Assembly (NCBI GenBank): GCA_038501625.1
Contig: JAZAYU010000201.1
Coordinates: 806,001 to 870,000 of the forward strand
Reading direction: 5' to 3'
Source: Corbicula japonica
Lineage: Eukaryota > Mollusca > Bivalvia > Venerida > Cyrenidae
DNA length: 64,000 bases
A model generated the notes under the pieces. It worked only from the letters and a program-made list of their open reading frames with translations. It had not been told where the DNA came from and ran no database searches. Position numbers and translations under genes: made by a program. Shown in pieces: positions 1 through 64,000 of this stretch (the stretch's first letter is position 1; each line of letters opens with the position of its first letter).

Positions 1-268
1 CATTTACTCAGTGTCAAAATTTATTTTTAAACTAACAATTTTTTTCCAGGAAAAGCCGCCGTTTTTGAATGTATAGTTGTTTTGATGAATTTTTCAAAAA
101 TAATGTCGGAGTCAATTTCTATTTGCAAAGATGCTATAACGAAAATGCTTTTGTTTAAAACATATTAAACAAATGAAGTATTTGCTTCCTAATATGGGGT
201 AAGGTCATGTAAAAATATAATCATTCAAAATTTAGAATAAAAAAAATTAAAAAAACATGGTTACACAC

Positions 269-412
269 AAGTACTCCAAAGCAGTAAGATCAGTTAGTAA
301 TCCTGATTGAATGAAATCTATATTGTTATTAGAGAGGTAGAGTCGCTGTAAATTTGTTTGTCCGGTGAAAGATCCATCCGGTATCTGCCCCAGATTATTG
401 TTTTCGATGTAT
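269..412 (-). CDS. LRR gene exon 22 (two LRRs), last exon in window
   Basis: A 144-bp phase-2 exon encoding YIENNNLGQIPDGSFTGQTN, then LYLSNNNIDFIQSGLLTDL and ALEYL. The acceptor is TTTTCAG and the donor ACTT/GTGTGT is weak. The next exon must lie beyond the left edge; 1-268 shows no further LRR. Confidence 0.88.
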
Positions 413-759
413 CTGAAAATATAAGTTGAACCGTTAGAGACAACCAATTCTGGACAACAGTGTTTGTTACTTGTAGTTTAAAAGTCACTTCGCGACTGCA
501 ACATGCCTTACGTATCATAATATATGTTATAAATATTCACAAATTTCGAATAAGTATGCAATACAATATCATTTTGAACTACATATCCAATCAGGAGATG
601 AAAGTTTTAATTAAGTTTGCAGAATGTTCTCGAAATGACCATAAACGACATTACTCTTTATTTTGCGTTGTAGAAAAGTCATGCATGCCAAAGTTCTTTG
701 TTATTTCGTTAATTGTTTGTGGCGTCCTTTTTGAATTTCATACTTTTATAACAAGCATG

Positions 760-810
<51 letters not shown>

Positions 811-3800
811 TCTCTTCTTTTTCGCTGCATGGGGAGGCTGTGTTTTGTAGGTGTGGCGATTCCTGATATGCATATATTTCTTTTTTTTTATTTTCTTTTT
901 TTTCAAAGAGAATTTGAATAAGTTTTGGATATTTTAAATATTAAAATATTTTTGTAGGACAAAGTTACTTTAACCACTTACATTCTGAGTGGATTCTGCG
1001 AAGACGGTATAGCTTGTGGATAGACTGTGAGGAGATTGTTGGAGAGAAATATGTATCCCAGATTGACATTATCAAAGGCATCTATACTAAGACCAGTAAT
1101 GTTGTTATTGGTGAGGTAGAAAAACTCGCCAACGCTAGATGAACCACCAAATAACGGTTGCGTGATAATACCCAAGATGTTGTCGGACAAATCACTGAAA
1201 GAAAAAACAACGGACATATAATGCACAGGTTTTTAAAGGAACTTTCACCGAGTGACAAAACACGGACATTAATCTTGATCAACAAACTGTGGTTGGTAGG
1301 CCACTGAATGACAAAAATTGGGAATTTAATAATTTATGTCGTTTCAGGATAGGACACTGAATGATAAATCCCGGCCATAAAATATACAAGCTGTTGTTGG
1401 ACACGCACTGAAAACAATTTGTGGGCCTATAGTTGGATAGGTCGCCGAAAGACAAAGAATGGGCTTAAACACACAAAGATTTGTTTGACAGAAACAACAT
1501 ACGGACATATAATATTATAGTCGTTGTTGGTAAGTTCACGGAAACAAAATGCGCAAACATATTATACAAAAGTTGCTGTTAAACAGGCCATTTAAACACA
1601 AAACACGAACAACCATAACACATGTTACAATAAAACAGGCCACTTAAACACAAAACACGGACATATTATAACCCATGTTACAATAAAACATATCACTGAA
1701 ACACAAAACACAGACGTCTTTTCATCAACCGTACACGTAAAAACCCAAGAGCATATCAAATATTTTTTTGAAATGACCATTATATCATACAAAATATGGC
1801 ATCATGCTACATGTACTCGTATATGACGCTATTTTCCTTAAAATAAAGAAAAAAAATGACAGCATTTTTTAGGAGGAATATTTAATGATAACTTACAGAT
1901 TTTCGCTCACAACGACATTATAAAAAGCCTCCTTTTCCACTGTTGTGATTCCTCCACTATTGATGTAAATATTTCTAGCAGAAACACTGTTAAGTGCCCT
2001 CGAAGGAATCTTAGAGAAGTACATGCTGTTTAGAAACAAGTCCTCGGACAGACTGACGGACGAAAAGGATTTCCAGTGCAGCTCCCGCATTGTATTTCTC
2101 CGCAGGTCAAGGTTCTTTGCAGTAAGGCCGTTAAAAGCCTGCGTCGCAACTGATGTAATCTTGTTGTTGACTAAGGAACTTTTAAATAGAAATATATTAT
2201 ATTACATGTAAAGTAGAAAATTATTCGAGTGCTAGAACAGTGAACGATATATAAGAAACATAACGTTTAAGTTTACCTGTTCTCAACACTTAACAAATGA
2301 CGGTTAACCGGTGATTTGTTCATAAATAAAAATATAGATTTTAAGGTTCTGTGATGAATAATAACATTTTTAAACTAACAATAAAACTCGTTCACAAAAT
2401 TTTTGAAAGCAGCATTAAAATATAAATATGTTTGCTCTCTTTTCTATTTTACTGTGTGGGAAGGTTGTTTTCTCTGTGTTATGCACGATTAACCTTTTTT
2501 AAAAGTTAAAATCTTTGTCAAAAAGACCTTTCCATTGTTATATTAAAATATCAATCAAATAGAATCAATTCATTTCATCTTAGGAAACTGACTAAAAAGG
2601 TAAACGACTGCCAATCATATCCTGTTGGTGTACAATTGGATAAAAAATCTCTTATGCTCTTCGGTTTTTTGAATCTCAGAAACTTACAGCCAGTTTGCAA
2701 CGATCACATTATTGAATGTATTTGTCTCGAGGATGACAATCCTATTGCTGCTGAAGTCCATGGTCCCCTGTAGCGTGTCTCCGGCATCTACTATGTTGAG
2801 ATTCTGAAAGTCGCCGCCATTAGGGAGTCGTGTCAACACGTTATTTGCCAGTGAACTGAATGATATAGGAAGCAAGACATATGTTTCGTAATACTTAAAC
2901 TGTAAAACGGAATTGTCATGTATTTAAAAAAAGATAATAATAATGCTCGACATGTTTATTGAAAATCAAAATTAATATCTTAACTTTAACAATAGTAATA
3001 AATTTAATACACTCACCAAAAGTTCTAATTGGTCACATTTGGTCTGTATTTTTATTAGAAAGACATCGACTTAACTCATGATAAATAATTACTTGCAAAC
3101 AACGAACTTCGATATTATCATTTAATCTTTTTAAAAATTGAACTTAGGAACAGTTTTGAGGAGTTATTCTTAATTTTGCTAACATGCATTTCATGCAATA
3201 AAATCTCACGCAACCAGAAAACTACTTCGAGTTACTTTTTCAGTTTTAATTGAAACCCTCCTTAGGAAGAAAACCATTAAACAACCATTAAACCTTATTT
3301 TATTAAACAGCATTTTCGTGTAAAAATCCATTTATAATAACCTCCCTTTCAATTAAAGACTGTTCTTAATTTCAGCCTGCTTTGAAAGTCAATAGCACGA
3401 AAACAATCAAAAGATCAAAACGACATCGAAAAATTAATTACTAAACAACATAGTTATTTTCTAACTCTCTTGACACAGGAAAGAAACGGAACTAGCCTAC
3501 TTTCCTAACACATACAATTGATGACCAATTAGAGCTTTGGGTTACATAGTACATTTTAATTTGTTAAAATAATATTATATCAATACAATTCACGAACTGT
3601 TGAATGAAGAACAAGACATATTCATTTATTACATAAATACGGGTACTGATTACGGATGATCTTGAAACTAGAAAAATATATTATGCATCTATACATTAAC
3701 CGTGTTGCAATAAATATTAAAATACGAACGCGATATTGGGATGAGGGGAAGTGCTGCATTTTGCGTACATTAAGTTAGATAATATACGTTAAAGCTCAAC

Positions 3801-6800
3801 TTTGGGTACTAATAAGAAGTAAGTTGAGTAGAGTAAGTTGGTAGTGCTTGGCTCCTTACAGTCGTGTCATGATGGTGACGTGGGCAAATGTTCCATCTTC
3901 TATGTAGCCTATGTCATTGTTGTTAAACAAGATGTCCCCTTTTAGCGGACAGTTCTGGAAGTGAGATTTCAGCAGCTGTGGGATGTTGTTATACGCCATT
4001 TGTCTGGAAATAAAACAACAAAAAAACAAGGGCATATCCTTAAATATATTGACAAGTGAAATATGCATATCCAGAAATAATTGCCTCCTACACGAAGCCA
4101 ATATGTGGAGAGGAAATGAGAGCATGGGTTAATCAAAGGATCAATTTCAAAAAGACACCAAAACAATTTAAAGAAATTAAAGGAGATAAAAGCAAAATTA
4201 TATTTGTTTAAAATTTGATGAAAACAAGTAAAATACATGTAAATTAAAATATATCTCTTCTAGGGTCTGATCATTCTGTGATCTTGCAACATGCTCTTCT
4301 TTTTACTGTACAGTATCTAAAAAAACAATTCTCAAAGAAAGAATTAACTTTGAAAGCACCAAACAACACAAGTAATTAAAATATAAATATACACCTGGAA
4401 AAAAGTTAAGCACCCCCGACTTTTTTTTCAACCCACCTATATTCAAAGTTTCACAATGTGAAATTGTCATGTGTTTTTTCCTTTCTGTGAACTACTTTGG
4501 ATAATATTGATCATTATGTGTCAGAATAAAACAATATCATAAAAAAATAACAAAATTTTATTAACAAATGAGATCATTGAAATTCATATGACTTTTTCAC
4601 AATATCTCAGTCCTTCACAAGTATTGTCATACAGAGTTCATAAACACTGAATTTAATTCATTTTTCACTTCAGTAGATCAATTATCATCATAACAAAATT
4701 CGTATCACAGATAAATGTCAATATCGGGTGTATCCGCCATTTGCCTGGATAACTGCTGCAACCCTCCTACGCATACTGCCTGTAAGCCTTCTGATCTGCT
4801 GCTGCGTTATCCGTCGCCATTCCTGATGTAACCGAGCCTCTAACCTGAATGCTTTCATCCCTTTAACAATATAGTGAAGAAAATTTGAAACCTAAAATTA
4901 TTAAATTTTGATTTAATATGTTAAAAATAAACGGAAAACAAATAGGGGGTGCTTAACTTTTTTCCAGGTGTATACAAGACAAATTACCAAATATAACTTA
5001 CATTTCAGCGAGAGATGTACAGTTAGCAAATGCTGCTGGAGGGATATAGTCTATGGCATTGTTGCTGAGCCAGAGCTGTCGTAAATTCTGTAAATTGCTG
5101 AATGGATATTTGTGCAGGAAACGAAACTCATTGTTATCCAGTTTACTGCAAGGTAAAATTAGGAATAGCATTATATATACGGTTCTGTATAGCATGGTAA
5201 AATTTTGAATAGCATTTCATATATGGTTCTGTGTAGCATGGTAAAATTAGGAATAGCATTTAATATATGCTTCTGTATAGCATGGTAAAATTAGGAATAG
5301 CATTTAATATATGCTTCTGTATAGCATGGTAAAATTAGGAATAGCATTTAATATATGCTTCTGTATAGCATGGTAAAATTAGGAATAGCATTAAATATAT
5401 GCTTCTGTATAGCATGGTAAAATTAGGAATAGCATTTAATATATGCTTCTGTATAGCATGGTAAAATTAGGAATAGCATTTAATATATGCTTCTGTATAG
5501 CATGGTAAAGTTAGGAATAGCATTTTATATATGGTTTTGTATAGCATCGATAAAGTTTTTAACTACTTCTTAATAAAAACTAACAGTTATCAAGCAGTCA
5601 AAGCATTAACAAAATTAGAATGTGGAAAGTAAACTTTTCTGTGTTGTTAAACTGAAGTTTAAGCAATATTTTATAATTGGCGGGACATCCACTGGAATAA
5701 ATAATACATTCCAGCTGAAGAGACGGTACATGTTAATTTTGAAACCGCTGACTCCTTTGTATGGATGTATCTCAGGGTTCGTTCAGGGAAGTGTTCTATA
5801 CTTACAGATATTGTATGTCATCATTGAATGCACCATTCTCAATGGCAATGATTCTATTACCGGTCAATATTCTGAAAATAATTTGTATATATAAATAAAA
5901 TTAAAGATAGAGAGCGTGCATCAATAGCTTACATTAAGAGGTCGCAAACATTGCAAATGGCGAAAACAGGCTAAAATTTCAAAAAATGAATTTTGGGGGA
6001 AATACTTATTGCCACTTAGATTTGAGTAAATAAATGTATTTAGCTATGGATGTAGTAAATGTTTGCAAGCTCAATTTAGTCTAATTCATGTTCTAATTAC
6101 CAAGCACATACTAAAACAAAAGAAAAACCATTTGCATGAGAACTCTGAAATTCATGAACAATATACCAAAGCAACTCATACCTGAAATAAGTATATGCTG
6201 GTCTACAATGTTTAGTGCCAATCCGTCAAAATAATGTTAGGGTTATCAAGAAATTCAATGAAAACTTACTTCCTACTTTCACTTTCTACTTTCACTCTGA
6301 ACCAGGAAGTAAGATTTCCTTGAATTTCTTGAAAACCCTAACATTATTTTGACGAATTGGCACTAAACATTGTAGACCAGCATATACTTATTTCAGGTAT
6401 GAGTTGTTTTGGTATATTGTTCATGAATTTTAGAGTTCTCATGCAAATGGTTTTTCTTTTGTTTTAGTATGTGCTTGGTAATTAGAACATGAATTGGACT
6501 AAATTGAGCTTGCAAACATTTACTACATCCATAGCTAAATACATTTAATAACTAAAATATAGGTGGCAATAAGTATTTCCCCCAAAATTCATTTTTTGAA
6601 ATTTTAGCCTGTTTTCGCCATTTGCAATGTTTGCGATACCTTAAGACATATAGTCTACTGACTTAAAAATGATAACGTTTTGTAATATAAAACACGCCTG
6701 GCCCTTCCTCCGTACGCGCTGCATGCAGGTTAATGAAATCCAAATCGTGATCTGGTTCACACATTTATTTTAATGTAAATCAAAGCAAGTGTTATTGTAA

Positions 6801-9800
6801 AGTTAAGCAAATTAAGCGAAAAAAATAGTTTATACAATGTGACTAATGTAGTAAGGTTCTTGAATATTCCGGCCTCCAGAAAGGTGATTTTGTTGTCTTG
6901 CATGTAGAGCTGTGTCAGTGCCGGGAGAACTGTACTGTTTGTCACTGCTTTGGGAACGTACTGAATCACGTTGCTACCTATATGCCTGCAACATAACATC
7001 AACGAATAACATATAAGAATGGTCAAACAATGTCAACTTAATTGTTAATTGGGAAGACAAATTCACCGTTTTTCAGTGGCTTGTGATGCGCACATATAAA
7101 AAACATTCGATACGATGAGAACAAGGCAGTCGGAACGACAGCAATATCCCCACCTGCATGCGGGAATGTTAAAAGGTTATGGATACTTAATTGCAAATTA
7201 ACATATATATCTGTGCAACGATCTGGAGGTAAAGTAAACATTGATGAATCATCTGGCGATCTGGAGCAACATTTCCTCTGGTTCTGCGTCTTGTTTCTAG
7301 AAGTTGAACATTTTCTTCTGGTTTGATGACAAACATGTTCTCTAATTCATGCAACTTCCTTAAAATTCCTTCCAGGCTTTTCGAAGTAATGTAGCATTAA
7401 CAAAATACATCTCAATGCGGTGAACTTTTGACCAAAATTTCATGAAATTCAATTCAGGGGTTTAGAAATTATGGTAGAGACACATTTTACATGACACTAA
7501 CATCTAACCTGTGATCTTAACCTTGAGCCAGCATACTAGTAGTTGAAACAGAGGTTCTGCAAATTGTCTCAATGAGGTGAACTTTCGACCAAAGTTTCAT
7601 GAAATTCCGTCCAGCAGTTTGGAAATTATGACGAAATACATGTTTCAAACCTTCAAGGACAATTGGTGACCTTGAGACCGATAGGTTGGAACATGGGTTC
7701 TGCACATCGTCTTGATGGAATGGACATTTGAACAACAAGTTTGATAAAATTCATTCCAGGGGTTCAGAAGATATGACAGGACACAAAATACATGATTCAA
7801 ATCTTCAATTATCTTGATCTTGAGCCAGCCAGGTTTAAACATGGGTTCTGCACATTGCCTTCATGGGCTGTACATTTGACTAAAGTTTCATGAAATTCCT
7901 TTTAGGGCTTGAGTAGTTATGGACCAAACGAAGTTTGCACAAATGGAAGGACAAAATACATTGTTCAAATCTTCAAACACCACTGGAAACCTTGACCTTG
8001 AGCTGGCAAGGTTGGAACATGGGTTCTGCACATCATCTTGACAGACAGACGGACGGACGAAGACCATTCTTATATACCCCTCCCGCTAATGGATAACAAG
8101 CAGTAAAGCGAGGATGTGTTTTCAAAGTATAATTTAGTTCACCAGATTTGTTTTTAATCGTTTAAGAGGTCGCAAACATTGCAAATGGCGAAAACTAGCT
8201 AAAATTTCAAAAATGAATTTTGGGGGAACTACCTATAGCCACCTAGATTTTAGTAAAGAAATGTATTTAGCTATGGATGTAGTAAATGTTTGCAAGCTCA
8301 ATTTAGTCTAATTCATGTTCTAATTACCAAGCACATACTAAAACAAATGAAAAACCGTTTGCATGAGAACTCTGACATTCATCGACAATATACCAAAGCA
8401 ACTCATACCTGAAATAAGTATATGCTAGTCTTCAATGTTTAGTGCAAATTCGTCAAAATAATGATAGGGTTTTCAAGAAATTCAAGGAAATCTTACTTCC
8501 TGGTTCAAGCTGAAAGTCGAAATCTACTTTGAAGTAATCAGCAGTAACTCTATAAAAGTTTATATTGTTTAATTCCAAATTTTTAGACACGTGTCTTTAA
8601 TCAAGAAAAATACAGAATTTTTATTTTTTTTAATGTGTATTTTTCTTTAAAAATGGACGAGTGTCCGAAAATTTGGAATATTAGAATATAAATTTTTAAC
8701 AGAGTATACTTACAATAGATCTAAGACAGGAAGACACTGGAATGCATCATCATCTATACTATCCTCTGTGAGCCGGTTCCCTCCAAGGAACAAGTTCTGA
8801 AGATTTGTCATGTTACAAAAATCATCATTTTCTATATCGGTTATAAGATTGCCGTGTAAATACCTGAAAATATGCCAAGCAGTTTTTAATTGCTGAAATA
8901 TGTTTATATTTTGGGATATGGCATGTAACAAGGATGAATTGACAAACACTAGTTACTGTAGTGAAATCCATGACCTGCGCCAGAAACAAATACTTTAGAC
9001 TGGCTTATTTGTGCACATGAAAAGTTAGCATTTATAAAAGACAAAAATAGCAGTCATCTTAATGAGTCATACTCCTATTCAGACATTCGGAACCTTGCCT
9101 GACACCTGTAAATATTGCTCAGAAACAAACCAATCTCTACACTTACAAAGTATGGAGCACCGGGTACGCCGCAAATGGCGTAAAGAGATTTTTCTTCTGT
9201 GTATACAGAAACTTCTGAGACGCCGGGAACGCTTCGCTGCCGTACTCCGTCACATTCACAATACCATTGTTGTCAGCATATCTGTTATATAGATACCAAG
9301 TTCGTAACTACTAAGACAATATAAAATACAGGTTTTATCCGAGGCCGTGGCAGCCACACCACAATACTATATGGCGCTATAACTGTGTTAAATTTGTTAA
9401 CATGAAAATTACAAAACACGTATATGTGCCTGCATTGATTCTGTAATCATAATTTTTGCACTGGAGGTGCTATTGAATATCTATTGTACAGGAGAGAAAG
9501 GCAGAGGGTCACTTGTTGCCTTGTATGTGATATTTTACAACATGCATATAATTTAATCATGTTCTGATGACTTTAAAGTTGATATATTGTTGCAGTCGCT
9601 TTAATATGTATGTGGGGGTTTTATTGTTGTTTTATTTTAATTTAAGATAACCTTGATAAAATGAACATATTATTATAATTAACTTGTACAGTGACGATAT
9701 TAAACTTATAAATTGTAATAAAATTACTCACATGATTTCGAGTTTTGGATAGTAGCCCTCCTCGAGCACTTGATGTGGGTAGGTCTGCAGGGCGTTATCG

Positions 9801-12800
9801 CTAACAAACAAGTAGACCAGCTCGGCGTCTATATTCTTCCAAGCGTCATAAGCTATTGACGTCATCGGCGTCTTCTGAGAATGCAATCTTAGTTCCATCA
9901 AGGCGGGTAAGTTCTCAAAGCTGCGGCTAGGCAAAGCCGATATGTCGTTGTTATGAAGGTCTCTGCATACAAATTAAAACAGTTTCATGATAACATATGA
10001 CTATGATCAAAAAGAGAATCTGGTGGAACCATATAGGGCAACCAATTGCATAAATAAATAACGAAATCATGCACGTCGTCGTTTTGGATAGATCGAATTT
10101 GTAGGCTACTGTTCATTTGTGTAAATATTGCGTTGCGCTCAGTCCAGGGCTAGGCAGCGTGGGTATTTCCATTTCTGCACATTAACAAAGCTGGACAAAT
10201 CACGAGACTTAAAATTAAGTCTTCTGCGTGGATTGACAAAATATATTGCTTCCTAAAAATCAATCATCTGCATGTAATGACAAAGCGCCCTACCATTATC
10301 TATATCAAGAAACGTTTTCTAGTTATTGATCGGACAAGATTGGCAACTGACTGACGGACGGACCCACCTAAAAAATCTGGAAAACCATATACCGGTCGCT
10401 TCTTCAAAGTAATAATAATGGGCATACTAAAATGATAAAATTTGTTATAAATATTTATACTCACAAGTGTAATAATGTTGGAATATTAGAAAACACGTTC
10501 ACAGTAATCGTAGGCAAAAAGTTCTTGTGCACCTCTCTGAAATAAACAGTAATTACAGCATTTACAAACTGGAACATCATAATTTGTTCGATGACTACAG
10601 ACTTTTTTTTCGCATTCCCTTTGTTGTTTTTCCTTTATATTCATTCCAGTATTTCATAAGAAAATAATAAATGTTACAAGAGTGACATGTTAATAACAAA
10701 GAAAGGCTTTTAGGAAATGAATATGATTAACATCTAAGATAATGCAAATTTTCTGACAAAAACTTATACACTATAACTGCATAAAAGTTTGAGCAAGAAC
10801 TTACAATATTTTGAGGTTTGGTAGCTGATCAAAGGTTCCACCCTGTATGTAAACGATTTCATTGTTACTGATATTCCTGAAAACATAAAAAGCATATATG
10901 AAGAATGTCCTTACATACAAGGAAAATATAGACTGGAAGAATGAATTTAGCGTACAACTGCAGAAAACCGTGTCTCCAATATAAAAAAGGTTTACAATGT
11001 TCCGGAAGCACCTTTTAAACTCGTCTTTGCACTGTCGTCGGTAAAAAATAAAAGTATCAAAGTCCCCCTAACTGCAAAATGCAATTAATGCCAAAATATT
11101 TGGTATCAACATTAGACAATTTAAATTCTATAGTAAAACTGTCAATGATATAATCTCAATTTTGATACCAAATTAAGAAAAGCAGAAAACAACAAAGTGC
11201 ACACTTTTTTGTAATAGAGTTTATATTGCTGACAAAACCTATGTCATGTTTACTGCAATTATCAAGTACTTACAGATGTTGGAAAGTGGGTGTTGCTAGG
11301 GCAGCGATGCTGTTCCTGGAGATACGGGTGATCTTGTTGCCATCCATGCCCCTATAATGTTAACTTCATACATGAAAAATGGAATGTTTGGTAGCTGACG
11401 ATAGTTTAAATTGCTTTTGCAGAAACTAGGCATATCCTATTTCCTTTTACTAACAGGTTTATAAGCGAATGTGAAAAAAGTCACGCTAACAGGTAAATAA
11501 GCGATGAGGTATCCCCGAAATTAAAAAAAAAATACTAACAGTATATAAAGGACGAGGTATCCCGGAATAAATATAATTTTCTGAGTTTGAGGTACCAATA
11601 AGAAGAAAATTAATTTCCCTTGTTTGCAATGAAGTAACCGTTAGATGGCAGTTTTCGCACGAGAGATTCGTGCTGTATATCGCAGGGTTGGCATTCAGCT
11701 TTGGGTTACCGAAGTGTACACACTGATTTTTTAGTGTTAACTCTATTATACTCGTAGCGGAAAATTTTAACGACCACGTGAAATCTATTGACTTTGAATG
11801 ACTTATGTTTTAAAATAAGTCGACAACTGCTGAGGTTCAATCTTTTTGTGAAGGATTTGGACTGTGTTTTTTTAGGTTAAAAACGAGGAAAACTATATTC
11901 AGTATGATTTTAACTTCAGTATCGGTGATATTTTAACATGGTTGTTGGGATTATTGAGAAAAGGAAACTGGACCATTAAAAGGAATTTTAACTGAGGCAC
12001 TGGACCTTCTGAAGAAAAGGAACTGGTTAGAATTGTTAGACTTTTCTGGCGGCGTCTGAAAAACCGTCCGTCAGTACGAAACCAATCATTTGTGAGTGAC
12101 TCGGAAGACGAGTCGAGGATCAATCAGGCGAAAACCGGGTACTTAAGCGGAGGCGAAGTAGTTTTCGTGACAGAGGTTCGACCTACGCATTACATACTTC
12201 TATTGCTGGTTTGTTTGGTTGTTAGCCTTGGGTTTCTGGCTTTCAACCCAGACAGGTCGAGGCAAGCTTTTGAGAGGCTCATACAGCTACAGCAAGACTG
12301 TCTTAACTCCAGGAGTCACTTTTGTTCAGTTCAGTGGCTTCGCCCCTGGACCATGTTTTGCATGTGGAGAGAACACCAACTTCCGGGAGAACTTCCCTTC
12401 GTTCGAGAGAATAATCGGTAACGCAAAAAATGAGCCTTGTGACGTACAAGGGAATGATAATGAGATCGTTAATAAAAGATAAGTATAATTTTGATCTTTG
12501 TATGTTAACACATGATTACTATGAATTCAAACGGGGGCAGAAACACAAATTACAATGCGATGTAGACAAAATATTCATTTATGGAAAGCAATAGGAGCTA
12601 AAAGTTTTGTGTAAAAGACATTATTCAAAAATATCAACTTCCGCTTTTTATCAGCCAACCAGAATCTTTTAACAATAATAAATCAGCTTTGTTAAAACCC
12701 GATTTTATTAGCGGAAGTATTCAAAATTGATGACAGAAATTGAATAGAAAAATGTTCAGACCTTATTATGTAGTAAATCGTTTCACTTTTCAATGCCATA

Positions 12801-15800
12801 TTCAACAGGTCTAGGAAACGGCTGTTTTTACGGACTGTCTGTAAATTTACAGACTGTCAGTTTATTTATAGATAAATGTGTCCGTATATTTATGGACAAG
12901 GGTTGATACAAAAGTTAACAAATTTTAGAAATTCACAAACCTAAAGCATTTTTGTTAATTCTGATAGCAAAGGGCATGATATAGGGCATAAACAAGAAGA
13001 ATTGAAGTTTGTTTACACTGTTATTTCTTCTCCAACATGGTCACCAATGATTTAACAACATTTCACAACGTCATCTTAACATAATAATGATCTTTTAAAA
13101 AAGTTATGTTGATTAACAATTTTTAATACTAATTTATTTGTAGATTTTCATTCATTGTTATCCCAATGTGGTGTAGAACTAAGATTTAAACTTTTGACAA
13201 CTTTTGTAACCTCCCTTGTCCATAAATTTACAGACACATTTATCTATAAATAAACAGAAAGTCTATAAATTTACAGACAGTCCGTAAAAACAGCCGTTTC
13301 CTAGACCTGTTCAAGAAACAAAAGACTCATTTTAAAATTTACGCGTTGTTAAAAAGCATAATCGGAAACAATATGTTAAATATGATAGTAATAACTTATT
13401 TAAAATTGATTTTTATGACCAAGTTGATTTGGCGAGCGTGTATCATTTCATTGAAATTTATCAACCCCACACCAAGATTTAGTGTCTTCTTGGAATGACA
13501 AGAAGGGAAATGCAGTTTATTACACATAGGGGGCCTTATTACACAAATCTGGTATTAACTTTTGGTCAGTCTAGTAAGGTTCAGTTCTTTTTAAAGGTAA
13601 TTATGCCTCTTAAAGAAAAATGGTTGGACGAGGTGAACGTGTTATGTTTCTTCATGATGGTTTAGGCTGCGCACATAATTTCTTTGTCTTGAACAATTAG
13701 CTACGCATCTATAAAGGCTGACTTGTTGAATTCAAGATTTGGATGCGACAAAGTCAGAGTGGGTCTGTACCAGATATTGAAAAGGGCTTATTAAGCCCTT
13801 ACAAGGAATTATTTTGATTTCTGAACGTAGGCTATATAAGCTTTGGACAAGATCTGCTAAAAATTATTAAGACGCACATACGAGTGCCGTTTCGCAAGTT
13901 CGCTGGCAAAGTTAGACAGATAATAATCTATGTCTTTGGTAATTGGTCACCTGTCTCTAAATACGATAGTTTCGATATTTTGACAGCATTACATTGTGAT
14001 CCTATATGCCCATTTCGCAGAAAAAATAGATCAGTTAAAAATCTGCCAGTCTCACTTGAGGCTTGTGAACATTACATATATGTATTTACAGATAAATGGT
14101 ATTTTCTAACACCATTAGCAATGATTATGCTGGTTACGAGGCTAACACTATCAATGAAGTATCACACGATCAGTGGAATGCTGTTGAGGCAGCCAAGTCA
14201 TCCGGCGAGAATTAGTAGCGGTATTGCATGTGTTGAAATCTTTTAGTAGAGTTTTGGCTATGTATAGGTGAAGTGGTTTTGATACAATCACAGTGTTGCG
14301 TTGATTTAAAGAAGGTTCCATGAAAAGAGAACTTTAGGTTATTACAAGAGTTAAGAGTTTGCACTAGAAATTATATTATTGAGGAATTAGAGGGGGTGTC
14401 AAGTCTGTAAATGAGAGGGCCGATTATTTATCACGCATAGTCGGATACGATGACTGGGGTATTTGAACTTTTTCAGAAGTTCAAAATAGGTTTGGTCAAC
14501 ATCAAATTATTGGTTTGCATCGGAACACAATGCAAAATTGCCAAAATATGCTCTATTTACTGGAGTCTGTCTTTTAATATAATTGATGCATATGAGGAAT
14601 CATGGCATTATGAATTTGGTCTTTTGTTTCGGAAATATTATCTTTGTTTAGAATGTTAGCCATGTAATATTGATTTCAAGGGTGACATAGTAACTTTTCG
14701 AAGTTATCATTGGATTACCTCCCTTGAACTGATAAGCAACTTTTTATTTGTTTGAGATGAATTGTATATGCGCGTGATGTTTGCGCGAGTGATATTTATA
14801 TATATATTACAAAGTGAACATTTTACATGTTTATTTTATATTGCAGAAGCATCAGTGATACAAGGCGGCATCGCCTGTATTTGAGAATTTTGAAGGTAGT
14901 GGTGTACCTACTAAGGCGACATCGCCTGGATTTGATAATTAAAGTAGTGTTTTAACTGAGAGCGGCATCGCTTAAGTAAGGCGGCATCGCCTGGATTTGA
15001 TATTAATGTAGTATTTTAAGTATAAAGAGCGGCATCGCTAAAGTGAGGCGGCAACGCCTGGATTTGGTCATTTATTTATGTAGTATTTTAACTATTGAGA
15101 GCGGCATCGCTAAAGTAAGGCGGCATCGACTGGAATTGATAATGTATGTAGTATTTTAACTACTGAGAGCGGCATCGCTAAAGTTAGGCGGCATCGCCTG
15201 GATTTGATAATTTATGTAGTTTTTTAACTATTGCAAGCAGCATCGCTAAAGTAAGGCGACATTGCATGGATTTGATCATTTATGTAGTATTATAACTATA
15301 TAGAGCGGCATCGCTAAAGTAAGGCGGCATCGCCTGGATTTGATAATATATGTAGTAATTTAACTACTGAGAGCGGCATCGCTAAAGTAAGGCGGCATCG
15401 CCTGGAATTGATAATTTTTGTAGTATTTTAACTATTTAGAGCGGCATCGCTAAAGTAAGCGGCATCGCCTGGATTTGATAATTTATGTAGTTTTTTAACT
15501 ATTGCAAGCAGCATCACTAAAGTAAGGCGACATTGCATGGATTTGATCATTTATGTAGTATTATAACTGTATAGAGCGGCATCGCTAAAGTAAGGCGGCA
15601 TCGCCTGGATTTGATAATATATGTAGTATTTTGAATATTGCGAGCGGCTAAAGTAAGGCGGCATTGCCTGGAATTACATATTTAGTAGTATTTTAAATAC
15701 TGAAAGCGGCATCGCTACAAATGGGGCGATATTGTCTGTTATTTATAGAGGGTTATGAGCAAAACGAATGTAGGACATAATCCCCTACGGACAAAATCCC

Positions 15801-18800
15801 CTAGTCATACCTGGACAAAATCCCCTACATCAGTTTTCCACTGGCGGACAAAATCCCCTACTTGCATAAATCCCCTACGGACAAAATCCCCTAAGTAATA
15901 AATCCCCTACTTTATAAATAAAGTATTAAGTTTCACATCCCATACTACATACAGAATAAAGCTGATATATTAATATGGAATATGTATAAATGACATTAAC
16001 TATCTTACACATAGTACAACTGTACATTAATTATGTTTAATTATTAATCTACAGAAGAAAAATATTTAAGTTTTAATTAGTGACAAACACTTATCTAGCA
16101 TATAATTGATGATTGATAAAAAATGATGTTACATTGCAATTAAAATACCTAATAATAATTAATTGCAATCACTGAATAATTACTAAAAGGACTAATTATT
16201 TTTATGTGACAAACATTGTCTTTAGAGTGAATCATCTCACAAGAAATTGTGTATATAAATATCATACAATTCCATAATGCTTCACAATCCTCACAATGGA
16301 GGTTATCAGAAGCAACAAAGGTTCTGAAAAACTATGTCTTAATGGGTATGCCTATACAAAGAAACACTCTACAAAGTCTACTGTCAGATGGGAATGCTGC
16401 AAAAGGGGCAGCATCAAGTGTACAGGAGCACTAGTCACAGACCTAGAAGTAAGTAACCACATTCTGCTTCTTTATTTCAATCATGTTTTGCTTGTTCAAA
16501 TATTTTGTAATATATAAACAATTAAATGTTAAAGGTTTGAAATGTTTCAGCTTTATTTGTCTTTAATTTACACTAAAATACAAACTTTATCTTTTTTTTC
16601 TGCAGATAACCACGGTGAAATCTGAAAAGGACCACACCCATCCTGCAGACCACTTCGAGGTAGCATCAATGAAAGTGAAAGCGGAAATCAAAGCAAATGT
16701 TCTAAGTCAGCATTCTAATCCCAGCGCTGTAATAGCTGAAAAGATGTGCCAGTACCCTGTTCAGGTAGGTTGAGTTTATGGAGGCTATTGGAAATTGTGT
16801 GAGGCTTCACTAATTTTCACTAAGTCTGAAACTGTTGTAGTATAATTCTGGTTATAAAAAATGAATTGGTAAACTAGTATTGTAATTGTTGACTGTATTG
16901 ACTGTTTCATTTTTACTTAGGCAAACAACTATTTTTTAATTCATGACTGTGTTCAATTTGTAATAAAGTCAAACATCTTTTCATTTCTTTTTGTTGCTAA
17001 TTTATCAGTTTATCACAAGTTCTTCATGTATATGTAAACTTAATGTAAAAATATAATAAACACATTTTTTGATAATAGGTGGATTCCTGATAATTATGTG
17101 CTGATTTGCTTTTTGAGTTTTAATTAACAGTTTGTTATTATGCATAGACAATTTTCTGATGATAGGTTGATTCCTTATAATTATGTGCTTTGTGATGTGC
17201 TTTCATTTACAGTTTGAAATTGTGCATTGTATGTTTTGTTTAAACTGTTATTAAACTCTGAAATAAAATTGCAAAATTGTTGTTGTTATTGTTGTTGTAA
17301 TGATCAACCTCAAGATCACAATACACACATTGAAAATAAAATTAGAAGTAATAATATTTATTTAACTTCAGAATGCAGTAATAAATTGTAAAATCTACAC
17401 AAGACCTGTACTTGTAATGGAAACACAAGTCACAGTTAACAAATTCCTCTTTTAACCACATCAGAGTCCTTCAAGATTTTATTTATTTTAGTTTATTGTC
17501 TACATAATTCCTGCTTTTTTTATAATGAAAATCTGAAGTATTTCATGATAAACATTGTCAATAAGTACTAATTTTACTATGTAGGGGATTTTGTCCGTAG
17601 GGGATTATTTATACTAGGGGATTTTGTCCGTAGGGGATTATTTCATGTAGGGGATTTTGTCCGTTTTCTTGAAAATATACCTAGGGGATTTTGTCCGTAG
17701 GGGATTATGTCCGCATACCGAGCAAAACATGTATTATACACTGTAATTAAGATTTGTAACATTACACCCTTAATTTATTCACGTGTAAATTATGCATCTT
17801 TCATATTGTAATATTTTGATGAGTATAGTTAGTTTAACAATGAAATACATAGCATACCATATTCTTAAATTATTTGTAAACAGAACTGTTTATTTTTTCA
17901 GGCTCATAAATCTGAGATTGAAGCTTTGCCGGAAGTCTAGGCGGGAAAGGTGGAACTTCTCCCGGACCTGTTACAGACAGAATTCAAGAGCATTCATCAA
18001 GTCAGAAATACGGGAAACGGCGCGAGTACTGGTTGGAAACCCAGGAAGCAGTCATCGAGCGTGATTAATATAAGTTGGAATAACTTGTTTCACAATCGAT
18101 GTAAAACATATAAGTTTAAGCTAAACATAGAAAAAAAGTGATAAGTGGGCTTTGAACAGTGGTTTAGGGAGAAGTGATATTTTGCCTGCTAAGGCGTTTA
18201 CATTAGCTATAAATTCGTTTTTATAATTCAAAGTCATCTAGTCCAGCACCAGTTATATCAGCATTTTATGCTATTAAATGTTTCACGAAATTTACGATTT
18301 AAACACCCCAATTGATTTAAAAAAAGTAGTCTCTAATCTTTTAAAAGCACGAATTTTTTTTATCTAAACAAGTTGTTAAAAAGGAGCCTGCGACAGCAGA
18401 TATTCTATTAAATAGTTATAATCAAATTTATGTGGATTTCGATTTGAAAAGTCGGCGTATTATTTGTGCGTCATTATAGCTTTTGCTGGATCTAAGCACA
18501 GTTCTGAGTATGAGTTTGATGAAACACGAGTATATTCATAGAAAGCATTACTGAAACTAATAGATACATGAATTACTTTTGCGAGAACTAGAAACTATTT
18601 ATTTCTTGTGGGAAATACTGAAAACTTTGAACTGGGCAAATTGTGTTATTTGTGTAAAACCGAAAAACGGGCATTCTGTGGGGATGTGTAACAAACAGAT
18701 GTCATACACAATCTTATATGAACAGTGATTAAGAGCAGGTGTTCTACATATCAGTAATTTTTAAAAATATTGTTTACACTCGCTAAGATCTTTTGCATGT

Positions 18801-21800
18801 GCTAATTGTTATGGTGTAAACGACAGAATGGTTAAATGTCATGGACGCTGATTTTGTGAGTTAGCAAAAGACGGATTTATGAAAGATTCTTTACAAGAAA
18901 TAATATCTGTATCATTGTCATTGAGTCTTTTATTATGTATGTGTCCTTAGATTAAATTTGGTATAGCTGAACAGATTGGAATTTAATAAGGACAGGTTTA
19001 TTTTGCAAATTCAAGTTTGACAAACTATCTTATAATAATGTATAATCGGTATTCGAAGTTGATTTTACGGAAGTCCCCGTTCTTTAGTATTTCATTCGGT
19101 ATACCCAAGTGCTATCCTAGCGATTTTCCAAATTGAATTTGGATCTTGTGTTTTATGTTAATTAAGGTTACGAAATGGTAATCGGGGAAATATAATTTTC
19201 TGAGTTTGAGATACGAATAAGAAGAAAATTAATTTCCCTTGTTGGTAATGAAGTAATGAAGTAACCGTTAGATGGCAGTTTTCGCACGAGAGATTCGTGC
19301 TGTATATCGCAGGGTTGGCATTCAGCTTTGGGTTACCGATGTGTACACACTGATTTTTTATATATATAAAATCTGTTCAGCTAATAGCAAACGAATTCAG
19401 TTGTTCATGAACTGGTTAGTGATTTGCGGTGTCATAACATGCATTTGTTAAAGTAATTTGTACGATATTTGTTGCCAATATATGTAAGGAAATATATGTA
19501 TTGAGAAATCTATGATTTCATTGCAAATGTTATAATTAATAGAGTTCATTCGGTATACCCAAGTGCTATCCTAGCGATTTTTAAATGTTGAAATTGAATT
19601 CGGATCTTGAGTTTTATGTTAATTAAGGTTACGAAATGGTAATCAGGGAACAAAAAAGTTATACTAACAGGTATATAAAGGAGGAGGTATCTCGGAATAA
19701 CAACAAGAGCTGTCAGAGGAGACAGCATGCTCGACTATTCGAATCATTTGAAACAAATGCAATTTGAAGATTAAAACAATAACAACTATGGCCATACATT
19801 CATGTGCAATCAGGAAAAATATTAACAAGTGAATGGTAAGGGAGAAATTCATTTCAAATAACAGAAATAATTCGTAAATGTACCATAAATATTAAACTGA
19901 ATAGGGGAATAACTATGAAAATTTAATATTTCTGAATTTGTTAGAAAACTTGTTAGTAATTTTTTATTAGAGACATTTACTTTTAGTCAAATATCAATCA
20001 CTTCAGTGATGTTGCAGAAAAAGAACTGAAATAAAAATATAATGGAAGTTTGAAGTTGATACCTGAAGTATTTGCAAAGTTATCGATGAAGTGCACTTAT
20101 GTGAAAATATAAGTGAAACTAGAAATGTGTCCATGGGACACGGATGCCCCACTATGCATCATTTTCAGACACTCAAGTGCAATGATGGGAATAATACGCG
20201 ATACACCACCCTGTCATGGTGAACATTTGTGTCAAGTTTTTTTGAAATCCCTCCATTTATAATGAAGTTACAGCCCGGACAAGAAAATTTTATTTTTGGT
20301 AACAGTGACCTTGACCTTGGACCTTCAGGCTTGGGTATTGTGCGGACACACTGCCTTGTCATAGTGAACATTTGTGCAAAGTTATTTTGAAATCCCTCCA
20401 TTTATAACAAAGTAACAGCCCGGACAAGAGAATTCTATTTTTAGTAACAGTGACCTTGACCTTTGACCTACAAGCATGGGCATGGTACGTGACACACCGC
20501 CCTGTCATGGTGAACATTTGTGTCAAGTTATTTTGAAATCCCTTCATTCATAACAAAGTTACAGCCTGGACAAGAGAATTCTATTTTTAGTAACAGTGAC
20601 CTTGACCTTGGATCTACAGGCATGGGTATTGTGCGGACACACCGCCTTGTCATGTTGAACATTTGTGCCAAGATATTTTGAAATCCCTCCATTCATAACA
20701 AAGTAACAGCCTAGACAAGAAAATTCTGTTTTTAGTAACAGTGACCTTGACCATTGACCTACAGGCTTGGGCATGTACGTGACACACCGTCTTGATATGG
20801 TGAACAATTATATCAAGTTATTTAAAAATCCAATAAGAAATAACAAAGTTACAGAGCCGACACGATTTTGCAAGAAATTCTATTTTTAGTAATAGTGACC
20901 TTGACCTTGGACCTACAGGCATGGGTATTGTACGCCACACACCACCTTGTCATGGTGAACATTTGTGCCAAGTTATTTTGAAATCCCTCCATTCATAACG
21001 AAGTTAAGGGCCAACTGTATATTTTGCTTAACACAAAATGTAAGTGAAAAAGGGGCATAATTTGAAAAATATTGGAAGGAGGGTTACGGGTCTTGTTGGT
21101 TATGATGTAGATTTTGATGGTGAAAATATATTTAAAGTTTCAAGGCAATATCTCAAGTAGTTTTAAAGTTATGGGCAAAATGCATATTTTGCTTAACACA
21201 AAATATAAGAGAAAAGGGGCATAACTTGAAATATATTGACAGCAGAGTTATGGGTCTTGTTGGTAATGATGTAGAATTTGATGGTGAATATATATTCCAA
21301 GTTTCAAGTTGATATCTCAAGTAGTTTATAAGTTATGGACCAAAGTGCATATTTTCCTTAACGCAAAATTTAAGTGAAAAAGGGGCATAACTTGAAAAAT
21401 ATTTGTAGCAGGGTTATGGGTGTTGTTGGTAATGATGTAGAATTTGATGGTGAATATATATTCCAAGTTTCAAGTTGATATCATAAGTAGTTTTCAAGTA
21501 ATGGACCAAAGTGCATTTTTTGTTTAACGGACGCCGACGCCGACGCCGACACCGGGGCGAGTAGGATAGCTCCCCTATTCTTCGAATAGTCGAGCTAAAA
21601 AAGATATACTAACAGGTATATAATGGACGAGGTATCCTGGAATAATAAAAAAGCCTAACAGGTATATAAGCGACGAGGTATCCCCGAATATAAAAAAGTT
21701 ATACTAACAGGTATATAAGGGACGAGGTATCCCGGAATAACAAAAAAGTTATACTAACAGGTATACAAGGGACGAGGTATCCCGGAATAACAAAAAAGTT

Positions 21801-24800
21801 ATACTAACAGGTATATAAGCGACGGGGATCCCCGTGATTAAAAAAAATTATACTAACAGGTATATAAGCGACGAGGTATCCCGGAATAAGAAAAACGTTA
21901 TAATAACAGGTATATAAGTGACGAGGTATCCCCGAGTATAAAAAAGTTATACTTACAGGTATATAAGCGACGAGGTATCCCGGAATAACAAAAATAAGTT
22001 ATACTAACAGGTATATAAGCGACGAGGTATCCCCGAGTATAAAAAAGTTATACTAACAGGTATATAAGCGACGAGGTATCCCGGAATAACAAAAAGAAGT
22101 TATACTAACAGGTATATAATCGACGTGGTATCCCGGAATAACAAAAAAGTTATACTAACAGGTATATAAGCGACGAGGTATCCCCGAATATCGTTGGGTG
22201 AATCTGAAGCAGCTGGTTGTTGGCAAAGCTCCTGTAAGAAATACATGTTAACTTTATACAATTTTTGTTCCAATACTAGTATTATAAAAGAGTTCATGTA
22301 CAAAGTGTAAAACATTCGGATATTGGGCATGGAAAAGTTTAGCGCAGGGTTTGAAATCTCGCACTAACCAGAGTGCGGAATTCGCAAAAATTTACCCAAG
22401 CGAAATAATATGATACCACAGTATCATAAAAGGCAAACGTTTAAATTTAGCAGTAATCGGAACCTGAATGAGTCATTCTTATTCAACAGTCAGTCTGATA
22501 GCTCGGTAAAACAGATCCTTGATAAGCCTATATGTAATACCCTGATCTTATAAACTAGATTATCTAGACGCTCTGATACAAATTAGTGTCACGATACAGA
22601 TCAGTGCGTTTGGCTGATTGAGAGACTACGGATCCAGCGGATACCTTTCACTTTATTACAAAATTACCCAACTGAACAACCTCAAAACCGTTTCTTTTTT
22701 CTGGACTTTTAAAAAAAAATCTCATCTTCATTTTCAAACAACAAACTTAAAAATTTAGTGTCTTTCGTTTACTTTTTGGTTCAATATTTTAAATTCGAAA
22801 TTAAATATTATTTTGAACTTTAATTTTTTTATTGGACTATCTGGATATGAAATTATTCTGTATTCTAAATATTAATGCCTGAATATTTGGAATCAAACTC
22901 GAGATTAGATTTGAGATTAAGTTCTATAGTTTAACTATCTAAGGTCTATTCTCATTTTCGATCCCAAATATTTAGGCATTGACAAAGGTAGTTAATGAAA
23001 ATTCACCTAAACAAAGTGCACACTTTCTTTAAGAACATAGTACAAAATCGATCTCATTGATGACAGATCTAACAAAATGTAAGGTAGCGGTTTTCGGGAG
23101 ATGAGTTTGATCAGATTGTATGTATAATGTTACATTAATGTTATTATATACTTTGTTCTAAAAATGAACGTTTCATTTAAACGTATGATTGTATTTCAAA
23201 TCAATAGATACATGTAAATTATTCGCTAAAGAAAACTTGTTCGAAACAAGTTTATTTTATTGAATACGACCTTCAGTCAAAATTTATAGTCACTCGATCT
23301 AATAGTTGATCAAATACGATAACGTAAAGGGAATTTATACGATACCTCCATAAACCAAATTCCTTTATTATAAATCAAGATTAGACTGAATTTGTTTCAT
23401 TTAAGTATAAAATTACTCTTAGCGATCATAGAGATAATTATGACTTAAACGAACATGTATACTTACGCCATTCTAAGGTTTGGTCCATCTACGAAATAGT
23501 TTGGAAGCCAGTATAGTAAGTTATCCATCATTGCTCTGAAATAAAAATATATAATCAGTAAAAAGCAATGCTTCTGATGACGACATTTTAAGTTAATTAA
23601 TGCTTATTAAATACCGAATTTATCATGTACCCAAGATCATAAAACTAAATCTAAAGCATCTGATTGGCTAAAAAGCCGACTGATCGCCGTTTCAGCCATT
23701 CAGATGCTTGTGATTTGAGACTGGTCTCCAATCTTAGTCTTTTGATCGTGGACCCTCGTCTCCTTCCATCAGTCCGCATGTCGTCGGTTCGACCAGGGAG
23801 TGCAACATTTTTTCTTCATATTGTATTAAATACGGAATGCCTTGTTTATTGGGTACAATGTTATTTCGCTGTATCATAAAAATAAACAAAAACAGGCCGA
23901 ATGTGAAGGTATATCAAAATAAGTTTGTTTAAATCAATGAAAACACGACGAATCTATTTGTGAAAATGTTAAATGTTCATTTAAAAAAGATAATTCCGAC
24001 CACGGCAAAATAATGTGTTCAAGTTGGCTTGAAGTGATAAGTGATGGGCGAGAGATATTAAGATAATTCAGAGAACAAAAAGCTGGTCAGGACAACTTAA
24101 AATTCATCACACTTATAGACAAATGTTTGTGTAATGTTGAAACGTGTTTGTCAGATATGCGTACATGTATTGAATCGTTGCAGGCCATCTCCAGCCCTGG
24201 TGGTTGTCTGTACTCAGGGAGATCCGGTTTCCTGCCAAGTTCCTGAAATAAAAGTAGACACTCATATTCTACTTTTATACTTATAATATCGTTTTAGTGT
24301 ATCAAAGTGTTTTCTTGTTGTTCGGGTCGACTCTGTTTGCAAGAAAGATATTCGTCGTATATTTGATAAATAGCACCAAGGTACTATAATGCGCCTCCCC
24401 CCCCCCTTCCCGCTTGTGCATATTTGGGCGTACACCAGATATAAGATTTTTTTATCTTTCCGATAAAAAACGAAGTGGATTTCTGGACGATTCCAAATAC
24501 ATTTTACTACCTATATTTGCAAAAATAGTGTAAGAATTTTGAAATTCGCACCATAAATAACAAATCTGCTGTCTAAAGTTGCTAATTTTATTCTTACGGA
24601 AGCAGGTATTTTGAATTGTAACCATAAAATGTCCGCCGTTCCGTTCTGTGCTAATTTTCAAAGTGTCATTGCAATGACAACGTTTCCTGTATTCCGCACT
24701 TGTTTTAATTATAATCTATGGGTAAGCAAATGATCCATAGATTTACGAAAACTTATATACTACTACTTTTACGATATAATTCTGTAAATCCCACCAAGAA

Positions 24801-27800
24801 ACTTTCAATGGCAATACTGACTTCTATATAACTTACACTTTGGTGACCGCTGTTGTTGACAGGTCGGGAACATGGTTCAGAGCTGTACCTTGCACAAGGC
24901 TGTAACACAAGAATTCGCCGTTAGCATGATTACAATTGGAAGTGTGCGTATTGTATGTGTAATAATTTAACTAACTGAGGCGCATGTCGTGCGTAACACA
25001 TACGTGAGTATGCATACAAATAAACGTTCGCATGTGAACGCATATCGGTCGTTTAACATTTGATTGTGCCAGTTTTATTCCTTGTTTTCATAGTTTTATT
25101 ATTTTATTTTATTTAACCTTGTACATATAAAATACCTTTGTACAGCAATACAGGAAAATTGCCATTATTGTTATCGGACTATAACTTCTGAAGCTTAGTC
25201 ACAGTGTAATACACAATGTATTAGGCTACAGATGGCCATTTCTCGGCAGCATCTACTGGATTACGCAACGCCTGATATCCATCCAAATAATATAGGTTCA
25301 GATTCGAACCTCAACCCGTCAACTAAACAAAACTTAATTACACGTGGTTTGTATACTTACAGTTCTTGAAGACTGGTCAAGTTTTCAAACGTCCTTTCCT
25401 CGAATAGCTCAAAATTGGCACAGTTTATGATAGTTCTATAAATCAAAATGCAGAACCTATTTAGAGAAGTTTCAAACAAAGGTATCAAATGTTCTCGTAA
25501 ACTTATGATATTACAAAAGGTCCTTCAAATGTTTTGTATATTTTGCACATTTTATGGATAGACCTATTGCATCGCTAACAATAAATGACATATGATTTAC
25601 ATTAAGGGATTGCCACACTCCTCCCAACTTTGTTCATCGATAAAAAGAAAATGATCAAAATCTCAATAATGGCAAAATGCCGTTCAATAAAACTTTGCAC
25701 AATTGAATGTTACTAATGAATCTTTATTTTGCATACAATAAGACTCGTTAGAAAAGTAAAGAAAAAAAAGCTTGACCTAAAAATTCCTTAAAATTCTATT
25801 AACATAAATTCACAATAACTAAACGATACAAAACATAATTTTAAATTCCCACGTGAGCGCAGTGATACTGACAAGAAAATGTTGTGTACTTTGTAAAAAA
25901 ATTTCAACTACTAAAAAAGAAATCAGTGATTGTCATCAGCTTACGCGACCAGGAAGCGAACAGAAAATTGAAGGTCAAACACACTTTTACTAATATCTCC
26001 TAAAGTTTACATATGTTAGTCACGAGGACACAATAAATTGTTGTCAGTATCATATTACTCATGTGGGCATTTAAAATGATGTTTTGTGTTGTTTAGTTTT
26101 TGTGAATTTATGTAAATAGAAATTTAGGGAATTTTTAGATCTCGCTATTTTGCTTGACTTTTCTAACATGTCTAACCATCTGCAAAATAAAGATACATTA
26201 ATAACATACATTTGTGCAAAGATTTGTTTAACGGCATTTTGCCGTTATTGAGATTTTGATAATTTTCTTTTTATTGATGAACAAAGTTGGGAGGAGTAAG
26301 GCAATCCCTTAAATTGTAATAATTGAGTTAAATATCACGTAATTTCAGACATATGTTGCATTTCTGGGACAAACGGGAAGAAGAAACTCGTTAAGGAACT
26401 TACATCTTGGTGGTTGTTTCAGGGAATGTTCCGGCTGTTATATTCACCATTGATTTCCCTCGTAGAACACTGCAAACATAAGGTATTTTTCGATTATTGT
26501 GTAATTAAAGTTAACCAATGAATAAAGCTTTTCTAGTCCGTTTGACATTACCTTCGAAATAAACGATAATGTGTATAAAGTGAAATATGCATATCGGGAA
26601 TGGCCACACTCACAAAACACAGCCTGCCCACGAAGCGAAAAAGAAGAAATGAAAAGAGAGCATGTGTTCATAGGTAGAGGCAAGCTGTGTATGGGAGCGA
26701 GGAAAGGACGGGTTGGGGATTGATTCCAATAGCGTGTAAGTGGAAAGAGGTGGGAATGAGGGAATGAATGTTTAGAAGGGGAAGGCGAACTTCGGTTTCG
26801 TGGTAGTGAGCTTTCTAGTCATAGCCAGTGTGTCCAGCGCCTCACACAAATAAACACAATTTTACAGATTCACAAAAAGAGAACAATAGAGAAATTCATC
26901 ACAGCTAAACGTAGATTTCGCGAGAAAATGTTTTTTTTTTTCAAATAAAAAAATGAAATGGAGATTTTGGAAAATCAAAATGAAGAATAAACACATTAAG
27001 TAAGAGAAAGAAAAAAAACAGAAACTAGTTAACACCTACACTGTATTTCCTGTACAAGAAGTGATAATCCCTTTAGCATCATCGCACGTGCATCCCGTGC
27101 ACTCGTTTCCAGTCCAGTAACTGTTTTCGTACAGATAATTCCCCTGAAGGCTTCCATCGTCTGACCACAGCCCGTTATGTCTGTCAACTATCAACAGGAA
27201 AAAATGAATTGGTATATCGTGACCACCATATCATTGGTGGAGACCTGCCTGATGTAAAGGCTATATCATGACCACCATACTATCATTGGTGGAGACCTGC
27301 CTGATGTAAAGACTATATCATGACCACCATATCTTTCATTAGTTGAGACCTGCCTGATATACAGACTATAGCATGACCACCATATCTATCATTAGTTGAG
27401 ACCTGACTGATATAAAGACTATATCATGACCACCATATCTTTCATTAGTTGAGACCTGACTGATATATAGAATTTATCATGACCACCATATCTATCATTG
27501 GTGGAAACCTGCCTGATGTAAAGACTATATCATGACCACCATATCTATCATTGGTGGAGACCTGCCTGATGTAAAGACTATATCATGACCACCATATCTA
27601 TCATTGGTGGAGACCTGCCTGATATAAAGGCTATATCATGACCACCATATCTCTCATTGGTGGAGACCTGTCTGATATAAAGACTATATCATTGGTGGAG
27701 ACCTGCCTGATGTAAAGACTATATCATGACCGCCATATCTATCATTGGTGGAAACCTGCCTGATATAAAGACTATATCATGACCACCATATCTATCATTG

Positions 27801-30800
27801 GTGGAGACCTGCCTGATGTAAAGACTATATCATGACCACCATATCTATCATTGGTGGAAACCTGCCTGATATATAGACTATATCATGACCACCATATCTA
27901 TCATTGGTGGAGACCTGCCTGATATATAGACTATATCATGACCACCAAATATATCATTGGTGGAGACCTGCCTGATATATAGACTATATCATGACCACCA
28001 TATCTATCATTGGTGGAGACCTGCCTGATGTAAAGACTATATCATGACCACCATATCTATCATTGGTGGAAACCTGCCTGATATATAGACTATATCATGA
28101 CCACCATATCTATCATTGGTGGAGACCTGCCTGATATATAGACTATATCATGACCACCAAATATATCATTGGTGGAGACCTGTCTGATATAAAGACTATA
28201 TCATGACCACCATATCTATCATTGGTGGAAAATTGCCTGATATAAAGGCTATATCATGACCACCATATCTATCATTGGTGGAGACCTGCCTGATATATAG
28301 ACTATATCATGACCACCATATCTATCATTAGTGGAGACCTGCCTGATGTAAAGACTATATCATGACCACCATATCTATCATTGGTGGAGACCTGCCTGAT
28401 GTAAAGACTATATCATGACCGCCATATCTATCATTGGTGGAAACCTGCCTGATATAAAGACTATATCATGACCACCATATCTATCATTGGTGGAGACCTG
28501 CCTGATATATAGACTATATCATGACCACCATATCTCTCATTGGTGGAGACCTGCCTGATGTAAAGACTATATCATGACCACCATATCTATCATTGGTGGA
28601 GACCTGCCTGATGTATAGACTATATCATGACCACCAAATATATCATTGGTGGAGACCTGCCTGATATATAGACTATATCATGACCACCAAATAAATCATT
28701 GGTGGAGACCTGCCTGATATATAGACTATATCATGACCACCATATCTATCATTGGTGGAGACCTGCCTGATGTAAAGACTATATCATGACCACCATATCT
28801 ATCATTGGTGGAAACCTGCCTGATATATAGACTATATCATGACCACCATATCTATCATTGGTGGAGACCTGCCTGATATATAGACTATATCATGACCACC
28901 AAATATATCATTGGTGGAGACCTGCCTGATATATAGACTATATCATGACCACCATATCTATCATTGGTGGAAACCTGCCTGATGTAAAGACTATATCATG
29001 ACCACCATATCTCTCATTGGTGGAGACCTGCCTGATGTAAAGACTATATCATGACCACCATATCTATCATTGGTGGAGACCTGCCTGATATAAAGGCTAT
29101 ATCATGACCACCATATCTCTCTTTGGTGGAGACCTGTCTGATATAAAGACTATATCATGACCACCATATCTATCATTGGTGGAAACCTGCCTGATATAAA
29201 GACTATATCATGACCACCATATCTCTCATTGGTGGAGACCTGCCTGATGTAAAGACTATATCATGACCACCATATCTATCATTGGTGGAGACCTGCCTGA
29301 TATAAAGGCTATATCATGACCACCATATCTATCATTGGTGGAGACCTGCCTGATATATAGACTATATCATGACCACCATATCTATCATTAGTGGAGACCT
29401 GCCTGATGTAAAGACTATATCATGACCACCATATCTATCATTGGTGGAGACCTGCCTGATGTAAAGACTATATCATGACCGCCATATCTATCATTGGTGG
29501 AAACCTGCCTGATATAAAGACTATATCATGACCACCATATCTATCATTGGTGGAGACCTGCCTGATATATAGACTATATCATGACCACCATATCTCTCAT
29601 TGGTGGAGACCTGCCTGATATATAGACTATATCATGACCACCATATCTATCATTGGTGGAAACCTGCCTGATATATAGACTATATCATGACCACCATATC
29701 TATCATTGGTGGAAACCTGCCTGATATATAGACTATATCATGACCACCATATCTATCATTGGTGGAGACCTGCCTGATGTAAAGACTATATCATGACCAC
29801 CATATCTATCATTAGTTGAGACCTGCCTGATGTAAAGACTATATCATGACCACCATATCTATCACTGGTGGAGACCTGCCTGATGTAAAGACTATATCAT
29901 GACCGCCATATATATCATTAGTGCAGACCTGCCTGATATATAGACTATATCATGACCACCATATCTATCATTGGTGGAGACCTGCCTGATATAAAGACTA
30001 TATCATGACCACCATATCTATCATTAGTGGAGACCTGCCTGATATATAGACTATATCATGACCACCATATCTATCATTAGTGGAGACCTGCCTGATGTAA
30101 AGACTATATCATGACCGCCATATCTATCATTAGTTGAGACCTGTCTGATATAAAGACTATATCATGACCACCATATCTATCATTGGTGGAGACCTGCCTG
30201 ATGTAAAGACTATATCATGACCGCCATATATATCATTAGTGCAGACCTGCCTGATATATAGACTATATCATGACCACCATATCTATCATTGGTGGAGACC
30301 TGCCTGATATAAAGACTATATCATGACCACCATATCTATCATTAGTGGAGACCTGCCTGATATATAGACTATATCATGACCACCATATCTATCATTAGTG
30401 GAGACCTGCCTGATGTAAAGACTATATCATGACCGCCATATATATCATTAGTGCAGACCTGCCTGACATATAGACTATATCATGACCACCATATCTATCA
30501 TTGGTGGAAACCTGCCTGATATATAGACTATATCATGACCACCATATCTATCATTGGTGGAGACCTGCCTGATGTAAAGACTATATCATGACCACCATAT
30601 CTCTCATTAGTTGAGACCTGCCTGATATATAGACTATATCATGACCACCATATCTATCATTGGTGGAGACCTGCCTGATATATAGACTATATCATGACCA
30701 CCATATCTATCATTGGTGGAAACCTGCCTGATATAAAGACTATATCATGACCACCATATCTATCATTAGTTGAGACCTGCCTGATGTAAAGACTATATCA

Positions 30801-33800
30801 TGACCACCATATCTATCATTGGTGGAGACCTGCCTGATGTAAAGACTATATCATGACCACCATATCTATCATTAGTGCAGACCTGCCTCATGTAAAGACT
30901 ATATCATGACTACCATATCTATCATTAGTGGAGACCTGCCTGATAAATAGACTATATCATGACCACCATATCTATCATTAGTGGAGACCTTCCTGATGTT
31001 AAGACTATATCATGACAACCATATACATCATTAGTGGAGACCTGCCCGATTTATAGACTATCATGACCACCATATCTATCATTGGTGGAGACCTGCCTGA
31101 TGTAAAGACTATATCATGACTACCATATCTATCATTAGTGGAGACCTGCCTGATGTAAAGACTATATCATGACCACCATATCTATCATTGGTGGAGACCT
31201 GACTGATATAAAGACTATATCATGACCACCATATCTCTCATTAGTTGAGACCTGCCTGATGTAAAGACTATATCATGACGACCATATCTCTCATTAGTTG
31301 AGACCTGCCTGATGTAAAGACTATATCATGACCACCATATCTCTCATTAGTTGAGACCTGCCTGATGTAAAGACTATATCATGACCACCATATCTATCAT
31401 TAGTGGAGACCTGCCTGATGTAAAGACTATATCATGACCACCATATCTATCATTAGTGGAGACCTGCCTGATGTAAAGACTATATCATGACCACCATATC
31501 TATCATTGGTGGATACCTGCCTGATGTAAAGACTATATCATGACCGCCATATATATCATTAGTGCAGACCTGCCTGATATATAGACTATATCATGACCAC
31601 CATATCTATCATTGGTGGAGACCTGCCTGATATAAAGACTATATCATGACCACCATATCTATCATTAGTGGAGACCTGCCTGATATATAGACTATATCAT
31701 GACCACCATATCTATCATTAGTGGAGACCTGCCTGATGTAAAGACTATATCATGACCGCCATATATATCATTAGTGCAGACCTGCCTGATATATAGACTA
31801 TATCATGACCACCATATCTATCATTGGTGGAGACCTGCCTGATGTAAAGACTATATCATGACCACCATATCTCTCATTAGTTGAGACCTGCCTGATGTAA
31901 AGACTATATCATGACCACCATATCTCTCATTAGTTGAGACCTGCCTGATATATAGACTATATCATGACCACCATATCTATCATTGGTGGAGACCTGCCTG
32001 ATGTAAAGACTATATCATGACAACCATATCTATCATTAGTGCAGACCTGCCTCATATAAAGACTATATCATGACTACCATATCTATCATTAGTGGAGACC
32101 TGCCTGATATATAGACTATATCATGACCACCATATCTATCATTAGTGGAGACCTTCCTGATGTAAAGACTATATCATGACAACCATATACATCATTAGTG
32201 GAGACCTGCCCGATTTATAGACTATCATGACCACCATATCTATCATTGGTGGAGACCTGCCTGATGTAAAGACTATATCATGACTACCATATCTATCATA
32301 AGTGGAGACCTGCCTGATGTAAAGACTATATCATGACCACCATATCTATCATTGGTGGAGACCTGACTGATATAAAGACTATATCATGACCACCATATCT
32401 CTCATTAGTTGAGACCTGCCTGATGTAAAGACTATATCATGACCACCATATCTCTCATTAGTTGAGACCTGCCTGATGTAAAGACTATATCATGACCACC
32501 ATATCTCTCATTAGTTGAGACCTGCCTGATGTAAAGACTATATCATGACCACCATATCTATCATTGGTGGAGACCTGTCTGATATATAGACTGTATCATG
32601 ACCACCATATCTATCATTAGTTGAGACCTGCCTGGTGTAAAGACTATATCATGACCACCATATCTCTCATTAGTTGAGACCTGCCTGGTGTAAAGACTAT
32701 ATCATGACTACCATATCTATCATTGGTGGAGACCTGCCTGATGTAAAGACTATATCATGACTACCATATCTATCATTGGTGGAGACCTGCCTGATGTAAA
32801 GACTATATCATGACTACCATATCTATCATTAGTGGAGACCTGCCTGATGTAAAGACTATATCATGACCACCATATCTATCATTAGTGGAGACCTGCCTGA
32901 TTTATAGACTGTATCATGACCTCCATATCTATCATCAGTGGAGACCTGCCTGATTTATAGACTGTATCATGACCACCAAATATATCATTGGTGGAGACCA
33001 GCCTGATATAAAGACTATATCATGACCACCCTATCAATCATTGGTGGAGACCTGCCTGATATATAGGCTTTATCATGACTACCACATCTATCTTTAGCGG
33101 AGACCTGCCTTATGTATAGACTATATCATGACCACCATATCTATCATTGGTGGAGACCTGCCTGATGTAAAGACTATATCATGACCACCATATCTATCAT
33201 TAGTGGAGACCTGCCTTATGTATAGACTATATCATGACCACCATATCTATCATTGGTGGAGACCTGCCTGATGTATAGACTGTATCATGACCACCATATC
33301 TATCATTAGCGGAGATCTGCCTGATATATAGACTGTATCATGACCACCATATCTATGATTGGTGGAGACCTGACTGATGTATAGACTATATCATGACCAC
33401 CATATACATCATTAGTGGAGACCTGTCTGATTTATAGACTATATGATGACCACCATATACATCATTAGTGGAGACCTGCCTGATGTATAGACTATATCAT
33501 GACCACCATATACATCATTAGTGGAAACCTGCATGATGTATAGACTATATCATGACCACAATATCTATCATTGGTTGGGACCTGCCTGATATATAGACTA
33601 TATCATGACCACCATATACATCATTAGTGGAGACCTGCATGATATATAGACTATATCATGACAGCCATATCTATCATTGATGGAGACCTGGCTCATGTAT
33701 AGACTATATCATGACCACCATATCTAGCATTGGTTGAGACCTGCCTGATATATAGACTATATCATGACCACCATATACATCATTAGTTGAGACCTGCCTG

Positions 33801-36800
33801 ATATATAGACTATAATTATTATGACCGCCATATCTATCATTGGTGGAGACCTGCCTGATGTAAAGACTATATCATGACCACCATATCTATCATTAGCGGA
33901 GACCTGCCTGATATCTAGACTGTATCATGACCACCATATCTCTGATTGGTGGAGACCTGCCTGATGTATAGACTATATTCTGAGCACCATATACATCATT
34001 AGTGGAGACCTGCCTGATATATAGACTATATCATGACCGCCATATCTATGATTGGCGGAAACCTGCCTGATATATAGACTATATCATGACCGCCATATCT
34101 ATGATTGTTGGAGACCTGCCTGATATATAGACTATATCATGACCACCATATACATCATTAGTGGAGACCTGCCTGATATATAGACTATATCATGACCACC
34201 ATATCTATCATTGGTGGAGACCTGCCTGATATATAGACAATATCATGACCGCCATATCTATGATTGGCGGAGACCTGCCTGATATATAGACTATATCATG
34301 ACCACCATATACATCATTAGTGGAGACCTGCCTGATATATAGACTATATCATGACCGCCATATCTATGAATGGCGGAGACCTGCCTGATTTATAGACTAT
34401 ATCATGACCGCCATATCTATGATTGGCGAAGACCTGCCTGATATATAGACTATATCATGACCACCATATACATCATTTGTGGAGACCTGCCTGATGTATA
34501 GACTATATCATGACCACCATATTTATCATTGGTGGAGACCTGCCTGATATAAAGACTATATCATGACCGCCATATCTTTGATTGGCGGAGACCTGCCTGA
34601 TGTAAAGACTATATCATGACCACCATATCTCTCATTAGTTGAGACCTGCCTGATGTAAAGACTATATCATGACCGCCATATCTTTGATTGGCGGAGACCT
34701 GCTTGATGTAAAGACTATATCATGACCACCATATCTCTCATTAGTTGAGACCTGCCTGATGTAAAGACTATATCATGACCACCATATCTATCATTGGTGG
34801 AGACCTGCTTGATGTAAAGACTATATCATGACCACCATATCTATCATTGGTGGAGACCTGCCTGATGTAAAGACTATATCATGACCACCATATCTAACAT
34901 TGGTGGAGACCTGCCTGATGTAAAGACTATATCATGACCACCATATCTATCATTAGTTGAGACCTGCCTGATATATAGACTATATCATGACTACCATATC
35001 TATCATTGGTGGAGACCTGCCTGATATAAAGACTATATCATGACCACCTTATCTATCATTGGTGGAGACCTGCCTGATGTAAAGACTATATCATGACCAC
35101 CATATCTATCATTGGTGGAGACCTGTCTGATATAAAGACTATATCATGACCACCATATCTATCATTGGTGGAGACCTGCCTGATATATAGACTATATCAT
35201 GACCACCATATCTCTCATTGGTGGAGACCTGCCTGATGTAAAGACTATATCATGACCACCATATCTATCATTGGTGGAGACCTGCCTGATGTAAAGACTA
35301 TATCATGACCACCATATCTATCATTGGTGGAGACCTGTCTGATATAAAGACTATATCATGACCACCATATCTATCATTGGTGGAGACCTGCCTGATATAT
35401 AGACTATATCATGACCACCATATCTCTCATTGGTGGAGACCTGCCTGATGTAAAGACTATATCATGACCACCATATCTATCATTGGTGGAGACCTGTCTG
35501 ATATAAAGACTATATCATGACCACCATATCTATCATTGGTGGAAACCAGCCTGATATATAGACTTAATCAAGACCGCCATATCTATCATTAGCGGAGATC
35601 TGCCTGATATATAGACTATATCATGACCACCATATCTATCATTAGTTGAGACCTGCCTGATGTAAAGACTATATCATGACCACCATATCTATCATTAGTT
35701 GAGACCTGCCTGATGTAAAGACTATATCATGACCGCCATATCTTTGATTGGCGGAGACCTGCTTGATGTAAAGACTATATCATGACCACCATATCTCTCA
35801 TTAGTTGAGACCTGCCTGATGTAAAGACTATATCATGACTACCATATCTATCATTGGTGGAGACCTGCCTGATATATAGACTATATCATGACCACCATAT
35901 CAATCATTGGTGGAGACCTGCCTGATATATTGACTATATCATGACCACCATATCTATCATTATCGGAGACCTGCCCGATTTATAGACTATATCATGACCA
36001 CCATACCTATCATTAGCGGAGACCTGCCTGATATATTGACTATATCATGACCACCATATCTATCATTAGTGGTGACCTGCCTGATATATTGACTATATCA
36101 TGACCACCATATCTATCATTAGCGGAGACCTGCCCGATTTATAGACTATATCATGACCACCATATCTATCATTAGCGGAGACCTGCCTGATGTATAGACT
36201 ATATCATGACCACCATATCTATCATTGGTGGAGATATTCCTGATATATAGACTATATCATGACCACGATATCTATCATAACTTGAGACCTGCCTGATGTA
36301 AAGACTATCATGACTACCATATCTATCATTGGTGGAGACCTGCCTGATGTAAAGACTATATCATGACCACCATATTTATCATGGGTGGAGACCTGACTGA
36401 TATATAGACTATATCATGACCACCATATCTATCATTAGCGGAGACCTGCATGATGTATAGACTATATCATGACCACCATATCTATCATTAGCGGAGACCT
36501 GACTGATATATAGACTATATCATGACCACCATATCTATCATTAGCGGAGACCTGACTGATATATAGACTATATCATGACCACCATATCTATCATTAGCGG
36601 AGACCTGCCTGATGTAAAGACTATATCATGACCACCATATCTATCATTAGTGGAGACCTGCCTGATGTAAAGACTATATCATGACCACCATATCTATCAT
36701 TGGTGGAGACCTGCCTGATATATTGACTATATCATGACCACCATATCTATCATTGGTGGAGATATTCCTGATATATAGACTATATCATGACCACGATATC

Positions 36801-39800
36801 TATCATAACTTGAGACCTGCCTGATGTAAAGACTATCATGACTACCATATCTATCATTGGTGGAGACCTGCCTGATGTAAAGACTATATCATGACCACCA
36901 TATCTATCATTGGTGGAGAACTGTCTGATGTAAAGACTATATCATGACCACCATATCTATTATGAGTTGAGGCCTGTCTGATGTAAAGTCTATATCATGA
37001 CTACCATATCTATCATTAGTGGAGACCTGCCTGATGTATAGACTATATCATGACCACCATATCTATCATTAGTTGAGACCTGCCTTATGTAAAGACTATA
37101 TCATGACCGCCATATCTTTGATTGGCGGAGACCTGCTTGATGTAAAGACTATATCATGACCACCATATCTCTCATTAGTTGAGACCTGCCTGATGTAAAG
37201 ACTATATCATGACCACCATATCTATCATTGGTGGAAACCTGCCTGATGTATAGACTTTATCATAACCACCATATCTATCATTGGTGGAAACCTGCCTGAT
37301 GTAAAGACTATATCATGACCACCATATCTATCATTGGTGAAAACCTGCCTGATATATAGACTATATCATGACCACCATATCTATCATTGGTGGAAACCTG
37401 CCTGATATAAAGACTATAGCATGACCACCATATCTATCATTAGTGGAGACCTGCCTGATGTAAAGACTATAGCATGACCACCATATCTATCATTGGTGGA
37501 GACCTGCCTGATGTAAAGACTATATCATGACTACCATATCTATCATTAGTGGAGACCTGCCTGATGTATAGACTATATCATGACCACCATATCTATCATT
37601 GGTGGGGACCTGCCTGATATATAAACTATATCATGACCACCATATCTATCATTGGTGGAGACCTGCCTGATGTAAAGACTATATCATGACCACCATATCA
37701 ATCATTAGTGGAGACCTGCCTGATGTAAAGACTATATCATGACCACCATATCTATCATTGGTGGAGACCTGCCTGATATATAGACTATATCATGACCACC
37801 ATATCTATCAGTGGTGGAGACCTGCCTGATGTAAAGACTATATCATGACTACCATATCTATCATTAGTGGAGACCTGCCTGATGTAAAGACTATATCATG
37901 ACCACCATATCTCTCATTAGTTGAGACCTGCCTGATGTAAAGACTATATCATGACCACCATATCTATCATTGGTGGAGACCTGCCTGATGTAAAGACTAT
38001 ATCATGACTACCATATCTATCATTAGTGGAGACCTGCCTGATGTAAAGACTATATCATGACCACCATATCTCTCATTAGTTGAGACCTGCCTGATGTAAA
38101 GACTATATCATGACTACCATATCTATCATTGGTGGAGACCTGTCTGATGTAAAGACTATATCATGACTACCATATCTATTATGAGATGAGGCCTGTCTGA
38201 TGTAAAGTCTATATCATGACTACCATATCTATCATTAGTGGAGACCTGCCTGATGTAAAGACTATATCATGACCACCATATCTATCATTGGTGGAGACCT
38301 GCCTGATATAAAGACTATATCATGACTACCATATCTATTATGAGATGAGGCCTGTCTGATGTAAAGTCTATATCATGACTACCATATCTATCATTAGTGG
38401 AGACCTGCCTGATGTAAAGACTATATCATGACCACCATATTTATCATTGGTGTAGACCTATCTGATATAAAGACTATATCATGACCGCCATATCTATCAT
38501 TGGTGGAGACCTGCCTGATATAAAGACTATATCATGACCGTCATATCTATGATTGGTAAAGACCTGCCTGATGTAAAGACTATATCATGACCACCATATC
38601 TATCATTAGATGAGACCTGCCTGATGTAAAGACTATATCATGACCACCATATTTATCATTGGTGGAGACCTGTCTGATATAAAGACTATATCATGACCGT
38701 CATATCTATGATTGGTAAAGACCTGCCTGATGTAAAGACTATATCATGACCACCATATCTATCATTAGTTGAGACCTGCCTGATGTAAAGGCTATATCAT
38801 GACCACCATATTTATCATAAATGGAGACCTGCCTGATATATAGACTATATCAAGACTGCCATATATATCATTAGTGGAGACCTGCCTGATGTATAGACTT
38901 TATCATGACCACCATATCTATCATAAGTTGAGACCTGCCTGGTGTAAAGACTATATCATGACTACCATATCTATCATAAGTTGAGACCTGCCTGATGTAA
39001 AGACTATATCATGACCACCATATGTATCATAAGTTGAGACCTGCCTGGTGTAAAGACTATATCATGACTACCATATCTATCATTAGTGGAGACCTGCCTG
39101 ATGTAAAGACTATATCATGACCACCATATTTATCATTGGTGGAGACCTGCCTGATATATAGACTATATCATGACCGCCATATCTATCATTGGTGGAGACC
39201 TGCCTGATATATAGACTATATCATGACCACCATATCTATCATTAGTTGAGACCTGCCTGATGTAAAGACAATATCATGACCACCATATCTATCATTGGTG
39301 AAGACCTGCCTGATATATAGACTATATCATGACCGTCATATCTATGATTGGTAAAGACCTGCCTGATGTAAAGACTATATCATGACCACCATATCTATCA
39401 TTAGTTGAGACCTGCCTGATGTAAAGGCTATATCATGACCACCATATTTATCATAAGTGGAGACCTGCCTGATAAATAGACTATATCATGACCGCCATAA
39501 CTATCATTAGTGGAGACCTGCCTGATGTATAGACTTTATCATGACCACCATATCTATCATAAGTTGAGACCTGCCTGGTGTAAAGACTATATCATGACTA
39601 CCATATCTATCATAAGTTGAGACCTGCCTGGTGTAAAGACTATATCATGACCACCATATCTATCATAAGTGGAGACCTGCCTGATGTAAAGACTATATCA
39701 TGACCACCATATCTATCATTAGTGGAGACCTGCCTGATGTATAGACTTTATCATGACCACCATATCTATCATAAGTTGAGACCTGCCTGGTGTAAAGACT

Positions 39801-42800
39801 ATATCATGACTACCATATCTATCATAAGTTGAGACCTGCCTGGTGTAAAGACTATATCATGACCACCATATCTATCATTAGTTGAGACCTGCCTGATGTA
39901 AAGACTATATCATGACTACCATATCTATCATTGGTGGAGACCTGCCTGATGTAAAGACTATATCATGACTACCATATCTATCATTAGTGGAGACCTGTCT
40001 GATATAAAGACTATATCATGACCACCATATCTATCATTGGTGGAGACCTGCCTGATGTAAAGACTATCATGACTACCATATCTATCATTAGTTGAGACCT
40101 GCCTGATGTAAAGACTATATAATGACTACCATATCTATCATTGGTGGAGACCTGCCTGATGTAAAGACTATATCATGACTACCATATCTATCATTAGTGG
40201 AGACCTGTCTGATATAAAGACTATATCATGACCACCATATCTATCATTGGTGGAGACCTGCCTGGTGTAAAGACTATATCATGACCACCATATCTATCAT
40301 TGGTGGAGACCTGCCTGATGTATAGACTATATCATGACCACCATATCTATCATTAGTGGAGACCTGTCTGATATAAAGACTATATCATGACCACCATATC
40401 TATCATTGGTGGAGACCTGCCTGATGTATAGACTATATCATGACCACCATATCTATCATTGGTGGAGACCTGTCTGATGTATAGACTATATCATGACCAC
40501 CAAATATATCATTGGTGGAGACCTGCCTGATATATAGACTATATCATGACCACCATATCTATCATTGGTGGAAACCTGCCTGATATATAGACTATATCAT
40601 GACCACCATATCTCTCATTGGTGGAAACCTGCCTGATATATAGACTATATCATGACCACCATATCTCTCATTGGTGGAAACCTGCCTGATATAAAGACTA
40701 TATCATGACCACCATATCTATCATTGGTGGAGACCTGCCTGATATAAAGACTATATCATGACCACCATATCTATCATTAGTGGAGACCTGCCTGATGTAT
40801 AGACTTTATCATGACCACCATATCTATCATAAGTTGAGACCTGCCTGGTGTAAAGACTATATCATGACTACCATATCTATCATTAGTGGAGACCTGCCTG
40901 GTGTAAAGACTATATCATGACCACCATATCTATCATTAGTTGAGACCTGCCTGATGTAAAGACTATATCATGACTACCATATCTATCATTGGTGGAGACC
41001 TGCCTGATGTAAAGACTATATCATGACCACCATATCAATCATTGGTGGAGACCTGACTGATATAAAGACTATATCATGACCACCATATCAATCATTGGTG
41101 GAAACCTGACTGATATAAAGACTATATCATGACTACCATATCTATCATTGGTGGACACCTGCCTGATGTAAAGACTATATCATGACCACCATATCAATCA
41201 TTGGTGGAAACCTGCCTGATGTAAAGACTATATCATGGCCACGATATCTATCATCGGTGGAGACCTGACTGATATAAAGACTATATCATGACTACCATAT
41301 CTATCATTAGTTGAGACCTGCCTGATGTAAAGACTATATCATGACCACCATATCTATCATTGGTGGAGACCTGCCTGATATATAGACTATATCATGACCA
41401 CCATATCTATCATTGGTGGAGACTGCTTGATATAAAGACTATATCATGACCACCATATCTCTCATTGGTGGAGACCTGTCTGATATAAAGACTATATCAT
41501 GACCACCATATCTATCATTGGTGGAGACCTGTCTGATATAAAGACTATATCATGACCACCATATCTCTCATTGGTGGAGACCTGTCTGATATAAAGACTA
41601 TATCATGACCACCATATCTCTCATTGGTGGAGACCTGCCTGATGTAAAGACTATATCATGACCACCATATCTATCATTGGTGGAGACTGCTTGATATAAA
41701 GACTATATCATGACCACCATATCTATCATTGGTGGAGACTGCTTGATATAAAGACTATATCATGACCACCATATCTATCATTAGTTGAGACCTGCCTGAT
41801 ATATAGACTATATCATGACCACCATATCTATCATTGGTGGAGACCTGCCTGATGTAAAGACTATATCATGACCACCATATCTGTCATTGGTGGAGACCTG
41901 CCTGATTTAAAGACTATATCATGACCACCATATCTGTCATTGGTGGAGACCTGCCTGATGTAAAGACTAAATCATGACCGCCATATATATCATTAGTGCA
42001 GACCTGCCTGATATAAAGACTATATCATGACCACCATATCTGTCATTGGTGGAGACCTGCCTGATGTAAAGACTATATCATGACCGCCATATATATCATT
42101 AGTGCAGACCTGCCTGATATATAGACTATATCATGACCACCAAATCTATCATTGGTGGAGACCTGCCTGATGTAAAGACTATATCATGACCGCCATATCT
42201 ATCATTAGTGAAGACCTGCCTGATGTAAAGACTATATCATGACCATCATATCTATCATTAGTGGAGACCTTCCTGATGTATAGACCACATCATGACGACC
42301 ATATCTCTCATTGGTGGAGACCTGCCTGATGTAAAGACTATATCATGGCCACCATATCTATCATTGGTAGAGACCTGCCTGATATATCGTCTAGGTCCCT
42401 AAAATCGCGTGGAACCTTACATCGCGGACATATTTGTTTATACTGTAGTCTCGTGAGATTTTATCGCCCGCTAGTGAATTATGTCGCCACGCTTACTACG
42501 AAAAGTACTCTAGTGTATCTGCTGTCAAACTTATCAAAATGCGCTATAAATAGGTAAATATTTTAAATTACATTTTGATTTACATGAATGTGTGTAATTG
42601 TACTAATCCTTTTTTAATCTCCATAGAAACTACACAATTGACCCATATAAAGTTATTGCAAACCCTGCTTTCTTACTCCGTATGCTGCTTTGACATTTTA
42701 TGAATTAAAGTTACGTGATATCATAGCCGAAATTATTAGGCCAAATTATTTTTGTGATAGTTTCATTTACCATATACCTTAAGTGATTTTTTTTCGATTT

Positions 42801-45421
42801 TGGACATATCCCAGACCGGTCAGGAGGAAAGAAGATGTGTTACGGCTCTCATCAATGCCTACAAAAAAAAATTAAAAAAAGAAGGAATTCCTGTCCTCAG
42901 GGCCTCTAAGATATTTATGGTCCCTGAAAATTCACTTAGCGACAGTGCTGGGAAAGGTGGACCCAGAGACTGTTGTTATTGTGAAGTTCCCTTTATTTGA
43001 ACAATTTGAAGAGGCGTGATGAGTCACTTAACTGTTTAAAAATTGTAGGATCTATTGTATTTTCAAAATTTCAAAGAATAAAGTTTAAAACATTTTCCTT
43101 GTTGTTGGACACGAACACCCATTAATTACTATTGGTCTTGGCCTAAGGAGAAATTGATTTTGTGAAGTGACGTAATAGCACGCGATCCTAGGAACTACTT
43201 TCAAAGTGGCTGCCCAATGTGTGTTGTGCTAGATAGTTTAAAAACTTAAAATGAAAAAGTAAATGGAACATTCTTTGGTAAATTGGTTTACATGGAGGAA
43301 TAAATAACCTTCAACTGCCATGTAAGTAGTTTTGATTTTCCCTGGTTTTCTACATGTATTTTTACTTTGAATATTAATACCGCGATGCAAGGTCCGTCGA
43401 GGGTATAGGCTATATCATGACCACCATATACATCATTAGTGGAGACCTTCCTGATGTAAAGACTATATCATGACCACCATATCTATCATTGGTGGAGACT
43501 GCTTGATATATAGAATTTATCATGACCACCATATACATCATTAGTGGAGACCTGCCTGATGTAAAGACTATATCATGACCACCATATCTATCATTGGTGG
43601 AGACTGCTTGATATATAGAATTTATCATGACCACCATATACATCATTAGTGGAGACCTGCCTGATGTAAAGACTATATCATGACCACCATATCTATCATT
43701 GATGGAGACTGCTTGATATATAGACTTTATCATGACCACCATATCTATCATTGGTGGAGACCTGCCTGATGTAAAGACTATATCATGACTGCCATATCTA
43801 TCATTAGTTGAGACCTGACTGATATATAGACTATATCATGACCACCATATCTATCATTAGTTGAGACCTGACTGATATATAGACTATATCATGACCACCA
43901 TATCTATCATTGGTGGAGACCTGCCTGATGTAAAGACTATATCATGACCACCATATCTATCATTAGTTGAGACCTGACTGATATATAGACTATATCATGA
44001 CCACCATATCTATCATTGGTGGAGACCTGCCTGATGTAAAGACTATATCATGACCACCATATCTATCATTAGTTGAGACCTGTCTGATATAAAGACTATA
44101 TCATGACCACCATATCTATCATTGGTGGAGACCTGTCTGATGTAAAGACTATATCATGACCACCATATCTATCATTGGTGGAGACCTGCCTGATATAAAG
44201 ACTATATCATGACCACCATATCTCTCATTAGTGGAGACCTGTCTGATATAAAGACTATATCATGACCACCATATCTATCATTGGTGGAGACCTGCCTGAT
44301 ATAAAGACTATATCATGACCACCATATCTATCATTGGTGGAGACCTGTCTGATGTAAAGACTATATCATGACCACCATATCTCTCATTAGTGGAGACCTG
44401 CCTGATGTAAAGACTATATCATGACCACCATATCTATCATTAGTTGAGACCTGCCTGATGTAAAGACTATATCATGACCACCATATCTATCATTAGTGCA
44501 GACCTGCCTCATGTAAAGACTATATCATGACTACCATATCTATCATTGGTGGAAACCAGCCTGATATAAAGACTATATCATGACCACCATATCTATCATT
44601 GGTGGAAACCAGCCTGATATAAAGACTATATCATGACCACCATATCTATCATTGGTGGAAACCAGCCTGATATATAGACTATATCATGACCACCATATCT
44701 ATCATTGGTGGAAACCAGCCTGATATAAAGACTATATCATGACCACCATATCTATCATTGGTGGAAACCAGCCTGATATAAAGACTATATCATGACCACC
44801 ATATCTATCATTGGTGGAAACCAGCCTGATATAAAGACTATATCATGACCACCATATCTATCATTGGTGGAAACCAGCCTGATATAAAGACTATATCATG
44901 ACCACCATATCTATCATTGGTGGAAACCAGCCTGATATATAGACTATATCAAGACCGCCATATCTATCATTATCGGAGATCTGCCTGATATATAGACTAT
45001 ATCATGACCACCATATCTATCATTGATGGAGACCTACCAGATGTATATACTATGTCATGTGCCCCATATCTATCATTTTAGGAGACCAACTTGATGTATA
45101 GACTATACACTGTGCACCATATCTATCAGTAGTGGAGACCTGCCTGATGCCTGAAGTATATTTTATATCATGTGCGCCATATCTGCCATTAGTGAAGACG
45201 TAACCGATGGTGCAGCATACTTATAATTTCTTATAATTATAATTAGGCTTTATAATTTGCTCCATCTATATCATTAGTGGAGACCTACCTAATGTATAGG
45301 CTATGCCATGTGCACCATATCTATCATTGTAGTAATCGTTTCCAAAGAAAGCCCCTGTCACCTTGGAGATGGGAAGCAGCAGCAGTAGCCATGTCAGGGC
45401 CAAGGTCATTGATGTTCTCAT
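269..45421 (-). CDS. Large secreted leucine-rich-repeat protein gene, 22 exons seen, 3' end outside window
   Basis: Gene-level entry; the exons are listed separately. Joining 22 exons on the minus strand gives about 908 codons with no stop: a signal peptide, a Cys-rich cap with the spacing C-x2-C-x-C-x9-C (an LRRNT-like module) and about 34 LRRs of 22-26 residues. Typical segments are LYLSNNNIDFIQSG, NISNNEIVYIQGGTF and LWLSNNAIDYIPPAAF. Intron 1 is phase 1 and every later intron is phase 2, nearly always splitting the Leu, Ile or Val codon that opens an LRR, so most exons are exact multiples of one repeat. LRR proteins of this kind bind protein ligands outside the cell (chaoptin, artichoke and ALS-like families); no particular ligand can be inferred. 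No membrane segment is seen, but the C-terminus is missing. Four introns carry splice-site-anchored tandem repeats, and most transposons of the first 45 kb lie in introns. Orthology is not established. Confidence 0.9.
762..806. repeat. (CT)n microsatellite
   Basis: An uninterrupted CT dinucleotide run of about 45 bases in the intron between exons 21 and 22. Confidence 0.97.
982..1194 (-). CDS. LRR gene exon 21 (three LRRs)
   Basis: A 213-bp phase-2 exon encoding DLSDNILGIITQPLFGGSSS, FFYLTNNNITGLSIDAF and YIFLSNNLLTVYPQAI. The start of this exon and its acceptor TTTCAG recur in degenerate form through the upstream intron. The donor is GAAT/GTAAGT. Confidence 0.9.
1175..1730 (-). repeat. Degenerate ~52-bp tandem repeat including the 3' splice site of exon 21
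   Basis: On the plus strand a motif like GGACAAATCACTGAAAGA, followed some 12 bases later by CGGACATATAAT, recurs near 1195, 1247, 1302, 1352, 1407, 1443, 1537, 1588, 1640 and 1692. Spacing is mostly 50-55. The first copy overlaps the beginning of exon 21 and its acceptor. Copies become more alike away from the exon (the last three all read like AAACACAAAACACGGACA). Confidence 0.75.
1897..2178 (-). CDS. LRR gene exon 20 (four LRRs)
   Basis: The largest exon found, 282 bp and 94 codons, phase 2 at both ends. It opens SLVNNKITSVATQAFNGLTA and continues through KNLDLRRNTMRELHW and LFLNSMYFSKIPSRAL to NVVVSENL. The acceptor TTTAAAAG has only a short pyrimidine tract. The donor is ATCT/GTAAGT. 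Confidence 0.88.
2688..2855 (-). CDS. LRR gene exon 19 (two LRRs)
   Basis: A 168-bp phase-2 exon encoding SLANNVLTRLPNGGDFQNLN, then TMDFSSNRIVILETNTF. The spacing between the two repeats is longer than usual. The acceptor is ATTCAG and the donor is GGCT/GTAAGT. Confidence 0.9.
2856..3859. other. AT-rich intron sequence, nothing recognised
   Basis: The 1.0-kb intron between exons 18 and 19. No repeat family, open frame or RNA structure was recognised. Confidence 0.6.
3860..4003 (-). CDS. LRR gene exon 18 (two LRRs)
   Basis: A 144-bp phase-2 exon encoding QMAYNNIPQLLKSHFQNCPL, then ILFNNNDIGYIEDGTFAHV. The donor is GACT/GTAAGG. Confidence 0.9.
4392..4970 (-). mobile_element. Tc1/mariner-family element, internally deleted
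   Basis: A 579-bp element with about 26-bp terminal inverted repeats (CACCTGGAAAAAAGTTAAGC at the left, its complement at the right), flanked by TA at 4390-4391 and 4971-4972. It keeps only the C-terminal part of the transposase on the minus strand. It lies in the intron between exons 17 and 18. Confidence 0.9.
4718..4859 (-). pseudogene. Tc1-like transposase C-terminal remnant
   Basis: In one minus-strand frame it reads LEARLHQEWRRITQQQIRRL, then SMRRRVAAVIQANGG and TRY before a stop. This matches the usual end of Tc1/mariner transposases (W..I....I..L..SM..R..AVI.A.GG.T.Y). The catalytic D,D,E part is absent, so it cannot be active. Confidence 0.88.
5002..5145 (-). CDS. LRR gene exon 17 (two LRRs)
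   Basis: A 144-bp phase-2 exon encoding KLDNNEFRFLHKYPFSNLQN, then LRQLWLSNNAIDYIPPAAF. The acceptor TACCTTGCAG is the edge of a 44-bp tandem array lying in the intron upstream. The donor is AAAT/GTAAGT. Confidence 0.9.
5148..5550 (-). repeat. 44-bp tandem array abutting the 3' splice site of exon 17
   Basis: About nine copies of a 44-bp unit containing GCATGGTAAAATTAGGAATA on the plus strand. The first unit starts at 5148, so the array touches the acceptor CAG. Each unit repeats the sequence that serves as the pyrimidine-rich tract of the real splice site, except that TTGCAG is replaced by ATGC. Confidence 0.92.
5806..5871 (-). CDS. LRR gene exon 16 (one LRR)
   Basis: A 66-bp phase-2 exon encoding ILTGNRIIAIENGAFNDDIQ and YL. 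The acceptor is TTTTCAG and the donor is ATCT/GTAAGT. Confidence 0.88.
5934..6644. mobile_element. Long-arm foldback (palindromic) element
   Basis: Two near-perfect inverted arms of about 330 bp (5939 to about 6272, and about 6306 to 6640) surround a short loop containing repeated CTTTCACTTTCTAC. Outer ends read AGGTCGCAAACATTGCAAAT and its complement, next to TTAAG on both sides. No coding capacity. It fills most of the intron between exons 15 and 16 and could form a long RNA hairpin in the pre-mRNA. Confidence 0.92.
6836..6985 (-). CDS. LRR gene exon 15 (two LRRs)
   Basis: A 150-bp phase-2 exon encoding HIGSNVIQYVPKAVTNSTVL, then LTQLYMQDNKITFLEAGIF and LTTLVTL. The donor CATT/GTATAA is weaker than the others. 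A palindromic foldback repeat fills most of the next intron. Confidence 0.88.
7240..8105. repeat. Interspersed repeat built of ~150-bp modules
   Basis: Repeated phrases such as GAACATGGGTTCTGCACAT, CCTTGACCTTGAGC and CATGAAATTCC recur every 100-160 bp. The block ends with ACAGACAGACGGACGGACGA and TATACCCCTCCCGCTAATGG. These features resemble non-autonomous repeats common in mollusc genomes; the superfamily is not known to me. Confidence 0.65.
8164..8510. repeat. Single-arm copy of the foldback element
   Basis: It begins TTAAGAGGTCGCAAACATTG and matches one arm of the palindrome at 5934-6644 along its length, ending near GGAAATCTTACTTCCTGGTT where the loop would start. The second arm is absent. 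Confidence 0.88.
8714..8863 (-). CDS. LRR gene exon 14 (two LRRs)
   Basis: A 150-bp phase-2 exon encoding YLHGNLITDIENDDFCNMTN, then LQNLFLGGNRLTEDS and CLPVLDLL. The donor is TATT/GTAAGT. Confidence 0.9.
9147..9281 (-). CDS. LRR gene exon 13 (two divergent LRRs)
   Basis: A 135-bp phase-2 exon encoding YADNNGIVNVTEYGSEAFPA, then a less regular second repeat ending AAYPVLHTL. The acceptor is ATAACAG and the donor is ACTT/GTAAGT. A plus-strand open frame over the same bases is a shadow. Confidence 0.82.
9732..9962 (-). CDS. LRR gene exon 12 (three LRRs)
   Basis: A 231-bp phase-2 exon with three repeats, starting DLHNNDISALPSRSFENLPA, with LVYLFVSDNALQTYP in the middle and KLEIM at the end. 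The donor is TCAT/GTGAGT. Confidence 0.9.
10465..10536 (-). CDS. LRR gene exon 11 (one LRR)
   Basis: A 72-bp phase-2 exon encoding EVHKNFLPTITVNVFSNIPT and LLHL. The acceptor is ATTTCAG and the donor is ACTT/GTGAGT. Confidence 0.87.
10805..10876 (-). CDS. LRR gene exon 10 (one LRR)
   Basis: A 72-bp phase-2 exon encoding NISNNEIVYIQGGTFDQLPN and LKIL, a textbook 24-residue LRR. The acceptor is TTTTCAG and the donor is TATT/GTAAGT. Confidence 0.9.
11274..11351 (-). CDS. LRR gene exon 9 (one LRR)
   Basis: A 78-bp phase-2 exon encoding GMDGNKITRISRNSIAALAT and PTFQHL. It follows a 10.8-kb intron loaded with transposons. The acceptor is ATTATAG and the donor is ATCT/GTAAGT. No other LRR exon was found between it and exon 8. 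Confidence 0.87.
11440..11570 (-). repeat. Left remnant of the 50-bp splice-donor array
   Basis: Two to three diverged copies of the unit seen at 21600-22190 (CTAACAGGTAAATAAGCGAT, ACGAGGTATCCCGGAATAA). The array is cut at 11570 by the tyrosine-recombinase retrotransposon and resumes at 19651. Confidence 0.88.
11571..11733 (+). repeat. A1 terminal repeat of the YR retrotransposon
   Basis: About 163 bp starting ATATAATTTTCTGAGTTTGA and containing CGCACGAGAGATTCGTGCTG, a small palindrome. It is repeated as A2 at 19190-19360. Confidence 0.92.
12092..12480 (+). pseudogene. Gag-like ORF with degenerate zinc knuckle (YR retrotransposon)
   Basis: An acidic start SDSEDESRINQAKTGYLSGG is followed, in a shifted frame, by PGPCFACGENTNFREN. 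The spacing C-x2-C-x4-N-x4-F is that of a CCHC knuckle that has lost its His and last Cys. Two overlapping open frames suggest a frameshift near 12300. Identification rests on this motif and on position in the element. Confidence 0.55.
12806..13309. mobile_element. 504-bp MITE with ~110-bp inverted repeats
   Basis: The left end is CAGGTCTAGGAAACGGCTGT and the right end its complement; subterminal TTTATTTATAGATAAATGTG is also inverted. It is flanked by TTCAA at 12801-12805 and 13310-13314. It has no coding capacity and is nested inside the YR retrotransposon. Confidence 0.9.
13870..14660 (+). pseudogene. DIRS reverse transcriptase C-terminus and RNase H, decayed
   Basis: Fragments in successive frames follow the order of the DIRS RT-RNase H. 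RKFAGKVRQIIIYVFGNWSP (RT end) comes first, then YVFTDKW (RNase H start), QWNAVEAAKSS running by a frameshift into RELVAVLHVLKSFSRVLAM, NERADYLSRIVGYDDWG and IDAYEESWHYEFGLLFR. The palm with YxDD was not found, so the 5' part of the RT seems deleted. Confidence 0.82.
14860..15735 (+). repeat. ~68-bp tandem repeat inside the YR retrotransposon
   Basis: About 13 copies of a unit containing GGCGGCATCGCCTGGATTTG, TTATGTAGTATTTTAACTA and GAGCGGCATCGCTAAAGTAA. The GCGGCATCGC core occurs twice per unit. It begins soon after the RNase H region and ends shortly before the MULE insertion. Confidence 0.93.
15766..17719 (+). mobile_element. Mutator-like element (MULE) with FLYWCH exons, no transposase core
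   Basis: A 1954-bp element with about 39-bp inverted ends (GGACATAATCCCCTACGGAC in both) and further copies of GGACAAAATCCCCTA just inside. The 9-bp target duplication GAGCAAAAC at 15757-15765 and 17720-17728 is the size typical of MULEs. It holds a two-exon FLYWCH domain but no recognisable MULE transposase, so it is probably non-autonomous. Confidence 0.92.
16296..16764 (+). CDS. FLYWCH-type zinc finger, two exons (16296-16448, 16606-16764)
   Basis: Exon 1 encodes NGYAYTKKHSTKS, RWECCKRGSIKCTG and ALVTDLE, ending at donor GAA/GTAAGT. Exon 2 starts after TTTCTGCAG with ITTVKSEKDHTHPAD and ends at CAG/GTAGGT. Joined in phase 0 they supply the FLYWCH order C..C..H-x-H, followed by a helical tail (VASMKVKAEIKANVL). 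FLYWCH fingers sit N-terminal to MULE transposases and bind DNA. Both exons are open, unlike the surrounding retroelement. No third exon was recognised, so the C-terminus is unknown. Confidence 0.85.
17884..18960 (+). pseudogene. DIRS-type tyrosine recombinase, decayed
   Basis: Fragments include KEPATADILLNSYNQIYVDF with LKSRRIICASL following, then GVNDRMVKCHGR, a stop, and ELAKDGFMKDSLQEIISVSL. The latter is the conserved C-terminal block of DIRS/Ngaro recombinases, which carries the H-x-x-R signature and is followed by the tyrosine region. Multiple stops show it is dead. The stretch 17884-18140 before it is not assigned. Confidence 0.82.
19091..19189 (+). repeat. B1 repeat of the YR retrotransposon
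   Basis: About 99 bp starting TTCATTCGGTATACCCAAGT and ending GGTAATCGGGGAA. It is repeated as B2 at 19545-19650. Confidence 0.92.
19190..19360 (+). repeat. A2 repeat of the YR retrotransposon
   Basis: A copy of A1 directly abutting B1. It carries a small extra duplication (AATGAAGTAATGAAGTAA). Confidence 0.92.
19545..19650 (+). repeat. B2 terminal repeat of the YR retrotransposon
   Basis: A copy of B1 forming the right end of the element; the 50-bp array resumes at the next base. Confidence 0.92.
19651..19703 (-). repeat. 50-bp array monomer between two insertions
   Basis: One monomer (AAAAAGTTATACTAACAGGT onwards) left between the retrotransposon and the modular repeat at 19704. Confidence 0.9.
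19704..21597. mobile_element. Non-autonomous repeat with inverted ends and internal tandem modules (type 1)
   Basis: It starts with a hairpin (CTGTCAGAGGAGACAG) and GCTCGACTATTCG and ends CGAATAGTCGAGCTAAAA, the complement of the start. Inside are about five ~190-bp modules (CATGGTGAACATTTGTG, GTAACAGTGACCTTGACCTT), then three ~160-bp modules (AAAAAGGGGCATAA, TTGTTGGTAATGATGTAGA), then GACGCCGACGCCGACACCGG. It is inserted in the 50-bp array. Short open frames in it are modules, not genes. Confidence 0.78.
21598..22190 (-). repeat. 50-bp tandem array carrying the end of exon 8 and its 5' splice site
   Basis: About 12 copies of a 49-51-bp unit; plus-strand core TATACTAACAGGTATATAAG then CGACGAGGTATCCC. 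In transcript sense each unit contains TACCTCGTCGCTTATATACC and T/GTTAGTATAAC, that is, the last ~31 bases of exon 8 and its donor. The array runs directly into exon 8. Confidence 0.95.
22160..22231 (-). CDS. LRR gene exon 8 (one LRR; source of the 50-bp array)
   Basis: A 72-bp phase-2 exon encoding SFANNQLLQIHPTIFGDTSS and LIYL. The donor is ACCT/GTTAGT. About 31 coding bases at the exon end (22160-22190) plus the donor and the first intron bases are repeated about a dozen times in tandem immediately downstream, so many copies of this 5' splice site follow the real one. Confidence 0.85.
22232..23466. other. Intron 7, nothing recognised
   Basis: AT-rich sequence between exons 7 and 8. No family or gene was recognised. 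Confidence 0.55.
23467..23535 (-). CDS. LRR gene exon 7 (one LRR)
   Basis: A 69-bp phase-2 exon encoding AMMDNLLYWLPNYFVDGPNL and RM. The donor ATGGC/GTAAGT splits an Ala codon rather than the usual Leu. Confidence 0.83.
23630..23755. repeat. Palindromic MITE copy 1 (CCAAGATCATA family)
   Basis: It starts CCCAAGATCATAAAACTAA, has CAGATGCTTGTGATTTGAGA in its second half, and ends in the complement of the start (GATCGTGG). It is a near-palindrome without coding capacity; four related copies lie at 47-54 kb. Confidence 0.85.
24165..24242 (-). CDS. LRR gene exon 6 (one LRR)
   Basis: A 78-bp phase-2 exon encoding NLAGNRISLSTDNHQGWRWP and ATIQYM. The acceptor is TTTCAG; the donor is the less usual ACAT/GTACGC. 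Confidence 0.8.
24837..24899 (-). CDS. LRR gene exon 5 (one short LRR)
   Basis: A 63-bp phase-2 exon encoding LVQGTALNHVPDLSTTAVTK, slightly shorter than the usual repeat. The acceptor is GTTACAG and the donor is AAGT/GTAAGT. Confidence 0.8.
25361..25435 (-). CDS. LRR gene exon 4 (one LRR)
   Basis: A 75-bp phase-2 exon encoding TIINCANFELFEERTFENLT followed by SLQEL, a clear LRR. The donor is AACT/GTAAGT. The intron towards exon 3 contains a 703-bp TTAA-flanked element. Confidence 0.88.
25606..26308. mobile_element. 703-bp TTAA-flanked element, copy 1
   Basis: Long inverted ends start GGGATTGCCACACTCCTCCC and continue through CGGCATTTTGCC-like sequence for about 200 bp. It is flanked by TTAA at 25602-25605 and 26309-26312, the target of piggyBac-like transposases. 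No transposase seen. It lies between LRR exons 3 and 4. Confidence 0.85.
26404..26469 (-). CDS. LRR gene exon 3 (one LRR)
   Basis: A 66-bp exon with 22 codons, phase 2 at both ends, encoding VLRGKSMVNITAGTFPETTT. The acceptor is TTTGCAG and the donor is AGAT/GTAAGT. Confidence 0.85.
26575..26645 (-). repeat. Short interspersed sequence with ATATGCATAT core
   Basis: On the minus strand it reads GGCAGGCTGTGTTTTGTGAG then TGGCCATTCCCGATATGCAT. Related copies lie at about 825-880 and 57456-57526 (plus) and about 4055-4100 (minus). Confidence 0.7.
27040..27187 (-). CDS. LRR gene exon 2: Cys-rich N-terminal cap
   Basis: The exon encodes an acidic, aromatic stretch (NGLWSDDGSLQGNYLYENSY) followed by ECTGCTCDDAKGIITSC, the Cys spacing of an LRRNT cap. 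The acceptor is TTGATAG after a T-rich tract (phase 1) and the donor is ACAGT/GTAGGT (phase 2). The 53-bp satellite begins only about 25 bases from the acceptor, which leaves little space for a normal branch-point region. A second possible acceptor lies 7 bases further in (start 27180), but its phase does not match exon 1. Confidence 0.85.
27211..42386 (-). repeat. 53-bp satellite array, main block, filling intron 1
   Basis: About 286 head-to-tail copies of a 53-bp unit. Plus-strand core is ATCATGACCACCATATCTAT then CATTGGTGGAGACCTGCCTG; in transcript sense each unit contains AATGATAGATATGGTGGTC. Common variants are GTGGAGA/TTGAGA, GATGTAAAG/GATATATAG and CCACC/CCGCC. A few units are shortened by one or two bases, and multi-unit blocks recur. 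No gene lies inside. Confidence 0.98.
42387..43403 (+). mobile_element. pogo/Tigger-like element inserted in the 53-bp satellite
   Basis: A 1017-bp insertion exactly flanked by TA (42385-42386 and 43404-43405); removing it with one TA restores a normal monomer (GCCTGATA/TA/TAGGC). Imperfect inverted ends share GGACCTTGCATCGCGG-like sequence (42411-42427 against 43380-43395). It keeps a fragment of an N-terminal psq/CENP-B-type helix-turn-helix domain, so it is a deleted copy. Confidence 0.85.
42806..43020 (+). pseudogene. Tigger/pogo transposase N-terminal fragment
   Basis: The frame reads CVTALINAYKKKLKKEGIPV then LRASKIFMVPENSLSD, the pattern of a psq helix-turn-helix (..RAS..F.VP..SL.D). 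After a one-base shift it continues GKVDPETVVIVKFPLFEQFE and EA before a stop, like the linker of these transposases. The DDE core is absent. Confidence 0.7.
43404..45328 (-). repeat. 53-bp satellite array, right block, running into exon 1
   Basis: About 30 regular units to about 45030, then five or six diverged units (AGATGTATATACTATGTCAT, TGTATAGACTATACACTGTG) up to exon 1. A run of eight nearly identical units with GGAAACCAGCCTGATATAAA lies at about 44540-44940. The last unit includes the final 13 coding bases of exon 1. Confidence 0.96.
45316..45421 (-). CDS. LRR gene exon 1: signal peptide
   Basis: The exon encodes 35 residues plus one base (phase 1). It opens MRTSM, followed by the hydrophobic stretch LALTWLLLLLP and a small-residue region VTGA suited to signal-peptidase cleavage, then FFGNDYYNDRY. 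A CAG directly precedes the ATG, so a 3' splice site and an upstream 5' UTR exon are possible. The donor reads ATATG/GTGCAC. The last 13 coding bases (45316-45328) and this donor are the same sequence that recurs in every monomer of the 53-bp satellite filling the next intron. An alternative donor inside the exon (AAG/GTGACA) would be phase 0 and would not fit the frame of exon 2. Confidence 0.8.
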
Positions 45422-45429
45422 CTGTAAAC

Positions 45430-46330
45430 GAAGGAGTCTTAGAATTAAACAAGAATAAACAAGTAAACATTCTTACAATCAATGTTTTTTTTTTCAATTT
45501 GTCTCTTTTTTAGATAATTTAGATTTATTTTCACCTTGACTTTTGACGTAATCTAGCAAAATATTCATATGTCACTTTAAATACTATAAATCTTAAAAAA
45601 ATATCACAACCTTAGATATCATCAAAATATTTTTAGACAGGTTATTTTCGTTCCAAATGTTCGATTCTGTCCTCAAGAGAAGGAATACATTAAGGTCATA
45701 AAAAAGAAGAAAACAGCCTGTCCTGTCTCTTTAATTCCGCGATTATGCATATCACAATCGACATGGAGGGTCGAGTTATGTTACTTTGTTAATAATATTG
45801 TCTGTGTCGGCAACATGTTGCGTGAAATTTGTGGTAACGCTTTGCACGTAAAAACCTCTAAAGAGTTAGAAACAAGAACTATCTTTATAAAAGATAAACG
45901 GCGTTGATGGAAAAAGATTTATATATACATGTATATAAGAATGAAAGAAATATAGAGAGGCGAAGCAGACACAGTTTAGTTATTTTAATTTACTTGTTAT
46001 AGCTGTTGACGAACCCTTCCTGCCTTCTTAGTATGACCTAGAGATTAAGCGACCGAATCATGACAACTAATAAAATCAATGAAAGTGTCTTTCAAAAAAA
46101 TGTTGAAGCTGTTGCAAAAGTTTCATACGGTGATAATAAATCGATTAAAGAAGCAATGTCTTACATTAAGTCTTGATCTACATTTATTCTGTTTCAATAA
46201 AATACCTCTTGTAGAGTTAGAACTCAAGATGAATAAATGTCCTTTAAATTTAATAAATATAAATACATGTAATAACAGCTTGTTACAAGAGCGATATCTA
46301 CCAAAATTTACGTAAATTAACTTTAAAAAA
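45430..46330. other. Upstream region of the LRR gene, no exon recognised
   Basis: It should hold a 5' UTR exon or promoter if the CAG before the ATG is a splice site, but none can be named from sequence. Confidence 0.4.
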
Positions 46331-46335
46331 GTGTC

Positions 46336-46403
46336 CCTTCTGAGTTTTGAACCCGGGGACTCCGCTTGCGACGCTAGAGAGTCATCCACTACACTACAGA
46401 AAA
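46336..46403 (-). repeat. tRNA-like sequence (SINE head or tRNA pseudogene)
   Basis: On the minus strand a 68-nt stretch has pairable ends (TTTTCTG with CAGAAGG), an A-box-like TAGTGTAGTGGATGAC, a B-box-like GGGTTCAAAACTC in an almost pairable T arm, and a possible loop GTCGCAA. The D and anticodon stems are poor, so a working tRNA is unlikely. Confidence 0.45.
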
Positions 46404-47095
46404 CTTGTATTTCGGACTTAAAATTAACAATCAGTATCAAAGGAACAGGAAAGGAAACCGAAGGAACTAGAAATATCTGCACTTCTCTTTCGTTTTACAC
46501 TGTGTATTGTACGCCTGTGTTTACCTGACACCCAGGAATATTCCACTTAAAACTGTATTTAAGCCATCAATATTGACTTAACTGGTTATTTAAATCGTAC
46601 TGAATATGTTTTTCTCCAATACAATTATCGCTTTTGAAAACGAAAATGCTCGAACATGTAAGTGCCAGGTAAATACTTACACAAAATATAAAAATCGTTA
46701 CGGTAATCGTAAACAACACCCACTAACAACAAAACGAAATAATCTATTTGATTTTCCCGCTGCATAATAAAAATCCCACTAGATAACTCTCCACCCTGCT
46801 AGGTGCCTCTCTGGTGTAAATAGCTACCAATCGAAATAGTTTATTTCATTTTCCCGCTGCATAATCATAGAATACGGGTATTATTTACAACATTTCATTG
46901 GTCGAAAAACTAGGTCAAAAGTGAGCTTAGACAGCTAACGTCGAATAACGTCGAAAACGTAAACTGCACCCCTCCCCAGTAAAAAAGATAACGATGGAAA
47001 CTTATAGACTCTCCTGCGCTAAATAAAATTAATTAACTACAATTATAAGAACAGTCAAGTCATTACGATTATTGGTTAGTTTGGTTTTAATTCAA

Positions 47096-47133
47096 TTTCA
47101 ACCAATCAGATGCTTGAGATTCGAGACTGGTCT
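47096..47133. repeat. Fragment of the CCAAGATCATA palindromic MITE
   Basis: It matches the family only over CAACCAATCAGATGCTTGAG and TTCGAGACTGGTCT. Confidence 0.7.
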
Positions 47134-47865
47134 ACGGCAAAAGTTTTACCATATTGGACAATTTCAGCCAACAATGAAAAATGACTTTCAAATCAAGTAA
47201 CATTGCCACAAAAGATTAAGAGATTTTTTTATCAAAACTTTAATTAAATTTCACAAAAAACTCATTGGTGAATATTTATTGCCCATTACAATGCTCTTTG
47301 GTGATATTGAAAGTAAGGTACTTTAATAGGTTTACTTTTAAATCCCCATTATCAAGATTTTAAATTGTCGTCACCTTTTGATGTAAGCGTCCTTCCATAA
47401 AAGCTCGATTTTACGAGATATTCTATTTAAATAGATGAAATGGTAATCAAAATATTCAAATTAAATTTATAATAAAAATATGACCTGTGGCCGTCGATGT
47501 GTATAATTGTATTATATTCGCGCTTGCCTATTCAAACTTTTTGTTTACTTTGAGGCCTTCTGTAAACGTGTTTAACATACAAAAGGTAGAATGTTACTAA
47601 ATTGTTAAGTTACGGGTGATCTTAATCAAAGAATAATAGATCATATAAATCCGTGTTTGTTTACGGTGTTTTAACACTTTCGCGACACCAGACCAGACTA
47701 GTATGTTATGTTTCTTTCTGTAACTCAACTGATGTCAACGCAACTAGTGGAGTTGCCAAAACTCTAGCACTAGTTCGACACAGTGTTTGATATATTCGTC
47801 TTACTCGCCTCAGTTGATACACTATAGTAGTTGGTATGTCTTATCTTAATTGAAGCTGTTCTTTA

Positions 47866-48560
47866 AGCCAGTTTTCTCTTCAGGTAATCCTCCCTTCATT
47901 CAAGCCCGTTTTCGCTACAGTCAACCCTGTTTTTGCTGTTTTGTCAATCTTGCTTCAGTCAATTCTGAATTCGCTTCAGTCTCAAACCTGTATTCGCTTC
48001 AGTCTCAAACCTGTTTTAGCTTCAGCCTCAAACTTGTTTTCGCTTCAGTTGATCCACGCTTCAGTCAAACCTGTTTTCCCTTATGTCGAACCTGTTTGCG
48101 CTTCAGCCTCAAACCTGTTTTCGCTTCAGTCTAACCTGTTTTCGCTTTTCGCTCCAGTTTCATTATTTTTCGCTCCAGTCTCAAACCTGTTTAGCTTCTG
48201 TAAATCCCAGCTTTAATTAAACCTGTTTTCGCTTCGGTCTAACCTGTTTTCGTTTCAGTCTCAAACCCGTTTTCGCTTAAGTTTCAAACCTATTTTCGCT
48301 TCCGTTTCAAAACCTGTTTTCGCTTCAGTCTTACCTGTTTTCGTTTCAGTCTCAAACCTGTTTTCGCTTCAGTTACGAACCTATTTTCGCTTCAGTTTCA
48401 AACCTATTTTCGCTTCAGTATCAAACCTGTTTTCGCATCAGTCTCAACCCTGTTTTAGCTTCTATAAATTCTCTTTTTAGTTAAACATGTTTTCGCTTTA
48501 GTAAAACCTCGCTTCAGTCTAACCTGTTTTCGATTCTGTCAAACCTGTTTTTGCTTTAGT
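47866..48560. repeat. ~23-bp minisatellite
   Basis: Roughly 28 imperfect copies of TTTTCGCTTCAGTCTCAAAC plus CTG. Two overlapping plus-strand open frames here are products of the repeat. Confidence 0.92.
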
Positions 48561-49687
48561 TTTGATTGTTTTAAATACTACATGTCTATAAACACAACCA
48601 TTATTTAAGAAAATTCTTACTGGACTCAGTTTCAATTTCGTAAATCTCACATATCATTAAAGACTATATTATCAAGTTTTCTGTGATGGTTTACATCGAA
48701 AAGTTTCCATAGTCTCCGACCAAAAATACAAAATTGTGTTGTTAAGGCAGAACTGAACTGGCGAAATTTATATGTACAGTTAAAATATAATTGACATTAA
48801 ATGTTTTGTTTTCTCAAAGTGTAGACTTTATCATGCTTATGTTTGTACATAAAAATTTGGCCGAAATGCCTATTCATTATTTCAAAATTAATAACTAAGA
48901 CTTGTTTCGTTTTTGTTTAAATAAAAACAAAAAGCGTAACCCTTTAAAACCAATACATGTTTGAAGTTTTCTTATTTACCTGGCAAAATGCTTTAATTCC
49001 AACAAAAGACGACTTTAAACTTCTCGAATCACTGTTTTAATCACCATATCGAATAAATACTTAATTTTTCTCTCCACCTTTTTTTAATCAAACACAGCTG
49101 TATCAGAAGAACGATTTACACACACAAGAAAAACTTCACTTTTTAAAAACTTTTATTCCGTGTTTCAATTCCCTGGTATTCTAAAATTTGTTAAAATCAC
49201 TCTTGGTGGACAGGTCTAAATTTACTATTTAAATAAAAGCGTCTTTAATCCATATAAGTGTGCGTAATACGGCTTTGTCCATGAAAGTCGGTAACATAAG
49301 CCAAACAAAGCATAGGCTACCATTAATTGTTATTAAACGTATATAAAATGTTTACGTGTTTGTACATAACATTGCTCTCAGAAACTTCTGTGTTCGAACA
49401 GTTCGCAAGAAGTGAACTGTTTGTTTGTAAATGTTCGTTTATAAAGCTACTATCAGTTTAAAATCCACACCTGAAACGAGAATTTTTTAAAATTAATGTA
49501 TGCGTGCACATGAAATAACAAAATAAAAATGATGCAACTTTAATTAAATGATTTTATTTTCGAGTATAGCATTTTTAGTAACACGAACAACATTGAAAGA
49601 AATATACATGTCTGGTATCAAACGGGTACCAATTCTAAAGAATTGTTTAAAATCTGTTAAACTTTGCAGTGCTCATCAAGTATATCC
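48561..49687. other. Intergenic sequence, nothing recognised
   Basis: AT-rich, without a recognisable gene, RNA or repeat. Confidence 0.55.
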
Positions 49688-49831
49688 TGGGCCCAAGATC
49701 ATACAACTAAGATTGGAGACCAGACTCAAATCTCAAGCATTGGCTATACTGGCGACTGGTCAACATTTCAGCCAATCAGATGCTCGAGATTTGAGACTGG
49801 TCCCCTGATTTCGTTTTAGGATCTTGGGCCC
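49688..49831. repeat. Palindromic MITE copy 2
   Basis: The most complete copy: GGGCCCAAGATCATACAACT at the left, TTTTAGGATCTTGGGCCC at the right, with AATCTCAAGCATTGGC and GCCAATCAGATGCTCGAGAT facing each other. Confidence 0.88.
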
Positions 49832-50628
49832 TGAAGTTGTTTATGACAATCTCGAAAATATTTTTGATCAATCACCATTTATCCCAGAATAAAACTAAAA
49901 TTAACATTGTTTCCCACCAGTTCCAGTTAAAACTAACATACAAACTCAAAAACACAGCAACAGATATATATCCTTTTATTCCATGAACTCTTTTTTAAAT
50001 TAAAATCGGAAAATTAATTATCCGCTATTTGTACCTTTTCTTCATGCTACCTATGGCCTCCAATGACTTATAAAGATGTTTTCAACTACATATTTACTAT
50101 CCAAACAATCACTATTCAACACCACGTGCAGGACCTGAAATAATGGTATTTTAATCAATTACAAAGATATCATTTGTATTTTGCATGTTTTGTCTATGTT
50201 CCTATCCTAGTTAATAGGAATGTAACAACATGTTAATCGATCTAGTTAAGGAAGTCACTTTTCATAACAGTTCGAAACGACCCAATAACGAAATGAACAA
50301 TAAACTCAGTATAGACAGGAGAAAATATTGATATCAAACTTCCTAGACACTTCTGATACTCATAAAAAGCTGTAAATTAAACCTAATGCAGTTTTCTAAG
50401 CTGTGTCAATATTTGTATAAGACGGTGAGTAGAGTTGTTTAATATTTTTAAAACTCATGAAAAACACTGTAAAACTACGTTTTATTTTCCATGCCTACAG
50501 CACCATTCGAAAAAAATGAAAAATGTATTACAACTTTCAGAGAGATCACATAAGATACTGTGATTAAAGGCGGGTAATCAGTCTTTTTCATTCTGACGAA
50601 AACAGCAAAAAATTACAAAAATCATATA

Positions 50629-50787
50629 CAGTCAAACCTGTGCTAAAGACCACCTGTTTACAAAGAACACTTTATTTGTCCCGATGACTGATAAAAGGAA
50701 CAAATTTATCTGTGAACAAAGACCACCTGCCTTTAAAGACCACTTTTGGGTTCTCCCCTGAGTGGTCTTTGTAGACAGGTTTGATTG
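50629..50787. mobile_element. 159-bp mariner-type MITE
   Basis: Ends CAGTCAAACCTGTGCTAAAG and its near-complement, with AAGACCACC repeats inside, flanked by TA on both sides. Confidence 0.85.
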
Positions 50788-50816
50788 TACACTGTCAAAT
50801 TTACACTTACAGTTAA

Positions 50817-51523
50817 GGGAATACCACACTCCTCCCAACTCTGTTCATCGATAAAAAGAAAATTATCAAAATTTCAATAACGGCAAAATACCGTTAAATG
50901 AAACTTTGCACAAATGTATTTTATTAATCTATCTTTATTTTGCAGCTGGTAAGACACGCTTAAGCAGTAAAGAAAAATTACGAGATCTAAAAATTCCCTC
51001 AACTTCTATTTACATAAATTCACAAAAACTAAACAACACAAAACATCATTTTAAATGCCCACATGAGTAATATGATACTGATAACAATTTATTGTGTCCT
51101 CGTGACTTACATATGTAAACTTTACGAGATATAAGTAAAATTGTGTTTGACCTTTAATTTTCTGGTCGCTTTCTGGTCGCGTAAACCGATGGCAATCACT
51201 GATTTCTCTTTTAGTTGTTGAAAGTTTTTTTTTATAAAGTACACAACATTTTCTTTTCAGTAGCATCGCTCTTCACGTGGGAATTTAAAATTATGTTTTG
51301 TATCGCTTAGTTTTTGTGAATTTATGTAAATAGAATTTTAAGGAATTTTAAGGTCTGCGGCTGTTTTCTTTACTATTCTAACGTGTCTTACAGTATGCAA
51401 AATCAAGATACATTAGTAACAATCATTTGTGCAAAGTTTCATTGAACGGCATTTTGCCATTACTGAGATTTTGATAATTTTCCTTTTATCGATGAACAGG
51501 ATTGGGAGGAGTGTGGCAAGCTC
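50817..51523. mobile_element. 707-bp TTAA-flanked element, copy 2
   Basis: Same family as 25606-26308 (GGGAATACCACACTCCTCCC at the left), flanked by TTAA at 50813-50816 and 51524-51527. It lies next to the mariner MITE. Confidence 0.87.
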
Positions 51524-51879
51524 TTAAAGTGAAATTTAATATAAAATGTATAAACGTTAAAACGTTTTTTTTTTACGTTACGTTAACAATCTCTAACTGT
51601 ATGTATAGGTAAATAAATGGGCAAGCAGTGTTACTTGTCGATCACGGCCCCGCCATGAATAATGTCTTTGTTTATTAATTTATTCTTATACCTTGGTGCG
51701 AAGATTAAACGCAAAAAAAGTCAACAACGTTTGATTTTTATGAGAAAGAAAGAAGTAACTAAAAAGGAAATCATTAGAATTGCTGAACACATAGTAATTA
51801 TGTTGTGATAAAAGCTCACGATTCTAATAGAAACATAAAAAAAAATATATCGGGGAGATTAATTTGAAATTATAAGAGA

Positions 51880-52235
51880 GTACTGTGTGACATACATTGT
51901 GTTGTAGCATCGCGAGCCATGAGTATGAGTGAACTCACTCACTCGGTCCTCTGCGCCGACTGATGCTTGAGGCGATGGCAAGGGATCCCCACTACGCTCT
52001 GTCTGCTGCTGTCATGGGGCTGTTTCAATGGTCAAACCCCTGCTTTTCAGCTCTTTCTCCACATTCCTAAGCCAGGTCTCTTTCGGTTGCCCGCGGTTCC
52101 TGTCCTTGTGGGGTTTATCGTAGGGCTATCCTTGGCAGTGAGTCAAGTCGCAAGCGACAAACATGTCCCAGCCATCTTCATCGGCGTTTCCTGAGTGTCT
52201 CTTTGACCGAGCTACTCCTGCCCTGTAGATCTTGA
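51880..52235 (-). pseudogene. LINE retrotransposon 3' end (reverse transcriptase C-terminal tail)
   Basis: On the minus strand it reads like WLGHVCRLRLDSLPRIAL, RNRGQPKETWLRNVEKEL and KSRGLTIETAP. This is the familiar tail downstream of the reverse transcriptase in many mollusc and cnidarian non-LTR elements (WLGHV.R......R....GKR.RGRP..TW...VE.EL). Stops and frameshifts are present and the 5' part is missing. Confidence 0.8.
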
Positions 52236-52722
52236 TGATTTGTCCTGTGCAGTGAAGAGAGTGCGATATTTTTTGCCCGTATTTTGTACATAGTGTTTAA
52301 TCTAAAAACAACAGCAAAACCATACAATTTATTACCCCCTTTCTGTGCAGTGAAGTGAGTGATACACCGTATGCTTTTTAGATAAAAAAATATGTTCAAA
52401 TACGGGCAAAAAAGTTGGTATCAATGGAAAGAGGGAAATGAACATGCATGGGGAGATGGGCTGTATTTAATGAATTATTTATCATGTCAGAACAAATTCT
52501 GAGCAGTGAAACAAAACATTTTTTCCTTTAGATATTATGGTTTGGGTCGTCAAGGTCTAATGTATGAAATGGCTATGCACTTCTGATTTTATCGTTTATG
52601 TGTTTTTATGTTTGTATATGGATGAAACTTTATTAAATATTTAAACCGTTGTTTCAAGTATTTGTTGACGATCAGAACAAATGATATCAGCACGATATTC
52701 CATAAGAACATGAAAACGGCTA

Positions 52723-52860
52723 GGGTCCAAGATCATACAACTAAGATTGAAGACCAATCTTAAATATCAAATATCTGATTGGCTGAAACGGCGATCAGTC
52801 GCCATATCAGATGCTTGAGATTTGAGACTGGTCTCCAGATTTAGTTTTATGATCTTGGGG
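52723..52860. repeat. Palindromic MITE copy 3
   Basis: Starts GGGTCCAAGATCATACAACT, centre GGCTGAAACGGCGATCAGTC, ends GTTTTATGATCTTGGGG. Confidence 0.88.
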
Positions 52861-53178
52861 AGAGGCTAACCAAGGGTGAACTGGCGTTCCGGTTGCCTCT
52901 TTGATCCCATTAATCTCGTTCCGCAGACATATCAGAGGTAGTATAGTAATTGTATTGTTACAGCCGTAACAGCTTTTACAACTGTGCTCTCACTGATTAT
53001 ACAAATATTTCTAAATTATTTATTTCAGATTTCTTTTCGATAGTTTACGGACGATATGTTAAAAGGTCCGATCAATTCTTAATCATCTTCTAGAGACTAA
53101 TAATAAAATCATAAAACTAGCTATAGAACATACTTCACGACACTAGATACGTGTCAAACCTATAAATGGAGACATATG

Positions 53179-53278
53179 TCCAAGGTTATAAAACTGAGCA
53201 TAGAAACCAGTCGCCGTTTCAGCCAATCAGATGCTTGAGGTTAGAGACTGGTTTCCAATCTCAGTTTTAAAACCTTCA
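53179..53278. repeat. Palindromic MITE copy 4, shortened
   Basis: TCCAAGGTTATAAAACTGAG to TCAGTTTTAAAACCTTCAG, with CAGCCAATCAGATGCTTGAG inside; the left half is partly deleted. Confidence 0.82.
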
Positions 53279-56016
53279 GCCATAGATACGACAAATGTGG
53301 TCTCTGCTGGCAGATCATTATTGTGGTTTCAAGACTAGAATTACGGTAGCGTTGGGAGATAAAAAAGGTCAGTACTGTGTTCAACACTGTTTGCCATCGT
53401 ATAACTGTTTTAACGCGCCATAGCCACAAGTCACGACATTTCGGGTGCCAATTGCTAATTATCACGTACCACAATCAGTTAGCTCCTAAAATGTTATTCT
53501 GTTAATGGCGAATGTAAAATGAGAATTCGGGATGACAAATTATCGTTTATATCACATATACGTAGCATCTGATTTCTGAGTCTTTCTCTGAGCCGCCATC
53601 CCCGCTTGCAGAAGCAGATGACAGCGATTTCACAATGTATATTTTTTCCTACTGTTATTTATAATTGACAAAAATGACAATATTATCTAAGTGCCCTTTA
53701 TTAATCTGTGTAAGAAAGTTCAATCAGCTGCTGCATTTATTTTTAAGTAAAATCATTACAAAATAGGTATTTGTTTGTACTGCCTCTAACGTTTCATCGT
53801 ATCTACGTGCCACCACCTTGCTGGATGCCAAACTGATGACAGTGGATCGAAGAGTTTTGCCCGCAATAAGTTCGAAGCCGATTTCACTAACCAAAAAAGG
53901 AGGTATAGATTAATAGAGGAGGGAAACACACAAACGCATGCACGCATGCATATTGTTAGTTATTTAGTTAGTTTAGTTTAGTTTAGAGAGAGAGAGATCA
54001 TTTTAGAAATAGATACAAAAGCAACATTTGCGACCTCAGTCCCGATATTTTCTGGTAAGAGATAAAAATGGACAAACTGTACTCAAGATTATTTAACATC
54101 GTACACGTTTTGTTTCAAGATGCCGTGTTAGTTGCTTTTGACATCGCCCAATTCTTAACTATGAAGATGCTTTTCTCGGCCTGTCCTTAGTGTCAAAAAT
54201 TGTAAGAAAAAAATATGGTTGTTGACATATAAAATGATACCGTTTGAATAAAACGTGGCGGAACAGTCTTGCTACATACAAATGGCAATGTTTTATTTTT
54301 GACAATCTTTTTGAACTAGTGAAGATAGGATTTTGCTTCTAGGGATTCCATTTTTCCCGAACCAGAAGTAAAACGACAGGTGTTTAAAATCTAACCCATA
54401 GGTTTGTTATTCTGTATTCATACAATGTTTTTTTAATAAATAATATCACTGTTCTTTAAGGACAGCAGGAAGTTAAGATAAGGAACAGTTTAGCGAGCTT
54501 TTAAATTTGAATTTAAAAAAGCTTTCTTCTTACCGAATTGATTCATCTTAGTATTTTTATCAAAATTACATATTTGGTTAAATTGGAAAGGCTACCCGGT
54601 TGCTCCGGACAAAACTTTGGATTACAAACATGTTCATTCTGTATTGACAAATTTATACTCTTAAACCTTACAAATATACTCGCTGTCTTAAAAGTTTATC
54701 TTTATCAATTATCAAACATGATTTAGAATGAATTTGGAAAGTATTTTGACACCAATTTGAATTAGGTAAGTATTTTGACACCAATTTGTGTTTATCCTCA
54801 CTTAAATTTATGGTGTATAGAAAAAATAATGGGGAAACACGGCACGGGTACAGAGCTTTACAAAATGTATTATACAATAAAATCATATCGCACAAATAAT
54901 GGACAACTATTTTCATATTTAAATTAATTTATTTTGATTTATTGCGTTATTAGGCCTTGTAACTATAATATCTTATTTATGCTAAGTCAAGTTCAAACAT
55001 GAGTTTTGAATAAAATATTAACGAATTAAATATCAACAAGAGAAAAGTTTATCATACTCATGTTATACATAGAACATATACATGGAAATAGAGAAAATAA
55101 TCTTTTTTTTCAATTCCACAAATTTGTATAAAACAGTTCAAACATATATATTTATAATCTCTATATGAAAATTGCAATTAAATCAAACAAGTCTTTAGTC
55201 TAAAACAAATTGTTTACGTGTTTCACAGTTCAGTCGTGCATTAAAGTTATTTTTTCAAATTTAGCAAAAAAATCACCAATAAAGCTAACAGTACCGCATG
55301 TTCAATGTACGACGTATAAGAAGAGTTTTCCCGCCTTGGAATCCTATCTAAGGAAAGTTCTGATATCATTTATGATTTACATTCCGGATGTAATACTATG
55401 TTTGTTCCGTGCGCTATTGTTTGAAATGAAACTTTTTTTAGAAAATAATCAAAAACACATTTCAAATATTGTTATAATGTTTATACAAATTATTAAAGCC
55501 GAGGTCACTTGGATATCTCTGTTTTCAGGACCAGTTGTGGGTCATGCATTAGATTTACAAAATAATACAACTGGATGATTATTAATATATTTATTACATC
55601 TATTCGGACCCAACGAGAAAGAGGGCTCACAAGAAAGTAGCTAAAATGTGATTTTTGTGAAAATATACATTTAGAGCAGTGCTTTATTTATAGAGACTTT
55701 TTTCTACAAAATTGAAAATATCGTTATGGGAATTCGACGTGATAAAGAATTGCCTGGGGAAATTCAGTCAGGTAACTTCTCGCAGTGTTCTCCCCTTTCC
55801 ATGACGATATAATTCCAGTTCTGAGACAAAAAGGAAACTCTAAAAATTCTGCACAAAAGGTATATTTTTTTACACAAAATGACTTTATTAAGAACTTGAT
55901 TAGGAACCCTCTTATCTCCACTGGGTCGCAATAGATAGACATATAAATTATCACCCGGTAATAGTTTATTGTACATATAACGCATGGCCCAAAATCCGTC
56001 GAGAAAACACACTACT
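53279..56016. other. Intergenic sequence, no gene recognised
   Basis: Contains a short GTTTAGTTTAGTTTAGAGAG simple repeat near 53970 and a small direct duplication (AAGTATTTTGACACCAATTT) near 54750. A 122-codon open frame at 55210-55578 shows no family resemblance and is probably chance. Confidence 0.5.
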
Positions 56017-56020
56017 TTAA

Positions 56021-56250
56021 CTCTTTCCTGTATAGATACACCTTTATTGCTAGGGCGAACAGTTTAGATCCAGACCAGCCGGCAAATCCGTGCCGTCTGA
56101 TCAGGATCTAAACTGTTCGCTTTTTGGTTCATTATCTTTTTTCTGACCAAAATGCGACTAGTGCAGATCCTGATCAGAGGGCACGGATGTGCCGGCTGAT
56201 CTGGATCTACACAGTCACTGGTCGCACATGCGTATATATCAAGGAAAGGG
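56021..56250. mobile_element. 230-bp TTAA-flanked MITE, copy A
   Basis: Inverted ends CTCTTTCCT and AGGAAAGGG with TTAA on both sides. The interior is two inverted blocks built on GATCAGGATCTAAACTGTTC and GCAGATCCTGATCAGAGGGC. Confidence 0.9.
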
Positions 56251-56254
56251 TTAA

Positions 56255-57455
56255 ATGTTACAAAAATAATTACCAAAACTCTTAAAACAGTATATAAATA
56301 ACCTAAAATTAAAAGAAATGACTAAGAGTTGCCATTACATCTGGCTATTGGATCATTATAATATCTTCAAAGGCAACAAAAATGTAAGGAAAACAGCAAC
56401 GCTATTTTTAATATTACCAATATCAAGGTGTCAGGACAAATTATACCCAATTAAACTAATAAGTAACCCTGAATTGAAACCGATTATCAAAAGACTGCTT
56501 TCTGTATCGAGATACAATAAATACAAGGTATATGACTTCAAATATTGACATTGGTATTCAAACCACGTATTTATATTTCGTCTTGAATAATGTCTTATAC
56601 CCCACACCTTTAACATTTTAAAATTGTGTCAGTTTATACAAGGCATTAAACGGTTAAAAATGTGTCAGAGTAAGGAAGTTTACTATTGAACGGTATCTAC
56701 CAGGATTCTACAGGCACACAATATTATCAACGAGAGTTATTGGCTTCAAGCTGCATATTCACAGTTCAGGGCGGAATAATTCAATGTCTCAAATGTGGTT
56801 TATACAATTGTATCACTATATAATGCCTATAAATCACTGAAAAGGAGCGAATTTTACCCAATATTTGAACTAATCAGTACATTTAGGCCTGTAATGAGTG
56901 AATTTTAGCGTTAGAAACGCTATTACAACTTTTGATTTAAAATATCCGCTAGTACTCTGACTGTGTTGAACATTACATCACATTCACTTTGTTTACATAT
57001 CTTGTACAGTTTATATTATAAATTTTGACATTTGAAAACAAGTAAAAAACAGACTGGATCTTTTACAAAAAGCTGGGTTAGAATATCTAATATTCTAACC
57101 CAGCAGAAACAAACCCGTAGATTGTGAAAAAACTGCCTACGTGGGTTAGGGATGTGTGAGTAATGAGAAAGATAGAAAACAAAATACATAAACATAGTTC
57201 GATTTTTTTCACTTGAAATCGAAGTTTTAAAATAAAATGAAAATAATAAAAATGTATGCCTTGGATACCACAATAGCCACCCACTTTGCATATATTGTAT
57301 TACAGTCTGTCAAGGATCGTGTTTGAAAAACAACAAACTTAAAGCCATTACACAATCGGCACATTTTATTTGTTGTTTGAACACTATAAAATAACAAGTT
57401 GGTAACCCCTCAGGTTCTCATTTTCGTTGTTTGTGGAGTGTATTTTAAAACTTTG
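56255..57455. other. Intergenic sequence, no gene recognised
   Basis: Apart from a perfect hairpin at 57072-57104 nothing was recognised. Confidence 0.5.
57072..57104. other. Perfect 15-bp inverted repeat (hairpin)
   Basis: GCTGGGTTAGAATAT, loop CTA, then the exact complement. Too short a loop for a known RNA class; no U-tract follows. Confidence 0.85.
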
Positions 57456-57526
57456 CCTCTCTACTTTTTGGCTGTGTGGGGAGGCTTTGTAATCCAGATG
57501 TGGCCATTTCTGATATGCATATCAAA
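57456..57526 (+). repeat. Short interspersed sequence with ATATGCATAT-like core, another copy
   Basis: TGTGTGGGGAGGCTTTGTAA then GTGGCCATTTCTGATATGCA; relatives near 825-880, 4055-4100 and 26575-26645. Confidence 0.7.
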
Positions 57527-57543
57527 ACTTTGGCAAGACATTG

Positions 57544-59755
57544 AACAAGAGGGTCATGATGGCCCTGTATCGCTCACCTGAGTACAAAAGTACTTTCAGC
57601 TTTACCCCAGGGCCTACATTTAAATAATGCTAATAAAGGAGTCTCTTTACAATACTCAACACGAAATATCTAAGGTCTAGTCGCATTAGTTTCAGAGAAA
57701 AATGATTATTTATGTTTTCCTATATAAATCAATGCAAACTAAGAGAACCCTGGGGCGTGGCCAATTTTGGCCCAGGGGACATAATTTGAACAAACTTGGT
57801 AGATATCCACTAGACAATGCTACATACCAAATATCTAAGCTTAAGGCATTGAGGTTTCCAGTAAGAAGATTTTTAAAAATTGCCTTTTTTACATATTAAG
57901 GGCCCCCGGGGCAGGGCCAATATTGACCCCAGGGCCAACATTTAAACAATGTTGGTAAAGGGTCTCTTCACAATACTCAACACCAAATATCTAAGGTCTA
58001 GTCCTATTAGTTTCGGAGAAAAATGATTTTTCATGTTTTCCTATATAAATCAATGTAAACTAAGAGAACCCTGTGGCGTGGCCAATTTTGGCCCAGGGGA
58101 CATAATTTGAACAGACTAAGTAGACATCCACTAGACAATGCTACATACCAAATATCTAAGCTTTAGGCATTGAGGTTTCAAGTAGAAAGATTTTTAAAGT
58201 TTGCCTTTTTCACATATAAAGGGCCCCGGGGCGGGGAAAATTTTGACCCCAGGGCCAACTTTTAAACAAAGTTGATAAAGGGTCTCTACACAATACTCAG
58301 CACCAAATATCTAAGATCTACATTGTAGTCCTATTAGTTTTGGAGAAAAATGATTTTTCATGTTTTTCCTATATAACTATATGTAAACCAAGAGAACCCT
58401 AGGGCGTGGCAGATTTAGGCTCAGGGGACATAATTTGAACAAATTTAGTAGACATCCATTAGACAATGCTTCTTACAAAATATCTAAGCTGTACGCATTG
58501 TGGTTTGTGAGAAGAAGCTATTTAAAGATTTCCTATATAAGTATATGTAAAATGAAGTGACCCCTGGGGCGGAGCCAATTTTGACCCCAGGGAAATAATT
58601 TGAACAATCTTGTAGAGTTCCACTAGAGGGTGCTAAATGCCAAATATCTAAGCTCTAGGCCTTGTGGTTTCAGACAAGAAGATTTTAAAAGTTTTTCCTA
58701 CATAAGTCTATGTAAAATGAAGTGACCCCTGGGGCGGGGCCAATTTTGACCCCAGGGAAATCATTTGAACAATCTTTGTAGAGTTCCACTAGAGGATGCT
58801 AAATGCCAAATATCTAAGCTCTAGGCCTTGTGGTTCCAGACAAGAAGATTTTTAAAGTTTTTCCTATATAAGTCTATATAAAATGAAGTGACCCCTGGGG
58901 CGGGGCCAATTTGACCCCAGGGAAATAATTTGAACAATCTTTGTAGAGTTCCACTAGAGGGTGCCAAAATCCAAATATCTAAGCTCTAGGCCTTGTGGTT
59001 TCAGACAAGAAGATTTTTAAAGTTTTTCCTATATAAGTCTATGTAAAATGAAGTGACCCCTGGGGCGGGGTTAATTTTGACCCCAGGGAAATAATTTGAA
59101 CAATCTTTGTAGAGTTTCACTAGAGGATGCCAAAATCCAAATATCTAAGCTCTAGGCCTTGTGGTTTTAGACAAGAAGATTTTTTAAGTTTTCCTATATA
59201 AGTCTATATAAAATGAAGTGACCCCTGGGGCGGGGCCAATTTTGACCCCAGGGAAATAATTTGAACAATATTTGTAGAGTTCCACTAGAGGGTGCTAGAT
59301 GCCAAATATATAAGCTCTAGGCCTTGTGGTTTCAGACAAGAAGATTTTTAAAGTTTTTCCTATATAAGTCTATATAAAATGAAGTGACCCCTGGGGCGGG
59401 GCCAATTTTGACCCCAGGGAAATAATTTGAACAATCTTTGTAGAGTTCAACTAGAGGGTGCTAAATGCCAAATATCTAAGCTCTAGGCCTTGTGGTTTTA
59501 GACAAGAAGATTTTTAAAGTTTTTCCTTTCGGTTGCCATGGCAACAAGAGTTCTGCTTGGAATTCCATTTTTTGAACAATTTTGAAAGGGCATCATCTAA
59601 GCATTATTCCTGTGAAGTTTCATCAAAATTGGCCAAGCCGTTTCAGAGAAGAAGTCGATTGAAGCAATTGTTGTCGAGGCACCACGGACAACGGACGACG
59701 GACATCAGGCGGTCACAAAAGCTCACCTTGTCACTTCGTGACAGGTGAGCTAAAA
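57544..59755. mobile_element. Non-autonomous repeat with inverted ends and internal tandem modules (type 2)
   Basis: Starts AACAAGAGGGTCATGATGGC and CGCTCACCTGAG; ends with the hairpin GCTCACCTTGTCACTTCGTG and ACAGGTGAGCTAAAA. About ten ~165-bp modules lie inside, each with GGGGCGGGGCCAATTTTGAC, CCAAATATCTAAGCTCTAGG and CAGACAAGAAGATTTTTAAA. Same plan as the repeat at 19704-21597. No coding capacity. Confidence 0.82.
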
Positions 59756-60315
59756 ATGAATTTCATCTTCAAAGTGTTTGCTTGGTGAGCTTTCCCATTG
59801 TATCAGCAAGGAAAACATGGATAGCACTGTTAGATGCAAGTCCTAATAGACTTATGCCCCTTATATCATCCTCATACAAACAAACATTATTTCAGTTCAA
59901 ACGAGTTTTAACATAGCAAAGCTGAGGAGTATCTCACAATCACAACGGTAATAAACAGATTGTACACACAGATGGACAGTGATCATTACATGTACCATCA
60001 CTGCGTGATTAGGCACACAAACAGTTTATGTTGAAAAAAAAATCATCAACTTAGTAACGATGATAAAATTGCTTTTGTTTCCTTCCACGACATGTTATCC
60101 CTGCAAACAAGCCACAAACAGGCTGATTTCTAAATGTTAAGAGGCCAAGAAGAACAGAAAAAATTTAATATATTACAAGGGATTTCTTTTCAATGGACCA
60201 CGAAGGAATAATACATTATCAGGTTTAATGCAGCCAAAAGACAAATTAACCAAATGTTTTATCTATTATCAGTATCTAGGCATTCTTCTGCAGTACAAAA
60301 CAGATTATCAGATTT
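59756..60315. other. 3' flank of the C18orf21-like gene
   Basis: Contains the presumed 3' UTR of the minus-strand gene ending at 60316. No clear AATAAA is seen on that strand within 250 bases; the end of the transcript cannot be placed. Confidence 0.4.
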
Positions 60316-60703
60316 TCACAAATTAGAAAGGAAATCTGCCAATGTTCCTTCCTTCTGTTTTGTCTGCTCCTTCTTCAACATCTGACTGAGCTGTCGACCC
60401 TTCATCTTTACTTTGTTCTTCTTTTCCAATGTACTTGACACACTGGACACAGCAGTTGTAGGAATTGTAACATTTTTAGTTTGTGCATTCTTTGGAATGT
60501 TTATAGGTTTAAAGTTTGTTGAGTTACTTGTTGAAGACTGAGCCTGTTTCTTCTGTGTTGTTTCATGAGTAATAACACTAGTAAAATCACCACTGTCTGC
60601 AGGTAAGTTTCGAGACATTATTCTAACTGCTGGTTTTAAACTACCTGGATTGTTTTCATTCATCCCTACTCTTGAATGACTAGCAGCTACATCATCCGAT
60701 TCC
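60316..60703 (-). CDS. C18orf21-like gene, last coding exon
   Basis: A 388-bp exon; acceptor TTTTTTTCAG, phase 2. It encodes ESDDVAASHSRVGMNENNPG, a Ser/Thr/Lys-rich disordered stretch, then KVKMKGRQLSQMLKKEQTKQ and GTLADFLSNL before TGA. The ending resembles the conserved C-terminus of the family (LS.L...LS....FL.SL). Confidence 0.83.
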
Positions 60704-63202
60704 CTGAAAAAAATGATGTAAGTTCAGGTAAATGTGGAAAACACAGCTGCATTGTTGGTAGAATCAACACTTAACTGAAGTTAAGGAAAAATATTTCTTC
60801 AGTTATTGAGCCATTTTTATTTTGAAATGAACTTCACGCATGTCAGGTGGTTTGAATGCAAATTGTATATGGGTTATCTACTGCACATCAACAATCTGAT
60901 AGTTTGGGCCTGAAATTAACAGTAGTTGTTTATCGACCACAAGCAATCTTTATGTGTGCTGACTGTAACAATCTTCTTTTTAAGGTCATTGTAACCATGA
61001 ACTTTCACAGTTTGACTCAAAAAACAAAAGTGGGTTATCAACTCTATAACCAATCTTCAAACCAAGTTTTATAACCAGGTCCAAGCATTGTTTGATTCTA
61101 AATGTAAAGTTTCACAATGACTTTTACCATTTATCTTTTTTCCAAAAATACATGCATATAGGGTTCATGACCATGGCACTGCCTGCATCTCGCTACATTT
61201 GTTCCACTATTTAAGCTGTCAATTTAAAAAAATGACTTCACAAAAGAGTAACGAAATAAGGAACCTGTGTGGTCCTCACCTCAGACAATAACTACTCAGG
61301 TATTTAAGAATTAAAGTACCTGGACCATCCATAAATCTAAACTCTACATGTTTGGTAAGCCAATCCCATACACTTGTCAGTGAGATAAGAATCAGGTTAC
61401 CTGCACTGTTCACTGATCTTGCTGTTATTCATTCCTCCAGGCAAGGTAAGACCAGCATGCTTATCATCATCTATCTCCCCATCTCTATATTTCTTCTTCA
61501 GTAACTTTTTTCTCTCCTTCTTTCTATCTTTTCTTGTAAGGACTTTTACAGCTGAAACTTTAAACTTAAACTTTAACATGTCATTGAACATTTTTACACG
61601 ATATTTAAAAACTAGTGTATCAGGAGTAATCATTCTTGATGTCACATATGACTTTGTTCATGCAGCTGATATATTTCAAGTTTTAAGTGAATAGGACAAG
61701 TACTTTCAATGTTATAGGCAACATTAATTTTCATGTTAATGTTGCATTTGAAAGGGGCATAACCCAAAAAATAGTGAAACAGAAGTTATCATTCTTGTTG
61801 TCACTGATGGCTTTGTTCAATCAGATGATATATTCCAAGGATTTAAGTGAATAGGGGGACAAGTACTTTTAAAGTTATTGGTAACATTAAGATTTTGGTT
61901 AAAGTATGGTGACTATCAGATGTTGATGCTGCAGCCGCTGAGGCCGCCGGACTATAGGATCCCTATGTGTCTACCTGCAAGTACTTTTAAAGTAATAGGC
62001 AACATTCAGATTCATGTTAAAGTCAAGGGACTACCAGATGCCACCCTTACTTCCAATGACGTCGCTGGACTATAGGATCCCTATGTGTCTACTTGCAGGT
62101 GACAACAAGTGATTTTCATTAGCAAGTGCTTGTTATTCACAGCTATAAAATAATGGTATTGAAAAAAGTTGGGATCTTTCAAGCAAAGCAGTTAATATTG
62201 TCATGCAGTAAATTTTAAGTGTATTCAGTTCATGGTTTATCTTACTTTCAGTATCTTGTTTGAGGAGAGCCCGTTGTTTTCTCTGTATCTCCATCTGCTT
62301 CCTTGTCTGACCATCAACTGTCCTTGTTTTACCACACAACTCACATTTGATCATCTTGAAAAAATAATAAATATAACAGTTTAACACTTGGTTGAAAACT
62401 GTTTTTGGGTTGCATATGTGCCACAGACAAAATATTTTTTAAATAGATGGACACAATTATCACTTCATGTACACAACCCTTTGGCTTCTGGACATAATAA
62501 AACAATTTACAGTTTTGCACTATCTTCTACCTTAAAGTAAAAAAGCTTTGTAAAATATGATTCCATGGTTTACAAGCCTGTATATACAGTAAAATCTCTC
62601 ATGAAGACCACACCAAAATTAAGACCACCTTGATAATAAGACCACTTCTTCAATGTCACATTTTACATTTTTGCACTAACTTCTACCTTAACCTTTCCTC
62701 CATAGACAAACCTTTATTGCGTGGGTGAACAGTGTAGATCAACATCAGCCGGCTCATCCATGCCGTCTGATCAGGATCTGCACTGTTCGCTTTTTGATTC
62801 ATTAGGTTAATTCTGACCAAAATGCAACCAGTGCAGATCCTGATCAGACGGCATGGATGTGCTGGCTGATCTGGATCTACACTGGTCGCACATGCGTAAA
62901 AATGCGTATTTATGGAGGAAAGGGTTAAAGTAAAGAACACTACTCCTATAAGACCAGGTTTTTAAAGTCTCAAAGGTGGTCTTAATAGCAAGGTTTCACT
63001 GTACCTACCACTCTATTCCTACCACCAGTATTGTCTTGTAGCAGTTTTCTCTGGAATCTCCCAATCAAGTTATACTCTCCTTTGTCCTGTCTCTGCTTAA
63101 GTCTTTGAACCTTTCGTGTTAATTTTGGTTTTGGTAACAACTTTATTTTGTGATTTCCAGGTGTGAACATGTTAGAACAAAATGAGCACTCTTTGAAAAC
63201 AT
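60316..63202 (-). CDS. C18orf21/RMP24-like zinc-ribbon protein gene, four 3' exons (5' end outside window)
   Basis: Gene-level entry. Exons 63009-63202, 62246-62354, 61401-61551 and 60316-60703 join in phases 0, 1 and 2 into one frame ending in TGA. The product has two Cys pairs (ECSFCSNMF and IKCELCGKTRT), separated by a Lys-rich segment with LLPKPKLTRKVQRLKQ, then a Ser/Thr-rich linker and a basic C-terminal tail with LSQMLKKE and LADFLSNL. This order matches vertebrate C18orf21 (UPF0711), an Rpp21-like protein reported as a subunit of RNase MRP (RMP24), which acts in nucleolar rRNA processing. The role here is inferred from that family. The N-terminal exon was not found before 64000. Confidence 0.82.
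61401..61551 (-). CDS. C18orf21-like gene, third exon in window
   Basis: A 151-bp exon; acceptor AGTTTCAG, phase 1. It encodes the highly basic VKVLTRKDRKKERKKLLKKK, then DGEIDDDKHAGLTLPGG and ISEQC. The donor GCAG/GTAACC is phase 2. The insertion of a Lys/Arg cluster here may be a nuclear or nucleolar signal. Confidence 0.78.
61630..62100. repeat. Intronic modular repeat with duplicated GGACTATAGGATCCCTATG
   Basis: Modules with GATATATTTCAAGTTTTAAG, TTTTAAAGTTATTGG and GAAAGGGGCATAA resemble the inside of the 19.7-21.6 kb repeat. A phrase starting GGACTATAGGATCCCTATGT occurs at about 61949 and again at about 62067. Confidence 0.6.
62246..62354 (-). CDS. C18orf21-like gene, second exon in window
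   Basis: A 109-bp exon; acceptor TTTTTCAAG, phase 0. It encodes MIKCELCGKTRTVDGQTRKQ with the second CxxC, then a basic helix ending QDTE. The donor GAAA/GTAAGA is phase 1. Confidence 0.85.
62587..63001. mobile_element. Mariner-type MITE split by a TTAA MITE
   Basis: Ends CAGTAAAATCTCTCATGAAG and the near-complement at AATAGCAAGGTTTCACTG, with TA on both sides (62585-62586, 63002-63003). Copy B of the 230-bp MITE sits inside it, so it is the older insertion. Confidence 0.83.
62692..62924. mobile_element. 233-bp TTAA-flanked MITE, copy B
   Basis: CCTTTCCTCCATAGACAAAC to TATGGAGGAAAGGG with TTAA on both sides; internal inverted blocks with GATCAGGATCTGCACTGTTC. Confidence 0.92.
63009..63202 (-). 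CDS. C18orf21-like gene, first exon in window
   Basis: A 194-bp exon. Acceptor TATTTCAG (phase 1), then VFKECSFCSNMFTPGNHKIK with the first CxxC, then LLPKPKLTRKVQRLKQ and RFQRKLLQDNTGGRNRV. The donor is GTG/GTAGGT (phase 0). A mariner MITE starts only six bases into the intron, so the functional donor is squeezed between exon and MITE. Confidence 0.83.
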
Positions 63203-63562
63203 CTGAAATAAAAACATCAGTTATCAGTTTCTCAATAAATTCTGATTATAAAGTGATAAAAGTACGACAACATTGCACACGAGTGCCAAAGTGTCACAAA
63301 ATATGCCTGTCGAAAATTTTGTTTATGGTTGAAAACTTTAAGTTCGACAGAGAGGCATGTACATGTATTAAGTTGTAGGAATTCTTATACCGTATCAACA
63401 CCTAAATGAATTTAATAATCAGCCAATTAAATGAATTATGGGGTATATTACAGGAACCATGTACTACTATAATGGATATGATAACCAGCCACATAAATAT
63501 TAAGTTACAGGGCATTTAAAAACTGGCTTGTTATCGTCTTGGTCAAGATATTATGCCCTTAA

Positions 63563-63796
63563 CCCTTTCCTCCACGGATACACCTTTATTACGTGGGCAA
63601 ACAGTTTAGATCCAGATCAGCCGGCACATTCGTGCAATCTAATCAGGATCTGCACTGTTCGCTTTTTGTTTCATGAGGTTATTTTGTACCAAAATGCGAC
63701 CAGTGCAGATCCTGATTGGTCGGCCCAGATGTGACGGCTGATCTGGATCTACACTGGTAGCACATGCGTAAAAATGCGTATATATGGAGGAAAGGG
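63563..63796. mobile_element. 234-bp TTAA-flanked MITE, copy C
   Basis: CCCTTTCCTCCACGGATACA to TATGGAGGAAAGGG with TTAA on both sides. The flanking repeat has a second, empty unit at 63945-63965 (ATTATACCCTTAAACAG) with a single TTAA. Confidence 0.93.
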
Positions 63797-64000
63797 TTAA
63801 ACATTTTCCTGAAGTTTCATGAAGATCGGATAACAACTAATTGATTAAGAGAGAGTATATGGCAAATGTGCAATTTTGTATAAATAAAGGATCATAACTC
63901 TGAAATGGCCAAATGGATTTGGTTGGTTATTGGACTTGGCTGAGATATTATACCCTTAAACAGTTTCTCAAAGATTCATGATCATCCAACAAGAACTATT

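Follow-up and report, generated by a model that had tools for sequence, protein, structure and literature searches.

The locus described here raises the question of why several introns of a single gene should carry tandem repeats that begin at, or right beside, a splice junction, and whether such junctions attract the duplications or simply tolerate them. The window, by which we mean the whole stretch of 64,000 nucleotides that was analyzed (positions 806001 to 870000 of contig C201 in the 1.07-Gb genome of the clam Corbicula japonica), contains 22 exons of a leucine-rich repeat (LRR) gene (Table 1).

The rebuilt gene model comprises 2,753 coding nucleotides (917 amino acids) in these 22 exons and is free of stop codons. 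All of its introns are GT-AG introns; intron 1 is in phase 1, and every later one is in phase 2. The product matches Pfam LRR_8 (E value of 6.3e-79) and has a signal-peptide-like N terminus that starts at position 45421 of the minus strand. A protein search with this product, in which 7,998 candidates were scored, returned the best 120 of 135 relatives at an E value of ≤0.001. Among the matches listed, the nearest come from Mercenaria mercenaria (77% over 78% of the query), Ruditapes philippinarum (55% over 59%), Potamilus streckersoni (51% over 64%), and the starfish Acanthaster planci (37% over 99%). Six homologues (P0001 to P0006) agree with the exon joins wherever their sequence is present, mostly without gaps; for the exon 20/21 and 21/22 joins, the agreement comes solely from P0005 (starfish) and P0006 (tubeworm). 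Because relatives align across the exon joins, the exons that carry the arrays are, judged by homology, real, and the exon numbers and end coordinates of a preliminary description of this DNA proved correct in the 22-exon model. Pfam searches in three frames found no match at window positions 1 to 9002 on the plus strand, which is opposite to that of the LRR gene, or at 11300 to 20000 on the minus strand, and no exon was added between exons 8 and 9.

Table 1. Positions within the window of the LRR gene, its array-bearing exons, and the adjoining repeats
Feature	Position	Strand	Basis or remark
LRR gene, exons 1 to 22	269..45421	-	Rebuilt model and homologue joins; gene goes on to the left of the window
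Exon 1 (ATG, signal peptide)	45289..45421	-	Model; exon end kept in P0001, P0003, P0004, and P0005
53-bp array, intron 1	27213..45199	-	TRF (27229-45149) and unit search
Exon 8 (72-nt LRR exon)	22160..22231	-	Model; exon end kept in P0001 to P0004
50-bp array, intron 8	21597..22190	-	TRF
Further copies of the exon 8 unit	11445..11570	-	94 bp from exon 9; unit search
Another piece of the exon 8 unit	19649-19706		Unit search
Exon 17	5002..5145	-	Model, homologue alignment
44-bp array, intron 16	5148..5547	-	TRF
Exon 21	982..1194	-	Model; up to 28 nt at the start belong to the repeat
Degenerate array of ~47 to 52 bp, intron 20, entering the start of exon 21	1175..1715	-	Junction-copy search

The largest array occupies intron 1. 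Its first copy (45328-45276) straddles the donor of exon 1 (45288), and 40 of the 53 bases of this copy are coding. The junction copy shows 43/53 identity with the array consensus, and about 62 bp of degenerate sequence separates it from the regular array, which extends to within 25 bp of exon 2. Counting the exon 1 copy, 312 units match the consensus at 36 or more of the 53 bases, with a mean identity of 0.94. With gaps of ≤60 bp closed, the repeat-covered intervals are 27213-42386, 43404-45199, and 45262-45329; by arithmetic on these gap-closed intervals, about 94% of the 18,101-bp intron (45288-27188) consists of copies of the 53-bp unit. The array is interrupted at 42387-43403 by a 1,017-bp nonrepeat insertion, the ends of which, by eye, look like the imperfect inverted repeats of a DNA transposon.

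The 50-bp array begins 31 nt inside exon 8, and these 31 nt together with the donor (22159) form its first copy. The unit that holds the real donor is identical to the consensus. More copies or pieces of the unit lie deeper in intron 8 (Table 1), and in our reading the repeat once spanned the greater part of an intron 8 that was then shorter, before other insertions broke it up. The same intron contains two inverted arrays of a 16-bp unit (15773-15919 and 17573-17713; 78% over 141 bp), which lie about 1.7 kb apart and resemble the ends of mobile elements.

Two further arrays are found at acceptors. The 44-bp array terminates 2 bp before exon 17, so that its units contain the tract preceding the acceptor but no acceptor AG at that position; it therefore adjoins the junction rather than crossing it. 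Exactly at the exon 16/17 join, where this array sits in the clam, the Mercenaria mercenaria homologue (P0002) has the extra residues FILFSG, which could reflect an alternative acceptor or a gene model artifact. The array of intron 20 is degenerate: besides the junction copy, it has at least nine copies (1245-1715; scores of 13 to 21), of which TRF detects only the stretch 1581-1711, and the alignment of its best pair extends 28 nt past the junction, into exon 21. A possible fifth array, with a 39-bp unit, is located outside the window (locus L007), just behind the donor of exon 24. It is weak; its best alignment starts 6 nt inside the intron, and by eye it starts at the GT.

Other repeats and genes lie nearby. 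A tandem repeat of about 146 bp occurs at three places on contig C201 (window positions 20195-21004, L007 positions 4644-5579, and L008 positions 9158-9694) and, because it recurs in this way, is a dispersed satellite, unlike the local arrays at junctions. At 47952-48560 there is a 23-bp array with a unit that holds CGCTTCAG, resembling a plus-strand 3' splice site; no exon was identified beside this array. A match to Pfam PF15719 (DUF4674) at about 62994-63194 on the minus strand (E value of 1.1e-6, just above the cutoff) belongs to another gene.

When each junction copy was compared with its own intron, the score was reached by none of 200 shuffles for exons 1, 8, 17, and 21 and by 4 of 200 for exon 24. 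The repeats of the LRR gene go well past what chance would give, whereas the same cannot clearly be said of their attraction to splice sites (see below). The four arrays touch two donors (exons 1 and 8) and two acceptors (exons 17 and 21) and have units of 44 to 53 bp, which include coding bases of exon 1 (40 nt), exon 8 (31 nt), and exon 21 (up to 28 nt) but none of exon 17. The arrays run into the introns, and a second copy is never left inside the spliced exon. Within the window and the 20 kb to its left, the 50-, 44-, and 53-bp consensuses each match their own site only. In a genome search that scored the best candidates and skipped very common words, no 53- or 50-bp repeat was found outside its own intron.

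The direction of copying can be read from the homologues. In the exon 1 unit, the coding bases are conserved across other bivalves and a starfish (NDRYGAHGIAY in the clam versus NDRYGGQGIAY, NNRYGVDGISY, and NDRYGSKGIAY, with NLRYGAHGINY in the starfish). In the exon 8 unit, their conservation extends to bivalves (IFGDTSSLIYL in the clam and in Mercenaria; IFGDTSALVYL and VFGDVSSLVYL in others), and the starfish retains just the LRR pattern. Because these bases are conserved in relatives, the ends of exons 1 and 8 predate the arrays, which are thus copies of these exon ends. Identical sequence in exon and array would also be expected if the order were reversed, with the exon ends captured from a preexisting repeat, or if the units were mobile elements inserting at splice sites. 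We find these readings scarcely credible, given that the ends of exons 1 and 8 are conserved in several bivalve proteins, that of exon 1 also in the starfish, and that the tested units are unrelated, with the 53- and 50-bp ones found at their own locus only. Capture was rejected for exons 1 and 8 on the conservation of their ends (exons 17 and 21 are less tested in this respect). An introner or other mobile element was rejected for the 53- and 50-bp units, which the genome searches, limited for common words, found in their own introns only, the 50-, 44-, and 53-bp units being unrelated locally.

Much of the preliminary description is thereby borne out. The arrays sit on the two donors and two acceptors that it named, as seen by TRF, unit searches, and shuffling, and three of the four units include coding bases, with the exon 17 array stopping short of its exon. 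Its view that the units arose separately and locally holds for the 50-, 44-, and 53-bp consensuses in the window and the 20 kb beside it. At exons 1 and 8, where the exon ends are conserved and the arrays are intronic, the growing intron received copies of coding bases from an exon that stayed fixed, as it had supposed. The same process has also acted several times in one gene, which has four junction arrays, three of them with units of demonstrably separate origin.

The repeated sites might serve as alternative splice sites, donor or acceptor, and so alter the protein or its amount, in the manner reported for human IFI6. Such use would fit the exon 8 array, in which every one of the 12 units extending to the donor position keeps GT (the real donor included) and one unit carries a better-scoring GTAAGT. 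Decoys that score equal to the real site are present in this array and in the arrays of two other loci, L016 and L023 (see below), and the extra residues of P0002 at the exon 16/17 join point the same way. The 53-bp units, however, have lost the donor: GT is retained in 3 of the 312, the real donor among them, and GC is found in 262. Likewise, AG is missing from the exon 17 units where the acceptor would lie, and no decoy or only one equals the real site in the arrays of exon 17, exon 21, L009, L011, and L013. We therefore consider the use of these sites very unlikely. Because the exon 8 array keeps its donor and the 53-bp array has lost it, no general rule on decoy sites emerges.

The arrays are probably minisatellites of the kind called mirages in amphioxus, produced by random local duplication that is tolerated across junctions, with growth on the intron side while the exon copy is pinned. 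A local tandem duplication would, by chance, span or touch an exon-intron junction. Inside an exon, such a duplication would alter the message; one that straddles a junction would leave the real exon and splice site in place and could be tolerated because splicing at the original site would still yield the same mRNA. Slippage or unequal exchange may then lengthen the array, but only into the intron, as purifying selection would keep the copy with the real exon end. The outcome would be a fixed exon, a lengthening intron, and arrays that start in exons, all without any attraction to splice sites. One-sided growth of this sort is supported by the exon 8 units, which reach almost to exon 9, and by the 53-bp array, which reaches nearly to exon 2. 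The spliced LRR product is predicted from protein homology, from which we infer normal splicing; the 44-bp array, which adjoins its junction and does not cross it, counts against the account.

The principal competing explanation is that splice junctions are favored seeds, either because exon edges are prone to duplication through transcription, splicing, or chromatin or because selection protects the junction copy; in the latter variant, junction arrays cannot be lost and so outlast arrays deep in introns. The junctions of other genes in the same genome bear on this. Exons of myosin, CCT, and dynein genes were placed by homology in family searches of the genome (84, 54, and 97 exon matches, respectively), and those lying in fetched DNA (61, 42, and 44) were used. 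In total, 257,498 bases were fetched around these 147 exons, and 202 of the 294 exon ends passed a filter of splice score and distance. An LRR_8 search of the genome (160 matches; best 150 of 1365 candidates) gave many long open frames and was excluded from the survey. In the array-end test, TRF arrays with a period of 15 to 130 that end within -60 to +5 of a junction were compared with those at intron interior positions, for which masking was limited to the identified exons. A donor array in L016 was left out because it failed the donor filter, as was a two-copy 123-bp repeat in L024 that starts 96 nt inside its exon, beyond the tested interval.

Pooled over the three families, arrays end at 6 of the 202 junctions versus 3.3 expected (ratio, 1.8; P = 0.12), and three other period settings gave pooled ratios of 1.6 to 1.8 (P = 0.16 to 0.19). 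The myosin genes show an excess (5/86 versus 1.5 expected; ratio, 3.4; P = 0.017), whereas CCT (1/64 versus 1.0 expected) and dynein (0/52 versus 0.55) do not. The LRR gene itself yields just 2/47 (0.54 expected; ratio, 3.7; P = 0.10), because TRF does not register the exon 1 copy or the arrays of exons 21 and 24 as touching their junctions. A more sensitive copy search, run by the same procedure on junctions and interiors, could score 198 of the 202 junctions and gave 8 against 5.1 expected (ratio, 1.6; P = 0.15), with 7/83 in myosin (2.6 expected; P = 0.016), 0/64 in CCT, 1/51 in dynein, and 3/47 in the LRR gene (1.4 expected; ratio, 2.2; P = 0.16). At a stricter threshold, the pooled count was 6 versus 3.8 (P = 0.19), and that of the LRR gene was 2/47 (P = 0.37). 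In a coverage test, which counted segments that straddle a junction and have a copy, scoring ≥20, within the following 250 nt, junctions compared with interiors as 6/83 versus 53/517 in myosin, 0/64 versus 3/239 in CCT, and 2/47 versus 88/590 in the LRR gene, and junctions were not above interiors at any of six thresholds. Since long arrays inflate interior coverage, the array-end tests were made.

Arrays at junctions are thus not peculiar to the LRR gene, for myosin genes have them too. Examples from other genes of the genome are a 31-bp donor array in L009 and L011 and acceptor arrays in L016, L023, and L013. L009, L010, and L011 are three adjacent myosin genes (C4, 14.04 to 14.10 Mb), each with a 31-bp array; in L009 and L011 the real donor is GTAAGT and the copies have GTACGT, and the L010 array is tied to no listed exon.

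The claim that duplication starts at exon-intron boundaries is, in that form, not supported by these counts, with a 1.8-fold ratio over 202 junctions (P = 0.12), a 1.6-fold ratio in the sensitive test (P = 0.15), and no excess in coverage. A special affinity for splice sites is not established by the 202-junction survey, and striking anchoring need not imply splice-site targeting. Junction rates close to those of intron interiors fit tolerance without targeting, and an excess of about 1.5- to 3-fold at junctions is possible. That most ratios exceed 1 nevertheless agrees with favored seeds, as do the presence of several arrays in one gene and the myosin excess. Array ends also pile up near junctions, and this pile-up, the myosin excess, and the seed model given below count against tolerance alone. 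When all 249 junctions are taken together, the interval from -31 to +2, which was chosen post hoc, contains 8 of 29 array ends (3.0 expected; P = 0.007). Without the LRR gene the count is 6/22 (P = 0.020), with two paralogues then counted once it is 5/21 (P = 0.057), and with one weak array removed as well it is 4/20 (P = 0.14). A seed model for the LRR gene alone gave P values of 0.002 to 0.04 for 4/7 to 4/11 arrays touching a junction, a tally that is our own and post hoc. Against favored seeds stand the CCT and dynein genes, the coverage of junctions, and the fact that two of the five myosin arrays lie in neighboring paralogues. Taking promotion and protection jointly, we judge favored seeds to be rather unlikely. 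The broader proposition, that exon edges in the clam genome are protected or preferred minisatellite seeds and that exon ends rank among the main sources of new intron DNA, is unlikely; if true, introns lengthen by copying the exons that border them.

The preferred reading, of tolerated duplication with a pinned exon copy, places the clam arrays beside a phenomenon already in print, and the belief that the pattern was undescribed has to be given up. The amphioxus mirages are tandem duplications, minisatellite-like in form, that involve 5' or 3' exon boundaries and leave splicing apparently undisturbed; they affect the globin genes BflGb6 and BflGb9, Adh3, troponin C, and PGBD5 and have units of 10 to 160 bp (PMC3087553, PMC3902484). 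The clam arrays resemble them in having boundary-spanning units, in occurring at both 5' and 3' boundaries and in several genes, and in being of minisatellite size. Units that span a boundary and include exon bases are found at exons 1, 8, and 21 and not at exon 17, and both boundary types are represented, by two donors and two acceptors with units of 44 to 53 bp. The boundary copy of exon 1 falls below the mean identity of the interior copies, whereas the unit with the real exon 8 donor equals its consensus. In contrast to the mirages, the clam case concerns a bivalve, with several arrays in one gene and one array of hundreds of units that fills most of an 18-kb intron; the mirages apparently leave splicing undisturbed, and normal splicing of the clam gene is predicted from protein homology. 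Under that name, literature searches found mirages for amphioxus only, and no mollusc case appeared among the best-matching titles and abstracts, which is weak evidence of absence, as the subscription literature is thinly covered there.

Three other systems invite comparison. (i) A minisatellite of the human IFI6 (6-16) gene supplies splice donors (Turri 1995, cited in PMC4526556), and the clam too has an array that repeats a donor site; this human case is a second reason why the pattern cannot be called undescribed. The donors in the human repeat units are reportedly used, whereas the clam decoys are putative, and most units of the largest array lack GT. (ii) Introners consist of one related element present in many introns and genes, and the searches with the 53- and 50-bp units, limited for common words, revealed no such element. 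(iii) Intron gain by tandem duplication of coding sequence (PMC2891723), discussed also for variable repeats at human exon-intron boundaries (PMC2812944), shares with the clam the tandem duplication of sequence that contains a splice site. It differs in that existing introns of the clam lengthen and no new intron position arises. The clam pattern is therefore not new in kind but extreme in degree. It extends mirages from amphioxus to a bivalve, it includes an 18-kb intron of which about 94% is built from copies of a 53-bp piece that is three-quarters coding, and it offers a simple, testable account in which exon ends may feed the growth of introns while the protein stays unchanged.
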